Source: a virus. Taken from it: a stretch of 34,164 bases of DNA. Of the stretch, positions 1 through 34,164 are shown piece after piece (position 1 is the stretch's first letter; each line of letters opens with the position of its first letter). The stretch spans positions 1 through 34,164 of IMG/VR virus record IMGVR_UViG_3300032213_000993. One strand, given 5' to 3'. Under the pieces are notes generated by a model. It saw only the letters and a program-made list of their open reading frames with translations. It was not told where the DNA came from and did no database searches. A program made the position numbers and the translations under genes.

Positions 1-123
1 ACTCTTGGGAATCAGTCTACTTAAGTGAAGTAAGTCGTTACTATAAACCCTTCTAATCACTCCTACATTTCTAAATACCTATCACCTAACTAAAAATTAG
101 GTGATTATTTTAATTTATTTTAA
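1..123. repeat. Terminal direct repeat, left copy
   Basis: Bases 1-123 are identical to 34042-34164. The repeat holds the last 56 bases of the zinc-ribbon gene that begins at 33819 and a hairpin terminator. The simplest reading is the overlap left when a circular or circularly permuted genome is assembled. A true physical terminal redundancy of this size cannot be excluded. Confidence 0.95.
81..110 (+). terminator. Rho-independent terminator closing the replication block
   Basis: A perfect 9-bp stem, ATCACCTAA (81-89) pairing with TTAGGTGAT (97-105), has a 7-base loop and is followed by a long T-rich tract. It lies 24 bases past the stop codon of the zinc-ribbon gene (which ends at 56 in this copy). 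It separates the early block from the 217 transcription unit. The same structure is repeated at 34122-34151. Confidence 0.85.
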
Positions 124-140
124 TTATTTTGTAAAAATAT

Positions 141-180
141 GTCAGTTTTAAGCCCTCCCCCTATGTTATTATAGATCTAT
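141..180 (+). promoter_or_regulatory. Extended -10 promoter for the 217 lysis unit
   Basis: A TATTAT hexamer at 167-172 is preceded by TG at 164-165, the extended -10 arrangement read by host sigma-70-type polymerase. A weak TTTTAA lies upstream at 146-151, and an A/T tract including TTATTTTAATTATTTT (115-130) could be an UP element. The layout resembles the promoter at 32116-32124. Transcription would start near 179. Confidence 0.55.
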
Positions 181-181
181 A

Positions 182-197
182 AGAGCAATGTCGCTCT
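182..197 (+). other. 5' leader stem-loop
   Basis: AGAGC (182-186) pairs with GCTCT (193-197) around a 6-base loop. It would sit at the very 5' end of the predicted transcript, where such hairpins commonly stabilise mRNA. A similarly placed weak stem occurs at 32132-32153, and both loops contain CAATG. Confidence 0.4.
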
Positions 198-216
198 AAA
201 AAGTAAGGAATATACA

Positions 217-711
217 ATGAGAAACAGAACAGAAGCACAGATGAGACAAGAAGCAGCTAAGTACACCAAAGAGTTTTTAAGTGAGTTTCAAGCTTACCTT
301 AATTTCTTCAACACGCTTAATGGCTTAGACTACACCCTACATGACGCACTTAATGATGACTTCCTAGTACAGTCATACCAAATTGCTTCTAACAACATCT
401 CCATCTGGAAGAATGCTAAGCAAAAGCCACGTGCCATTAAAACTACTAAGACAGTTTCAACTAAACGACTATCCTTTGATGCTTTTAAAACAGAAAATGC
501 TGATTCAGTACAAAATCTAATCTATAACGCACTTAAGAAGTCTGACTCACAAGCAATGACACGTACTGTGCTTGCTAAGCAACTCTCCTTGAGATTGTCA
601 ACTGTTTGTGGTGCTGTTAAACCCTTAATTGAAGAAGGTCGAGTAATGGTAGATGGTTATGTAATTGACTCCGACTCTAATCGTAGAGTAGAAACTTTAA
701 TAGCACTATAA
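217..711 (+). CDS. Putative winged-helix DNA-binding protein
   Basis: A 164-aa protein of unknown exact role. The N-terminal half is helical and rich in charged residues (RNRTEAQMRQEAAKYTKEF). The C-terminal about 60 residues (from MTRTVLAKQL) have a winged-helix pattern: helix, turn, recognition helix LRLSTVCGAVKPLIEEG, then a beta wing (RVMVDGYVID). It is the first gene after the promoter at about 167 and lies ahead of the lysis and packaging genes, so a transcription regulator of later genes is a reasonable inference. The start is supported by AAGGAATATACAATG, with the Shine-Dalgarno about 8 bases upstream. No named family is recognised. Confidence 0.75.
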   Translation: MRNRTEAQMRQEAAKYTKEFLSEFQAYLNFFNTLNGLDYTLHDALNDDFLVQSYQIASNNISIWKNAKQKPRAIKTTKTVSTKRLSFDAFKTENADSVQNLIYNALKKSDSQAMTRTVLAKQLSLRLSTVCGAVKPLIEEGRVMVDGYVIDSDSNRRVETLIAL

Positions 712-734
712 GTATAACCCTAGTAGGAGGAAGT

Positions 735-1439
735 ATGACTAATATAAAGAACTCAAAGATACTTGTAATTTCGGACTTACACATTCCTTATAACCATCAG
801 GATTCATTAGCGTTTCTAAAAGCACTCAAAACTAAATACAAATTTGACACCGTAATTTGTATAGGCGACGAGGTTGACTATCACGCTTTAAGCTTCCATG
901 ACTCTGACCCTAACCTCCCTTCAGCTGGCGATGAATTACTCCAAGCAAAGGTGAAACTTAAAGCCTTCTATAAGCTATTTCCTAATGTCACTCTAGTTGA
1001 CTCCAATCACGGTTCAATGGTCTGGAGAAAAGCAATGGCTAATGGAATGCCTAGAGAAATGTTCAAAGACTACAACGAACTACTTGAAGCACCTAAAGGT
1101 TGGGTTTGGGTAGATGATATAACCTTAAAGCTACCTGACGGAACATCTTGCTACTTTCACCACTCACGAGGTAATGCTCTTAAAACAGGTCAAGTATATG
1201 GAATGTCTCATGTCTGTGGACACCATCACGAATCATTTAACATTAACTACTGGTCTACACCTGAGCGACTATCATTTGCTATGACTGTAGGATGCTTAGT
1301 TGATCGTAAATCTCTAGCCCTAGCCTATGCCAAGAACAACCTAAAGCGTCAGATCCTAGGAGTAGGAATAATAATAAATGGAGTACCTCAGTTGGTACCT
1401 ATGACACTAAAGAAAGGAAGATGGAATGGAAAAATCTAA
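735..1439 (+). CDS. Calcineurin-like metallophosphoesterase
   Basis: A 234-aa protein with the metal-binding motifs of the metallophosphoesterase superfamily in order: D14-x-H16 (ISDLHIP), GDEVD at 44-48, NHG at 91-93, a histidine pair at 142-143, and GHHH at 162-165. These ligands coordinate two metal ions for phosphodiester or phosphomonoester hydrolysis. The substrate cannot be told: phage members may act on nucleic acids or nucleotides. A strong Shine-Dalgarno, TAGGAGGAAGT, precedes the ATG. The 3' end overlaps the holin gene by 14 bases, placing it in the lysis transcription unit. Confidence 0.85.
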   Translation: MTNIKNSKILVISDLHIPYNHQDSLAFLKALKTKYKFDTVICIGDEVDYHALSFHDSDPNLPSAGDELLQAKVKLKAFYKLFPNVTLVDSNHGSMVWRKAMANGMPREMFKDYNELLEAPKGWVWVDDITLKLPDGTSCYFHHSRGNALKTGQVYGMSHVCGHHHESFNINYWSTPERLSFAMTVGCLVDRKSLALAYAKNNLKRQILGVGIIINGVPQLVPMTLKKGRWNGKI

Positions 1440-1650
1440 TAAAGCAGTAGCAATTAAGGAAGAGAGAATGAGTAAGTGGGAAGCGATTGGTGGTTTTGTT
1501 ATAGTGATGTTAGCTACTTATAGTGTAAGTGGTATTATAATACCTAACCTAGAGTGGTGGGAATATGCTAAAGCTTTCGGCCTATCTTTCTATGCTCTTA
1601 CTTTTATAATTAGGTCTAGCATTGAGAGAGTAAAAGATGGTAAGCTTTAA
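1426..1650 (+). CDS. Putative class II holin with two possible starts
   Basis: A 74-aa protein with two hydrophobic segments (about residues 19-39, IGGFVIVMLATYSVSGIII, and about 48-63, KAFGLSFYALTFIIRS) and a charged tail. This fits a class II holin that permeabilises the inner membrane, and it sits directly before, and overlaps by 14 bases, the M15 endolysin. Two starts are plausible: ATG 1426 (AAGGAAG at 1414-1420) and ATG 1468 (AAGGA at 1456-1460, 7 bases upstream). The 14 extra residues of the long form include K3, K6, K11 and R14, as in holin/antiholin dual-start pairs. Function is inferred from topology and position. Confidence 0.7.
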   Translation: MEKSNKAVAIKEERMSKWEAIGGFVIVMLATYSVSGIIIPNLEWWEYAKAFGLSFYALTFIIRSSIERVKDGKL

Positions 1651-2056
1651 AAGGATTCGCTTACTCACTATAGATGACATTAAGAAATCTACAATTGTTC
1701 CTGCTGAAGTACTTGCTAACCTAACTAAGCTAACTCGTAATATGAATAAGTTTCAACTAGAATGGACAGATAATATGACAGTGACTTCAGGATACAGGAC
1801 AATGGAACAACACTTAGCTATCTACAAGAAGAAAGGAATCATTGATCCTAAGATGATCCCGATAAGATCTAAGCACCTTTCAGGCTTAGCAGTAGATATA
1901 CTAGACCTAAACCAAGAACTCTATACCTTCTGTGTCTCTAAGACTGGTCTAGAGCTTCTTGAGGAGTGTGAACTGTGGATAGAGGCAAATACAAACAAAT
2001 GGGTCCACTTCCAATGCGTCCCACCTTCTAGCGGAAAGAGAGTGTTCCTACCATGA
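1637..2056 (+). CDS. M15-family peptidase endolysin
   Basis: A 139-aa single-domain enzyme with the peptidase M15 (zinc DD-carboxypeptidase/endopeptidase) signature: SGYRT at 51-55, the zinc motif SKHLSGLAVD with H80 and D87, and WVHF with H124 near the C terminus. It would cleave peptide cross-links of murein. There is no signal peptide or cell-wall-binding domain, so it would need the overlapping upstream holin to reach its substrate. The length is close to other M15 phage endolysins. The start at 1637 overlaps the holin end, and the 3' end overlaps the next gene by 4 bases. Confidence 0.88.
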   Translation: MVSFKRIRLLTIDDIKKSTIVPAEVLANLTKLTRNMNKFQLEWTDNMTVTSGYRTMEQHLAIYKKKGIIDPKMIPIRSKHLSGLAVDILDLNQELYTFCVSKTGLELLEECELWIEANTNKWVHFQCVPPSSGKRVFLP

Positions 2057-2250
2057 CTGACTACCTACCACCTGAACCAACTGAAACTGAGATACTAGAT
2101 AGAATAAGGATGAATGAGCAAATGGATTCACTAGTGAGAAGAAGAGCAACAACCTTCGTAACTAAGTGGAAACAAAGACAAGTAGATGATACTGAACCAA
2201 TGGTTGAAGATTTAGTAGATTTAATTAAAGATATATTTCACTTAATTTAG
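2053..2250 (+). CDS. Small unknown protein in the lysis unit
   Basis: A 65-aa, acidic, largely helical protein with no membrane segment or lipobox and no recognised family. Its ATG overlaps the endolysin stop (ATGA type overlap), so it is translationally coupled to the lysis genes. A spanin is unlikely because it has neither a transmembrane anchor nor a lipoprotein signal. The C terminus (VEDLVDLIKDIFHLI) is an amphipathic helix. Confidence 0.7.
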   Translation: MTDYLPPEPTETEILDRIRMNEQMDSLVRRRATTFVTKWKQRQVDDTEPMVEDLVDLIKDIFHLI

Positions 2251-2259
2251 GAAATACTT

Positions 2260-2421
2260 ATGACAGATGAACAAATAGTAGAGTTGGTAATGAAACTCTC
2301 TGTCTCCTGGAAAGGTAGGAATCCACGTTATACTAAACCTTTCGAAGATGATATGATAACAATGTGTAAGAAAGTAAGAGAAGCAACACTTAACCCTAAA
2401 AAGGATCTAACTAATGAATAA
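2260..2421 (+). CDS. Small unknown protein, 53 aa
   Basis: An open frame from ATG 2260 to TAA 2419-2421 with a Shine-Dalgarno TTAGGAA upstream, filling an otherwise empty interval. The product (MTDEQIVELVMK at its start, then SWKGRNPRYTKPFEDDM) looks like a real soluble protein of mixed charge, but no family is recognised. It begins 9 bases after the previous stop and overlaps the next small frame by 8 bases, the style of the whole cluster. Confidence 0.6.
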   Translation: MTDEQIVELVMKLSVSWKGRNPRYTKPFEDDMITMCKKVREATLNPKKDLTNE

Positions 2422-2506
2422 TACAAGACAAGAGATGATTTTAAAGCAAAACAGACGCCCTTCAGACAAACCACATACCAGTTTAGTATTAGTGAAACCA
2501 AAATAA
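2414..2506 (+). CDS. Very small basic protein, 30 aa
   Basis: ATG 2414 to TAA 2504-2506 encodes a 30-aa basic peptide (it includes LKQNRRPSDKPHT). It overlaps the preceding gene by 8 bases and ends 18 bases before the next start. The only support is the overlap and the tight packing. Its ribosome-binding site would be AAAAAGGATCTAA. It is either a coupled micro-gene or a chance frame. Confidence 0.4.
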   Translation: MNNTRQEMILKQNRRPSDKPHTSLVLVKPK

Positions 2507-2524
2507 CCTTATTAAGGATACTTA

Positions 2525-2998
2525 ATGTCAAAGAAACACTACATACCTAAACAATACCTAGGAGCCTTCAAAGCAGGACATAGACAGAATACTAGGGAAT
2601 TTATAGATGAAGAACTCTCTTACCAACTCCTAGATAAGATAATCAAATCTAAGTATACAGACACTAAGTCAATGGAAGCACTAGCATATATCACTAAGTT
2701 TAATAATGAGTACTACAAGAATGTTATAAAGAAAGGAGATACTACAGCTATACATAACACTGACAAACTTAGGAAAGACTGCTATGCTAGGGAGAACTCA
2801 AAGAATAGGGATATAATGTCTAGAGAAAATAAGTACTTAAAGAGTCTAGACTCTCAAACCATCCCTGAGAACCCTGACACTCCTACCATAAAGGATGGTA
2901 TAGCACCCCAGCCAATTGAGGCCTCCTCTCATGAGGACGTACTTATAGAGGTAATTGATGCTACCTATACCTATAGAACTAAAAAACAACCAAATTAA
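2525..2998 (+). CDS. Unknown protein, 157 aa
   Basis: A lysine- and tyrosine-rich soluble protein with a helical N-terminal two thirds and a proline-rich linker around residues 113-135 (IPENPDTPTIKDGIAPQP). No catalytic motif or family is recognised. The Shine-Dalgarno TTAAGGA lies 7 bases before ATG 2525. It is the last gene before the first TAATACTTTA element, and its stop codon TAA is the first three bases of that element, so it probably ends the lysis/middle unit. Confidence 0.75.
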   Translation: MSKKHYIPKQYLGAFKAGHRQNTREFIDEELSYQLLDKIIKSKYTDTKSMEALAYITKFNNEYYKNVIKKGDTTAIHNTDKLRKDCYARENSKNRDIMSRENKYLKSLDSQTIPENPDTPTIKDGIAPQPIEASSHEDVLIEVIDATYTYRTKKQPN

Positions 2999-3005
2999 TA
3001 CTTTA
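2996..3005 (+). promoter_or_regulatory. TAATACTTTA element 1
   Basis: First of eight exact copies of this 10-mer, here preceded by T (TTAATACTTTA). It overlaps the stop codon of the previous gene and stands before the first packaging-unit gene at 3074. It is proposed to be a late promoter element. This copy has the longest clear leader (68 bases), which also contains a hairpin. Confidence 0.65.
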
Positions 3006-3025
3006 CCCTAGACCACCTTACACGA

Positions 3026-3053
3026 AACCGCTACCCTATAACAGGATGCGGTT
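3026..3053 (+). other. Leader hairpin before the packaging unit
   Basis: AACCGC (3026-3031) pairs with GCGGTT (3048-3053), and CCT/AGG inside can form a further short stem around ATAAC. No T-run follows, so it is not a terminator. It may shield the 5' end or be a nuclease-processing site. Confidence 0.45.
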
Positions 3054-3073
3054 ATAACCTTAAAGGATGTATC

Positions 3074-3373
3074 ATGACAGAACAAGAATCAGTATCTACC
3101 CCAGAAGTAACAGAAGTCCAGCCAACAGTAGTAGTAGCACAAGACCTTCTACACCAAATCAATGCCCTCAAAGCAATCACTACAGCACATAGCCTAATTA
3201 ATGATGCTCGCTATCCTCATACTCTCTTGGAAGCAGTAAAGAGTTCATTACAATTCTTAGAATCACTTCATGGACAAGCGCTAAATCAAGCCCTATCTCA
3301 TCCAGATGCTGGTAAGGTACCTGAACTAGCTGAAATCTTCAACCAAAGGAGTGTAACTAATGGCCAAGTCTAA
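3074..3373 (+). CDS. Unknown protein, 99 aa
   Basis: An acidic protein whose first about 25 residues are disordered-looking and valine/glutamate rich (STPEVTEVQPTVVVAQ), followed by a helical domain (LLHQINALKAITTAHSLI and LLEAVKSSLQFLESLHG). No family is recognised. It heads the unit that leads to terminase and follows the first TAATACTTTA element. The Shine-Dalgarno AAAGGATG is 6 bases upstream. It overlaps the next gene by 14 bases. Confidence 0.75.
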   Translation: MTEQESVSTPEVTEVQPTVVVAQDLLHQINALKAITTAHSLINDARYPHTLLEAVKSSLQFLESLHGQALNQALSHPDAGKVPELAEIFNQRSVTNGQV

Positions 3374-3641
3374 TAAGATCGTTCAACCAGTTATTGTTGT
3401 ACAAGACGCACCAGAACATCCATTATCTATCTCTGTATCAGGTCCTGAAGTAGACCAACCAGAAATCAAGTCAGTAGGATACATGAGAGTATCCCCTACC
3501 TCTAACTCTTGGGTATCTTATGTAATCACCACAAAAGGTGATAAAGTCCTTTCTATTGAAGTAGATGAACCTAACCTACGTCAAATAGCAGAAGAGTCAG
3601 CTAAGATTAACTTCGTATCTACTTTTTCGGATCAATACTAA
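3360..3641 (+). CDS. Unknown protein, 93 aa
   Basis: A mostly beta-strand-like soluble protein (IVQPVIVVQD, VGYMRVSPTSNSWVSYVITT, KVLSIEVD) with a short helix near the C terminus. No family is recognised. It starts inside the previous gene with CCAAAGGAGTGTAACTAATG as its ribosome-binding region, so the two are coupled. It stands two genes upstream of a small membrane protein and shortly before terminase. Confidence 0.75.
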   Translation: MAKSNKIVQPVIVVQDAPEHPLSISVSGPEVDQPEIKSVGYMRVSPTSNSWVSYVITTKGDKVLSIEVDEPNLRQIAEESAKINFVSTFSDQY

Positions 3642-3642
3642 T

Positions 3643-4014
3643 ATGATGAAAATACTACAGTTTCTTAACTTAACCGACTATAACAAACTATCATTCACCA
3701 ACATAGCTTTCGTTATAATCCTATACAAAGTAGCTATATCACCCCTAGACTATACTGGGGTACTTTCACTTATCCCCGTAATAGCTCTCTATGCTCACAA
3801 AAGACATGAAAACAATCGTAAGACTAAACTAGATGTAGACTCTAAACTAGAACAACAATCCTCTCAAACCACTGACCTATCCTCTAAAGTAGAGAAGATA
3901 GACTTAGCTCTAGGTAGACTAGCAATCAACACAGAGGAAGTACAAAAGGTAACAGAAGAAGCAAAGAAGATCATTTCTACACATAACCTTACCTCAGCTT
4001 TCAATAAGAGATAA
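3643..4014 (+). CDS. Membrane protein with coiled-coil tail
   Basis: A 123-aa protein with two adjacent hydrophobic segments (about residues 18-32, FTNIAFVIILYKVAI, and 36-51, LDYTGVLSLIPVIALY), then a polar coiled-coil region (about 65-115) with heptad-like leucines and isoleucines. A holin-like, spanin-like or superinfection-related membrane protein are all possible. It lies outside the obvious lysis cluster, and nothing decides between these. The start could be ATG 3643 or the adjacent ATG 3646. Confidence 0.7.
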   Translation: MMKILQFLNLTDYNKLSFTNIAFVIILYKVAISPLDYTGVLSLIPVIALYAHKRHENNRKTKLDVDSKLEQQSSQTTDLSSKVEKIDLALGRLAINTEEVQKVTEEAKKIISTHNLTSAFNKR

Positions 4015-4015
4015 T

Positions 4016-4222
4016 ATGACACTCAAAGAGTTAGTTAAAGAGGCAATGACTAAGGATAAGACATTTGGTAACAAGTATATCTATTGGGTCATTAAAAGAA
4101 AGAAACAACCAGACTTAGACTGGCTAATTCCACAACTACAGGAAGTACTAGGATATGAGTACGTCAGAGAAGCAGCCGAAAAGCACATTGAATATAGAGA
4201 AAACAGCCAAGAAGTCAACTAA
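4016..4222 (+). CDS. Unknown protein, 68 aa, overlapping small terminase
   Basis: A small, charged, helical protein (TLKELVKEAMTKDKTFGNKY at its start). No family is recognised. Its 3' end overlaps the next gene by 68 bases in another frame, the longest overlap in the window. Either the small terminase really starts this early or the overlap marks a dense packing point. Confidence 0.65.
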   Translation: MTLKELVKEAMTKDKTFGNKYIYWVIKRKKQPDLDWLIPQLQEVLGYEYVREAAEKHIEYRENSQEVN

Positions 4223-4616
4223 AGCTGTAGTAAATCAACGTGTTACAGAAATATATACCCTCCTCATGGAGGGCTTTACTCGTTCTGACATACTTAAGTA
4301 TGCTTCTAAATGGGGAGTATCAGATACTCAAGTTGACTTATATACTCGTCAAGCTACTGCTATACTAAAAGAACACAATGCTTTTACCCTACAAGACAAT
4401 ATGGCACTTATTACATCTAACCTATGGCAGGCATTTAGACAGGCTAAGGTAGAGAAGAACCTATCTGAACAACATAAGATACTCATGTCACTGGCTAAGC
4501 TTAAAGGTTTAGATCAAATGACTGTTAATCATGTTATAGAGGATAAGCGTGACCTCACTGAGATGTCTGATAGCGACTTAGACAACTTACTGGACGTACA
4601 ACATCTTGACTCCTAA
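4155..4616 (+). CDS. terS: Small terminase subunit (TerS)
   Basis: A 153-aa protein directly upstream of and overlapping the large terminase, the standard TerS position. It has a helix-turn-helix-like N-terminal segment (VTEIYTLLMEGFTRSDILKY, then WGVSDTQVDLYTRQA), a central helical region suited to oligomerisation, and an acidic C terminus (SDSDLDNLLD) of the kind that contacts TerL. It would recognise the packaging site on concatemeric DNA. The start ATG 4155 lies inside the previous gene; no closer in-frame ATG precedes the conserved part. Confidence 0.8.
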   Translation: MSTSEKQPKSTLNIEKTAKKSTKAVVNQRVTEIYTLLMEGFTRSDILKYASKWGVSDTQVDLYTRQATAILKEHNAFTLQDNMALITSNLWQAFRQAKVEKNLSEQHKILMSLAKLKGLDQMTVNHVIEDKRDLTEMSDSDLDNLLDVQHLDS

Positions 4617-6012
4617 ACCTACAGTAGAACAAGTTAAAGCTGAGTTATGGCATAGGGCTAGACTCGGCTTTTTACTACATTCTGGCCAGAAGGTTATAGA
4701 GGATAAGTTTGCTACCTCACAAGGTCAACTCTTTGTCTGTAACATTGCTAGACAGTTTGGTAAGTCTTACTGGGCAGTAAAGAAGTGTATAGAACTAGCT
4801 ATGACTAAACCTAAGGCTAGGATAAAGTATGGCACAGCTTTCCACACTGACCTAGTAGAGTTCATCCTACCCACATTTGATATAGTATTAGAGTCTTGCC
4901 CTAAGGCTGTTAAACCAGTATATAAGGTTCAAGGATCTAAGTGGGTATTTAAAAATGGTAGTGAAATTAAACTAGTAGGTTGTGATAAGTCTCCAAACTC
5001 ACTCCGTGGTAACGTTATAGATATGATTGTGATAGATGAGTGCGGTTTCGTTGATAACCTTGACTATATCTACAAGTCTATTATTGTTCCTGCTACACTA
5101 CACAGACCCAACTGTAAGATCATATTCATCTCTACCCCACCCTCTACACCAGCTCACTCCTTCGTAGATTATGTACAAAAGGCTGAAGTTGAAGGTGGAT
5201 ATGTCAAATTAACCATATATGATAACCCGCTGATTACACAAGCAGATATAGATAGGATGTCTAAGGAATTAGGTGGAGTAGATTCTACTGCCTTCCGTAG
5301 AGAATGTCTATGTGAGTTCATCCTAGATGATGACTTAGCCTTAGTGAAGGACTGGAATGAGAAGTATATAGGCATACCTACCAAGGATGAACGCTGGCCA
5401 TTCCACCACAGGTATGTAGGTATGGACTTAGGACGTAAAGACCACACCGCACTTATATTTGGCTACTACGACTTTAAGCAAGCCACACTATTCATAGAGG
5501 ACGAACACACTATGAAAGGCTCTACTTGGACTACTATCACTCTAAAGGATGAACTTCTTAAGAAGGAACAAGAGCTGTGGGGTGAGATTAAGCCATTCAG
5601 ACGTATATCGGATAACAATAACCCTCATCTTATCATGGACTTAAACAGTTTACACGACGTACACTTCATGGAGACTAACAAAGAGTCACTCGAAGCTATG
5701 ATAAACGAAGTAAGGATAATGGTAGGTAATGGTCAAATAGTTATCAATCCTAAGTGTACTATGCTTCTAGGTTGTCTTAAGTTTGGTATATGGGATAGTA
5801 AGCGTAAAGAGTTTGCTAGGAATAAGATCTATGGCCATTATGATCACTTAGCTGCTCTTATCTACTTAGTGAGGAACCTTGCTAAACACAGTAATCCAGT
5901 CCCCTCTGTCATTGCCCCTACCTGGCGTACATGGACTAACGGTAGTAATAAGCCAACAAGTCATAACGCTAATGTAATCAAGAACGCACTACTACCTAAA
6001 CGAAATAAGTAA
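4606..6012 (+). CDS. terL: Large terminase subunit (TerL)
   Basis: A 468-aa packaging motor and nuclease. The ATPase half shows Walker A ARQFGKS (48-54), Walker B MIVIDE with D144-E145, and the coupling motif STPPSTP (176-182). The RNase H-like nuclease half shows MDLGRKDHT with D274, a second acidic site around D336, and HYDH with D413 near the C terminus. The start is TTG at 4606, overlapping the TerS stop. The next in-frame methionine falls after Walker A, so an ATG start is not possible. It fills the prohead through the portal encoded just downstream. Confidence 0.95.
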   Translation: MTPKPTVEQVKAELWHRARLGFLLHSGQKVIEDKFATSQGQLFVCNIARQFGKSYWAVKKCIELAMTKPKARIKYGTAFHTDLVEFILPTFDIVLESCPKAVKPVYKVQGSKWVFKNGSEIKLVGCDKSPNSLRGNVIDMIVIDECGFVDNLDYIYKSIIVPATLHRPNCKIIFISTPPSTPAHSFVDYVQKAEVEGGYVKLTIYDNPLITQADIDRMSKELGGVDSTAFRRECLCEFILDDDLALVKDWNEKYIGIPTKDERWPFHHRYVGMDLGRKDHTALIFGYYDFKQATLFIEDEHTMKGSTWTTITLKDELLKKEQELWGEIKPFRRISDNNNPHLIMDLNSLHDVHFMETNKESLEAMINEVRIMVGNGQIVINPKCTMLLGCLKFGIWDSKRKEFARNKIYGHYDHLAALIYLVRNLAKHSNPVPSVIAPTWRTWTNGSNKPTSHNANVIKNALLPKRNK

Positions 6013-6014
6013 GT

Positions 6015-6024
6015 TAATACTTTA
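6015..6024 (+). promoter_or_regulatory. TAATACTTTA element 2
   Basis: Exact 10-mer preceded by T, 3 bases after the TerL stop and 22 bases before the portal start codon. A partial echo, TAATAC, follows directly at 6025. Confidence 0.65.
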
Positions 6025-6046
6025 TAATACTACTAGTGGAGATACC

Positions 6047-8023
6047 ATGAAGCAACCTACCAGCAATAAGCCTTATTGGGCAACACTACCTGAAGATGAG
6101 ATAGCAGATTCTATATTAGACAAAGTTGATCGTTATTACAGGTACTTACGCTCTTCTGGTCGCCTAGAACTCTATAAGAGATCTTGGTCATACTACTACA
6201 GACCACGCATAAATGGCGCTATGATAGGATCTGGCGGTGAACAAGGTGAACTTTCAACACTCTCTGTCAACCACTACCGTAACTTATTACTACACCTAGA
6301 GACAATGACTACCCAACAAAGGGCAGCATTTGAACCACGCGCAACCAACACTGATGTTAAGAGTCTATCACAAGTCATCCTAGCAACAGGACTACTAGAC
6401 TATTATATGAGAGAGAAAAAACTAGAACGCTTTATAGTTCAAGCAGTTAAAGACTCACTTATCTTCTCTGAAGGTTTCGTAAGGGCTGAATGGGATGCTA
6501 CACTAGGTAAACAATATGGTCTCACTGCTACCGGTCAACCTCAATACGAGGGTGATATGCGGTACACAAACTATATTCCTATCAACGTAATACGTGACTT
6601 TACACAAACTTCATCTACTCAAGCTGACTGGTACATCCTACGTGATTTTCAGAATAAGTACACTTTAGCCGCCAAGTTCCCAGAATTAGAAGAAGACATC
6701 CTATCTAGTACACAGGACATCTCTGACTTAGTAGAGACATCACTATTCACAGCAGAGTCACTAGAAGAGTGTGATAACATTGCCGTTTATACACTTGTAC
6801 ACAAACCTACACCTGCTCTACCTGAAGGTAGATATACTACTTGCCTAGAGAATGGTACAGTAATGATGAATGGTCCTATCCCATATAAGGATAACCACGT
6901 TTATCGTATTGCCCCAGATGAAGAGACTGGCACAATCTTTGGTTATACAGTAGGCTTTGACCTTATGCCTATGCAGGAAGCAATAGATTCACTATATTCT
7001 ACTGTAGTGACTAACCAAGCTACATTCGGTGTACAGAACATCTTAGTACCTAAAGGACATGACTTATCCACCCCACAAATGTCTGGTGGCTTAAATGTAA
7101 TGGAATATGACCCAAAGATAGGTAAACCTGAAGCACTAAACCTTACTCAGACTCCAGCTGAAATCTTTAACTTTATGCAGACATTAGAACACCTTATGGA
7201 GACTATATCAGGTGTAAACAGTGTAGCACGTGGTAACCCTGAAGCTTCACTTAAGTCTGGTGCTGCTCTAGCACTAGTACAATCTATGGCTATTCAGTTC
7301 TCTATGTCATTACAACGCTCTTACTCACAACTTATTGAAGACTTAGGTACAGGAACAATCAACATCCTTAAGGATTACGCTGCTGTACCACGTGTAGCTG
7401 CTATTGCTGGTAAGTCTAATAGACCTTTAATGAAGGAGTTTACCGGTGACGACCTTAATGCTATTAATCGTGTTATGGTGGATATGGGTAATCCTATGAC
7501 TAGAACTACAGCTGGTAAAGTGAACCTAGCTGAAACACTATTACAAAACGGCCTAATTGACAATCCAGATCAGTATTTACAAGTAGTTACGACTGGTAAG
7601 CTTGAACCTCTAATAGAAGGTAAGCAAGCACAACTACTACTAATCAAAGCTGAGAATGAAGGTCTATCTGAAGGACAACCACAACGTGCCTTAGCTACAG
7701 ATAACCACGCTAAGCACATTCTTGAACATTCGGTAGTACTAGCCAACCCCGAAATCAGACAAGATCCTAACAATCCAGTAGTACAAGCTACTCTAGATCA
7801 CATCTCTGAACATATGGCTATGCTCAATAACCCTGGCTTACAACAACTTAGTGCGGTACTACACCATGAACCAGCACCGCCTCCACCAATGGCACCTCAG
7901 GCTAGTCAAGGTATGCAACCTACTAATCCAGCAGGCCCTAATATGCCTAGTCAACCTAATATGCCATCACCACCAGCCGGAACAGATGAACGATCTGCGG
8001 CTATTATAGAAGGCCAAAAGTAA
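6047..8023 (+). CDS. Portal (head-tail connector) protein
   Basis: A 658-aa protein in the place expected for the portal, between TerL and scaffold, and of the length typical of podovirus portals. The N-terminal region (DRYYRYLRSSGRLELYKRSW) and the central NHYRNLLLHLETMTTQQRA and SGVNSVARGNPEASLKSGAA regions match the general pattern of podovirus portals, including a Gly/Ala-rich loop before the barrel helices. The last about 60 residues are a proline-, glutamine- and methionine-rich tail (PAPPPPMAPQ). It would form the dodecameric ring at one vertex. Identification rests on context and pattern. Confidence 0.9.
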   Translation: MKQPTSNKPYWATLPEDEIADSILDKVDRYYRYLRSSGRLELYKRSWSYYYRPRINGAMIGSGGEQGELSTLSVNHYRNLLLHLETMTTQQRAAFEPRATNTDVKSLSQVILATGLLDYYMREKKLERFIVQAVKDSLIFSEGFVRAEWDATLGKQYGLTATGQPQYEGDMRYTNYIPINVIRDFTQTSSTQADWYILRDFQNKYTLAAKFPELEEDILSSTQDISDLVETSLFTAESLEECDNIAVYTLVHKPTPALPEGRYTTCLENGTVMMNGPIPYKDNHVYRIAPDEETGTIFGYTVGFDLMPMQEAIDSLYSTVVTNQATFGVQNILVPKGHDLSTPQMSGGLNVMEYDPKIGKPEALNLTQTPAEIFNFMQTLEHLMETISGVNSVARGNPEASLKSGAALALVQSMAIQFSMSLQRSYSQLIEDLGTGTINILKDYAAVPRVAAIAGKSNRPLMKEFTGDDLNAINRVMVDMGNPMTRTTAGKVNLAETLLQNGLIDNPDQYLQVVTTGKLEPLIEGKQAQLLLIKAENEGLSEGQPQRALATDNHAKHILEHSVVLANPEIRQDPNNPVVQATLDHISEHMAMLNNPGLQQLSAVLHHEPAPPPPMAPQASQGMQPTNPAGPNMPSQPNMPSPPAGTDERSAAIIEGQK

Positions 8024-8030
8024 CAAGTTA

Positions 8031-8078
8031 TATGGCATTTCGCCATACGCTAATATAAGACCCATTTAATTACGGTCT
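8031..8078 (+). other. Two hairpins between portal and scaffold
   Basis: TATGGC (8031-8036) pairs with GCCATA (8042-8047), and AGACC (8058-8062) pairs with GGTCT (8074-8078). Neither is followed by a T-run. They may be RNA-processing or stability structures that set different expression of portal and scaffold. Confidence 0.4.
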
Positions 8079-8090
8079 AGAAGGAAAAAC

Positions 8091-9086
8091 ATGTCAGATC
8101 CAGTAGTTCCAGTAACAACCGCACCAGTGTCTACACCAGTAGTGACACCCACTGAACCTACCTTTAATGGTAAGAGTTTGATGGACTTAAACGGTGAAGA
8201 AGCCAAAGCTTACGTAGAAAGTCTTAAAGCTCCTAAAGAGACTAAAGAACCAACCGCACCTAAAGTACCTGTCCAAACACCTAAGGAAGAAGCAAGTATC
8301 TCTGATATAGCTAAAGAAGCTATTAAGAAGTGGAAGGTTAAGGTTGATGGTAAAGAAGAAGAAGTTGATGAAAATGAACTAGTTAGAGGTTATTCTCACC
8401 AGAAAGCCGCTAATAAGAAGCTACAAGAAGGTATAGCAGCTAAGAGACAAGCAGAAGAATTCATCGCTTTAATGAAAGATCCTAGTAAGTTCTATGAAGC
8501 TGCAAACAAACTAGGCCATGATCCTCGCAAACTAGCTGAAGAGTACCTAGCCAAGCAACTGGAAGATGAACTATTAGATCCTAGGGATAAAGAATTAAAG
8601 ATAGCTAGAGAGAAGCTTAAGAAGATAGACGAAATGGAAGCTGAACAGAAACGTCAAGTAGAAGCACAACGCATGGAACAACTAGAAGCTAAGTACACTA
8701 AGGACTATAATGATTCTTTTGTAGCAGCTTTAGCAGAGTCTAAACTACCAGCTACTAAACCTATGGTTGCTGAAATGGCTAAATATATCAGTCGTTCCGC
8801 TAAGATAGGGTTTGAAATGACCCCATCAGAAGCTGCTCAGTTGGTTAAGGAAGACATACAGAAAGCCCAACTAGCCCTATTCCAAGACGCAGATGGTGAT
8901 ACACTACTTCGCCTATTGGGTGATCAAACTGCTGCTAAGATCCTACAAGCTAGGGGAGCTAAGGTAAAGACCCCAGAAGACCAGCTTAGGACACCATCCA
9001 ACCAAGGAGAGCCACGAGAGAGGGTTAGAGACACCTCTAAACGTATGACTCCTAAGGAATGGAAAGAATTTAATAGGAAAAAGTAG
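8091..9086 (+). CDS. Scaffolding protein
   Basis: A 331-aa, highly charged protein placed between portal and major capsid protein, the usual scaffold slot. The N-terminal about 80 residues are rich in Pro/Thr/Val; the centre (about 130-225) is Lys/Glu/Gln-rich coiled coil (KIDEMEAEQKRQVEAQRMEQ); and the C terminus is basic (TPKEWKEFNRKK), as in scaffolds that bind the coat protein through a basic C-terminal helix. It would guide procapsid assembly and then leave. No protease motif is seen. Confidence 0.85.
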   Translation: MSDPVVPVTTAPVSTPVVTPTEPTFNGKSLMDLNGEEAKAYVESLKAPKETKEPTAPKVPVQTPKEEASISDIAKEAIKKWKVKVDGKEEEVDENELVRGYSHQKAANKKLQEGIAAKRQAEEFIALMKDPSKFYEAANKLGHDPRKLAEEYLAKQLEDELLDPRDKELKIAREKLKKIDEMEAEQKRQVEAQRMEQLEAKYTKDYNDSFVAALAESKLPATKPMVAEMAKYISRSAKIGFEMTPSEAAQLVKEDIQKAQLALFQDADGDTLLRLLGDQTAAKILQARGAKVKTPEDQLRTPSNQGEPRERVRDTSKRMTPKEWKEFNRKK

Positions 9087-9091
9087 ACTTT

Positions 9092-9101
9092 TAATACTTT
9101 A
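9092..9101 (+). promoter_or_regulatory. TAATACTTTA element 3
   Basis: Exact 10-mer preceded by T. Unlike most other copies, no ATG follows at 18-26 bases: the ribosome-binding-like AAGGGAGA at 9108-9115 leads into a frame without a normal start codon (9115-9240). The capsid gene starts at 9277. Confidence 0.62.
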
Positions 9102-9114
9102 ACTTATAAGGGAG

Positions 9115-9240
9115 ATTCCTGGCGCTGCGGCTACCACAAAGAATCTTATCTCTTTACTTGACAGGCAGAACATACAGGATGCTACGGCTACCCTCAAAGA
9201 ACTACCGACGCTAGACAAACAAACGGATCAACACAAATAA
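9115..9240 (+). CDS. Small open frame without a standard start codon
   Basis: The frame is open from 9103 to TAA 9238-9240. From GGC 9121 it reads as a plausible 39-residue helical protein (includes KNLISLLDRQNIQDATATLK). It follows a TAATACTTTA element and a Shine-Dalgarno-like AAGGGAGA exactly where the other units place their ATG, yet only ATA 9106 or ATT 9115 could start it in frame. A CTG at 9119 is in another frame that stops after 32 codons. It could use ATT, carry a sequence error or lost start, or be a remnant. The segments GCTGCGGCTACC and GCTACGGCTACC repeat in frame 18 codons apart. Confidence 0.4.
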   Translation: MPGAAATTKNLISLLDRQNIQDATATLKELPTLDKQTDQHK

Positions 9241-9276
9241 ACATGAGCTAAGGCTCTAAAATTAAAGGACATTATC

Positions 9277-10578
9277 ATGGCAATTGACTCAGGCACACTT
9301 AACGCACTCTATAAAGTCGCATATGCTAAAGGCGTAGAAGACCTAATCCCAAAAGCTAGCAAACTAGCTTCAATGATCTCTTTCGTTCCTTCCGAGCTAC
9401 AAAACGGTAAGCAGTACGAACAAGCAGTTATCCTATCCGGTGAAAGTGGATTCACCTATTCTCTTGACAGCCAATCAGCTTACGACCTTAACGAGTCTGT
9501 AGGTATGACCATGCAGTCAGCAATCGTTCCTGGTGCCGACATCGTTCTTGACTCTACAGTAGGTTACAACCAAGCAGCTCGTGCTAGCCACTCTGCTACA
9601 GCCTTTAAGAGTGCAATGTCAACCAAGTTCGAAAACATGCTTAAGTCTTCTGAGAAGAGACTAGAAATTGCAATGCTTTATGGTAGTGACAAGATTGCTT
9701 CTTCTGCTACACAAACAGTAACTATTGCTTCCTCTATGCTTCCTCTAATAATCAGCACTGCCGATTGGGCATCTGGTATCTGGGCAGGATCTGAAAACGC
9801 TAACGTAGTTTTCGTTAAAGCCTCTGATAACACAGCTGTAGACTCACTACGATCTTTCAAGATTGCTAAAGTTGATGTTGATAACCGCACTCTTTACCTA
9901 GCTGCTGGTACTGCTGGAACTGCTGGAACACTTACTACCCTTGAAACTGCTGTTGAAGCTTATGGTTGTAACGTCCACTTCTATGGTTCAGTATCCGGTT
10001 CTGCTGGAACTTTCGCTTTTGCTGAAATGGCTGGACTTAAGAAGATCTTCACTAACACTGGATCACTTTTCGGTATCGACGCTGGTACATACAACTTATG
10101 GAAAGGTAACAGCGTTGCTGTAACTGGACAATTAACTATGCAGAAAGTACTTGCTTCTGTTTCTAAAGCTGTACAACGTGGACTTGATAGTGACGTTACT
10201 CTAGTTTGTAACCCACAAACATGGGCTGACCTTGCTTCTAACTTAGCCGCTCTAAGACGTTTCGACGGGTCATACAGCAAGAAGAAGTCTTCTAATGGTA
10301 GCGAAGAACTTGAATATGTTGGACAAAACGGAATAATCAAGATTGTTCCTTACAACATCGTTAAAGAAGGTGATTGCTTCATTTTCCCAGAAGATAAGTG
10401 TATGAGAATTGGTGCTCGTGAGCTTAGCCTTAACGACCCAACACGTCCAGCTGACGAGATCTTCTTCACTATCCCAGCAAAAGCAGGAATTGGCCTACGT
10501 GCTTACACAAACCAAGCTGTATTCGTTGAAGCTCCGGCTCAGTGCGTATACATCTCTGGTATCGTTAACAGTTTATAA
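9277..10578 (+). CDS. Major capsid protein
   Basis: A 433-aa protein after the scaffold gene, without cysteine-rich or enzymatic motifs. It has an N-terminal helical region, an Ala/Ser/Gly-rich middle, and the segment VTLVCNPQTWADLASNLAAL followed by FDGSYSKKKSS, which matches a common pattern in podovirus coat proteins of the HK97 fold (spine helix followed by a P-loop-like strand). The length fits. A strong terminator directly after it suggests it is made in large amounts. The Shine-Dalgarno TTAAAGGA lies 7 bases before ATG 9277. Confidence 0.88.
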   Translation: MAIDSGTLNALYKVAYAKGVEDLIPKASKLASMISFVPSELQNGKQYEQAVILSGESGFTYSLDSQSAYDLNESVGMTMQSAIVPGADIVLDSTVGYNQAARASHSATAFKSAMSTKFENMLKSSEKRLEIAMLYGSDKIASSATQTVTIASSMLPLIISTADWASGIWAGSENANVVFVKASDNTAVDSLRSFKIAKVDVDNRTLYLAAGTAGTAGTLTTLETAVEAYGCNVHFYGSVSGSAGTFAFAEMAGLKKIFTNTGSLFGIDAGTYNLWKGNSVAVTGQLTMQKVLASVSKAVQRGLDSDVTLVCNPQTWADLASNLAALRRFDGSYSKKKSSNGSEELEYVGQNGIIKIVPYNIVKEGDCFIFPEDKCMRIGARELSLNDPTRPADEIFFTIPAKAGIGLRAYTNQAVFVEAPAQCVYISGIVNSL

Positions 10579-10586
10579 CCTGACCT

Positions 10587-10628
10587 GAAGGCTAGCTAAT
10601 AGTAGAGCTAGGACTAGCCTTCTTTTTC
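10587..10628 (+). terminator. Rho-independent terminator after the capsid gene
   Basis: GAAGGCTAG (10587-10595) pairs with CTAGCCTTC (10614-10622), a perfect 9-bp stem, followed by TTTTT. The 18-base loop contains a further CTAG-type pairing. The position just after the capsid gene is where T7-like phages also terminate. Confidence 0.85.
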
Positions 10629-10646
10629 TCTTAGAAAGGAGAATCG

Positions 10647-11171
10647 ATGTCTTTACAAAGAATAATTATCGATACAGGTAGTGCAACTGCTGATGACTTC
10701 AAGAGCAAGTGTGATTTGGCTCCATTAGGATTGCCAGGACTACAAAATCTTGAGAGCTTTATTGGATCTATACCTAATCAAAACAGTTCGTTACTGGAAG
10801 TGAAAGTAGGTGCGGTACAAGCTACTGCTACTATTACTTCTACTGGATCTGCGGTAGCTGCTGAAACTATGTCACTACTTAACGTCACTCTAACAGCCAA
10901 GGCTTCTGGCGCAGTTGCTGCTTCAGGTGAGTTTAACATCTCTGGTACAGTTGCTACCCAAGCTACTAGTATTGCACTCGCAATCAATAGCGTATCAACA
11001 CTTACTGGTAAAGTTACAGCAACAGCAGCCTTAGGTGTAGTTACAGTAACAGCTGTAGTTCCTGGTTTAATAGGAAATGGCTTGCAAATCAGCGAATCAC
11101 TCACTAACGTCGCAGTAGTTGCCTTCTCTGCTGGTACTGATGGCACGGCTTACACATTAGACCTTAGATAA
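10647..11171 (+). CDS. Putative capsid decoration or head structural protein
   Basis: A 174-aa protein rich in Ala, Val, Thr and Ser. Residues about 55-165 alternate short strands (ATITSTGSAVAAETMSL, VTATAALGVVTVTAVVPGL) with one helix (QATSIALAINSVSTLTG), a beta-sandwich-like pattern found as an inserted domain in many phage virion proteins. It lies between two terminators directly after the capsid gene, a common location for decoration proteins. The role is inferred from position and composition. The Shine-Dalgarno GAAAGGAGAA precedes the ATG. Confidence 0.65.
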   Translation: MSLQRIIIDTGSATADDFKSKCDLAPLGLPGLQNLESFIGSIPNQNSSLLEVKVGAVQATATITSTGSAVAAETMSLLNVTLTAKASGAVAASGEFNISGTVATQATSIALAINSVSTLTGKVTATAALGVVTVTAVVPGLIGNGLQISESLTNVAVVAFSAGTDGTAYTLDLR

Positions 11172-11192
11172 GGTATATCACAACCTGTTAAC

Positions 11193-11227
11193 GGGTCTAG
11201 GAGATTAACGCTCTTAGACCCCTTTTT
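11193..11227 (+). terminator. Rho-independent terminator before fibre unit
   Basis: GGGTCTAGGAG (11193-11203) pairs with CTCTTAGACCC (11211-11221) with one G-T wobble and a 7-base loop, then C and TTTTT. The last T of the tract is the first base of TAATACTTTA element 4. Confidence 0.87.
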
Positions 11228-11236
11228 AATACTTTA
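11227..11236 (+). promoter_or_regulatory. TAATACTTTA element 4
   Basis: Exact 10-mer preceded by T, fused to the end of the preceding terminator and 19 bases before the fibre start codon. The terminator-then-element order argues that the element restarts transcription. Confidence 0.7.
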
Positions 11237-11255
11237 CTAAGAGGTACTTAACTAT

Positions 11256-14200
11256 ATGGCCGTTACTTTAAATGTAAATGGAAACTATTATTACTACCCA
11301 GAACAGGGTGACTTAAACTGGGGTACCGATGCCACAGATTGGGCCGTAGCTGTTACTGGTGGTATGTTACAAAAAGCTGGTGGATCTTTTATCCTCCAAT
11401 CTGAAGTAGACTTTGGCGCAAACTATGGTCTAAAATCACTATATTACAAATCACGCACAACTAACCCCGCTACTTCTGGTCAAATAAGACTAGCAGTATC
11501 AGATACTATATCCTTTAGAAACAATGCCAACTCAGGCAACCTAGCCTTATCTGTGAATGGCAGTGACCAACTACTATTTAACGGTTCTGCCTTAGGTGGA
11601 GTTTGGGGTAGCATTACAGGTACACTATCTTCACAAACAGATTTACAAACAGCTCTAAATGCTAAAGTTGCTGGCCCAGCATCGGCTACTGATAATGCCT
11701 TAGTTAGATTTGATGCCACTACGGGTAAACTTATACAAGATAGTTCTGCTATACTAGATGATTCAGCTAACCTATCTGGTCTAAAAACTGCTGAACTACG
11801 CAATGATGACGACTTAACTTCACCTACCACTCCTGTAATCAGGATGGAGAACCAAAATAGTACATCTACCTCTGCTGCTCATGTTGAATTTAGGCGTTCT
11901 AGGGCATCTACTGCTGACCTAAGCAATGGTGACACAGTAGGTAGACAAGATTATCACGGTAGACATAACTCTTCTTGGGCTTCTATAGCCAAAATGGAAG
12001 TATTATATACAGGTAATGGTACTACTCGCTTAGGCGATATAGTCCTTTACACGGCTAATGCTGGTGCACCTGCTGAAAGACTTAGGATTAAGGCTGATGG
12101 ATCTTTAACTTTAGCCTCTGCTACAGTATCTACCGTACCTTACTTTGACGCTAGCAAGAATCTAGTGAGTTCTTCTGTCACTCCTACTGAATTAGGATAT
12201 GTTTCAGGTGTAACTTCAGCTATTCAAACGCAACTTAATGCTAAACAAGCAACTGGCAACTATATTACAGCTTTAACTGGTGAAGTAACGGCCTCAGGAC
12301 CTGGTTCTGCTACTGCTACTGTGACTAATTCTGCGGTAATAGCTAAGGTACTTACTGGCTATGTCTCAGGTGCTGGTACGGTTGCTGCTACAGATTCTAT
12401 TCTCCAAGCAATTCAGAAGCTTAACGGTAATGATGCTACTAATGCTAACCTTACTGGCGTAGTTACGTCCGTAGGTAATGCTACTTCTATTGCTAACGGT
12501 GTTATCACTAACGCTATGCTAGCCAACGCTGCTGTAGCTAATCTATCTGGTACTAACACAGGTGATCAAACCTCTGTTTCTGGCAACTCCGGTTCTACTG
12601 ATGCTCTTAAATCAGCTACAACTACCATTAACGTATCTGCGGCTACTGCACCTTCAGCAAATCAGGTGCTTACGGCTACTTCTAGTACCACAGCTACATG
12701 GCAAACACCTGTTACAGGTTTTGCTGACCCAATGACTACTCGTGGTGATATAATCTACCGTAACGCCTCTAACGTCACCTCTAGACTAGGTAGAGGCGCT
12801 AATACTTATGTTCTTACCTCAGATGGTACAGATATATCCTGGGCAGCATCAGCTAGCGGTGGAGCTAATACAGCTTTATCAAACCTAGCATCTGTTGCTA
12901 TAAATGATTCACTTATATTCGGTACTAGTGTCAATGGTATTTTAAAAACCAATGATGGTACTGGCGGAACTGCTTCTGAAAACATACAAGTCGGATCAGG
13001 AAACCAAAGCGGTTCTGCTAATACTGGTTATGCGTGGCTTAGAACTGGTGATACTAATCTAGGTACAGGTAACTCAGGTAACGTTTTAATTAACTCAGGT
13101 ACAGCAGCTACTAGTCATACAACAGGTAGTGTTTCTATATCTTCAGGTGATACAGGTACAGGTACCACAGGTTCACTATCTTTAACATCTGGATCTGCAT
13201 CTGGAGCAGGTACTTCTGGTAATATAACACTTTCCATTGGTACTACTTCTGGCGGTACTAGAGGTAAAATCAAGTTCGTAGATGGTAGTGAAGGTACTAC
13301 TGGTCACGTTTGGACATCAACCGATACTGTTGGTAACGGACATTGGGCAGCTGCATCTGGTGGCGGTGATATGGTACTTGCCTCAGTACAAACAGTAACT
13401 GGTGCTAAAACTTTCGGTACTATTGGTGGAGCGGTAGGTAAGTTTATACTTGCAGGTTCTACTTCAGGTTCATCTATCCTTAATGCGGCAGCAATAGCAG
13501 GATCTACCACCCTTACATTACCAGGAACTACTGGAACTTTAGTAGGTAGTGGTGATACAGGAACAGTTACTAGTACAATGCTTGCTGGTTCTATAGCACT
13601 ATCTAAATTAGCAGCTTTAACTGTATCTAGGGCATTGCAAACTAACTCTTCAACTGGTGCGATAGAAGTATCTTCAGTCACCAATACTGAATTGGGCTAC
13701 TTATCGGGCGTTACATCATCAATACAGACACAGATTGATGCTAAAGGCGTTGGTGATATGGTACTTGCCTCAGTACAAACAGTAACTGGAGCTAAGACAT
13801 TTGGTACCATAGGCGGAGCGGTAGGTAAACTTATACTTGCTGGTTCTACATCAGGCTCTTCTATCCTTAACGCTGCTGCTATAGCGGGTTCTACTACAAT
13901 AACGTTACCAGGAACTACTGGAACTTTAGCTTTAAATCCAATGACAACTGGTGGCGATATAGTTTATGGTGGTGCATCTGGCGTAGAAACTAGACTTGCC
14001 AATGGTTCTTCAGGACAAGTATTAACTTCAGCTGGTGGTACATCAGCCCCTACATGGGGTGCAGGTACAACTGCTGCCACTGCCTCTACTGTTGCTGGTA
14101 GAGATGCTAACGCAAACATTACCGTAAAGAGCATGATTGAAGGTTGGACAACTACCGCTACTGCCGGTGGTACAACAAACATGACTATTGCTAGCAATCC

Positions 14201-14621
14201 TAACCAAGTTTGGACAGGAACTCTTGCGCAAACAGTCACATTGCCTACTACAAGCGTTGCTCAAGGTCAAAGATGGGTTATATCCAACGAATCAACTAGT
14301 GCTATTACTGTTCAATCGTCTGGTGCCAATACAATTAAGGTAATGGTTCCAAGTTCATATGCTACATTTACTGCCGTAGTAGCTACACCTACAACTGCCG
14401 CTAACTGGCGAGTAGATTATACTTCAAGTGAAGTTCTCACCACTATCGGTGATACAGATTACGCTGGTACGAACGGCATTAGGACTAGGTTGGCAGCTGG
14501 TACTGCTGGCCAGGTATTACAAAGTAATGGTGCCTCAGCTCCTTCTTGGGTAACTCCAGCAACCTCATCAGGTACTACTGGTCGTATATTTAACGTCGCT
14601 AACTCATTTTACGTCATATAA
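11256..14621 (+). CDS. Long tail fibre protein 1
   Basis: An 1121-aa repetitive fibre. Residues about 1-115 are related to the start of the fibre at 16280 (shared LQKAGG, LYYKS/AYYKS, IRLAV-DTI and FRNNANS patterns), so they are probably the virion-attachment domain. The shaft is rich in Ser/Thr/Gly/Ala/Asn and has fibre modules such as TELGYVSGVTSAIQTQLNAK. A 59-residue module occurs twice (13365-13541 and 13752-13928). The C terminus (TVTLPTTSVAQGQRWVISN and later) is a beta-rich tip. No S74 chaperone domain is visible at its end. It would bind host surface receptors. Confidence 0.88.
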   Translation: MAVTLNVNGNYYYYPEQGDLNWGTDATDWAVAVTGGMLQKAGGSFILQSEVDFGANYGLKSLYYKSRTTNPATSGQIRLAVSDTISFRNNANSGNLALSVNGSDQLLFNGSALGGVWGSITGTLSSQTDLQTALNAKVAGPASATDNALVRFDATTGKLIQDSSAILDDSANLSGLKTAELRNDDDLTSPTTPVIRMENQNSTSTSAAHVEFRRSRASTADLSNGDTVGRQDYHGRHNSSWASIAKMEVLYTGNGTTRLGDIVLYTANAGAPAERLRIKADGSLTLASATVSTVPYFDASKNLVSSSVTPTELGYVSGVTSAIQTQLNAKQATGNYITALTGEVTASGPGSATATVTNSAVIAKVLTGYVSGAGTVAATDSILQAIQKLNGNDATNANLTGVVTSVGNATSIANGVITNAMLANAAVANLSGTNTGDQTSVSGNSGSTDALKSATTTINVSAATAPSANQVLTATSSTTATWQTPVTGFADPMTTRGDIIYRNASNVTSRLGRGANTYVLTSDGTDISWAASASGGANTALSNLASVAINDSLIFGTSVNGILKTNDGTGGTASENIQVGSGNQSGSANTGYAWLRTGDTNLGTGNSGNVLINSGTAATSHTTGSVSISSGDTGTGTTGSLSLTSGSASGAGTSGNITLSIGTTSGGTRGKIKFVDGSEGTTGHVWTSTDTVGNGHWAAASGGGDMVLASVQTVTGAKTFGTIGGAVGKFILAGSTSGSSILNAAAIAGSTTLTLPGTTGTLVGSGDTGTVTSTMLAGSIALSKLAALTVSRALQTNSSTGAIEVSSVTNTELGYLSGVTSSIQTQIDAKGVGDMVLASVQTVTGAKTFGTIGGAVGKLILAGSTSGSSILNAAAIAGSTTITLPGTTGTLALNPMTTGGDIVYGGASGVETRLANGSSGQVLTSAGGTSAPTWGAGTTAATASTVAGRDANANITVKSMIEGWTTTATAGGTTNMTIASNPNQVWTGTLAQTVTLPTTSVAQGQRWVISNESTSAITVQSSGANTIKVMVPSSYATFTAVVATPTTAANWRVDYTSSEVLTTIGDTDYAGTNGIRTRLAAGTAGQVLQSNGASAPSWVTPATSSGTTGRIFNVANSFYVI
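13365..13541 (+). repeat. Fibre 1 shaft module, copy A
   Basis: A 177-bp in-frame module beginning GDMVLASVQTVTGAKTFG. Copy B at 13752-13928 encodes 57 of the same 59 residues (F/L and L/I replacements), while the DNA differs at many synonymous positions. Confidence 0.85.
13752..13928 (+). repeat. Fibre 1 shaft module, copy B
   Basis: Second copy of the 59-residue module, 387 bp after copy A and in the same frame. Third-position differences (for example GGTGCTAAAACTTTC against GGAGCTAAGACATTT) show the duplication is old or was domesticated against recombination. Confidence 0.85.
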
Positions 14622-14633
14622 AGGAAATAACAA

Positions 14634-15104
14634 ATGGCAGCAAACACATCCCCGATTTTCAGTTTAACCCCACTAGTACAAAAATCTAGCATTACTAACA
14701 GTATCACAGCTTTAACTGTTTCTAACGGTACAGCAGCTACTGGTGTGTCAGGTACTACTGGCGAAATGGTAGTGGTAGCTACTGGTGGAACTGATGGTTC
14801 ATATCTACAGCGTCTACGACTTAGATGGACAGCTTCAGCAGCAGCAACAGCCACTACTGCTACAGTTGTAAGGTTATATGTCTCTACTGTATCATCTGGA
14901 GCCACTACATCATCCAATACTTACTGTATAGAAGAGGTTACTATGGCTGTACAAACAGCAGCCAGTTCATCTACTGCCACATTCCCCATAGATATACCAC
15001 TTAACTTTATCCTACCTTCAGGTAGTTACCTATTGGCCTCTGTTCATCAAAAACCAGCAGCTAGCACTGAAGTTTGTATGACTGTATATGGTGGTAACTA
15101 TTAA
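14634..15104 (+). CDS. Putative fibre-associated structural protein, 156 aa
   Basis: A beta-rich protein dominated by Thr, Ala, Ser and Val, with strands such as EMVVVATGGTDGSYLQRLRL and TATVVRLYVSTV, and a C terminus PSGSYLLASVHQK. No family is named. It sits between fibre 1 and a glycine-rich adhesin and overlaps the latter by one base (TAATG), so a role in the fibre tip or as an accessory adhesin is likely. The Shine-Dalgarno AAAGGAAAT precedes the ATG. Confidence 0.65.
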   Translation: MAANTSPIFSLTPLVQKSSITNSITALTVSNGTAATGVSGTTGEMVVVATGGTDGSYLQRLRLRWTASAAATATTATVVRLYVSTVSSGATTSSNTYCIEEVTMAVQTAASSSTATFPIDIPLNFILPSGSYLLASVHQKPAASTEVCMTVYGGNY

Positions 15105-16042
15105 TGTTAGACTTTAATCATCAACCTAATAATAAAGAGAAATTCTTCCAAGTCTTTAGAGATATGGGAATGTCTGCTACTGCTGGTGTAGGTGTTTGGC
15201 AAATATGGAACAAACCTATGGGTATCACCATGGTTCAAATGCTTTGTATAGGTTCAGGTGCCTCTGGAGCAGGTGGAACAACTCGCGCTTCATTAGCAGC
15301 TTCTATTGGGGCTGGAGGTGGAGGCGGTGGATGTAGTGGTTTCACTAAACTCACAATTCCTGCGTCATTTTTACCAGATAGGTTATATGTATCCGTAGGA
15401 CCTGGTACACAAGGTGGTGCCGCAAACGCTGCTGGTATTATTGGTAATAACTCTTATATATCTATAGCACCTAACCAGACTAACGCCCCAAATTTATATT
15501 TAACTGCTAATACTAACAACCCAGCAGCCCCTGCTGTTGCTGGTACTACTGGTGCCGCTGGTGCCGTGGGTACTATTGCTACTCAAACTCAATCATGGTT
15601 ATCACTTCCTGGCCAATGGAGTGCCTTCGTTAGTATTGCTGGTGGTGCTGGTTCAATTGGCGCTGCCGATGCTGCGGCGATTACCGCTATGAACTCCAGT
15701 ATATTATGTGGAGGCACTGGAGGCGGTGGAGCTGCTTCTGGTTCAGATACAAACAGAGCTGGTGGTATAATTAACGCAAATAACTCTACATTTTTTAATC
15801 AAATAAACGGTGGTGTAGTAGCCGGTGGTAATGGCAACCCTGGGATAACTGGATTTATGAATTCAGCCATGCCATTATTTGGTACTGGTGGAACTGGTGG
15901 AGGCTCAAACGCTGCTTCTGGTACTGGTGGAGTAGGTGGAAACGGTGGTATTGGTTGTGGAGGAGGTGGCGGTGGTGAGGGAACTACGGCTGGAGCCGGT
16001 GGTAACGGTGGCCCTGGCCTAGTTGTAATAGTCTGTTGGTAG
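15104..16042 (+). CDS. Glycine-rich adhesin-type protein 1
   Basis: A 312-aa protein. After about 30 residues comes the module WQIWNKPMGITMVQMLCIGS, then Gly tracts (GAGGGGGGCSG), strands PASFLPDRLYVSVGPG, a long Gly/Ala/Asn-rich middle, and a final Gly-rich run (GTGGVGGNGGIGCGGGGGG) ending in GLVVIVCW. The W-x-x-P-x-G-hydrophobic start, Gly-rich insert and hydrophobic final strand match the other glycine-rich proteins at 18760 and 19456. Gly-rich motifs of this kind form packed polyglycine II helices in some phage adhesins. Receptor binding is inferred. Confidence 0.75.
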   Translation: MLDFNHQPNNKEKFFQVFRDMGMSATAGVGVWQIWNKPMGITMVQMLCIGSGASGAGGTTRASLAASIGAGGGGGGCSGFTKLTIPASFLPDRLYVSVGPGTQGGAANAAGIIGNNSYISIAPNQTNAPNLYLTANTNNPAAPAVAGTTGAAGAVGTIATQTQSWLSLPGQWSAFVSIAGGAGSIGAADAAAITAMNSSILCGGTGGGGAASGSDTNRAGGIINANNSTFFNQINGGVVAGGNGNPGITGFMNSAMPLFGTGGTGGGSNAASGTGGVGGNGGIGCGGGGGGEGTTAGAGGNGGPGLVVIVCW

Positions 16043-16051
16043 GAGAATAAC

Positions 16052-16249
16052 ATGACTCAAGAAGAATTAGATCAATTAAAACAAGAAGCTGAAGTAGCTT
16101 TACAATACCTACGTGACACTGACTACCTAGTATTACAGCAAGTAGAATTAGGCAATTGGGTACCTAAAGATAAACTAGACCTTAGAGCTATTGCTAGAGC
16201 TAAGGTTAGAGAATGGCTGGCTATCCAAGCACAACAAGAACAACCTTAA
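16052..16249 (+). CDS. Small helical protein, possible fibre assembly factor
   Basis: A 65-aa, charged, helical protein with DYLVLQQVELGNWVPKDKLD in the centre and IARAKVREWLAIQAQQEQP at the end. The short Asp-Tyr-Leu and Asp-Leu-Arg-Ala pattern recalls small phage tail-assembly chaperones, but the match is loose. It lies between an adhesin and the second fibre. The Shine-Dalgarno TAGGAGAATAAC precedes the ATG, and the stop TAA begins TAATACTTTA element 5. Confidence 0.6.
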   Translation: MTQEELDQLKQEAEVALQYLRDTDYLVLQQVELGNWVPKDKLDLRAIARAKVREWLAIQAQQEQP

Positions 16250-16256
16250 TACTTTA
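16247..16256 (+). promoter_or_regulatory. TAATACTTTA element 5
   Basis: Exact 10-mer preceded by T. Its TAA is the stop codon of the 65-aa gene, and the fibre 2 ATG is 23 bases downstream. Confidence 0.65.
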
Positions 16257-16279
16257 GAGTGTAATAATAAAGGATAAAC

Positions 16280-18502
16280 ATGTCAATCCCTTTAATAGTA
16301 AATGGTATATCATATGATTACCCAGAACGTGGTGATACCTCATGGGGACCAGACGCCACAGACTGGGCTAATGCTGTCACCACTGGTATGCTTCAAAAGG
16401 CTGGAGGTACGTTTACCTTACTTGCTGAAGTATCATTTGGTAATACTTATGGAATAAAATCAGCATATTACAAGTCTTCATCCTCAAATATAGCCTCAGT
16501 TGGCCAAGTTAGGCTGGCTGTAGGTGATACTATAGCTTTTCGCAACAATGCCAATTCAGCTGACTTAGCTTTTGGTGTAAACTCTATCAATGAGCCACTT
16601 TTTAATGGGAATGTGTTACTTAGCGGATTATTAAGTAACGCCAATATATCACCTTCTGCTGCTATATCTTATTCCAAACTTAGTTTAACCAACTCTATAG
16701 TTAATGCTGACATCAGTTCCTCTGCCGCTATAGCATATTCTAAACTAAACCTCGCTACTTCTATCCTGAATGCTGATATAAACGCCTCAGCAGCTATAGC
16801 ACTATCTAAATTAGCTGCTACTACAGCTAGTAGGGCATTGGTTTCTGATGGATCAGGACTTATTTCTGCTTCTAGTGTTACTTCTACTGAACTTGGCTAC
16901 CTATCAGGTGTAACATCCGCTGTCCAAACACAACTTGACGCACGCTTACCTCTGGTAGGTGGAACAATGGCTGGTGCTATTGCTATGGGTAGTAATAAAA
17001 TCACTGGTTTAGGCACTCCTACTGTAGATACTGATGCTGCCACTAAACAATATGTAGACTCAATCGCTACAGGTATCGTAGTACATACAGCTTGTAGGGT
17101 AGCAACTACCGTAGCAGGAACACTAGCTACATCATTTGAAAATGGTGACACAATTGACGGGGTTGTACTAGCTACTAACGACCGTATCCTTATTAAGAAC
17201 CAAGCAAGTGCCGCTGAAAACGGTATATACACAGTTAATGCCTCTGGAGCACCTACAAGAGCTACTGATGCTGACACTTGGGCTGAAATGGTACAAGCCT
17301 ATGTCCTAATGACAGCTGGTACTGTAAACGCCAATACAGGTTGGAAAGCTGACTCTGTAGCCGGTGGTACTTTAGGTGTCACTGCTATCAACTGGGCACA
17401 ATTCACTGTAGCTGCCTCTGTTACAGCTGGTGTAGCTATCAATGTTACAGGATCTTTAATAGATGTCAAATATGATAACTCTACTATAGGTGTAAACGGC
17501 TCTAACCAATTGATTGTTAAGGCTTTAGGTGTCACCAACGCTGAAGTAAGTGCTTCTGCTGCTATAGCATTGTCTAAATTAGCTGCTACTACTGCCTCAA
17601 GAGCTTTGGTAAGTGATGGCTCTGGCCTTATATCTGCCTCCTCTGTAACTGCTACTGAATTAGGTTATGTAAGTGGTGTAACCTCTGCCATACAAACTCA
17701 AATCGATAATGTAATCACTTACGCCAAGGTTGCTCAATCTGATACAGTCTCTGGTGTAGGGTTTAGTTTCTCTGTAGGTGCTTCTGCTCTTACAATCAAC
17801 CTTAAACAACCAGACGGTTCTACTGATTGTACATCATCCAATCCTGCTCATATATCCTTTAGATCTAGTACTTTAGCTACAGGATCAGTATTAGATCGCT
17901 CTGTAACAGGTGCTTTAAGCATGACAGTGTCTTCTGGTGCTACTTTAGGGTGTAATGATGCTGTTGATGAGTATTTATACCTATACGCTATTGATAACGC
18001 AGGTACAGTTGAACTAGCTATATCTGGTTCATATCACTGGGATGAAGGTCAAAGGTATACAACTACTGTTATGAACTCCTCAGCTGATGATGCTGCGACT
18101 CTATACTCCACTACTGCACGGTCAAACGTAGCTATTAGGTTGATAGGTAGGATTAAATCTAACCAGACTACAGCCGGTACTTATGCTGCTGTCCCTACTG
18201 AAGTGTGCGGTATAAACTTTACTAAAGATCAGACAATCTCTAAAACGGCTTCATTTAATGCTAAACATGGGTATACTTACCTATTAACTACTTCTGGTGC
18301 TAGAACTGTAACGCTCCCTACACCTCGATCTGGTTTAACCTTTAAGATTAAGGATGTCTCTGGTACAGCCAATACTAATAACATCACCCTAGCACGATTT
18401 AGTGCTGAATCTATTGAAGGTGTAGCTGCCTCTAAAGTACTACAAACTAACTGGGGTGTGTGGATAATAACTAGTGATGGAACCAACTGGTTTTTGGTGT
18501 AA
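16280..18502 (+). CDS. Long tail fibre protein 2
   Basis: A 740-aa fibre whose first about 115 residues are homologous to those of fibre 1 (compare PERGDTSWGPDATDWANAV with PEQGDLNWGTDATDWAVAV). The shaft has short repeats of SAAIALSKL type and a 51-residue module present twice (16784-16936 and 17552-17704). The C-terminal region (TVTLPTPRSGLTFKIKDVSG, ending TSDGTNWFLV) resembles a receptor-binding tip domain seen at the end of many fibres. The two fibres probably share a docking site on the tail, either together or as alternatives. Confidence 0.87.
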   Translation: MSIPLIVNGISYDYPERGDTSWGPDATDWANAVTTGMLQKAGGTFTLLAEVSFGNTYGIKSAYYKSSSSNIASVGQVRLAVGDTIAFRNNANSADLAFGVNSINEPLFNGNVLLSGLLSNANISPSAAISYSKLSLTNSIVNADISSSAAIAYSKLNLATSILNADINASAAIALSKLAATTASRALVSDGSGLISASSVTSTELGYLSGVTSAVQTQLDARLPLVGGTMAGAIAMGSNKITGLGTPTVDTDAATKQYVDSIATGIVVHTACRVATTVAGTLATSFENGDTIDGVVLATNDRILIKNQASAAENGIYTVNASGAPTRATDADTWAEMVQAYVLMTAGTVNANTGWKADSVAGGTLGVTAINWAQFTVAASVTAGVAINVTGSLIDVKYDNSTIGVNGSNQLIVKALGVTNAEVSASAAIALSKLAATTASRALVSDGSGLISASSVTATELGYVSGVTSAIQTQIDNVITYAKVAQSDTVSGVGFSFSVGASALTINLKQPDGSTDCTSSNPAHISFRSSTLATGSVLDRSVTGALSMTVSSGATLGCNDAVDEYLYLYAIDNAGTVELAISGSYHWDEGQRYTTTVMNSSADDAATLYSTTARSNVAIRLIGRIKSNQTTAGTYAAVPTEVCGINFTKDQTISKTASFNAKHGYTYLLTTSGARTVTLPTPRSGLTFKIKDVSGTANTNNITLARFSAESIEGVAASKVLQTNWGVWIITSDGTNWFLV
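16784..16936 (+). repeat. Fibre 2 shaft module, copy A
   Basis: A 153-bp in-frame module starting ASAAIALSKLAATTASRAL. Copy B at 17552-17704 shares 47 of 51 residues, but the DNA differs at many silent sites. It includes the TELGY-SGVTS element also present in fibre 1. Confidence 0.8.
17552..17704 (+). repeat. Fibre 2 shaft module, copy B
   Basis: Second copy of the 51-residue module, 768 bp downstream and in the same frame, with conservative replacements (S/A, L/V, V/I, L/I) towards its end. Confidence 0.8.
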
Positions 18503-18504
18503 CC

Positions 18505-18759
18505 ATGAGTAGGATAGCAACACAAACATCAAATAGTTCTTGGACTTGTCCAGCTGGAGTAACAGAAGTGACCTTAATGCCTTCTGATTCCTCTGCTGTC
18601 CCTACTGGTTTGCCAGTTAGAGTTGTTACTGTTACCCCTAATACTACTTATACGATTACTATAAACTCCACTACTTATTCCTTAGGAAGTGCTAATACTT
18701 TCGGTAGTTTATATTCGTGGAGTGCTTCTACACACCTAACAATGATATGGGTGGAATAA
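18505..18759 (+). CDS. Mini adhesin-type protein lacking the glycine-rich part
   Basis: An 84-aa protein with the same frame elements as the two following genes: SSWTCPAGVTEV near the start, TVTPNTTYTITINSTTY in the middle, NTFGSLYSW, and a C-terminal MIWVE. It lacks both glycine-rich inserts that make the neighbours 231 and 248 aa. It may be a natural minimal version of the fold or a deletion derivative kept in frame. Its end ...GTGGAATAA supplies the Shine-Dalgarno for the next ATG, which follows the stop directly. Confidence 0.72.
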   Translation: MSRIATQTSNSSWTCPAGVTEVTLMPSDSSAVPTGLPVRVVTVTPNTTYTITINSTTYSLGSANTFGSLYSWSASTHLTMIWVE

Positions 18760-19455
18760 ATGAGCAAACTAGTTTCTCAATACTTTGATACATCAGGTTC
18801 TTGGACTGCTCCAGCAGGTATTACTAGAGTGATACTTGTAGGTCAAGGTGGTGGTTGTGGTGGTAAAGGTGGACCTAATATAAATAATGCCTCTAATTCT
18901 ACTTCTGGTGGTGGAACTACACCCGTTATGCAAGAAGTAATCGTTGTACCAAATACATCATATACAGTTACTATTGGTGCTGGCGGAGCTGGCGGAGCTG
19001 GTGGAACAGGTGGTGGTAGTGGTGCTGCTGGTACAAAAGGTGGAGATACTACTTTTGGTAGTCTTTTTACTTTTTTTGGTGCTATAGCAAATGGTTATTC
19101 TGGTCATACAGCGACTAACTCGGCTTGGTATGATGGACATGTAATTATTAATAGTGGTGTTTCAGCTGGAACATTTGGAAATTCAGGATATAATTCGCAG
19201 CAAATAGATACAGCTACTTCACCATCTGCTTGGAATGGTGGCAACAATGGTTCACCTGGTTATTACTATGATGATGGTGGCAATGGTGCATCTGGCGGTA
19301 TAGGTGGAGATGGTTCTTCATCTGGTACTGGATCAAATGGAGCTACCGGACTATGGTATGGAGCAGGCGGAGGAATGGGTGGAGCTGGTTTTACTGCTGG
19401 TGGTGCTGGTGGTACTGGTTATAAAGGTCAACTTTGGGTATTATGGGTGGAATAA
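18760..19455 (+). CDS. Glycine-rich adhesin-type protein 2
   Basis: A 231-aa protein: SGSWTAPAGITRVILVGQGG at the N terminus, a first Gly-rich stretch, VVPNTSYTVTIGAGGAGGAG, FGSLF, then a variable middle and a long Gly/Asn/Ser-rich second stretch (GGNGASGGIGGDGSSSGTGS) ending QLWVLWVE. This matches the glycine-rich domain family found in phage tail and host-recognition proteins. It is the second of three tandem paralogues. It starts immediately at the preceding stop codon, with the Shine-Dalgarno GGTGGAA encoded by the upstream C terminus. Confidence 0.8.
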   Translation: MSKLVSQYFDTSGSWTAPAGITRVILVGQGGGCGGKGGPNINNASNSTSGGGTTPVMQEVIVVPNTSYTVTIGAGGAGGAGGTGGGSGAAGTKGGDTTFGSLFTFFGAIANGYSGHTATNSAWYDGHVIINSGVSAGTFGNSGYNSQQIDTATSPSAWNGGNNGSPGYYYDDGGNGASGGIGGDGSSSGTGSNGATGLWYGAGGGMGGAGFTAGGAGGTGYKGQLWVLWVE

Positions 19456-20202
19456 ATGACTAAAATGATTAAACAAACATTCAATTCATCAAGTTCCTGG
19501 ACATGTCCCGCAGGAGTTACAACGATTATTGTAATGGGTATGGGTGGAGGCAGAGGTGGACAGCGTGGATATACTGGTACTGCTGGAACTGGTGGGAATG
19601 GTGGAATGGGTGGTTTTTCTCAACATCTACAACCAGCTGTTTTAACAGTAGTACCAAATACTACTTATACAATCACTATAGGAGCAGGTGGAGCAGGAGG
19701 TTCTGCTAGTTCTGGTTCAGCTGGTGGTGCTGGAACTAATACAACCTTTGGTTCTTTAATGAGATGGTGTGCAGCTAATTCTGGTACAGTATCTTCTAGT
19801 ACAATTACAGTTGGTGCTAGTGGTGTTATATCACTAAAGGGTATTGCTACAGGTACAAATATGATGACAAGTCCTGGTAATGCTGGAGGTTTAGGTGCTA
19901 CTGCTAATGGTACTGGCAATAAACTTGGCTACAGTGGTTATATAGGTTCTAGTGCTGCTAGAGGTTCCGGTACAGTCTCTTCTACTACAGGAGGTAATGG
20001 TGGTTCTGGAGGCAGTGGTGAAGGTATAGGTGGAACTGGAGGCTCTGGTGTCACCGCTGATGTTGGTGGAGCAGGTGGCAATGCCGCCGATAATACTGGT
20101 GGAGGTGGTGGAGGTGGTGCTGGAGGTGGTTCTACCTCAAAGATAGGCGGCAATGGTGGGAATGGCGGATCTGGTCAAATAATAATAATGTGGGTGGAAT
20201 AA
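19456..20202 (+). CDS. Glycine-rich adhesin-type protein 3
   Basis: A 248-aa paralogue of the preceding gene: SSSWTCPAGVTTIIVMGMGG, VVPNTTYTITIGAGGAGGSA, FGSLM, a variable middle, then a long Gly-rich tract (about residues 175-238) ending QIIIMWVE. The conserved ends and variable Gly-rich interior suggest a rigid frame carrying changing loops. It overlaps the next ATG by one base (TAATG). Receptor recognition is inferred from the family pattern and from its position beside the fibres. Confidence 0.8.
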   Translation: MTKMIKQTFNSSSSWTCPAGVTTIIVMGMGGGRGGQRGYTGTAGTGGNGGMGGFSQHLQPAVLTVVPNTTYTITIGAGGAGGSASSGSAGGAGTNTTFGSLMRWCAANSGTVSSSTITVGASGVISLKGIATGTNMMTSPGNAGGLGATANGTGNKLGYSGYIGSSAARGSGTVSSTTGGNGGSGGSGEGIGGTGGSGVTADVGGAGGNAADNTGGGGGGGAGGGSTSKIGGNGGNGGSGQIIIMWVE

Positions 20203-20606
20203 TGGAAATGATAGCTTTTAAGAGATTCAAGAATACAATACCTAAGAATGAACAAGGGGTTAGGCCAGTACTTGCTGCTAATCAGTATACTCAACCCCCT
20301 GAATTAATTACAGAATACATCAAAGTATCCTTAGCAGACCAAAACACACTAAGGGAAGATGATGGGTTTGAATTTTTACCTGAAGATCTATTCTTACTAG
20401 AACTAGTTAAACTCGACCAAATAAGGGCTGAGCATAAGTTAGAAGTAGAACGACTACAGGAGATACTAGATGCCGACGCTATCCAGGCTGAAATAGCCCA
20501 AAAAGCTGAGGAAAGAGAGACGGTTAGGGAATTTGAGGAATTCAAGCGTTGGAAAGAACAGAAAAAACTACAAAAGGAGCTTAAGAAGAATGATGATCGG
20601 AATTAA
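20202..20606 (+). CDS. Coiled-coil protein ending the fibre unit, 134 aa
   Basis: The chosen start is ATG 20202 (TAATG overlap, with GGTGGAA upstream) rather than GTG 20190. The N-terminal part is compact and mixed; residues about 55-130 are strongly charged coiled coil (DQIRAEHKLEVERLQEILDA; FEEFKRWKEQKKLQKELKK). No family is recognised. As the last gene after three adhesins it could be an assembly factor or a structural linker. The stop TAA begins TAATACTTTA element 6. Confidence 0.7.
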   Translation: MEMIAFKRFKNTIPKNEQGVRPVLAANQYTQPPELITEYIKVSLADQNTLREDDGFEFLPEDLFLLELVKLDQIRAEHKLEVERLQEILDADAIQAEIAQKAEERETVREFEEFKRWKEQKKLQKELKKNDDRN

Positions 20607-20613
20607 TACTTTA
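20604..20613 (+). promoter_or_regulatory. TAATACTTTA element 6
   Basis: Exact 10-mer preceded by T. Its TAA is the stop codon of the coiled-coil gene, and the next ATG is 25 bases downstream, after GAGGGGATTTT. Confidence 0.65.
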
Positions 20614-20638
20614 ACTAGAGAACTTATGAGGGGATTTT

Positions 20639-21241
20639 ATGCGCAATAGATTAATACAGACATCTTATCCAGTTAATAGCGTAACGGGTACTAGTTACTC
20701 TAGTGTTATTAGCTTAGAAGGCGCTGAGACTATCTCAGTACAGGCTGTGGTAGATGTAGATACGCCAAGTGCTAAGACGTTCGTAGCTGCTGCTATTGAC
20801 ATCGCCACTGAGTATATCACTATTACTTCTCATGGTCTTCCAGTAGGACTAAAAGGTCAGGTTTCAAACCCTGGTACATTACCAACTGGAATCACAGCTG
20901 TAACTGATTATTTTGTCATCGTTATTGATGCTAACACTATCCAACTAGCTAGTTCATTAGTTAATGCTTTAGCTGGTACATCAATTAACATCACAAACAT
21001 TGGCGCAGGTACTAACACATTTACCCCTACAGCGATTGCTGGTGGTACTTGGACATTACAAGAGTCTAATGACGGTACTAACTACTCAGATGTAGCTTCT
21101 GCTACTAACGTAACAGCTGATGCCTCATTTATCGTTAAAGTAGTAGATCCTTCTACTAAGCAAATGAGAATTAAGTGTGTAGTTACAGCAGGATCTTATA
21201 GCTCTGAGAATTATGTTCTCGTAAAAGGAGGGACCATTTAA
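20639..21241 (+). CDS. Beta-rich virion protein, 200 aa
   Basis: The N-terminal part (SYSSVISLEGAETISVQAVV) and C-terminal part (GGTWTLQESNDGTNYSDVAS) look like one beta-sandwich domain. It is interrupted by an insert at about 55-125 (ITITSHGLPVGLKGQVSN, then VTDYFVIVIDANTIQLASS), a small module seen repeatedly in phage structural proteins. It heads the connector/nozzle unit. It is possibly a head or neck decoration protein; the exact role is unknown. It overlaps the next start by one base. Confidence 0.68.
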   Translation: MRNRLIQTSYPVNSVTGTSYSSVISLEGAETISVQAVVDVDTPSAKTFVAAAIDIATEYITITSHGLPVGLKGQVSNPGTLPTGITAVTDYFVIVIDANTIQLASSLVNALAGTSINITNIGAGTNTFTPTAIAGGTWTLQESNDGTNYSDVASATNVTADASFIVKVVDPSTKQMRIKCVVTAGSYSSENYVLVKGGTI

Positions 21242-21516
21242 TGGATAAAGAAAAACTATTAGTAATCCAGAAATTAATGGATGACTTGATTTCTACTATG
21301 GAATATAGTAAAGATGATCTTGGTGAACGTTTAGGTCGTAAGAAGCCTGAAGTTTCACTTGAGATTGAATCTGAAGAGCCAATGGATGAAGGTATGGACC
21401 ATGAATGTACTGAAGAGTGCGATCATGGAGACATGGAAATGCCAATGGAAGAAGAGCAAGAATCACCTGAAGACAGTTTGAAGAAAAGGCTATTGAAGCT
21501 TAGATCGGGGGAATAA
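21241..21516 (+). CDS. Small acidic protein with a Cys/His cluster
   Basis: A 91-aa, very acidic protein. Residues about 45-80 are full of Glu, Asp and Met and contain MDHECTEECDHGDMEM, whose two Cys and three His could bind a metal. The C terminus is basic (LKKRLLKLRSGE). No family is recognised. It lies between two virion genes with a one-base overlap upstream and none downstream. Acidic proteins at this position could be minor virion components or assembly factors. Confidence 0.65.
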   Translation: MDKEKLLVIQKLMDDLISTMEYSKDDLGERLGRKKPEVSLEIESEEPMDEGMDHECTEECDHGDMEMPMEEEQESPEDSLKKRLLKLRSGE

Positions 21517-22461
21517 GTGACCCTACCTCAATTTAACACGACGGTACTGATAAACAGTATTAAGAGACGATGTAGTGTACCTACTAGTCAACTTACTTAT
21601 ACTGACTCTGAATGGGTAGAATTAGCCAATGACATCTTATTAGATGAAGTTGTACCATTAATTATGTCTGCTCGTGAGGAGTATTTTGTAACGCATACTG
21701 ATGTAACGGTACCTTCTACTGGTGTAGTCCCATTCCCATCCGCTGCTATTGGTGCCAAACTAAGATCTGTATGTATAGTTCAACAATCTAGCCCACTTAT
21801 CCTTACCAACGTACCACGACTTGACTTAGATGTTATATCTGGTGTTAATTCTCAGTATGGTAATGGGTATGGTATAGGATTCTATGTTGAAGGTAATGAC
21901 TTAAACTTCTATCCTAGTACTGGTGGTATAGCTGGCAAAACTGTCAGATTATACTTCTATAACAGAACATTAGCTTTAGCTGCTCCTACTTCTTACGGTA
22001 AAGTTACCTCAATTGATACTAACACTAATACCATTACGGTTTCTAGGGTAGTTTCAGGCTGGACAACTGGCACGGTACTCAACACTGTATCTGGAACACC
22101 TACTTTTGGTACTACTAACACAGAGTGTACAATAGTTTCAGTTAGTTCACCTGACATTGAGCTGGATACAGTTGAAGGTATCGTTGTAGGTGATTATATT
22201 ACAGATCAGGGATACTCTGCTATACCCCAAATTCCAGTAGAAGCACACGGTTATTTAGCACAACTCACTGCCGCTAAGTCACTAGAGGGTTTAGGAGATA
22301 GAGAAGGTATGGCTGCTGCTCAAAAGAAGGCAGAAGCAATGCTACCTCACTTAATGACTGTTATTAGTCAACGTGTTGATGGCAGTGTTAAGAAGATCAT
22401 TAATCCTAATGGTGGCATCAAATTAGCTTCTAGTATAGGTAGACGCGGTCTACGCAGATAG
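21517..22461 (+). CDS. Head-tail connector/adaptor protein
   Basis: A 314-aa protein. Its helical N-terminal part (SQLTYTDSEWVELANDILLD) and the line FPSAAIGAKLRSVCIVQQ resemble adaptor proteins that sit under podovirus portals. The middle (about 155-235) is an inserted beta domain (VTSIDTNTNTITVSRVVSGW), and the helical C terminus includes AQLTAAKSLEGLGDREGMAA. The start is GTG 21517, directly after the previous stop and the Shine-Dalgarno CGGGGGAA. It is placed just before the nozzle gene, as expected for a gatekeeper ring. Confidence 0.7.
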   Translation: MTLPQFNTTVLINSIKRRCSVPTSQLTYTDSEWVELANDILLDEVVPLIMSAREEYFVTHTDVTVPSTGVVPFPSAAIGAKLRSVCIVQQSSPLILTNVPRLDLDVISGVNSQYGNGYGIGFYVEGNDLNFYPSTGGIAGKTVRLYFYNRTLALAAPTSYGKVTSIDTNTNTITVSRVVSGWTTGTVLNTVSGTPTFGTTNTECTIVSVSSPDIELDTVEGIVVGDYITDQGYSAIPQIPVEAHGYLAQLTAAKSLEGLGDREGMAAAQKKAEAMLPHLMTVISQRVDGSVKKIINPNGGIKLASSIGRRGLRR

Positions 22462-22468
22462 GACAACA

Positions 22469-25400
22469 ATGGCTAGTCAAGAACTAAAATTAGAGCTTAA
22501 GGGCCTTTACACGTCGCCTAACAATCTATCTTCTGTACCTGAAGGTGCTTTAGAGGTTGCTAACAACGTTGTTATCGATAAGTCCAATATAGTTGAAAGC
22601 CGTAGAGGTCAAGGCCAATATGGTTCTCCTTTATCTATTGGAGCAGGACAAGTTAATAAGATCTTTAATTATGCTTCAAGTACTATCGTACATTATGACA
22701 CCAAACTGGCTTATGATAGTGGTAGTGGAACTTATGTAGATTATACAGGTACTTACACTGCTCCCACATCTACACTTAAAATGAAAAGTCTAGAAGCTTT
22801 ACGTAACTTTTACTTCACAACTGATGCCGGTGTATACAAGTTAGATAGTCTTACAGCTACTCCACGTCCTGCTGGTGTTGTTAAAGCACTATCTGGTACC
22901 TATACTACTACAGGAACTCTAGGTTTTCTAGAAGCCGATACAGCAGTAGCTTACCGTCTAGTATGGGGATATATTGATGAGAATGAGAACCTATTATTAG
23001 GAGCACCTTCTCAACGCTTAGTGGCTGTAAATAATAGTGGTGTAGATGTTGATGTTATATTAACTTATTCAATTCCAGACACTATAACCACTAGTTATTT
23101 CTATCAAATCTATAGGTCTAATGCTACTGCCACTGCTACTGATGAACCTACAGATGAACTACAACTAGTAGCTCAGGACTTTCCAACAGCAGGGCAGATC
23201 TCTGCTAAAAGCTTCACTATCACTGACATTACTCCTTACTCCTTAATGAGGGCAACACTATATACTTCTGCTTCACAGGAAGGTATAGCAAATGCTAACT
23301 ATGAACCGCCTTTTGCTGTAGATATGGATGTATTTAAGGGTTCAGCATTCTACGCAAACATTAGACAAAAACAAAGACTTACAACAACATTAATTGCTGC
23401 TGGTGAACCATCTTTAGGGTATGTATCAACCACCTCTACTACTAACTCAACCACAGCCTTAACCGGACTATTAACAGCTGCTTCGTTGGCTGTACAACAA
23501 CTCACTTATACTGCTGATACCTCTGGTAATAGTGGTAATGACATTTCAATTACTTATACTACTGGTGGTACGGCCGGTGCTGAAGTTGTGACGGTTGTAG
23601 GGAATGCTATATCTGTACAGATTCAATCTGGTGTATCTACACGAGATCAAATTAAGACTAAAGTTGACGCCTCAGTTGCCGCTTCTGCCTTAATAAGCGT
23701 TGCTACTACTGGTGCTAACGTAGCTCAGACATCTGCCACTATCCAATACCTAACTGGTGGTTTTGATACCTCTATGCTTAATATAGGTATGAGAATTATA
23801 AGAACTGGTGTACCAACGGATACACGAGTATTATCAATTACTTCTACCTCTGCTATTGTTATGACTAAAGCAGCCACGGTGACAAACTCAGGTGTAGCAA
23901 CTGAATTCCAAGATAGATTCTCTATAGGTGGAGTTGATTACTGGGCAGGCAGTTCTAACAGTGTATCTGTTAATCAATTCTTTGCTGATTCTACTGGTTC
24001 TCCAGGATATAACATCAATGCTACAGCCTTGAACCTAATCCAAATAATCAATACTAGTGCTAGTAATACCACTTTGTATGGTTATTATGTATCCGCTCTA
24101 GATGATCTACCAGGACAAATGTTGTTTGAAGAGAGATCAATTGGCGGTTCAGCATTTAGCGCAACCTCTACTAATGGTTCATCTTTTAGTCCTACACTCA
24201 CTAACACATTAATAATCTCTGGTAATACTATAGCTAACCCTACAGTAGTGACCAGTTTGGCCCACGGTTTAAGTACTGGAGCAAGTGTTACAATCACTGG
24301 TTCCAACTCTACCCCTAGCATAGACGGTACTTATACTATATCCTCAGCTACTACAGATACCTTTACAATACCGGTAAATGTCACTGTAGCTGGTACAGCT
24401 GGTTATATAGTAGCTAATGCTACACTTAAAAACAGTGAAAATGATACTAGACAAAACCGAGTAGCTATATCTAAAGCTGGTCAAGTAGAAGCAGTACCAT
24501 TGTATACATACTTTGACATTGGATCTGCTAACTTTGAAATTGAAAGGGTTGTAGCTCTTAGGGATGGTATCTTATTCTTTAAGAAAGACGGTATATTCAG
24601 GTTATCTGGCGAAAGCACAGCTAACTATACAGTATCCTTACTAGATAATACTACTGCGTTACAAGTACCTGAATCTGCTGTAGCTTTTAACAATCAAGTG
24701 TTTTTCTTTGGTGATCAAGGCATATGCTCTGTAACAGATAGTGTTCAGATCTTATCAGTACCTATTGAATCTGACCTATTAGAGTTAGCCTCTGATCAAT
24801 ATACCTACTTCAGTACAGCTTCATTCGGTGTGGCTTATGAGTCTAGTCGTCAGTATATGTTCTTTACAGTGACAGAGGAAACTGATACTTTTGCTACACA
24901 AGCTTATATTTACAATACATTAACTAAGTCCTGGACACGTTGGATAATGGATAGGACTTGTGGTATAGTTAATTCTACCACTAACAAACTCTTAATGGCT
25001 GAAGCTGATACAGGTCAAATCTTACAGGAACGTAAATCATTTACGAATAGTGACTATGCTGACAAACAGTATAGTATCGTTATCAGTTCTGTTGATAGTG
25101 AGACTCAACTTACAGTAGTTAGTGCTACTAACTTAGTTGTAGGTATGACTATCCTACAAGCTGGCGGATCTTGTATTATTACAGCAATAGATGGTGTTAC
25201 AATCACTGTAGATAACACCTCAGGTCTAGATGCTGATAGTGCGGTAGCTTACCAACCAATAGCTAACCGAATTAAATGGGCACCAATCGATGCTGGCAAT
25301 CCAGGGATACTTAAACAATACTCAGAGTGTAGTTTCTTCTTTAGGAATGCAGCTTTCTCTGAGATTACAGCTGAGTTTGAGTCAAATATAGTCGTAGGTA

Positions 25401-25636
25401 CAGTAGAAGTACCGATTACCAACATATCACTAAGAGGTTGGGGTGACTTTCCATGGGGTGAAACCGAATGGGGTGGAGACTTGGGTGGACAAACATCACT
25501 TAGGACTTATATACCACGAAATCAGCAAAGATGTTCATGGCTTAGCATAGGTTTAAGTACTGAAGAAGCATTTACTGGATTCAGTTTACAAGGTGTAAGT
25601 TTAATGTTTAATCCTATGAGTAGCAGGCACAAATAA
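22469..25636 (+). CDS. Tail nozzle/stabilisation protein
   Basis: A 1055-aa protein. The N terminus (LKGLYTSPNNLSSVPEGALE, then ANNVVIDKSNIVESRRG) is the pattern found at the start of podovirus nozzle proteins (P22 gp10 or T7 gp12 functional class). The body is beta-propeller-like, with strand patterns including FFKKDGIFRLSGES and AYIYNTLTKSWTRWIMD. Two or more inserted beta modules lie at about 315-440 and 575-650. It would form the tail tip below the adaptor. It overlaps the next gene by one base. Confidence 0.8.
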   Translation: MASQELKLELKGLYTSPNNLSSVPEGALEVANNVVIDKSNIVESRRGQGQYGSPLSIGAGQVNKIFNYASSTIVHYDTKLAYDSGSGTYVDYTGTYTAPTSTLKMKSLEALRNFYFTTDAGVYKLDSLTATPRPAGVVKALSGTYTTTGTLGFLEADTAVAYRLVWGYIDENENLLLGAPSQRLVAVNNSGVDVDVILTYSIPDTITTSYFYQIYRSNATATATDEPTDELQLVAQDFPTAGQISAKSFTITDITPYSLMRATLYTSASQEGIANANYEPPFAVDMDVFKGSAFYANIRQKQRLTTTLIAAGEPSLGYVSTTSTTNSTTALTGLLTAASLAVQQLTYTADTSGNSGNDISITYTTGGTAGAEVVTVVGNAISVQIQSGVSTRDQIKTKVDASVAASALISVATTGANVAQTSATIQYLTGGFDTSMLNIGMRIIRTGVPTDTRVLSITSTSAIVMTKAATVTNSGVATEFQDRFSIGGVDYWAGSSNSVSVNQFFADSTGSPGYNINATALNLIQIINTSASNTTLYGYYVSALDDLPGQMLFEERSIGGSAFSATSTNGSSFSPTLTNTLIISGNTIANPTVVTSLAHGLSTGASVTITGSNSTPSIDGTYTISSATTDTFTIPVNVTVAGTAGYIVANATLKNSENDTRQNRVAISKAGQVEAVPLYTYFDIGSANFEIERVVALRDGILFFKKDGIFRLSGESTANYTVSLLDNTTALQVPESAVAFNNQVFFFGDQGICSVTDSVQILSVPIESDLLELASDQYTYFSTASFGVAYESSRQYMFFTVTEETDTFATQAYIYNTLTKSWTRWIMDRTCGIVNSTTNKLLMAEADTGQILQERKSFTNSDYADKQYSIVISSVDSETQLTVVSATNLVVGMTILQAGGSCIITAIDGVTITVDNTSGLDADSAVAYQPIANRIKWAPIDAGNPGILKQYSECSFFFRNAAFSEITAEFESNIVVGTVEVPITNISLRGWGDFPWGETEWGGDLGGQTSLRTYIPRNQQRCSWLSIGLSTEEAFTGFSLQGVSLMFNPMSSRHK

Positions 25637-26034
25637 TGAAATTACCTAATCAAAATAGGATCTTACGAGAAGATCTCAAAGATGCTCCAGAATGGGTAAC
25701 AGCTATTATTGAACCATTGAATGCTTTTATGCAAAATGTATACCAAGCCCTTAATAAGAATATAGATGAGAACAATACAGCGTCACAGGTTAAAGAACTC
25801 ACTTATGTCACTACAGCAGCTTATCCTACAGCTGTTGATGTTGAGTTTCAAAGTACACTTAAAACCAAGGCTACTGGCCTTTCTATCCTACAGATAGTCG
25901 AAAAGAGTAACTATACACCACCTCCTGGACCATGTTACGTACCTTGGGTGGAAAACAACGGGGTAATAGTAGTTAAGGCTATTACTGGTCTAGAGGCCTC
26001 AAAAACCTATACTATTAGGCTACGAGTAACCTAA
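25636..26034 (+). CDS. Small virion protein after the nozzle, 132 aa
   Basis: The N-terminal helix (MKLPNQNRILREDLKDAPEW) and second helix (PLNAFMQNVYQALNKNIDEN) are followed by a beta-rich C-terminal domain (DVEFQSTLKTKATGLSILQI; YTIRLRV). It is translationally coupled to the nozzle gene through TAATG. Similar small proteins next to podovirus nozzle genes are virion components, so a tail accessory role is likely. No named family. Confidence 0.65.
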   Translation: MKLPNQNRILREDLKDAPEWVTAIIEPLNAFMQNVYQALNKNIDENNTASQVKELTYVTTAAYPTAVDVEFQSTLKTKATGLSILQIVEKSNYTPPPGPCYVPWVENNGVIVVKAITGLEASKTYTIRLRVT

Positions 26035-26035
26035 T

Positions 26036-26045
26036 TAATACTTTA
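26036..26045 (+). promoter_or_regulatory. TAATACTTTA element 7
   Basis: Exact 10-mer preceded by T, one base after the previous stop codon and 21 bases before the next ATG, with GAGGAG between. Confidence 0.65.
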
Positions 26046-26066
26046 TTAGTGACAGAGGAGACTTAA

Positions 26067-27542
26067 ATGGCTTTTGTAGAAGACGAACAAGAAAAGAAAA
26101 AGCAAGACGAAGGCCAACCAATTACAACTGGTGCTGGTAGTCATATTATATCTGGTGAAGGTGGTGGAGATGCTGGCTCTCAAGGTACAGCTCCACAAGC
26201 CCCTGGTAACTTTGTAGGTATTCAGAAGTATATAGATGCTAATAAGTCACAAACTAGTGAATTAGCTAGTAGATTGGGTGATACAGTATCAACTGGTATA
26301 CAAACAGCTAACGATACAATTAATAATGAAGGTGATACATTTACAGGTACAGTTAAAGGTTCAGCCAACTATGATCCAACAAACCCTGCGAATGCTACTG
26401 AGACTAGACCAACATTAAACTTACAAGACATAGCTAATGATCCTGATCAGTCACAAGCTTGGCAAGATACTGTTGGAGGTGTATATACAGGACCAGAAAA
26501 ATTTGTGCCTAGTCAAACAGTTAGCGATACAACTAAAAAAGCTGAAACAACTACTGGATTAGCTGGTACTTCTGAAGGTTTAGGGCAATTAACTAATCAA
26601 GCCTATGATCCTAATAAACGTGCTACTACTGGTGGTAGTATGTTAAATCAAGCTTTATTAAAGTCTGATCCTAATGCTAGGACAACTATTAATAACGCAG
26701 TAACTAAACTACCAACTATAGCTGAGACTTTAAGTGGTGTTTTAGAAGGCACTAATAAAACAGTTGCCGACGTAAAAGAGCGTAATAAGAAATTAGGCGA
26801 TGAAATTAAAAATAAGCCTATTGAAGCTGCTACCGCCATTGCTAGTGCTCCCCATACCGATACTGTGAATGAAATTGTTACCGGAGCTAGAGATACAGCT
26901 AAGGGGATTAAAGACTATATTAGTAGTGAATTTAATAAAGGTAAGGGAAAAGCTAACTTCAACTTAACTCCAGCTCAACTGGAAAGTTTAGGTATGACTG
27001 CTGAACAATGGGGACCTATTGCTCAAAGATTAGGCACAGTTAGAGATAATTATAGTGATTTTGAACCATGGGATTTTAATTCGTGGTTTGATGATGCTGA
27101 TCCAGCAGCAGGTATAACACCTGGTAACTCAATGAGTGATGATGAATATAGTAAGATTGTATCTTTATATAAACTAGCTGGTCAACAACCACCTGCCAGA
27201 GAAGCTAGACCTAAAGTAACAGCTATGAAGTTTAATCCAGCTAAATTCGAGACATGGATTAAGGATTATGTGGCTAGAAATGTTAATAAGAACGCTCCTC
27301 CAGCTCCGGAAGCACCAGGGCCAAATACAAGTGGTGGTTTTCAGCCAAATCAACCTAGTAGTCCTAATCCTCCAGGGTATGTACCTGGTGGTACTATCAA
27401 CATTGATCCGAATGTTGGTAACGGTGGCTTTCAAACATTTCCTAGCCAACCAGCTCCTCCACCACCTCCAAGTAATCCAGGTAATCCTCCAGGGTATGTA
27501 CCAGGTGGTACTTTAGAGATAGATCCAGGTGCTTGGTGGTAA
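26067..27542 (+). CDS. Internal virion-type protein with proline-rich tail
   Basis: A 491-aa hydrophilic protein with long Ala/Thr/Asn-rich helical stretches, a compact domain around 290-385 (NFNLTPAQLESLGMTAEQWG; DDEYSKIVSLYKLAGQQPP), then a proline- and glycine-rich tail from about 405. The tail repeats NPPGYVPGGT-x-x-IDP twice around a PAPPPPPS stretch and ends AWW. It is the first gene of the internal-virion unit. A role as an ejection or tail-plug protein is inferred from position and composition only. Confidence 0.65.
   Translation: MAFVEDEQEKKKQDEGQPITTGAGSHIISGEGGGDAGSQGTAPQAPGNFVGIQKYIDANKSQTSELASRLGDTVSTGIQTANDTINNEGDTFTGTVKGSANYDPTNPANATETRPTLNLQDIANDPDQSQAWQDTVGGVYTGPEKFVPSQTVSDTTKKAETTTGLAGTSEGLGQLTNQAYDPNKRATTGGSMLNQALLKSDPNARTTINNAVTKLPTIAETLSGVLEGTNKTVADVKERNKKLGDEIKNKPIEAATAIASAPHTDTVNEIVTGARDTAKGIKDYISSEFNKGKGKANFNLTPAQLESLGMTAEQWGPIAQRLGTVRDNYSDFEPWDFNSWFDDADPAAGITPGNSMSDDEYSKIVSLYKLAGQQPPAREARPKVTAMKFNPAKFETWIKDYVARNVNKNAPPAPEAPGPNTSGGFQPNQPSSPNPPGYVPGGTINIDPNVGNGGFQTFPSQPAPPPPPSNPGNPPGYVPGGTLEIDPGAWW
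27366..27395 (+). repeat. NPPGYVPGGT repeat, copy 1
   Basis: A 30-bp segment encoding NPPGYVPGGT, matching 27483-27512 at 29 of 30 bases, in the same frame and 117 bp apart. Confidence 0.85.
27483..27512 (+). repeat. NPPGYVPGGT repeat, copy 2
   Basis: Second copy of the 30-bp segment near the C terminus of the proline-rich tail. The near-perfect DNA match suggests a recent duplication or ongoing recombination. Confidence 0.85.
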
Positions 27543-27588
27543 AAGCAGTATTTCGAATTAACTAATTTAAGAAACAAAGAGGACAATA

Positions 27589-28779
27589 ATGGGACTATTC
27601 GATAATTTAACAAACGGTATTACCGATACTTTTTCAGGCGGTCAATATAAAAAGGCCGATAAAAGTTCACAACAAGGTGTTGATGTTTGGGAAAACTTAC
27701 AAACCCCAGAGTTATCAGATCTTCAGGTTGAACTTGAAGATGCTATCTATAGAGGTGATGTCACTGTAGAGCAAGCTCAGCAGATCTTACAAGATCGTTC
27801 TCAAATGTACGGTATCTCTTTAGATCCTAAGTTTAAAGAAGCCCAGATGAATGCTTTACAATCCTTACAGGACATAGGCCAAAATAAGGGTCTAACTGAT
27901 ATGGATAGGGCACAACTATCTAAAATTCAATCACAAGAAGCAGCACAACAGCGCGGTAGTCGTGAGGCAATCCTCCAGAATGCCCAAGCCAGGGGTATGG
28001 GTGGAAGCGGCCTAGAATTGATGTCTCAACTCCAGAATCAACAATCCTCTGCTGATAGACAAGCTGCTAGAGATACAGATGTTGCTGGCATGGCTCAACA
28101 AAGAGCTTTACAGGCATTACAATCTGCTGGTCAGTTGGGTACGCAGTATAGTGACCAGTCATTTGGTCAACAAGCCGCTATTGCTGGTGCTCAGGATCGT
28201 ATTAATCAATTTAATACGCAATCTGGTAATGAAATGAGTATGTGGAATACTGGACAGAAAAATCTAGGTCATACGAGAGATGCCAATACAAAACAAGATG
28301 TTTCTAATATGAATACTGATATACGTAATAGAGAAAAAACACACAATGCTGGTGCTGTTCAACAAGATTATGATAATAGGTATCGTAAAACTGGTGGTCA
28401 AAGTGGAGCATACCAAAGTAGAGCAGGGATACAGTCTACCCAAGGTGATAAGAATGTAGATATGTGGGGCAACGTTATCGAAACTGGTGGCAAAGCGTAT
28501 GCTGCGTCTGACGAGAGAGTTAAAACTGACGTTGAAAAGTTTGATTCTAGCGACTTCCTCAATAGTTTGACTGGGTATAAGTACAACTACAAAGATCAAA
28601 CTAAGCACGGTAAGGGGCCTCAAGTAGGTGTAATGGCTCAGGATTTAGAAAAAGGTGCTCCACAAGCTGTTTCTACTGACGCAGATGGCACAAAAGTTGT
28701 GGATTACAATAAATTAGGTGGGCCAATCCTAGCTAGCTTAGCTGACCTTAACAAAAAAGTCAAGAAGATGGAGAAATAA
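27589..28779 (+). CDS. Internal virion protein with C-terminal S74-type chaperone domain
   Basis: A 396-aa protein. Residues about 40-300 are Gln/Ala/Asp/Asn-rich and helical, typical of podovirus internal or ejection proteins. The last 90 residues start with SDERVKTDVEKF (S307, K312) and contain YKYNYKD, PQVGVMAQDLEKGAPQAV and VVDYNKL, the pattern of the peptidase S74 / intramolecular chaperone domain. In tail spikes this domain drives trimer folding and cuts itself off just before the Ser. Here it ends a non-fibre protein. The Shine-Dalgarno AAAGAGGACAAT precedes the ATG. Confidence 0.8.
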   Translation: MGLFDNLTNGITDTFSGGQYKKADKSSQQGVDVWENLQTPELSDLQVELEDAIYRGDVTVEQAQQILQDRSQMYGISLDPKFKEAQMNALQSLQDIGQNKGLTDMDRAQLSKIQSQEAAQQRGSREAILQNAQARGMGGSGLELMSQLQNQQSSADRQAARDTDVAGMAQQRALQALQSAGQLGTQYSDQSFGQQAAIAGAQDRINQFNTQSGNEMSMWNTGQKNLGHTRDANTKQDVSNMNTDIRNREKTHNAGAVQQDYDNRYRKTGGQSGAYQSRAGIQSTQGDKNVDMWGNVIETGGKAYAASDERVKTDVEKFDSSDFLNSLTGYKYNYKDQTKHGKGPQVGVMAQDLEKGAPQAVSTDADGTKVVDYNKLGGPILASLADLNKKVKKMEK

Positions 28780-28780
28780 T

Positions 28781-30085
28781 ATGGATCAAGATCAAGAAAT
28801 AATTGACTATGCATTATCACGCAATCCTAATGTTGATCCTGAATCTATTAGAAGTAAGATTGCTATTGTTCGTCAATCTAACCCAGGTGTATCTAACCAA
28901 CAGATTATACAGTCTATTACGGCACATGCTGATAACATGGATGCCAAAAGATCTAATATGGTTAAAGATAGCGTATTAACTAAATATGCTGACTCTTTTA
29001 GTCCTGAAGCACGAGCTAAACTAGTAAAGGCCAATGAAGAAGCCGCTAGTCCTATTGCTGCTGCCATATCCGGTTTTGGAGCTGGTTTAAGGGGTAAGAG
29101 TCAAAGTGAAGCATATAATTCAGCCATGACTGCTGCTCAAGCTAATACCAAGGATGCTTTAGATCAGTTTGACTTAGGTAAGAAGTCATCCAGAGAAGAT
29201 TATGCATTTGATCAACAGCAACGTAAAGATGCCCAAGATACTGAAATGTATGGTATTAATAAAACTCGTGGTGATTTTGACTTCCAACAGAAGCAAACTA
29301 AAGCTGGTAGAGAAGAAGCAGATTATGCCTTAGAACAAGAAAAGAAAGCTAGGGAATTAGATCCTAGTTCAGAAGAATCTAAGATAGCACAATCATTAGC
29401 AAAAGAAATGATGCCATCTCAGGACTTCTCTAAGGTACCTGCTGCTAGACTTAAAGAATTACTTCCTACAATTGTTAAAAAGTATGACATTCAGACTGAG
29501 AAGCAGAATAAAGCTATAGCTGCCCAAGATAGAGCAATAGCAGCACAAGATAGAAAGACTCTAGCTGAAGAGAAAGTTAAAGCAATAGCAGCTGAGAAAA
29601 CTAGGCCATCTGATAAACAAATTGAAGTCTTCACTGACTTTGAAACTGCTACATCTGATCTTAACAACCTTTTAGCCTCACTAGGCAACAAGAGTGAATG
29701 GACAGGGGCTATTGATGCCCAGATTCCTGATATGCTAGTCGGCGATGATCAGGTAGCGTGGCGATCTGCTGTAGGTAAATATAAAGATGCGTACAGAAAA
29801 GCCATCACTGGTGCAGGAGCTGGCCCTAATGAAATCGCTATCTTAGAGACAAGGCTTCCTACCGCTTCAGATACCCTAGCTAACTTTAAAGCCAAATCTA
29901 ATGAAGCCCTAAGGGAATTACAGAGACGAAGAGAAATCTACGCATCAAACCTTGAAAAAGGTGGTAAAGATGTCAGTAAGTTTAAAACTGATAGATACCC
30001 ATTAAAACTTAGAAAAGATGGTAACACGGCAACTATTTCTAGCGAACAAGAAGAAAGAGATGCTCGATCTAAAGGATGGAACTAA
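28781..30085 (+). CDS. Internal virion (DNA ejection) protein, 434 aa
   Basis: A long helical protein with a start region LSRNPNVDPESIRSKIAIV, a Gly/Ala stretch SPIAAAISGFGAGLRG at about 91-106, and a large Gln/Asp/Lys coiled-coil centre including the repeated KAIAAQDRAIAAQDRK. The C-terminal domain contains GAGAGPNEIAILETRLPTAS, a pattern seen in podovirus ejection proteins. It would be packed in the head and pass into the cell with DNA. It starts one base after the previous stop and ends directly at the next start. Confidence 0.75.
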   Translation: MDQDQEIIDYALSRNPNVDPESIRSKIAIVRQSNPGVSNQQIIQSITAHADNMDAKRSNMVKDSVLTKYADSFSPEARAKLVKANEEAASPIAAAISGFGAGLRGKSQSEAYNSAMTAAQANTKDALDQFDLGKKSSREDYAFDQQQRKDAQDTEMYGINKTRGDFDFQQKQTKAGREEADYALEQEKKARELDPSSEESKIAQSLAKEMMPSQDFSKVPAARLKELLPTIVKKYDIQTEKQNKAIAAQDRAIAAQDRKTLAEEKVKAIAAEKTRPSDKQIEVFTDFETATSDLNNLLASLGNKSEWTGAIDAQIPDMLVGDDQVAWRSAVGKYKDAYRKAITGAGAGPNEIAILETRLPTASDTLANFKAKSNEALRELQRRREIYASNLEKGGKDVSKFKTDRYPLKLRKDGNTATISSEQEERDARSKGWN

Positions 30086-31057
30086 ATGGGTTGGGAAGAT
30101 ACTATTACTAAAGACACAGAATCTGAAGCTCCTGCCAATGGGTGGGAAGCTACTATCACTAAAGATGCTCCCAAAGTATCAGAATTAGAGTCTGGTGTTA
30201 GAGGATTAGCTCAGGGTGCTAGTTTAGGGTATTCAGATGAACTTACTGGTGGAATAGAAGCACTGTGGGACAAAGCCATAAATGGCGATAAGACAGCTCT
30301 AGTTGAATTATATAGAAAAAACAGGGATGAGTCAAGGGCTAATAACAAAATAGCTCAGGAAGCCAATCCTGGTGTTTATGGGACTGGTCAAGTTGCTGGT
30401 GCTATAGGTACTGGTATTGCTACTGGTGGTTCTCTACCAGCATTAGCAGGTGTAGGTGCTGCTCAAGGTTTAGGCAATTCTGAAGCTGACCTCACTCAAG
30501 GTGATGTTGGTGGTGCAGTTAGAGATACTGCTATAGGCACTGGAATTGGTGTAGTAACTGCTGGAGCAGGTAAAGCTTTAGGTGCTTTAGGATCTAAGGT
30601 GATGCCTAAGGTTACAAATGTATTAGAAGATGTAGCTACGGCTCCTATGGGTCAATCTGGCTCTCAAATGGGTAATGTAGCAGGTGCTATTAATAAAGTT
30701 GGTAAAGTCGGATCATATTTAGATGATGTTCAAGATAAAGTAGTTTCATCTATGGTACCAGAAGGTATGAAAAAGGGTGTTAGTTCACCTTTAGCCAATA
30801 TGGTTGAATCAGGTTTAGCTTTAGGTCCTGTTGGAGTAAAAATCCAAGCTGGTATTCAAGGTGCTAAATTTGCTCCACAAATAGCCCAGAAGACTGCTCA
30901 ACTCACACTAGAACAAATAATACCTAAAATGGGTAGATTTTCTCAAGTGTTATCCGATGCTGCCCAAAGGGGTGCCTCTAGTTTAGCGGCTTCGGATTAC
31001 GTATTACAGCAGCAGGATCCAGAGTATAGGGAATTGAAGCGAAAAGCACAAGAATAA
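30086..31057 (+). CDS. Internal virion (DNA ejection) protein, 323 aa
   Basis: A protein with a duplicated start (GWEDTITKDTE and GWEATITKDAP), then a Gly/Ala-rich hydrophobic centre (AGAIGTGIATGGSLPALAG; GTGIGVVTAGAGKALGAL) that could insert in membranes, and a C terminus QRGASSLAASDYVLQQQDPE. This composition fits P22 gp20/gp16-class ejection proteins that build a trans-envelope channel. It is the last of three consecutive internal-virion genes. The stop TAA begins element 8. Confidence 0.75.
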   Translation: MGWEDTITKDTESEAPANGWEATITKDAPKVSELESGVRGLAQGASLGYSDELTGGIEALWDKAINGDKTALVELYRKNRDESRANNKIAQEANPGVYGTGQVAGAIGTGIATGGSLPALAGVGAAQGLGNSEADLTQGDVGGAVRDTAIGTGIGVVTAGAGKALGALGSKVMPKVTNVLEDVATAPMGQSGSQMGNVAGAINKVGKVGSYLDDVQDKVVSSMVPEGMKKGVSSPLANMVESGLALGPVGVKIQAGIQGAKFAPQIAQKTAQLTLEQIIPKMGRFSQVLSDAAQRGASSLAASDYVLQQQDPEYRELKRKAQE

Positions 31058-31064
31058 TACTTTA
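31055..31064 (+). promoter_or_regulatory. TAATACTTTA element 8
   Basis: Exact 10-mer, the only copy preceded by A rather than T. Its TAA is the stop codon of the ejection gene, and the next ATG is 17 bases further on. It gives the last small late gene its own element. Confidence 0.65.
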
Positions 31065-31081
31065 GTATATAAGGAGATTTT

Positions 31082-31378
31082 ATGAAAGACATTGATTTAC
31101 ACGCTATCGTATCTAAATTAGAGAGTATAGATAATAAAATTGATAAGTTAGATACAAGAGTTGACTCTATCGATGTCACCTTAGCTAAACAGCATGTAAG
31201 TCTAGAGGATCATAAACGTCGTTCTGAGGCTAATGAGAAGGCTGTAGAAATTCTTAAGGAAGAAGTTAAACCTATAGTATCACATGTATATTTAATGGGT
31301 GTATTCGGTAAAATAGCTTTAGTAATCCTAGGGTCTGGCGCAGTAGGTAAATTAATTTCTCTTTTAATGGCTCAATAA
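31082..31378 (+). CDS. Coiled-coil protein with C-terminal membrane anchor
   Basis: A 98-aa protein. Residues 1-70 form a clear heptad coiled coil (SKLESIDNKIDKLDTRVDSI), followed by one C-terminal hydrophobic segment (GVFGKIALVILGSGAVGKLI). This is the layout of XhlA-type hemolysin/holin-associated proteins and of some phage virion membrane proteins. It is the last gene of the late strand, under its own TAATACTTTA element, with the Shine-Dalgarno AAGGAGA. A role in lysis or in anchoring at the membrane is possible. Confidence 0.7.
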   Translation: MKDIDLHAIVSKLESIDNKIDKLDTRVDSIDVTLAKQHVSLEDHKRRSEANEKAVEILKEEVKPIVSHVYLMGVFGKIALVILGSGAVGKLISLLMAQ

Positions 31379-31398
31379 CCACATCCTTGTGGTATAAT
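31378..31398 (+). promoter_or_regulatory. Palindrome with extended -10-like element
   Basis: ACCACA (31378-31383) and TGTGGT (31388-31393) form a perfect 6-bp palindrome around TCCT. The right arm runs into TATAAT (31393-31398), giving TGTGGTATAAT, which also occurs at the two divergent promoters near 32040 and 32120. Transcription from here would meet the terminator after about 40 bases. It may be an operator or a short-RNA promoter. Confidence 0.4.
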
Positions 31399-31414
31399 CA
31401 TATTACTCCTATAT

Positions 31415-31447
31415 CCCTGGCTAGTTTACTAGCTGGGGTTTTTATTT
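31415..31447 (+). terminator. Rho-independent terminator ending the late strand
   Basis: CCCTGGCTAG (31415-31424) pairs with CTAGCTGGGG (31429-31438) with two G-T wobbles and a TTTA loop, followed by TTTTTATTT. It closes the whole + strand virion block and overlaps the end of the convergent membrane-protein gene. Confidence 0.9.
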
Positions 31448-31780
31448 AAATGCTATATGTAACAAAACCAATAGAATCATACACAATATAAAAGCAATAA
31501 AACCAACATTCATAAAAAATAAAGTAGCAAATATACAACCTATAAGTAGTGGAATACCAGCTATTACTTCTTTAGTGAATATAGCTTTAATAATTGAATT
31601 TAATATACTACCTAAGTCACAAAAGAATTCATATACCAATCTACATGCTGCTGGTCCCTTAGTAACTATAAGATAAGGATAAAGTATAGGTAAACAAATT
31701 ACACTAATAAATGTTTTGTAAAGATCTAATAAAACTGAATTATTTTCACGGTTATGTAACCAATACACCAACTTCTTCAT
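31442..31780 (-). CDS. Small membrane protein on the minus strand
   Basis: A 112-aa protein with about three hydrophobic segments (around 22-40, TFISVICLPILYPYLIV, then 74-91 and 92-111 ending LCMILLVLLHIAF). The Shine-Dalgarno AAGGAG lies 6 bases before its ATG on the minus strand. It is one of only two minus-strand genes, downstream of its own divergent promoter, so it is likely expressed early. A superinfection-exclusion or host-takeover membrane protein is a guess from topology and timing. No family is recognised. Confidence 0.72.
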   Translation of the reverse strand: MKKLVYWLHNRENNSVLLDLYKTFISVICLPILYPYLIVTKGPAACRLVYEFFCDLGSILNSIIKAIFTKEVIAGIPLLIGCIFATLFFMNVGFIAFILCMILLVLLHIAFK

Positions 31781-31792
31781 AAATACTCCTTG

Positions 31793-32014
31793 TTATATTT
31801 TAAAAACCTTAGATCTTAATGCTCTTAATACTTGATTAAGTATTATCCTACCATTCTTATCGTTAGAATACTGAGGAACTAGTATTGACAATGTATTTAA
31901 TTCATTTAGTGTAGAGGTTGTTTCTACAGTGGCATCACACTTAAAAGCTACTCTATTATTAACGTGATTAGTTAACTTCTTAATTTGACGAGTATAGTCT
32001 TGTTCGTATGTCAT
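31793..32014 (-). CDS. Small minus-strand protein, 73 aa
   Basis: The start is placed at ATG 32014 (MTYEQDYTRQ) because AGGAGG lies 7 bases upstream. An in-frame ATG at 32047 has no Shine-Dalgarno and would lie at the promoter -10. The product is charged and mainly helical, with TTSTLNELNTLSILVPQYS and a basic end (RALRSKVFKI). No family is recognised. It is the first gene from the minus-strand promoter, 12 bases before the membrane-protein gene, so it may be a small early regulator. Confidence 0.72.
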   Translation of the reverse strand: MTYEQDYTRQIKKLTNHVNNRVAFKCDATVETTSTLNELNTLSILVPQYSNDKNGRIILNQVLRALRSKVFKI

Positions 32015-32035
32015 ATCATTGCCTCCTATATGTAT

Positions 32036-32046
32036 ATTATACCACA
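32036..32046 (-). promoter_or_regulatory. Extended -10 promoter, minus strand
   Basis: On the minus strand TGTGG (32042-32046) leads into a perfect TATAAT (32036-32041), an extended -10. No good -35 is seen in the A/T-rich upstream. It would drive the two minus-strand genes, starting about 15 bases before the AGGAGG. Confidence 0.65.
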
Positions 32047-32115
32047 CAATATAAAAACTATAAATAAATTATTTTAATTATTTTTACAAAAAACATGCTT
32101 TTTAACCAGAGTATG

Positions 32116-32124
32116 TGGTATAGT
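32116..32124 (+). promoter_or_regulatory. Extended -10 promoter, + strand early unit
   Basis: TGG followed by TATAGT (32119-32124) forms an extended -10. It lies in TGTGGTATAGT, the mirror of the minus-strand promoter 78 bp away. The upstream A/T tract includes TTATTTTAATTATTTT (32069-32084), identical to bases 115-130 before the 217 promoter. Transcription would start near 32131 and read the replication block. Confidence 0.65.
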
Positions 32125-32131
32125 AGATATA

Positions 32132-32153
32132 TGAGAGGCAATGAAGCATCTCA
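32132..32153 (+). other. 5' leader stem of the early transcript
   Basis: TGAGA (32132-32136) can pair with TCTCA (32149-32153) at the predicted 5' end, comparable in position to the stem at 182-197. The stem is short and the loop long (12 bases), so support is modest. Confidence 0.3.
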
Positions 32154-32167
32154 AACAAGGAGATAAT

Positions 32168-32329
32168 ATGAATAAGCATGACAACAAGGTAAACATCTAC
32201 ATCGACGCAGAAACAAGGGCAGCAATTGACTACTTAAAGAGTCAAGGGTTCACAATTAGTGGGGTAGTTCAACAAATGTTAAAACAAAAGGCTAGTCAGA
32301 TTAAACAATTAGAACAAAATAATGGATAA
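32168..32329 (+). CDS. Ribbon-helix-helix DNA-binding protein
   Basis: The start is placed at ATG 32168 because AAGGAG lies 6 bases upstream; an in-frame ATG at 32141 lies in the leader hairpin. The 53-aa product has the ribbon-helix-helix plan: strand KVNIYIDAETR, helix AAIDYLKSQGF, turn, and helix ISGVVQQMLKQKA. Such proteins dimerise through the strand and bind short operators. As the first gene of the early unit it may regulate the divergent promoters, where TGTGGTATA elements face each other. Confidence 0.75.
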   Translation: MNKHDNKVNIYIDAETRAAIDYLKSQGFTISGVVQQMLKQKASQIKQLEQNNG

Positions 32330-32456
32330 TCCAGCAGAAGAAGCTAAGAAACAGTTGGATGATTTAAGGTGGATGTTAAAGATGTGGTTATTGCTAGGTA
32401 AATTAGGAGCATTCGATGAAAACAATAATATATCCAGACTTAGCAAAGGAAATTGA
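32322..32456 (+). CDS. Micro-protein 1 of a tandem family (44 aa)
   Basis: ATG 32322 overlaps the end of the previous gene, and the frame runs to TGA 32454-32456. The product has an acidic start (MDNPAEEAKKQLDD), then LRWMLKMWLLLGKLGAFDEN. The KLG-hydrophobic-hydrophobic-DE ending is shared with the next two genes. No family is recognised. The overlaps on both sides and the shared motif support that it is real. Confidence 0.6.
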   Translation: MDNPAEEAKKQLDDLRWMLKMWLLLGKLGAFDENNNISRLSKGN

Positions 32457-32532
32457 TAGGATACATTTTGTGTGGCGGTTTAAGTCTGATATGGGACGAT
32501 TATTAACTAAATTAGGGATAATGGATGAATGA
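32416..32532 (+). CDS. Micro-protein 2 of a tandem family (38 aa)
   Basis: ATG 32416 lies inside the previous gene, preceded by TTAGGAGCATTCG with AGGAG 6 bases away; the stop is TGA 32530-32532. The product is MKTIIYPDLAKEIDR, then HFVWRFKSDMGRLLTKLGIM and DE at its very end. The C-terminal KLG-x-x-DE matches its neighbours. The AGGAG that starts this gene is encoded by the KLGA codons of the upstream paralogue. Confidence 0.6.
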   Translation: MKTIIYPDLAKEIDRIHFVWRFKSDMGRLLTKLGIMDE

Positions 32533-32749
32533 TTACACACTTCCTCAAACAATAACGGGATATGAAGATCCATGTAAGATACTAGTTCAGATACGTGAAC
32601 ATTACTGGATATGGCGAAGAAGACAAATGTTATGGATGGATATATTAAATGTTATTGGTAAGTTAGGTGTTTTAGATGAATTAGATAGGGTGCCCTACCC
32701 ACCCACTTTTGACATACTCATGCAAGATACTATAGAGAGAGCAATTTAA
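32525..32749 (+). CDS. Micro-protein 3 of a tandem family (74 aa)
   Basis: A 74-aa product with REHYWIWRRRQMLWMDILNV, then IGKLGVLDELDRVPYPP, carrying the same W-rich basic helix and KLG-x-x-DE motif as the two upstream micro-genes plus an extra C-terminal tail. The start ATG 32525 overlaps the previous stop. It is likely a helical, perhaps membrane-surface or protein-binding, factor. No family is recognised. It is expressed just before the replication initiator. Confidence 0.68.
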   Translation: MNDYTLPQTITGYEDPCKILVQIREHYWIWRRRQMLWMDILNVIGKLGVLDELDRVPYPPTFDILMQDTIERAI

Positions 32750-32765
32750 CAACAAAGGAGATAGT

Positions 32766-33416
32766 ATGAAGACGTTTTGTTTAGACAGTGAAGATGCAGT
32801 AAAGTACGGAGTAGAAGAAGCAATAATCCTTTACCACTTTAGGTATTGGATAAATGTTAATAAAATCAACAACAAGCATAACTATGAAGGAAGACATTGG
32901 TGTTATAACTCATTTAAGAGTTTACTTGAACTATTCCCATTCTTTAAAAATGAGAGTAAGTGTTGCCGACTTATACAGAACCTAATGAAAGATGGTGTAC
33001 TAGTTAAAGGTAACTTTAATAAGAAAGGATATGATAGGACTGTTTGGTATACACTTAATGATGGTACTGCAATAGCTACTAAGCCTTCAGAGGATGAAGA
33101 AGACTCCGTCAAAACTGACGGAACCATCAGTCAAAACCGACAGATCAATCAGTCAAAACTGACAGAACCATCCGTCAAGATCGACGGAACCATCCGTCAA
33201 GATCGACGGAACCATCCGTCAAAACTGACGGAACCATCCGTCAAAACTGACGGACCTATACCTATAACTCTCTATAACAAAACTAAGACTAACTATGCCG
33301 GAGAGGGAAGTAAGGTAAGGGAAGAGATTGTAAATCCTCAGGAAGGTGAAGGATATAACTTCTCCTACTTAGATGATGATCTTCTTCTCTCACTACAACA
33401 ATGCTTTCCTGAATAG
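32766..33416 (+). CDS. Replication initiator with internal origin
   Basis: A 216-aa protein. The N-terminal about 100 residues (VEEAIILYHFRYWINVNKIN, then GRHWCYNSFKSLLELFPFF and NLMKDGVLVKGNFNKKGYDR) match the winged-helix N-terminal domain common to phage replication initiators and replisome organisers. Residues about 113-163 are encoded by seven iterons and are low complexity (SVKTDGTISQNRQ). A short C-terminal segment may contact the host replisome. The layout parallels lambda O, whose gene contains the iterons of the origin. Shine-Dalgarno AAAGGAGA. Confidence 0.82.
   Translation: MKTFCLDSEDAVKYGVEEAIILYHFRYWINVNKINNKHNYEGRHWCYNSFKSLLELFPFFKNESKCCRLIQNLMKDGVLVKGNFNKKGYDRTVWYTLNDGTAIATKPSEDEEDSVKTDGTISQNRQINQSKLTEPSVKIDGTIRQDRRNHPSKLTEPSVKTDGPIPITLYNKTKTNYAGEGSKVREEIVNPQEGEGYNFSYLDDDLLLSLQQCFPE
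33106..33253. repeat. Seven 22-bp iterons, probable replication origin
   Basis: Seven copies of a 16-bp dyad start at 33106, 33128, 33150, 33172, 33194, 33216 and 33238, exactly 22 bp apart. The consensus is CCGTCAAAACTGACGG, with 6-bp arms CCGTCA/TGACGG. Copies 1, 6 and 7 are exact; 4 and 5 have AAGATCG in the centre; 2 and 3 have CAG ends. A 22-bp period is about two helical turns, so bound initiators would line up on one face. 22 is not a multiple of 3, so the coding frame shifts between copies. Confidence 0.88.
33254..33297. other. A/T-rich stretch beside the iterons
   Basis: 44 bases with 13 G/C immediately after the last iteron, including CTATACCTATAACTC. It is the candidate unwinding element, as in lambda, where an A/T-rich block adjoins the iterons. 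The A/T excess is modest. Confidence 0.45.
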
Positions 33417-33434
33417 TTTAGGAATATAGTAGAA

Positions 33435-33797
33435 ATGAACAGAAAGTATGCTAGAATTGATTTAAAACCTTCCTGGATACAAACACTCACACCAAACAAA
33501 GGATTGACTAGAATGAAAGATTTAAAAGATTTAACTGAATTACTAAACCCTGCTGAAATTGACTTTATCACCCGTATGCATGTCCCTATGGACATTGAAA
33601 ATGTGAAAGCAATGTGTATCAATATAACTCACTGTGGCTTTACAGGGAACGAACAAGAGAATTACACTCAGTGGAGTAATGTACAAAGACCCAACTGGTT
33701 CGTTACACGCAAAGCCTTCCTGACTTGCCAGGGTATACTAGAAAAGATTGATGAATACGAATTTGACCTAGCGATAGAAAAGACATTAACTAAGTAG
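33435..33797 (+). CDS. Unknown protein in the helicase-loader position, 120 aa
   Basis: A protein following the initiator by 18 bases. It has no Walker motif and no recognised family. It is mixed charged, with SWIQTLTPNKGLTRMKDLKD, LLNPAEIDFITRMHVP and RPNWFVTRKAFLTCQGILEK. The gene after an O-like initiator often encodes a helicase loader (as lambda P), so this is a candidate by position only. An internal ATG at 33513 is an alternative start. Confidence 0.68.
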   Translation: MNRKYARIDLKPSWIQTLTPNKGLTRMKDLKDLTELLNPAEIDFITRMHVPMDIENVKAMCINITHCGFTGNEQENYTQWSNVQRPNWFVTRKAFLTCQGILEKIDEYEFDLAIEKTLTK

Positions 33798-33818
33798 AAT
33801 AACTAAATAGGAGATAAT

Positions 33819-34097
33819 ATGAACACCCCAAGCCATCTAAACTGTACTAAGTGTCTAGAAATACTACCAATTGAATCCTTTTCTAAATCAACTCAATCAA
33901 GTAAAATGAGGTTCGGTAAACAGTATCAATGTAAAACCTGTACTAACACCTTTAGTAATGCTTACTACAAAGCTAACTATGTGCCCAAAATCAAAGTCAA
34001 AAAAGATGCTACATTAAACATAAGTGAAACTGACTTTAACAACTCTTGGGAATCAGTCTACTTAAGTGAAGTAAGTCGTTACTATAAACCCTTCTAA
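33819..34097 (+). CDS. Zinc-ribbon protein, 92 aa
   Basis: Two Cys-x2-Cys pairs (C9/C12 in NCTKCLEI and C38/C41 in QCKTCTNT) about 25 residues apart make a zinc ribbon of the type seen in phage small proteins and beside HNH nucleases. No HNH catalytic motif is present. The region between reads PIESFSKSTQSSKMRFGKQY, a common pattern in such proteins (phenylalanine, then a basic loop). The Shine-Dalgarno TAGGAGATAAT precedes the ATG. The last 56 bases lie in the terminal repeat, and the unit ends at the terminator that follows. Confidence 0.75.
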   Translation: MNTPSHLNCTKCLEILPIESFSKSTQSSKMRFGKQYQCKTCTNTFSNAYYKANYVPKIKVKKDATLNISETDFNNSWESVYLSEVSRYYKPF

Positions 34098-34164
34098 TCA
34101 CTCCTACATTTCTAAATACCTATCACCTAACTAAAAATTAGGTGATTATTTTAATTTATTTTAA
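34042..34164. repeat. Terminal direct repeat, right copy
   Basis: Exact copy of bases 1-123. Joining the two copies gives a circle of about 34,041 bp in which the gene at 33819-34097 runs intact into its terminator, then into the promoter before 217. Confidence 0.95.
34122..34151 (+). terminator. Rho-independent terminator, right-hand copy
   Basis: Same 9-bp hairpin and T-rich tract as at 81-110, lying within the terminal repeat 24 bases after the stop codon at 34097. In the circular genome there is only one copy. Confidence 0.85.

What the first reader, a model, noticed from the sequence alone, without database searches (positions are those of the whole stretch)
2996..31064. Eight exact TAATACTTTA elements punctuate the virion genes
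The 10-mer occurs at 2996, 6015, 9092, 11227, 16247, 20604, 26036 and 31055, always on + and always between genes (four copies share TAA with a stop codon). Seven of eight read TTAATACTTTA. In six units the element ends 17-25 bases before an ATG. All copies are in the packaging/structural region and none in the lysis or replication blocks. By eye the only near copy in coding is TAATACTTTC at 18693. No -35-like sequence is shared upstream. I infer a late promoter of the T4 late type (-10-only), or another phage-specific control signal, although no phage sigma or RNA polymerase is visible.
Basis: partly seen in the sequence, partly recalled or inferred. Interest (0 to 1): 0.78.

Follow-up and report, generated by a model that had tools for sequence, protein, structure and literature searches.

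The report
Lineage-specific late promoters and their reader
Eight identical short DNA signals in this small bacterial virus look like the start switches for its late (particle-building) genes, and a previously unnamed small viral protein, encoded right next to the first switch, is the best candidate for the factor that reads them.

Summary
In detail: TAATACTTTA occurs exactly 8 times, all on +, all between genes (about 0.16 expected per strand). One detail is off: five further one-mismatch copies lie on +, besides the one named. A 123-bp terminal repeat indicates a complete genome.

IMG/VR relatives keep the element at corresponding gene junctions in lineage-specific spellings (TTAATACTT, TTAACACTT, TTACCACTA, TTGCCACTT, TCGCCACTT, TTGGCACTT, TTACCATTG). 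No -35 is shared. AG sits 6-9 nt downstream in 18 of 19 long-leader copies (5 of 8 in the window). One copy follows an intrinsic terminator. It is best read as a single-element late promoter, as in phiEco32 or T4.

The likely reader is not the 217-711 protein but the product of 2525-2998: the only gene family shared by 7 element-bearing genomes and absent from 4 element-less ones. Element and gene differ together on at least two branches, and two residues of one helix change where element base 3 changes A to G. The family has no match above cut-off in Pfam, PHROGs, NCBIfam or PDB. Sigma factor or activator remains open, and nothing is tested at the bench.

The parts
2996..3005 (+). Element 1; overlaps the stop codon of 2525-2998; upstream of the 3074 leader and packaging genes
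6015..6024 (+). Element 2, 22 nt before the portal gene ATG (6047)
9092..9101 (+). Element 3, upstream of the long leader of the major capsid gene (9277)
11227..11236 (+). Element 4, five bases after an intrinsic terminator, 19 nt before ATG 11256
16247..16256 (+). Element 5, overlaps a stop codon, 23 nt before ATG 16280
20604..20613 (+). Element 6, overlaps a stop codon, 25 nt before ATG 20639
26036..26045 (+). Element 7, 21 nt before ATG 26067
31055..31064 (+). Element 8, overlaps a stop codon, 17 nt before ATG 31082
2525..2998 (+). Candidate late-promoter specificity factor, 157 aa (called w2525); conserved PKxxLGAFKxGHR, KFNNEYYK, NARxRD and an acidic C-terminal EDxLIExID motif; N91 and R95 are candidate DNA contacts
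   Evidence: presence/absence; alignments; covariation; no known family
11193..11221 (+). Intrinsic terminator (11 pairs, T tail), five bases before element 4
31415..31438 (+). Terminator-like hairpin after 31082-31378, the last gene behind an element
9102..9276 (+). Major-capsid mRNA leader; relatives show repeated GGAYGC-loop-GCYAYCC strings there (by eye)
   Evidence: no Rfam match at gathering score

Best explanation
The eight elements are single-element late promoters. A phage-encoded specificity factor, most likely the 157-aa product of 2525-2998 (w2525), directs the host RNA polymerase to the core TTAATACTT. Transcription would start at a purine roughly 6-9 nt further on, often the A or G of an AG. 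w2525 is the last gene of the left-hand block and its stop codon overlaps the first element, so early transcription would make the factor, and the factor would then switch on packaging, capsid, tail and the last small gene at eight points. In relatives the element and the factor's presumed recognition helix have changed together. SHOWN (by computation): the element, its corresponding positions, its lineage-specific spellings, lack of a -35, the downstream AG, and the presence/absence match with w2525. INFERRED: that it is a promoter, that w2525 binds it, that w2525 is made early, and that it works as a sigma-like subunit rather than as an activator of the host's own holoenzyme.
For: Elements stand at some or all of the junctions before the 3074, portal, capsid-leader, 11256 and 26067 orthologues in 11 genomes. 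A count of intergenic, strand-biased words puts the element first in the window, G001, G004, G011 and G019. 45 copies give T T A/G N T/C A C T T, A+T-rich then purine-rich DNA downstream, nothing above 0.26 bit upstream. AG lies 6-9 nt after ACTT in 18 of 19 long-leader and 18 of 26 short-leader copies against 325 of 1288 other ACTT sites (the 6-9 range was chosen after seeing the copies). phiEco32 sigma promoters are likewise one element, tAATGTAtA, with starts 6-8 bp downstream (PMC8948821, passages seen). A terminator precedes element 4 and its counterparts in G004 and G012 (3 of 45 copies; control 28 of 2000 places). w2525 is the only family in all 7 element genomes (6 by BLAST; G003 by profile) and in 0 of 4 element-less ones. 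Those four are not one clade: G016/G015 is sister to G003 (support 1.0), G014/G017/G021 lie elsewhere. Out of sample: L100, found by the w2525 profile, has TACCATTGC just behind that gene, before the portal and in the gap where capsid leaders lie; L167 has neither w2525 nor any element-like match in 9.5 kb. N91 to Y and R95 to non-R coincide with element base 3 A to G in G006, G013 and G022, while G013 groups with G005.
Against: No transcript or binding data exist. w2525 has no detectable homology to sigma factors: hhalign 0.4% against a profile of 7 gp55 proteins, 0.1% against phiEco32 gp36 alone; best library E-values are 0.039 (PHROGs), 0.05 (Pfam), 0.15 (NCBIfam), 0.49 (PDB). Two AlphaFold2 models (mean pLDDT 69) have no Foldseek match. 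Whole-protein covariation with the element is weak (Mantel r 0.24, p 0.10; partial p 0.036-0.11). The N/Y difference was noticed by eye before it was tested; with ten taxa that triple ties in column number with one other of 120, though it alone has two hits within four residues. In the window only 5 of 8 copies have AG at 6-9 nt (counted). G018 (incomplete, no w2525 seen) has one exact copy at an unusual place. G014 has one match to the loose pattern 12-30 nt before a start. L111 lacks w2525 and an element before its 3074 orthologue but has one TTAGTACTT about 48 nt before the portal frame.
Confidence: 0.62

Rival explanations
1. The element is an activator-binding site: w2525 (or another phage protein) binds it and recruits the host's own sigma70 holoenzyme, as T4 MotA/AsiA or P2 Ogr-type activators do (recalled).
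For: In 4 of 5 G019 copies the element runs straight into TATAAT (TAATACTTATAAT), and A+T-rich DNA follows in the logo. No sigma-like sequence is seen in w2525.
Against: In the window the six bases after TAATACT are mostly not -10-like (TTAACT twice, TTACCC, TTACTA, TTAGAG, TTATTA, TTAGTA; one TTATAA). If the AG is the start, the element itself lies about where a -10 would be.
Confidence: 0.25
2. The element is the promoter of a host alternative sigma factor, and the spellings differ because the hosts differ; w2525 does something else.
For: Spelling varies between phages whose hosts are unknown; no host was found.
Against: Does not explain why w2525 and elements differ together on two branches or the helix/base change. 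Element-less relatives have capsid and portal proteins 58-78% identical to the window's.
Confidence: 0.08
3. The element is an RNA-level signal: processing site, translation enhancer or boxA-like antitermination site.
For: Six copies lie 17-25 nt before a start codon, and CTTTAAC in two window copies resembles boxA (recalled).
Against: Two copies lie 68 and 175 nt from the start codon. A copy just after an intrinsic terminator needs a new start if the terminator works. Spellings without CTTTA occur. In G014 sigma70-like hexamers stand at the capsid leader instead (by eye).
Confidence: 0.05
4. A hidden phage RNA polymerase (single-subunit or virion) reads the element.
For: TAATAC resembles the start of the T7 promoter (recalled), and two large proteins (11256-14621, 22469-25636) have no PHROG match at E 0.01.
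Against: No PF00940 match in 11 records including the complete ones, but the control set rang nowhere, so this is weak. All other gene families shared by the 7 element genomes, large virion proteins included, are also in at least 3 of the 4 element-less ones.
Confidence: 0.03

Closest known systems
phiEco32 middle/late promoters read by the phage sigma factor phi32_gp36 (tAATGTAtA)
   Same: One conserved element of about 9 bp beginning (t)AAT, no -35, start 6-8 bp downstream, before structural genes, early genes on host promoters (PMC8948821, PMC4331800; passages seen)
   Different: w2525 shows no homology to phi32_gp36; genome less than half as large (77,554 bp); element spelling turns over between relatives
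T4 late promoters read by gp55 with gp33 and the sliding clamp (mechanism recalled)
   Same: -10-only late promoter; small phage-encoded factor; some gp55 proteins and w2525 both end in an acidic/hydrophobic stretch (by eye)
   Different: TATAAATA (recalled) is not used; no gp55 homology; clamp and gp33 counterparts not looked for
RinA/ArpU/Ltr late regulators of Gram-positive phages (recalled; only listing and abstract starts seen)
   Same: Small regulator gene just upstream of the packaging genes
   Different: Those act on a late operon promoter (recalled); here 2-8 repeated elements per record; no family match

Membership tests
phiEco32-type phage sigma promoters | Single short element, no -35 | tested here: met
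   45 copies, no column above 0.26 bit upstream of the 9-mer, back to 40 bases before the ACT
phiEco32-type phage sigma promoters | Start 6-8 bp downstream | tested here: inconclusive
   AG 6-9 nt downstream in 18 of 19 long-leader copies, 5 of 8 in the window; starts not mapped
phiEco32-type phage sigma promoters | Read by a gp36-family sigma70 protein | tested here: not met
   No gp36 homology in w2525 (single gp36 sequence); PF04542 in 0 of 11 records, control rang in 10 of 14. Three known phage sigmas also miss Pfam's cut-off, though each shows a weak Sigma70_r2 match
T4 gp55-type late transcription | gp55-family sigma factor | tested here: not met
   hhalign of 8 w2525 proteins against 7 gp55 proteins: probability 0.4%
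T4 gp55-type late transcription | TATAAATA -10 element | tested here: not met
   Consensus is TT(A/G)N(T/C)ACTT; T4 consensus recalled
T4 gp55-type late transcription | Needs sliding clamp and gp33 | not tested
   -
sigma70 family | Region 2/4 fold | tested here: inconclusive
   AlphaFold2 models of mean pLDDT 69, no fold match
Single-subunit RNA polymerase promoters (T7 type) | Polymerase gene in the genome | tested here: inconclusive
   PF00940: 0 of 11 records, but the control set also rang in 0

The most novel reading that the evidence does not exclude
w2525 founds a new family of late-transcription specificity factors, unrelated to sigma70, T4 gp55 or phage polymerases, that by itself reads a 9-bp element where a -10 box would be; the element and the factor's NARxRD helix evolve together, so that each phage lineage has a private late promoter code. 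Its C-terminal half (KFNNEYY...LH...NARxRD) is a wider small phage domain with shorter versions (L174, L107, a Silvanigrella phage) whose role may also be in transcription.
Probability: 0.4. Interest if true: 0.78.

Novelty: new variant of a known kind. Interest (0 to 1): 0.62.

Why it matters
Small tailed phages of uncultured bacteria often show no recognisable factor for their late genes. Here comparison alone ties a repeated promoter to one small unnamed protein and even to two residues. If right, it gives a testable minimal specificity factor, a ready set of natural protein/promoter pairs for studying how promoter codes diverge, and a way to mark late promoters in this phage group.

Tried and rejected
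TerS for 2525-2998: 4155-4616, just before the large terminase and HTH-like by eye, is the better small-terminase candidate (not tested further). gp55 homology: my first impression from the string AYIT...IKK was not supported. Rfam at gathering score: nothing in the window or seven other stretches apart from one tRNA in G006. Host search by peptide patterns in 84,980 genomes: 15 stretches (capsid) and 152 (w2525) matched a pattern, none was confirmed. Sigma70-type scans of the window give no more sites than shuffles (42 against 40.1, 49 against 50.4), and they do not list the extended -10-like strings that I read by eye before the outer blocks (TGTTATTAT at 164-172, TGGTATAGT at 32116-32124), so these are only suggestions. 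At the capsid leader of element-less relatives only G014 shows a clear pair of hexamers; G017, G018 and G021 show at most a -10-like string and G016/G015 nothing clear. Mantel tests were weak. No late element was recognised in the Silvanigrella phage. Literature: of three spellings searched, only the 10-mer occurs, in one unrelated paper; a wording search gave no paper; open-licence papers only. The capsid-leader alignment used ranges set by hand and was not folded. Rows dropped from the 45-copy set: further matches to the search strings inside frames or without the TT (two in G003, three in G006, one in G013), the G018 copy, the G020 element, and near-copies G001 and G007.
Full report
OBSERVATION. 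The 10-mer TAATACTTTA is present exactly eight times at the stated coordinates, all on +, none on -. About 0.16 copies per strand are expected from the window's own trinucleotides. All eight count as intergenic although noncoding DNA is only 5.1% of the window. The claim of a single near copy is wrong: six one-mismatch copies lie on + and six on -. The window ends in a 123-bp direct repeat of its start, which indicates a complete circular genome of about 34 kb. Relatives G006 (123 bp), G014 (127 bp) and G021 (127 bp) look complete on the same ground.

WHAT THE VIRUS IS. Terminase, portal and capsid genes put it among tailed phages. No close named phage was found in the INPHARED set. The nearest is an unannotated phage of Silvanigrella aquatica (CP017838; terminase 26%, portal 29.5%, capsid 21% identity). 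The host is unknown: pattern searches with capsid and w2525 in 84,980 genomes confirmed nothing.

COMPARATIVE ANATOMY. IMG/VR searches with terminase, capsid and w2525 led to 22 records (G001-G022; handles). G008-G010, distant terminase matches, were only counted for words and then left. In 11 genomes (window, G002, G003, G004, G005, G006, G011, G012, G013, G019, G022; G001 and G007 left out as near-copies of the window and of G006) I collected 45 copies of the element. Copies were taken from string matches and chosen by junction and by the TT; matches inside frames were dropped, except those near a frame end or at a frame start called too early, and one G022 copy (19652) in the end of the 22469 orthologue. 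They stand before the 3074 orthologue, the portal, the capsid leader, and in several genomes the 11256 and 26067 orthologues. The spelling is constant or nearly so within a genome but differs between genomes: TTAATACTT (window, G002, G004, G005, G012, G019), TTAACACTT mostly (G011), TTACCACTA (G003), TTGCCACTT (G006), TCGCCACTT (G013), TTGGCACTT (G022). A count of intergenic words, made without the motif, found it as the top signal in the window, G001, G004, G011 and G019, and related words near the top in G003 and G005, but not in G006 and G013, where copies are few.

WHY A PROMOTER. (1) No shared sequence lies upstream of the 9-mer; A+T-rich and then purine-rich DNA follows. (2) Where the leader is long, so that no ribosome-binding site is needed near the element, AG lies 6-9 nt after ACTT in 18 of 19 copies, against 325 of 1288 other ACTT sites; with short leaders 18 of 26. 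The 6-9 range was chosen after seeing the copies. In the window alone it is 5 of 8 (counted). (3) Element 4 begins five bases after an 11-pair terminator; G004 and G012 show a terminator before the same gene, in G012 at a larger distance (3 of 45 copies against 28 of 2000 control places). (4) The element-less relative G014 has TTGACC-17-TATAGT at the capsid leader (by eye); the other element-less relatives show less or nothing clear.

I clustered the proteins of seven element genomes of 30.7-34.2 kb (window, G003, G005, G006, G011, G019, G022) and four element-less ones (G014, G016, G021, and G017 of only 24.9 kb). Every family shared by all seven is also in at least three of the four, apart from one: the product of 2525-2998 (w2525), present in six by BLAST and in G003 by profile, and in none of the four, also with filters off (best E 0.2 in G014, G016 and G017; one search gives 0.068 for G021). 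The gene lies immediately upstream of the first element. G002, G013 (gene cut by the contig start) and G001 carry it as well, and the first bases of the G004 contig encode the end of such a protein. G012 begins downstream of its place. The element-less genomes are not one clade: in a tree of portal, terminase and capsid, G016/G015 is sister to G003 with support 1.0, while G014/G017/G021 group elsewhere. Gene and element were therefore lost, or gained, together more than once. Two later searches with portal (best 80 of 328 kept) and terminase alignments gave 118 further loci, part of them new views of known records. A w2525 profile over 2368 frames of these found one new clear homologue at the expected place, L100 (E 1.6e-24), plus two distant short ones, L107 and L174. 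I then saw TACCATTGC just behind the L100 gene and before its portal; a search found one more, in the gap after the 8091 orthologue, where capsid leaders lie. L167, with 5.9 kb before its terminase, has no w2525 and no match to the loose pattern in 9.5 kb. L111 has no w2525 and no element before its 3074 orthologue, but one TTAGTACTT about 48 nt before its portal frame; this is unresolved. L092 and L093 have the element before the portal but begin downstream of the w2525 place. Only 15 portal upstreams and 4 terminase ends of the 118 loci were read.

COVARIATION. In w2525, residue 91 is N and residue 95 is R in every protein whose element has A at position 3 (6 of 6, and L100). In the three whose element has G there (G006, G013, G022), residue 91 is Y and residue 95 is M, N or E. 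Both lie in one predicted helix (80-98). In the w2525 tree G013 groups with G005 (0.965) and G006 with G022 (0.977), so the change happened at least twice. I had noticed the N/Y difference by eye before testing. With nine taxa this triple of 84 has the most such columns (4 of 83 variable columns); with L100 added it ties with one other of 120 triples in number, and it alone has two hits within four residues. In portal (115 columns, few because G002 is cut), terminase (357), 3074 (82) and 3360 (72) orthologues no column is uniform on both sides; one-sided columns number 0, 5, 2 and 1. Whole-protein Mantel tests are weak. The evidence is suggestive, from few taxa.

HOW IT MOST LIKELY WORKS. Transcription of the left block makes w2525. 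With host polymerase, w2525 opens transcription at the eight elements, most of them before a virion or packaging block. This is the logic of phiEco32, whose sigma factor reads one element, tAATGTAtA, with starts 6-8 bp downstream (PMC8948821 and PMC4331800, passages seen). Membership in that sigma family is not shown: sequence comparisons are negative and fold comparisons inconclusive. Three known phage sigmas also fall below Pfam's cut-off, although each shows a weak Sigma70_r2 match and w2525 shows none.

RESULTS AGAINST. G018 (9.3 kb, incomplete) has one exact copy between capsid and 10647 orthologues without a w2525 gene in sight. G011 has one and G020 two exact copies on the reverse strand. 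G014 has one loose match 12-30 nt before a start; the loose pattern also occurs often inside frames. G020, a distant relative, has its own six-copy element TTAATAAGTAGTATNGTAAG and no w2525 at E 0.1 (E 0.022 for one frame with filters off). That fits a private code with another reader, but it also shows that w2525 is not the only solution.

NOVELTY. Phage-specific single-element late promoters are a known kind. The candidate factor family has no match above cut-off in the libraries searched, and neither the element nor this phage group was met in the open-licence paper searches made (listings, and passages of two papers).

Noticed in passing
window 9102-9276, 3006-3073; L011, L037-L040, L042, L043, L047, L049, L085 capsid leaders: The capsid mRNA leader of relatives holds repeated GGACGC-loop-GCYAUCC strings that could pair, also before the 3074 orthologues, with and without the element; no Rfam match at gathering score. 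Possibly a new structured leader RNA; not folded.
   Followed up: partly
G020 (L061/L062): 5460, 8187, 12683, 15986, 17180, 21449 in the joined record: A distant relative has its own six-copy intergenic element TTAATAAGTAGTATNGTAAG, partly before orthologous genes, with no w2525 homologue found.
   Followed up: partly
G019 (L059) 3256-3645 +: Second, shorter w2525 paralogue lacking most of the N-terminal part, left of the main gene; short versions also in L107 (minus strand) and L174 (before a ClpP-like gene, named by eye).
   Followed up: partly
CP017838 (L090, reverse complement 10165-10500 and 19227-19562): Silvanigrella phage record: a 111-aa ORF upstream of the terminase is a distant w2525 C-terminal match (E 4e-5 among 65 ORFs), and the record repeats a stretch about 9.06 kb apart.
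   Followed up: partly
window 33100-33260: Four copies of CCATCCGTCA within 32766-33416, a replication-initiator-like gene by eye; iteron-like.
   Followed up: no
G003 7099-9202; L100 8740-9140; G020 17499-18347 and 19979-20833: The G003 capsid gene appears split around an inserted 179-aa ORF (7327-7866), with a relative of that ORF in L100; G020 carries homing-endonuclease-like ORFs (by eye) near its capsid.
   Followed up: no
G014 30163-30573, G016 28441-28914, G017 1180-1386, G021 3914-4333, minus strand: The four element-less relatives share a RusA-like resolvase gene (named by eye) on the minus strand near the place where w2525 lies in the others; absent from the 7 element genomes at BLAST E 1e-3.
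   Followed up: partly
window 1426-2056: Small membrane-like ORF followed by a peptidase-M15-like ORF (both named by eye): probable lysis pair in the left block, without an element.
   Followed up: no

Follow-up and report, generated by a model that had tools for sequence, protein, structure and literature searches.

An origin of replication placed within the initiator gene is a known arrangement, found in phage lambda and in plasmid pSK41. In lambdoid phages, ori lies in the middle of the O gene and contains 4-6 iterons (PMC7466680). In pSK41, the origin is central within rep: the Rep boxes lie in the linker between the N- and C-domains, a segment that the protein can do without, and the C-domain is genus-specific (PMC5703833). 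Plasmid pPR9 carries a chimeric initiator, in which a phage-like N-domain and its origin replaced the pSK41 module and the C-domain stayed (PMC5703833). Here, a locus was analysed in a 34,164-nt record of an uncultivated phage (IMG/VR record IMGVR_UViG_3300032213_000993; "the window" denotes this whole stretch), together with its homologs, and the more interesting part is that the layout is family-wide. The array region described below is read as the replication origin of the phage, of the lambda/pSK41 type and located in the linker-coding part of the initiator gene, with a probability of roughly 0.88. This reading draws on the anatomy of the sequence, on conservation and phase in homologs, on the predicted fold of the protein and on the linkage between array and N-domain; binding, melting, helicase recruitment and start-site use are what we infer from them.

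The iteron array (33105-33254, unstranded) consists of seven 18-bp imperfect dyads (14 half-sites) with a 22-bp period. The dyads start at 33105, 33127, 33149, 33171, 33193, 33215 and 33237 (start-to-start spacing 22, 22, 22, 22, 22 and 22 bp), and TRF reported a period of 22 with 6.8 copies and a score of 209, the top-scoring array of the window. The earlier note had proposed seven dyads at exact 22-bp spacing, which was right, and had placed them at 33106-33253: the array is there, but it is two bases wider and its dyad is 18 bp long. Each unit is composed of the imperfect dyad TCCGTC-AAAACT-GACGGA and a spacer of 4 bp, in most cases ACCA. In copies 2-3, both outer positions are A (TCAGTC/GACAGA), which is not compensatory, and the centre is altered to AAGATC in copies 4-5; these changes weaken the dyad and do not abolish it. 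The half-sites alternate in orientation and are ~11 bp apart. When the whole window was scanned with a degenerate iteron pattern, 12 matches were obtained (0.3 expected), 12/12 within the array and none outside it. As single-stranded DNA, the array folded 8.4 s.d. better than shuffles. Its G+C content is 49% vs 33-37% in the surroundings, and its A+T content is 51% vs 60% genome-wide. The exact 18-mer was also searched in viral contigs and was discarded as a lead: four contigs gave a single match each, about the chance expectation by our estimate.

The array is contained in an initiator-like coding region, as the earlier note had claimed. The ORF (32766-33416, plus strand, 216 aa, TAG stop) matched phrog_11233 "replication initiation protein" over residues 1-131 (E 1.7e-27), as well as the DnaD-like helicase loader phrog_6493 (1.3e-15) and the O-like phrog_678 (5e-7); no significant match was obtained with Pfam or NCBIfam. 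Residues ~1-105 (32766-33083, plus strand) were modelled with AlphaFold2 as a winged-helix DNA-binding domain (pLDDT 90.5, pTM 0.81), in which residues 63-75 form the putative recognition helix, and the array lies after this domain, in the linker-coding part. In a fold search of the PDB, the top six matches were all N-domains of Rep initiators (best 4pql, 4pt7 and 5kbj; TM-score to query 0.56-0.64, probability 0.99-1.00, best E 1.6e-3), and one Rep initiator structure among the matches is a Rep-DNA complex. Further searches by sequence were negative: the N-domain profile had no meaningful match in the PDB, the Pfam RepA_N profile (PF06970) did not match the initiator at E<=10, Phage_rep_O (PF04492) had no match in the ORF (lambda O itself 5.7e-36), and the HMM of the initiator family misses lambda O.

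The initiator can be compared with two kinds of described initiators. With RepA_N initiators (pSK41, pTZ2162 and PLE RepA), the predicted N-domain fold is shared, but the Pfam RepA_N sequence match is absent from the window; pSK41 has four Rep boxes vs seven units here, and the iterons of PLE are located in noncoding DNA outside the gene, unlike the intragenic array of the window. With lambda O/ori-lambda and the Stx phages, the window shares imperfect-dyad iterons with an A-tract centre, placed in the initiator gene between the DNA-binding and C-terminal domains. As in origins of the lambda and pSK41 kind, tandem repeats are present in the initiator CDS and an A/T-rich region is adjacent; in both lambda ori and the window this region adjoins the iterons, and the iteron cores look alike (TCCCTCAAAACGAGGGA in lambda, TCCGTCAAAACTGACGGA in the window). 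The annotated lambda iterons have start-to-start distances of 20, 24 and 23 bp, which bears out the earlier statement that the window has more units and a stricter period. Unlike lambda O, the N-domain of the window is not a Phage_rep_O domain, and unlike in lambda, no P-like loader gene was recognisable among the scanned ORFs of the window. The parallel with lambda O/ori that the earlier note had drawn stands for the layout, but in the model the N-domain is closer in fold to the RepA_N/pSK41 initiators than to lambda O.

Homologs were collected by the initiator protein only (main scans by the winged-helix domain alone), so that selection was independent of the DNA repeats. The set comprised 150 non-redundant genes, including that of the window, and was bounded by the reach of the peptide-pattern scans. 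For the locus scan, three sub-alignments were used, because one alignment with all 24 homologs proved too diverse. Direct relatives (phrog_11233/phrog_6493) were found in phages and phage-plasmids of Bacteroides, Vibrio, Staphylococcus, Listeria and Levilactobacillus. Most of the first relatives viewed carried a 22/23-bp tandem dyad array of different sequence right after a ...GNFNKKGYDRTxWYT motif. When tandem lags from 15 to 45 were compared in each of the 150 genes, the best was 22 in 77, 23 in 10 and 44 or 45 in 27, i.e. 22/23 or 44/45 in 114/150; initiators of this family that lack repeats, which the earlier note had named as the refuting case, are not the rule. The score exceeded every one of 60 codon shuffles in 110/150 genes (these controls keep codons, not phylogeny), and the window had the highest score of all (88; next 65). 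In the same genes, mean identity at lag 22 was 0.43 in the array region vs 0.27-0.28 in four control regions, which included the winged-helix and C-terminal coding parts. On this sequence evidence, an intragenic array is common in the initiator family and is not one phage's curiosity. In most relatives, array, box and A/T block follow one another at this position as they do in the window. Their iterons are fewer and differ from those of the window in sequence, and the C-terminal domain, which belongs to one of many unrelated kinds, is usually intact. The number of units ending at the box has a mode of 3, the seven of the window being the maximum, and in a minority of homologs no more than one or two units can be recognised. 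With its seven regular sites, the window is an extreme member and would be well suited to testing the effect of site number.

Directly 3' of the last iteron lies the junction box CCTATACC (33255-33262, plus strand), phase-locked to the dyads. It is followed by an A/T-rich block (33263-33298, unstranded), in which CTATAAC occurs twice, 10 bp apart, and then ACTAAGACTAAC; this block is a likely DNA unwinding element. The A+T content is 65% over 33255-33274 and 75% over 33275-33294, in agreement with the A/T-richer block that had been noted after the array. The block of the window is only moderately A/T-rich and is without the clean 12-mer repeats of many relatives; across the family, the region adjoining the array rises to 72% A+T. 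A CC(T/A)ATACC box was found in 124/150 homologs, vs 18.9 expected by codon shuffling, and is absent as defined from the other 26/150. After the array, relatives carry CCTATACC or CCAATACC and then A/T-rich 12-bp repeats, e.g. ACCAGATAAAAA or ACTACAGAGACT, and autocorrelation downstream of the box peaked at lag 12 (0.425 vs ~0.30, 150 homologs). Top-strand runs of ACTACTA/CTTCTACTAAG were also seen in the A/T blocks of relatives (L013:5500-5550, L011:5405-5450 and L029); they resemble the DnaA-trio/DnaD recognition element of oriC (CTACTATTACTTCTACTA, TnnT; PMC10201434). Some short relatives (139 aa; L007:5001-5420, L009:416-835 and L026:1501-1920) show no clear array and end in (P)IPNNEYIYIEPY, with a TATATATATATA run shortly past the CCAATACC box; they are possibly a minimal initiator without the C-terminal domain.

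A search for dyad axes, as opposed to repeats, showed that axes across homologs step sharply by exactly 11.0 bp; successive half-sites thus switch orientation roughly every helical turn, and one "22-bp repeat" corresponds to two 11-bp axis steps. The window has 13 axes, with a score of 0.88 that exceeds codon shuffles by 22.9 s.d. Measured from axis to box, the distance was 9.5 mod 11 in 42/84 clear cases and 0 mod 11 in 19/84; array and box thus commonly share a fixed helical register, which argues that they are one functional unit.

Other functions for the array were weighed against this geometry. It could be an operator or incompatibility array, through which the initiator or a phage repressor would autoregulate transcription or copy number, the origin being elsewhere. 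Such roles of iterons are common in plasmids (general knowledge; PMC5703833), and binding by the encoded winged helix would be expected either way, but the array lies mid-gene and not at a promoter, has no further copies in the window, and is coupled in register to the box and A/T-rich block across homologs; we consider this function unlikely. Very unlikely, in our judgement, is an element acting at the RNA level, i.e. tandem hairpins in the mRNA or in an antisense transcript that regulate translation or termination: the array of the window does fold well as RNA (z -6.8; homolog average -2.2) and a terminator-like match is present on the minus strand (33125-33102), but less than half of the sampled homologs fold clearly better than shuffles, and strict 11-bp axis steps, together with the base-pair phase relative to the box, agree with proteins bound along the helix and not with hairpins.

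We give the least credence to a protein-level repeat or slippage product: a tandem repeat that expands fast within a disordered linker and has no function as DNA. The linker is of low complexity, and the dispensability of its pSK41 counterpart for the protein (PMC5703833) could be cited for this idea; the same dispensability also fits the rotating reading frames of the array. The 22-bp unit is, however, read in all three frames, so that no peptide is repeated at this period (the rotating-frame peptides SVKTDGT, QSKLTEP and IRQDRRN quoted in the earlier note are correct), and the 22-bp period recurs in homologs with differing repeat sequences, dyad symmetry being kept. The lag of the homologs (22/23 bp) is not a multiple of 3, and the proposal that the array conserves DNA rather than protein sequence is supported.

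For the origin reading, a mechanism can be proposed by analogy with lambda O (PMC7466680) and pSK41 Rep (PMC5703833). The winged-helix N-domain would bind the seven dyads, probably as one monomer per 6-7-bp half-site, and the bound proteins would lie on one face of the helix because half-sites alternate every ~11 bp. The bound initiators might then form a compact, bent nucleoprotein array, like the O-some of lambda; the register of this array relative to the CCTATACC box and the adjoining A/T block would be fixed. This block would melt and take up the host helicase, brought in by the initiator's C-terminal part or by a partner, and the protein segment encoded by the array would serve as a flexible linker. 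Correlation of residues with half-sites, weak and with phylogeny uncontrolled, placed positions 65, 67 and 71 of the putative recognition helix in the top nine; it was led by residue 24, probably a clade marker.

The two ends of the initiator differ in their evolution. N-domains formed one similarity cluster and C-terminal regions 29, and 306/516 pairs with N-domain identity >=60% had no detectable C-terminal similarity; recognised C-domains include DnaB_2/DnaD (a Staphylococcus phage) and Phg_2220_C (a Listeria phage). In pairs with similar N-domains and unrelated C-domains, sharing of array 6-mers was 0.198 vs 0.094 in unrelated pairs, and sharing of the A/T block 0.230 vs 0.060, the pairs not being independent. 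By this comparison, the array sequence follows the N-domain while C-terminal domains are swapped. Because array and A/T block are shared despite unrelated C-domains, the DNA-binding domain and its origin appear to travel together. pPR9 offers a natural precedent for the same kind of module exchange (PMC5703833); its N-domain is HTH_36, and the likeness considered here is that of module exchange. A broader proposal, to which we give even odds, is that one three-part origin grammar (alternating 11-bp half-sites, a phased CC(T/A)ATACC box and a 12-bp-periodic melting region) is used by a large initiator family in phages of Bacteroidota, Bacillota and Pseudomonadota, with N-domain and origin as one cassette, C-domains exchanged, and the box/12-mer as a separate specific element (e.g. 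a strand-specific single-strand binding site) and not mere A/T-richness. The corresponding sequence rule (22-bp dyad array, box and A/T block directly past the winged-helix domain) would allow replication origins to be read from many uncultivated phage and prophage genomes, and the odd low-complexity linkers of these initiators (ETTTETT, PDINTDIN) would be explained as DNA-driven.

The C-terminal end of the initiator in the window is unusual. In relatives, a single longer protein continues into a C-terminal domain where the window, a short way past the linker, has an amber codon (33414-33416, plus strand), beyond which the reading frame runs on without a stop for another 126 codons, roughly the length of the missing domain. 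An ORF in the frame of the initiator (33435-33797, plus strand) occupies the position of the relatives' C-terminal, presumably helicase-recruiting, domain; it had no homolog in phage records or in the IMG/VR scan, and comparison with the C-termini of the homologs gave nothing convincing. In RepA_N initiators, the C-domain engages DnaG primase; in the window, the initiator ORF stops before such a domain. The amber codon may reflect two separate proteins, readthrough or a mutation. Genome-wide TAG recoding was considered and dropped: it had no positive evidence, TAG ends other ORFs too and the window has no tRNA gene. The ORFs scanned, among them those of the early region, contained no recognisable C-terminal helicase-recruiting domain and no recognisable replicative helicase, loader, primase or polymerase; a diverged helicase loader in the genome is possible.

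Two other origin signals were examined. In the GC-skew check suggested by the earlier note, the raw cumulative curve peaked near 33 kb, but skew at 4-fold sites was negative along the whole genome, with no switch at the array, and skew was set aside as evidence for the origin. For DnaA boxes, one TTWTNCACA match was found in the window (18459) vs 4 expected by chance, and none near the array. An exact 123-bp direct terminal repeat (1-123 and 34042-34164) is present, and the record therefore probably represents a whole phage genome of ~34.0 kb, either circular or circularly permuted. Shortly past the initiator gene, a small zinc-finger ORF (33819-34097) is in part like endonuclease VII families (phrog_1035, 5.5e-8). 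Finally, the large ORFs 11256-14621 and 16280-18502 have alike N-terminal starts (YPEQGD/YPERGD...ATDWAxAVTxGMLQKAGG) and probably encode paralogous structural proteins.
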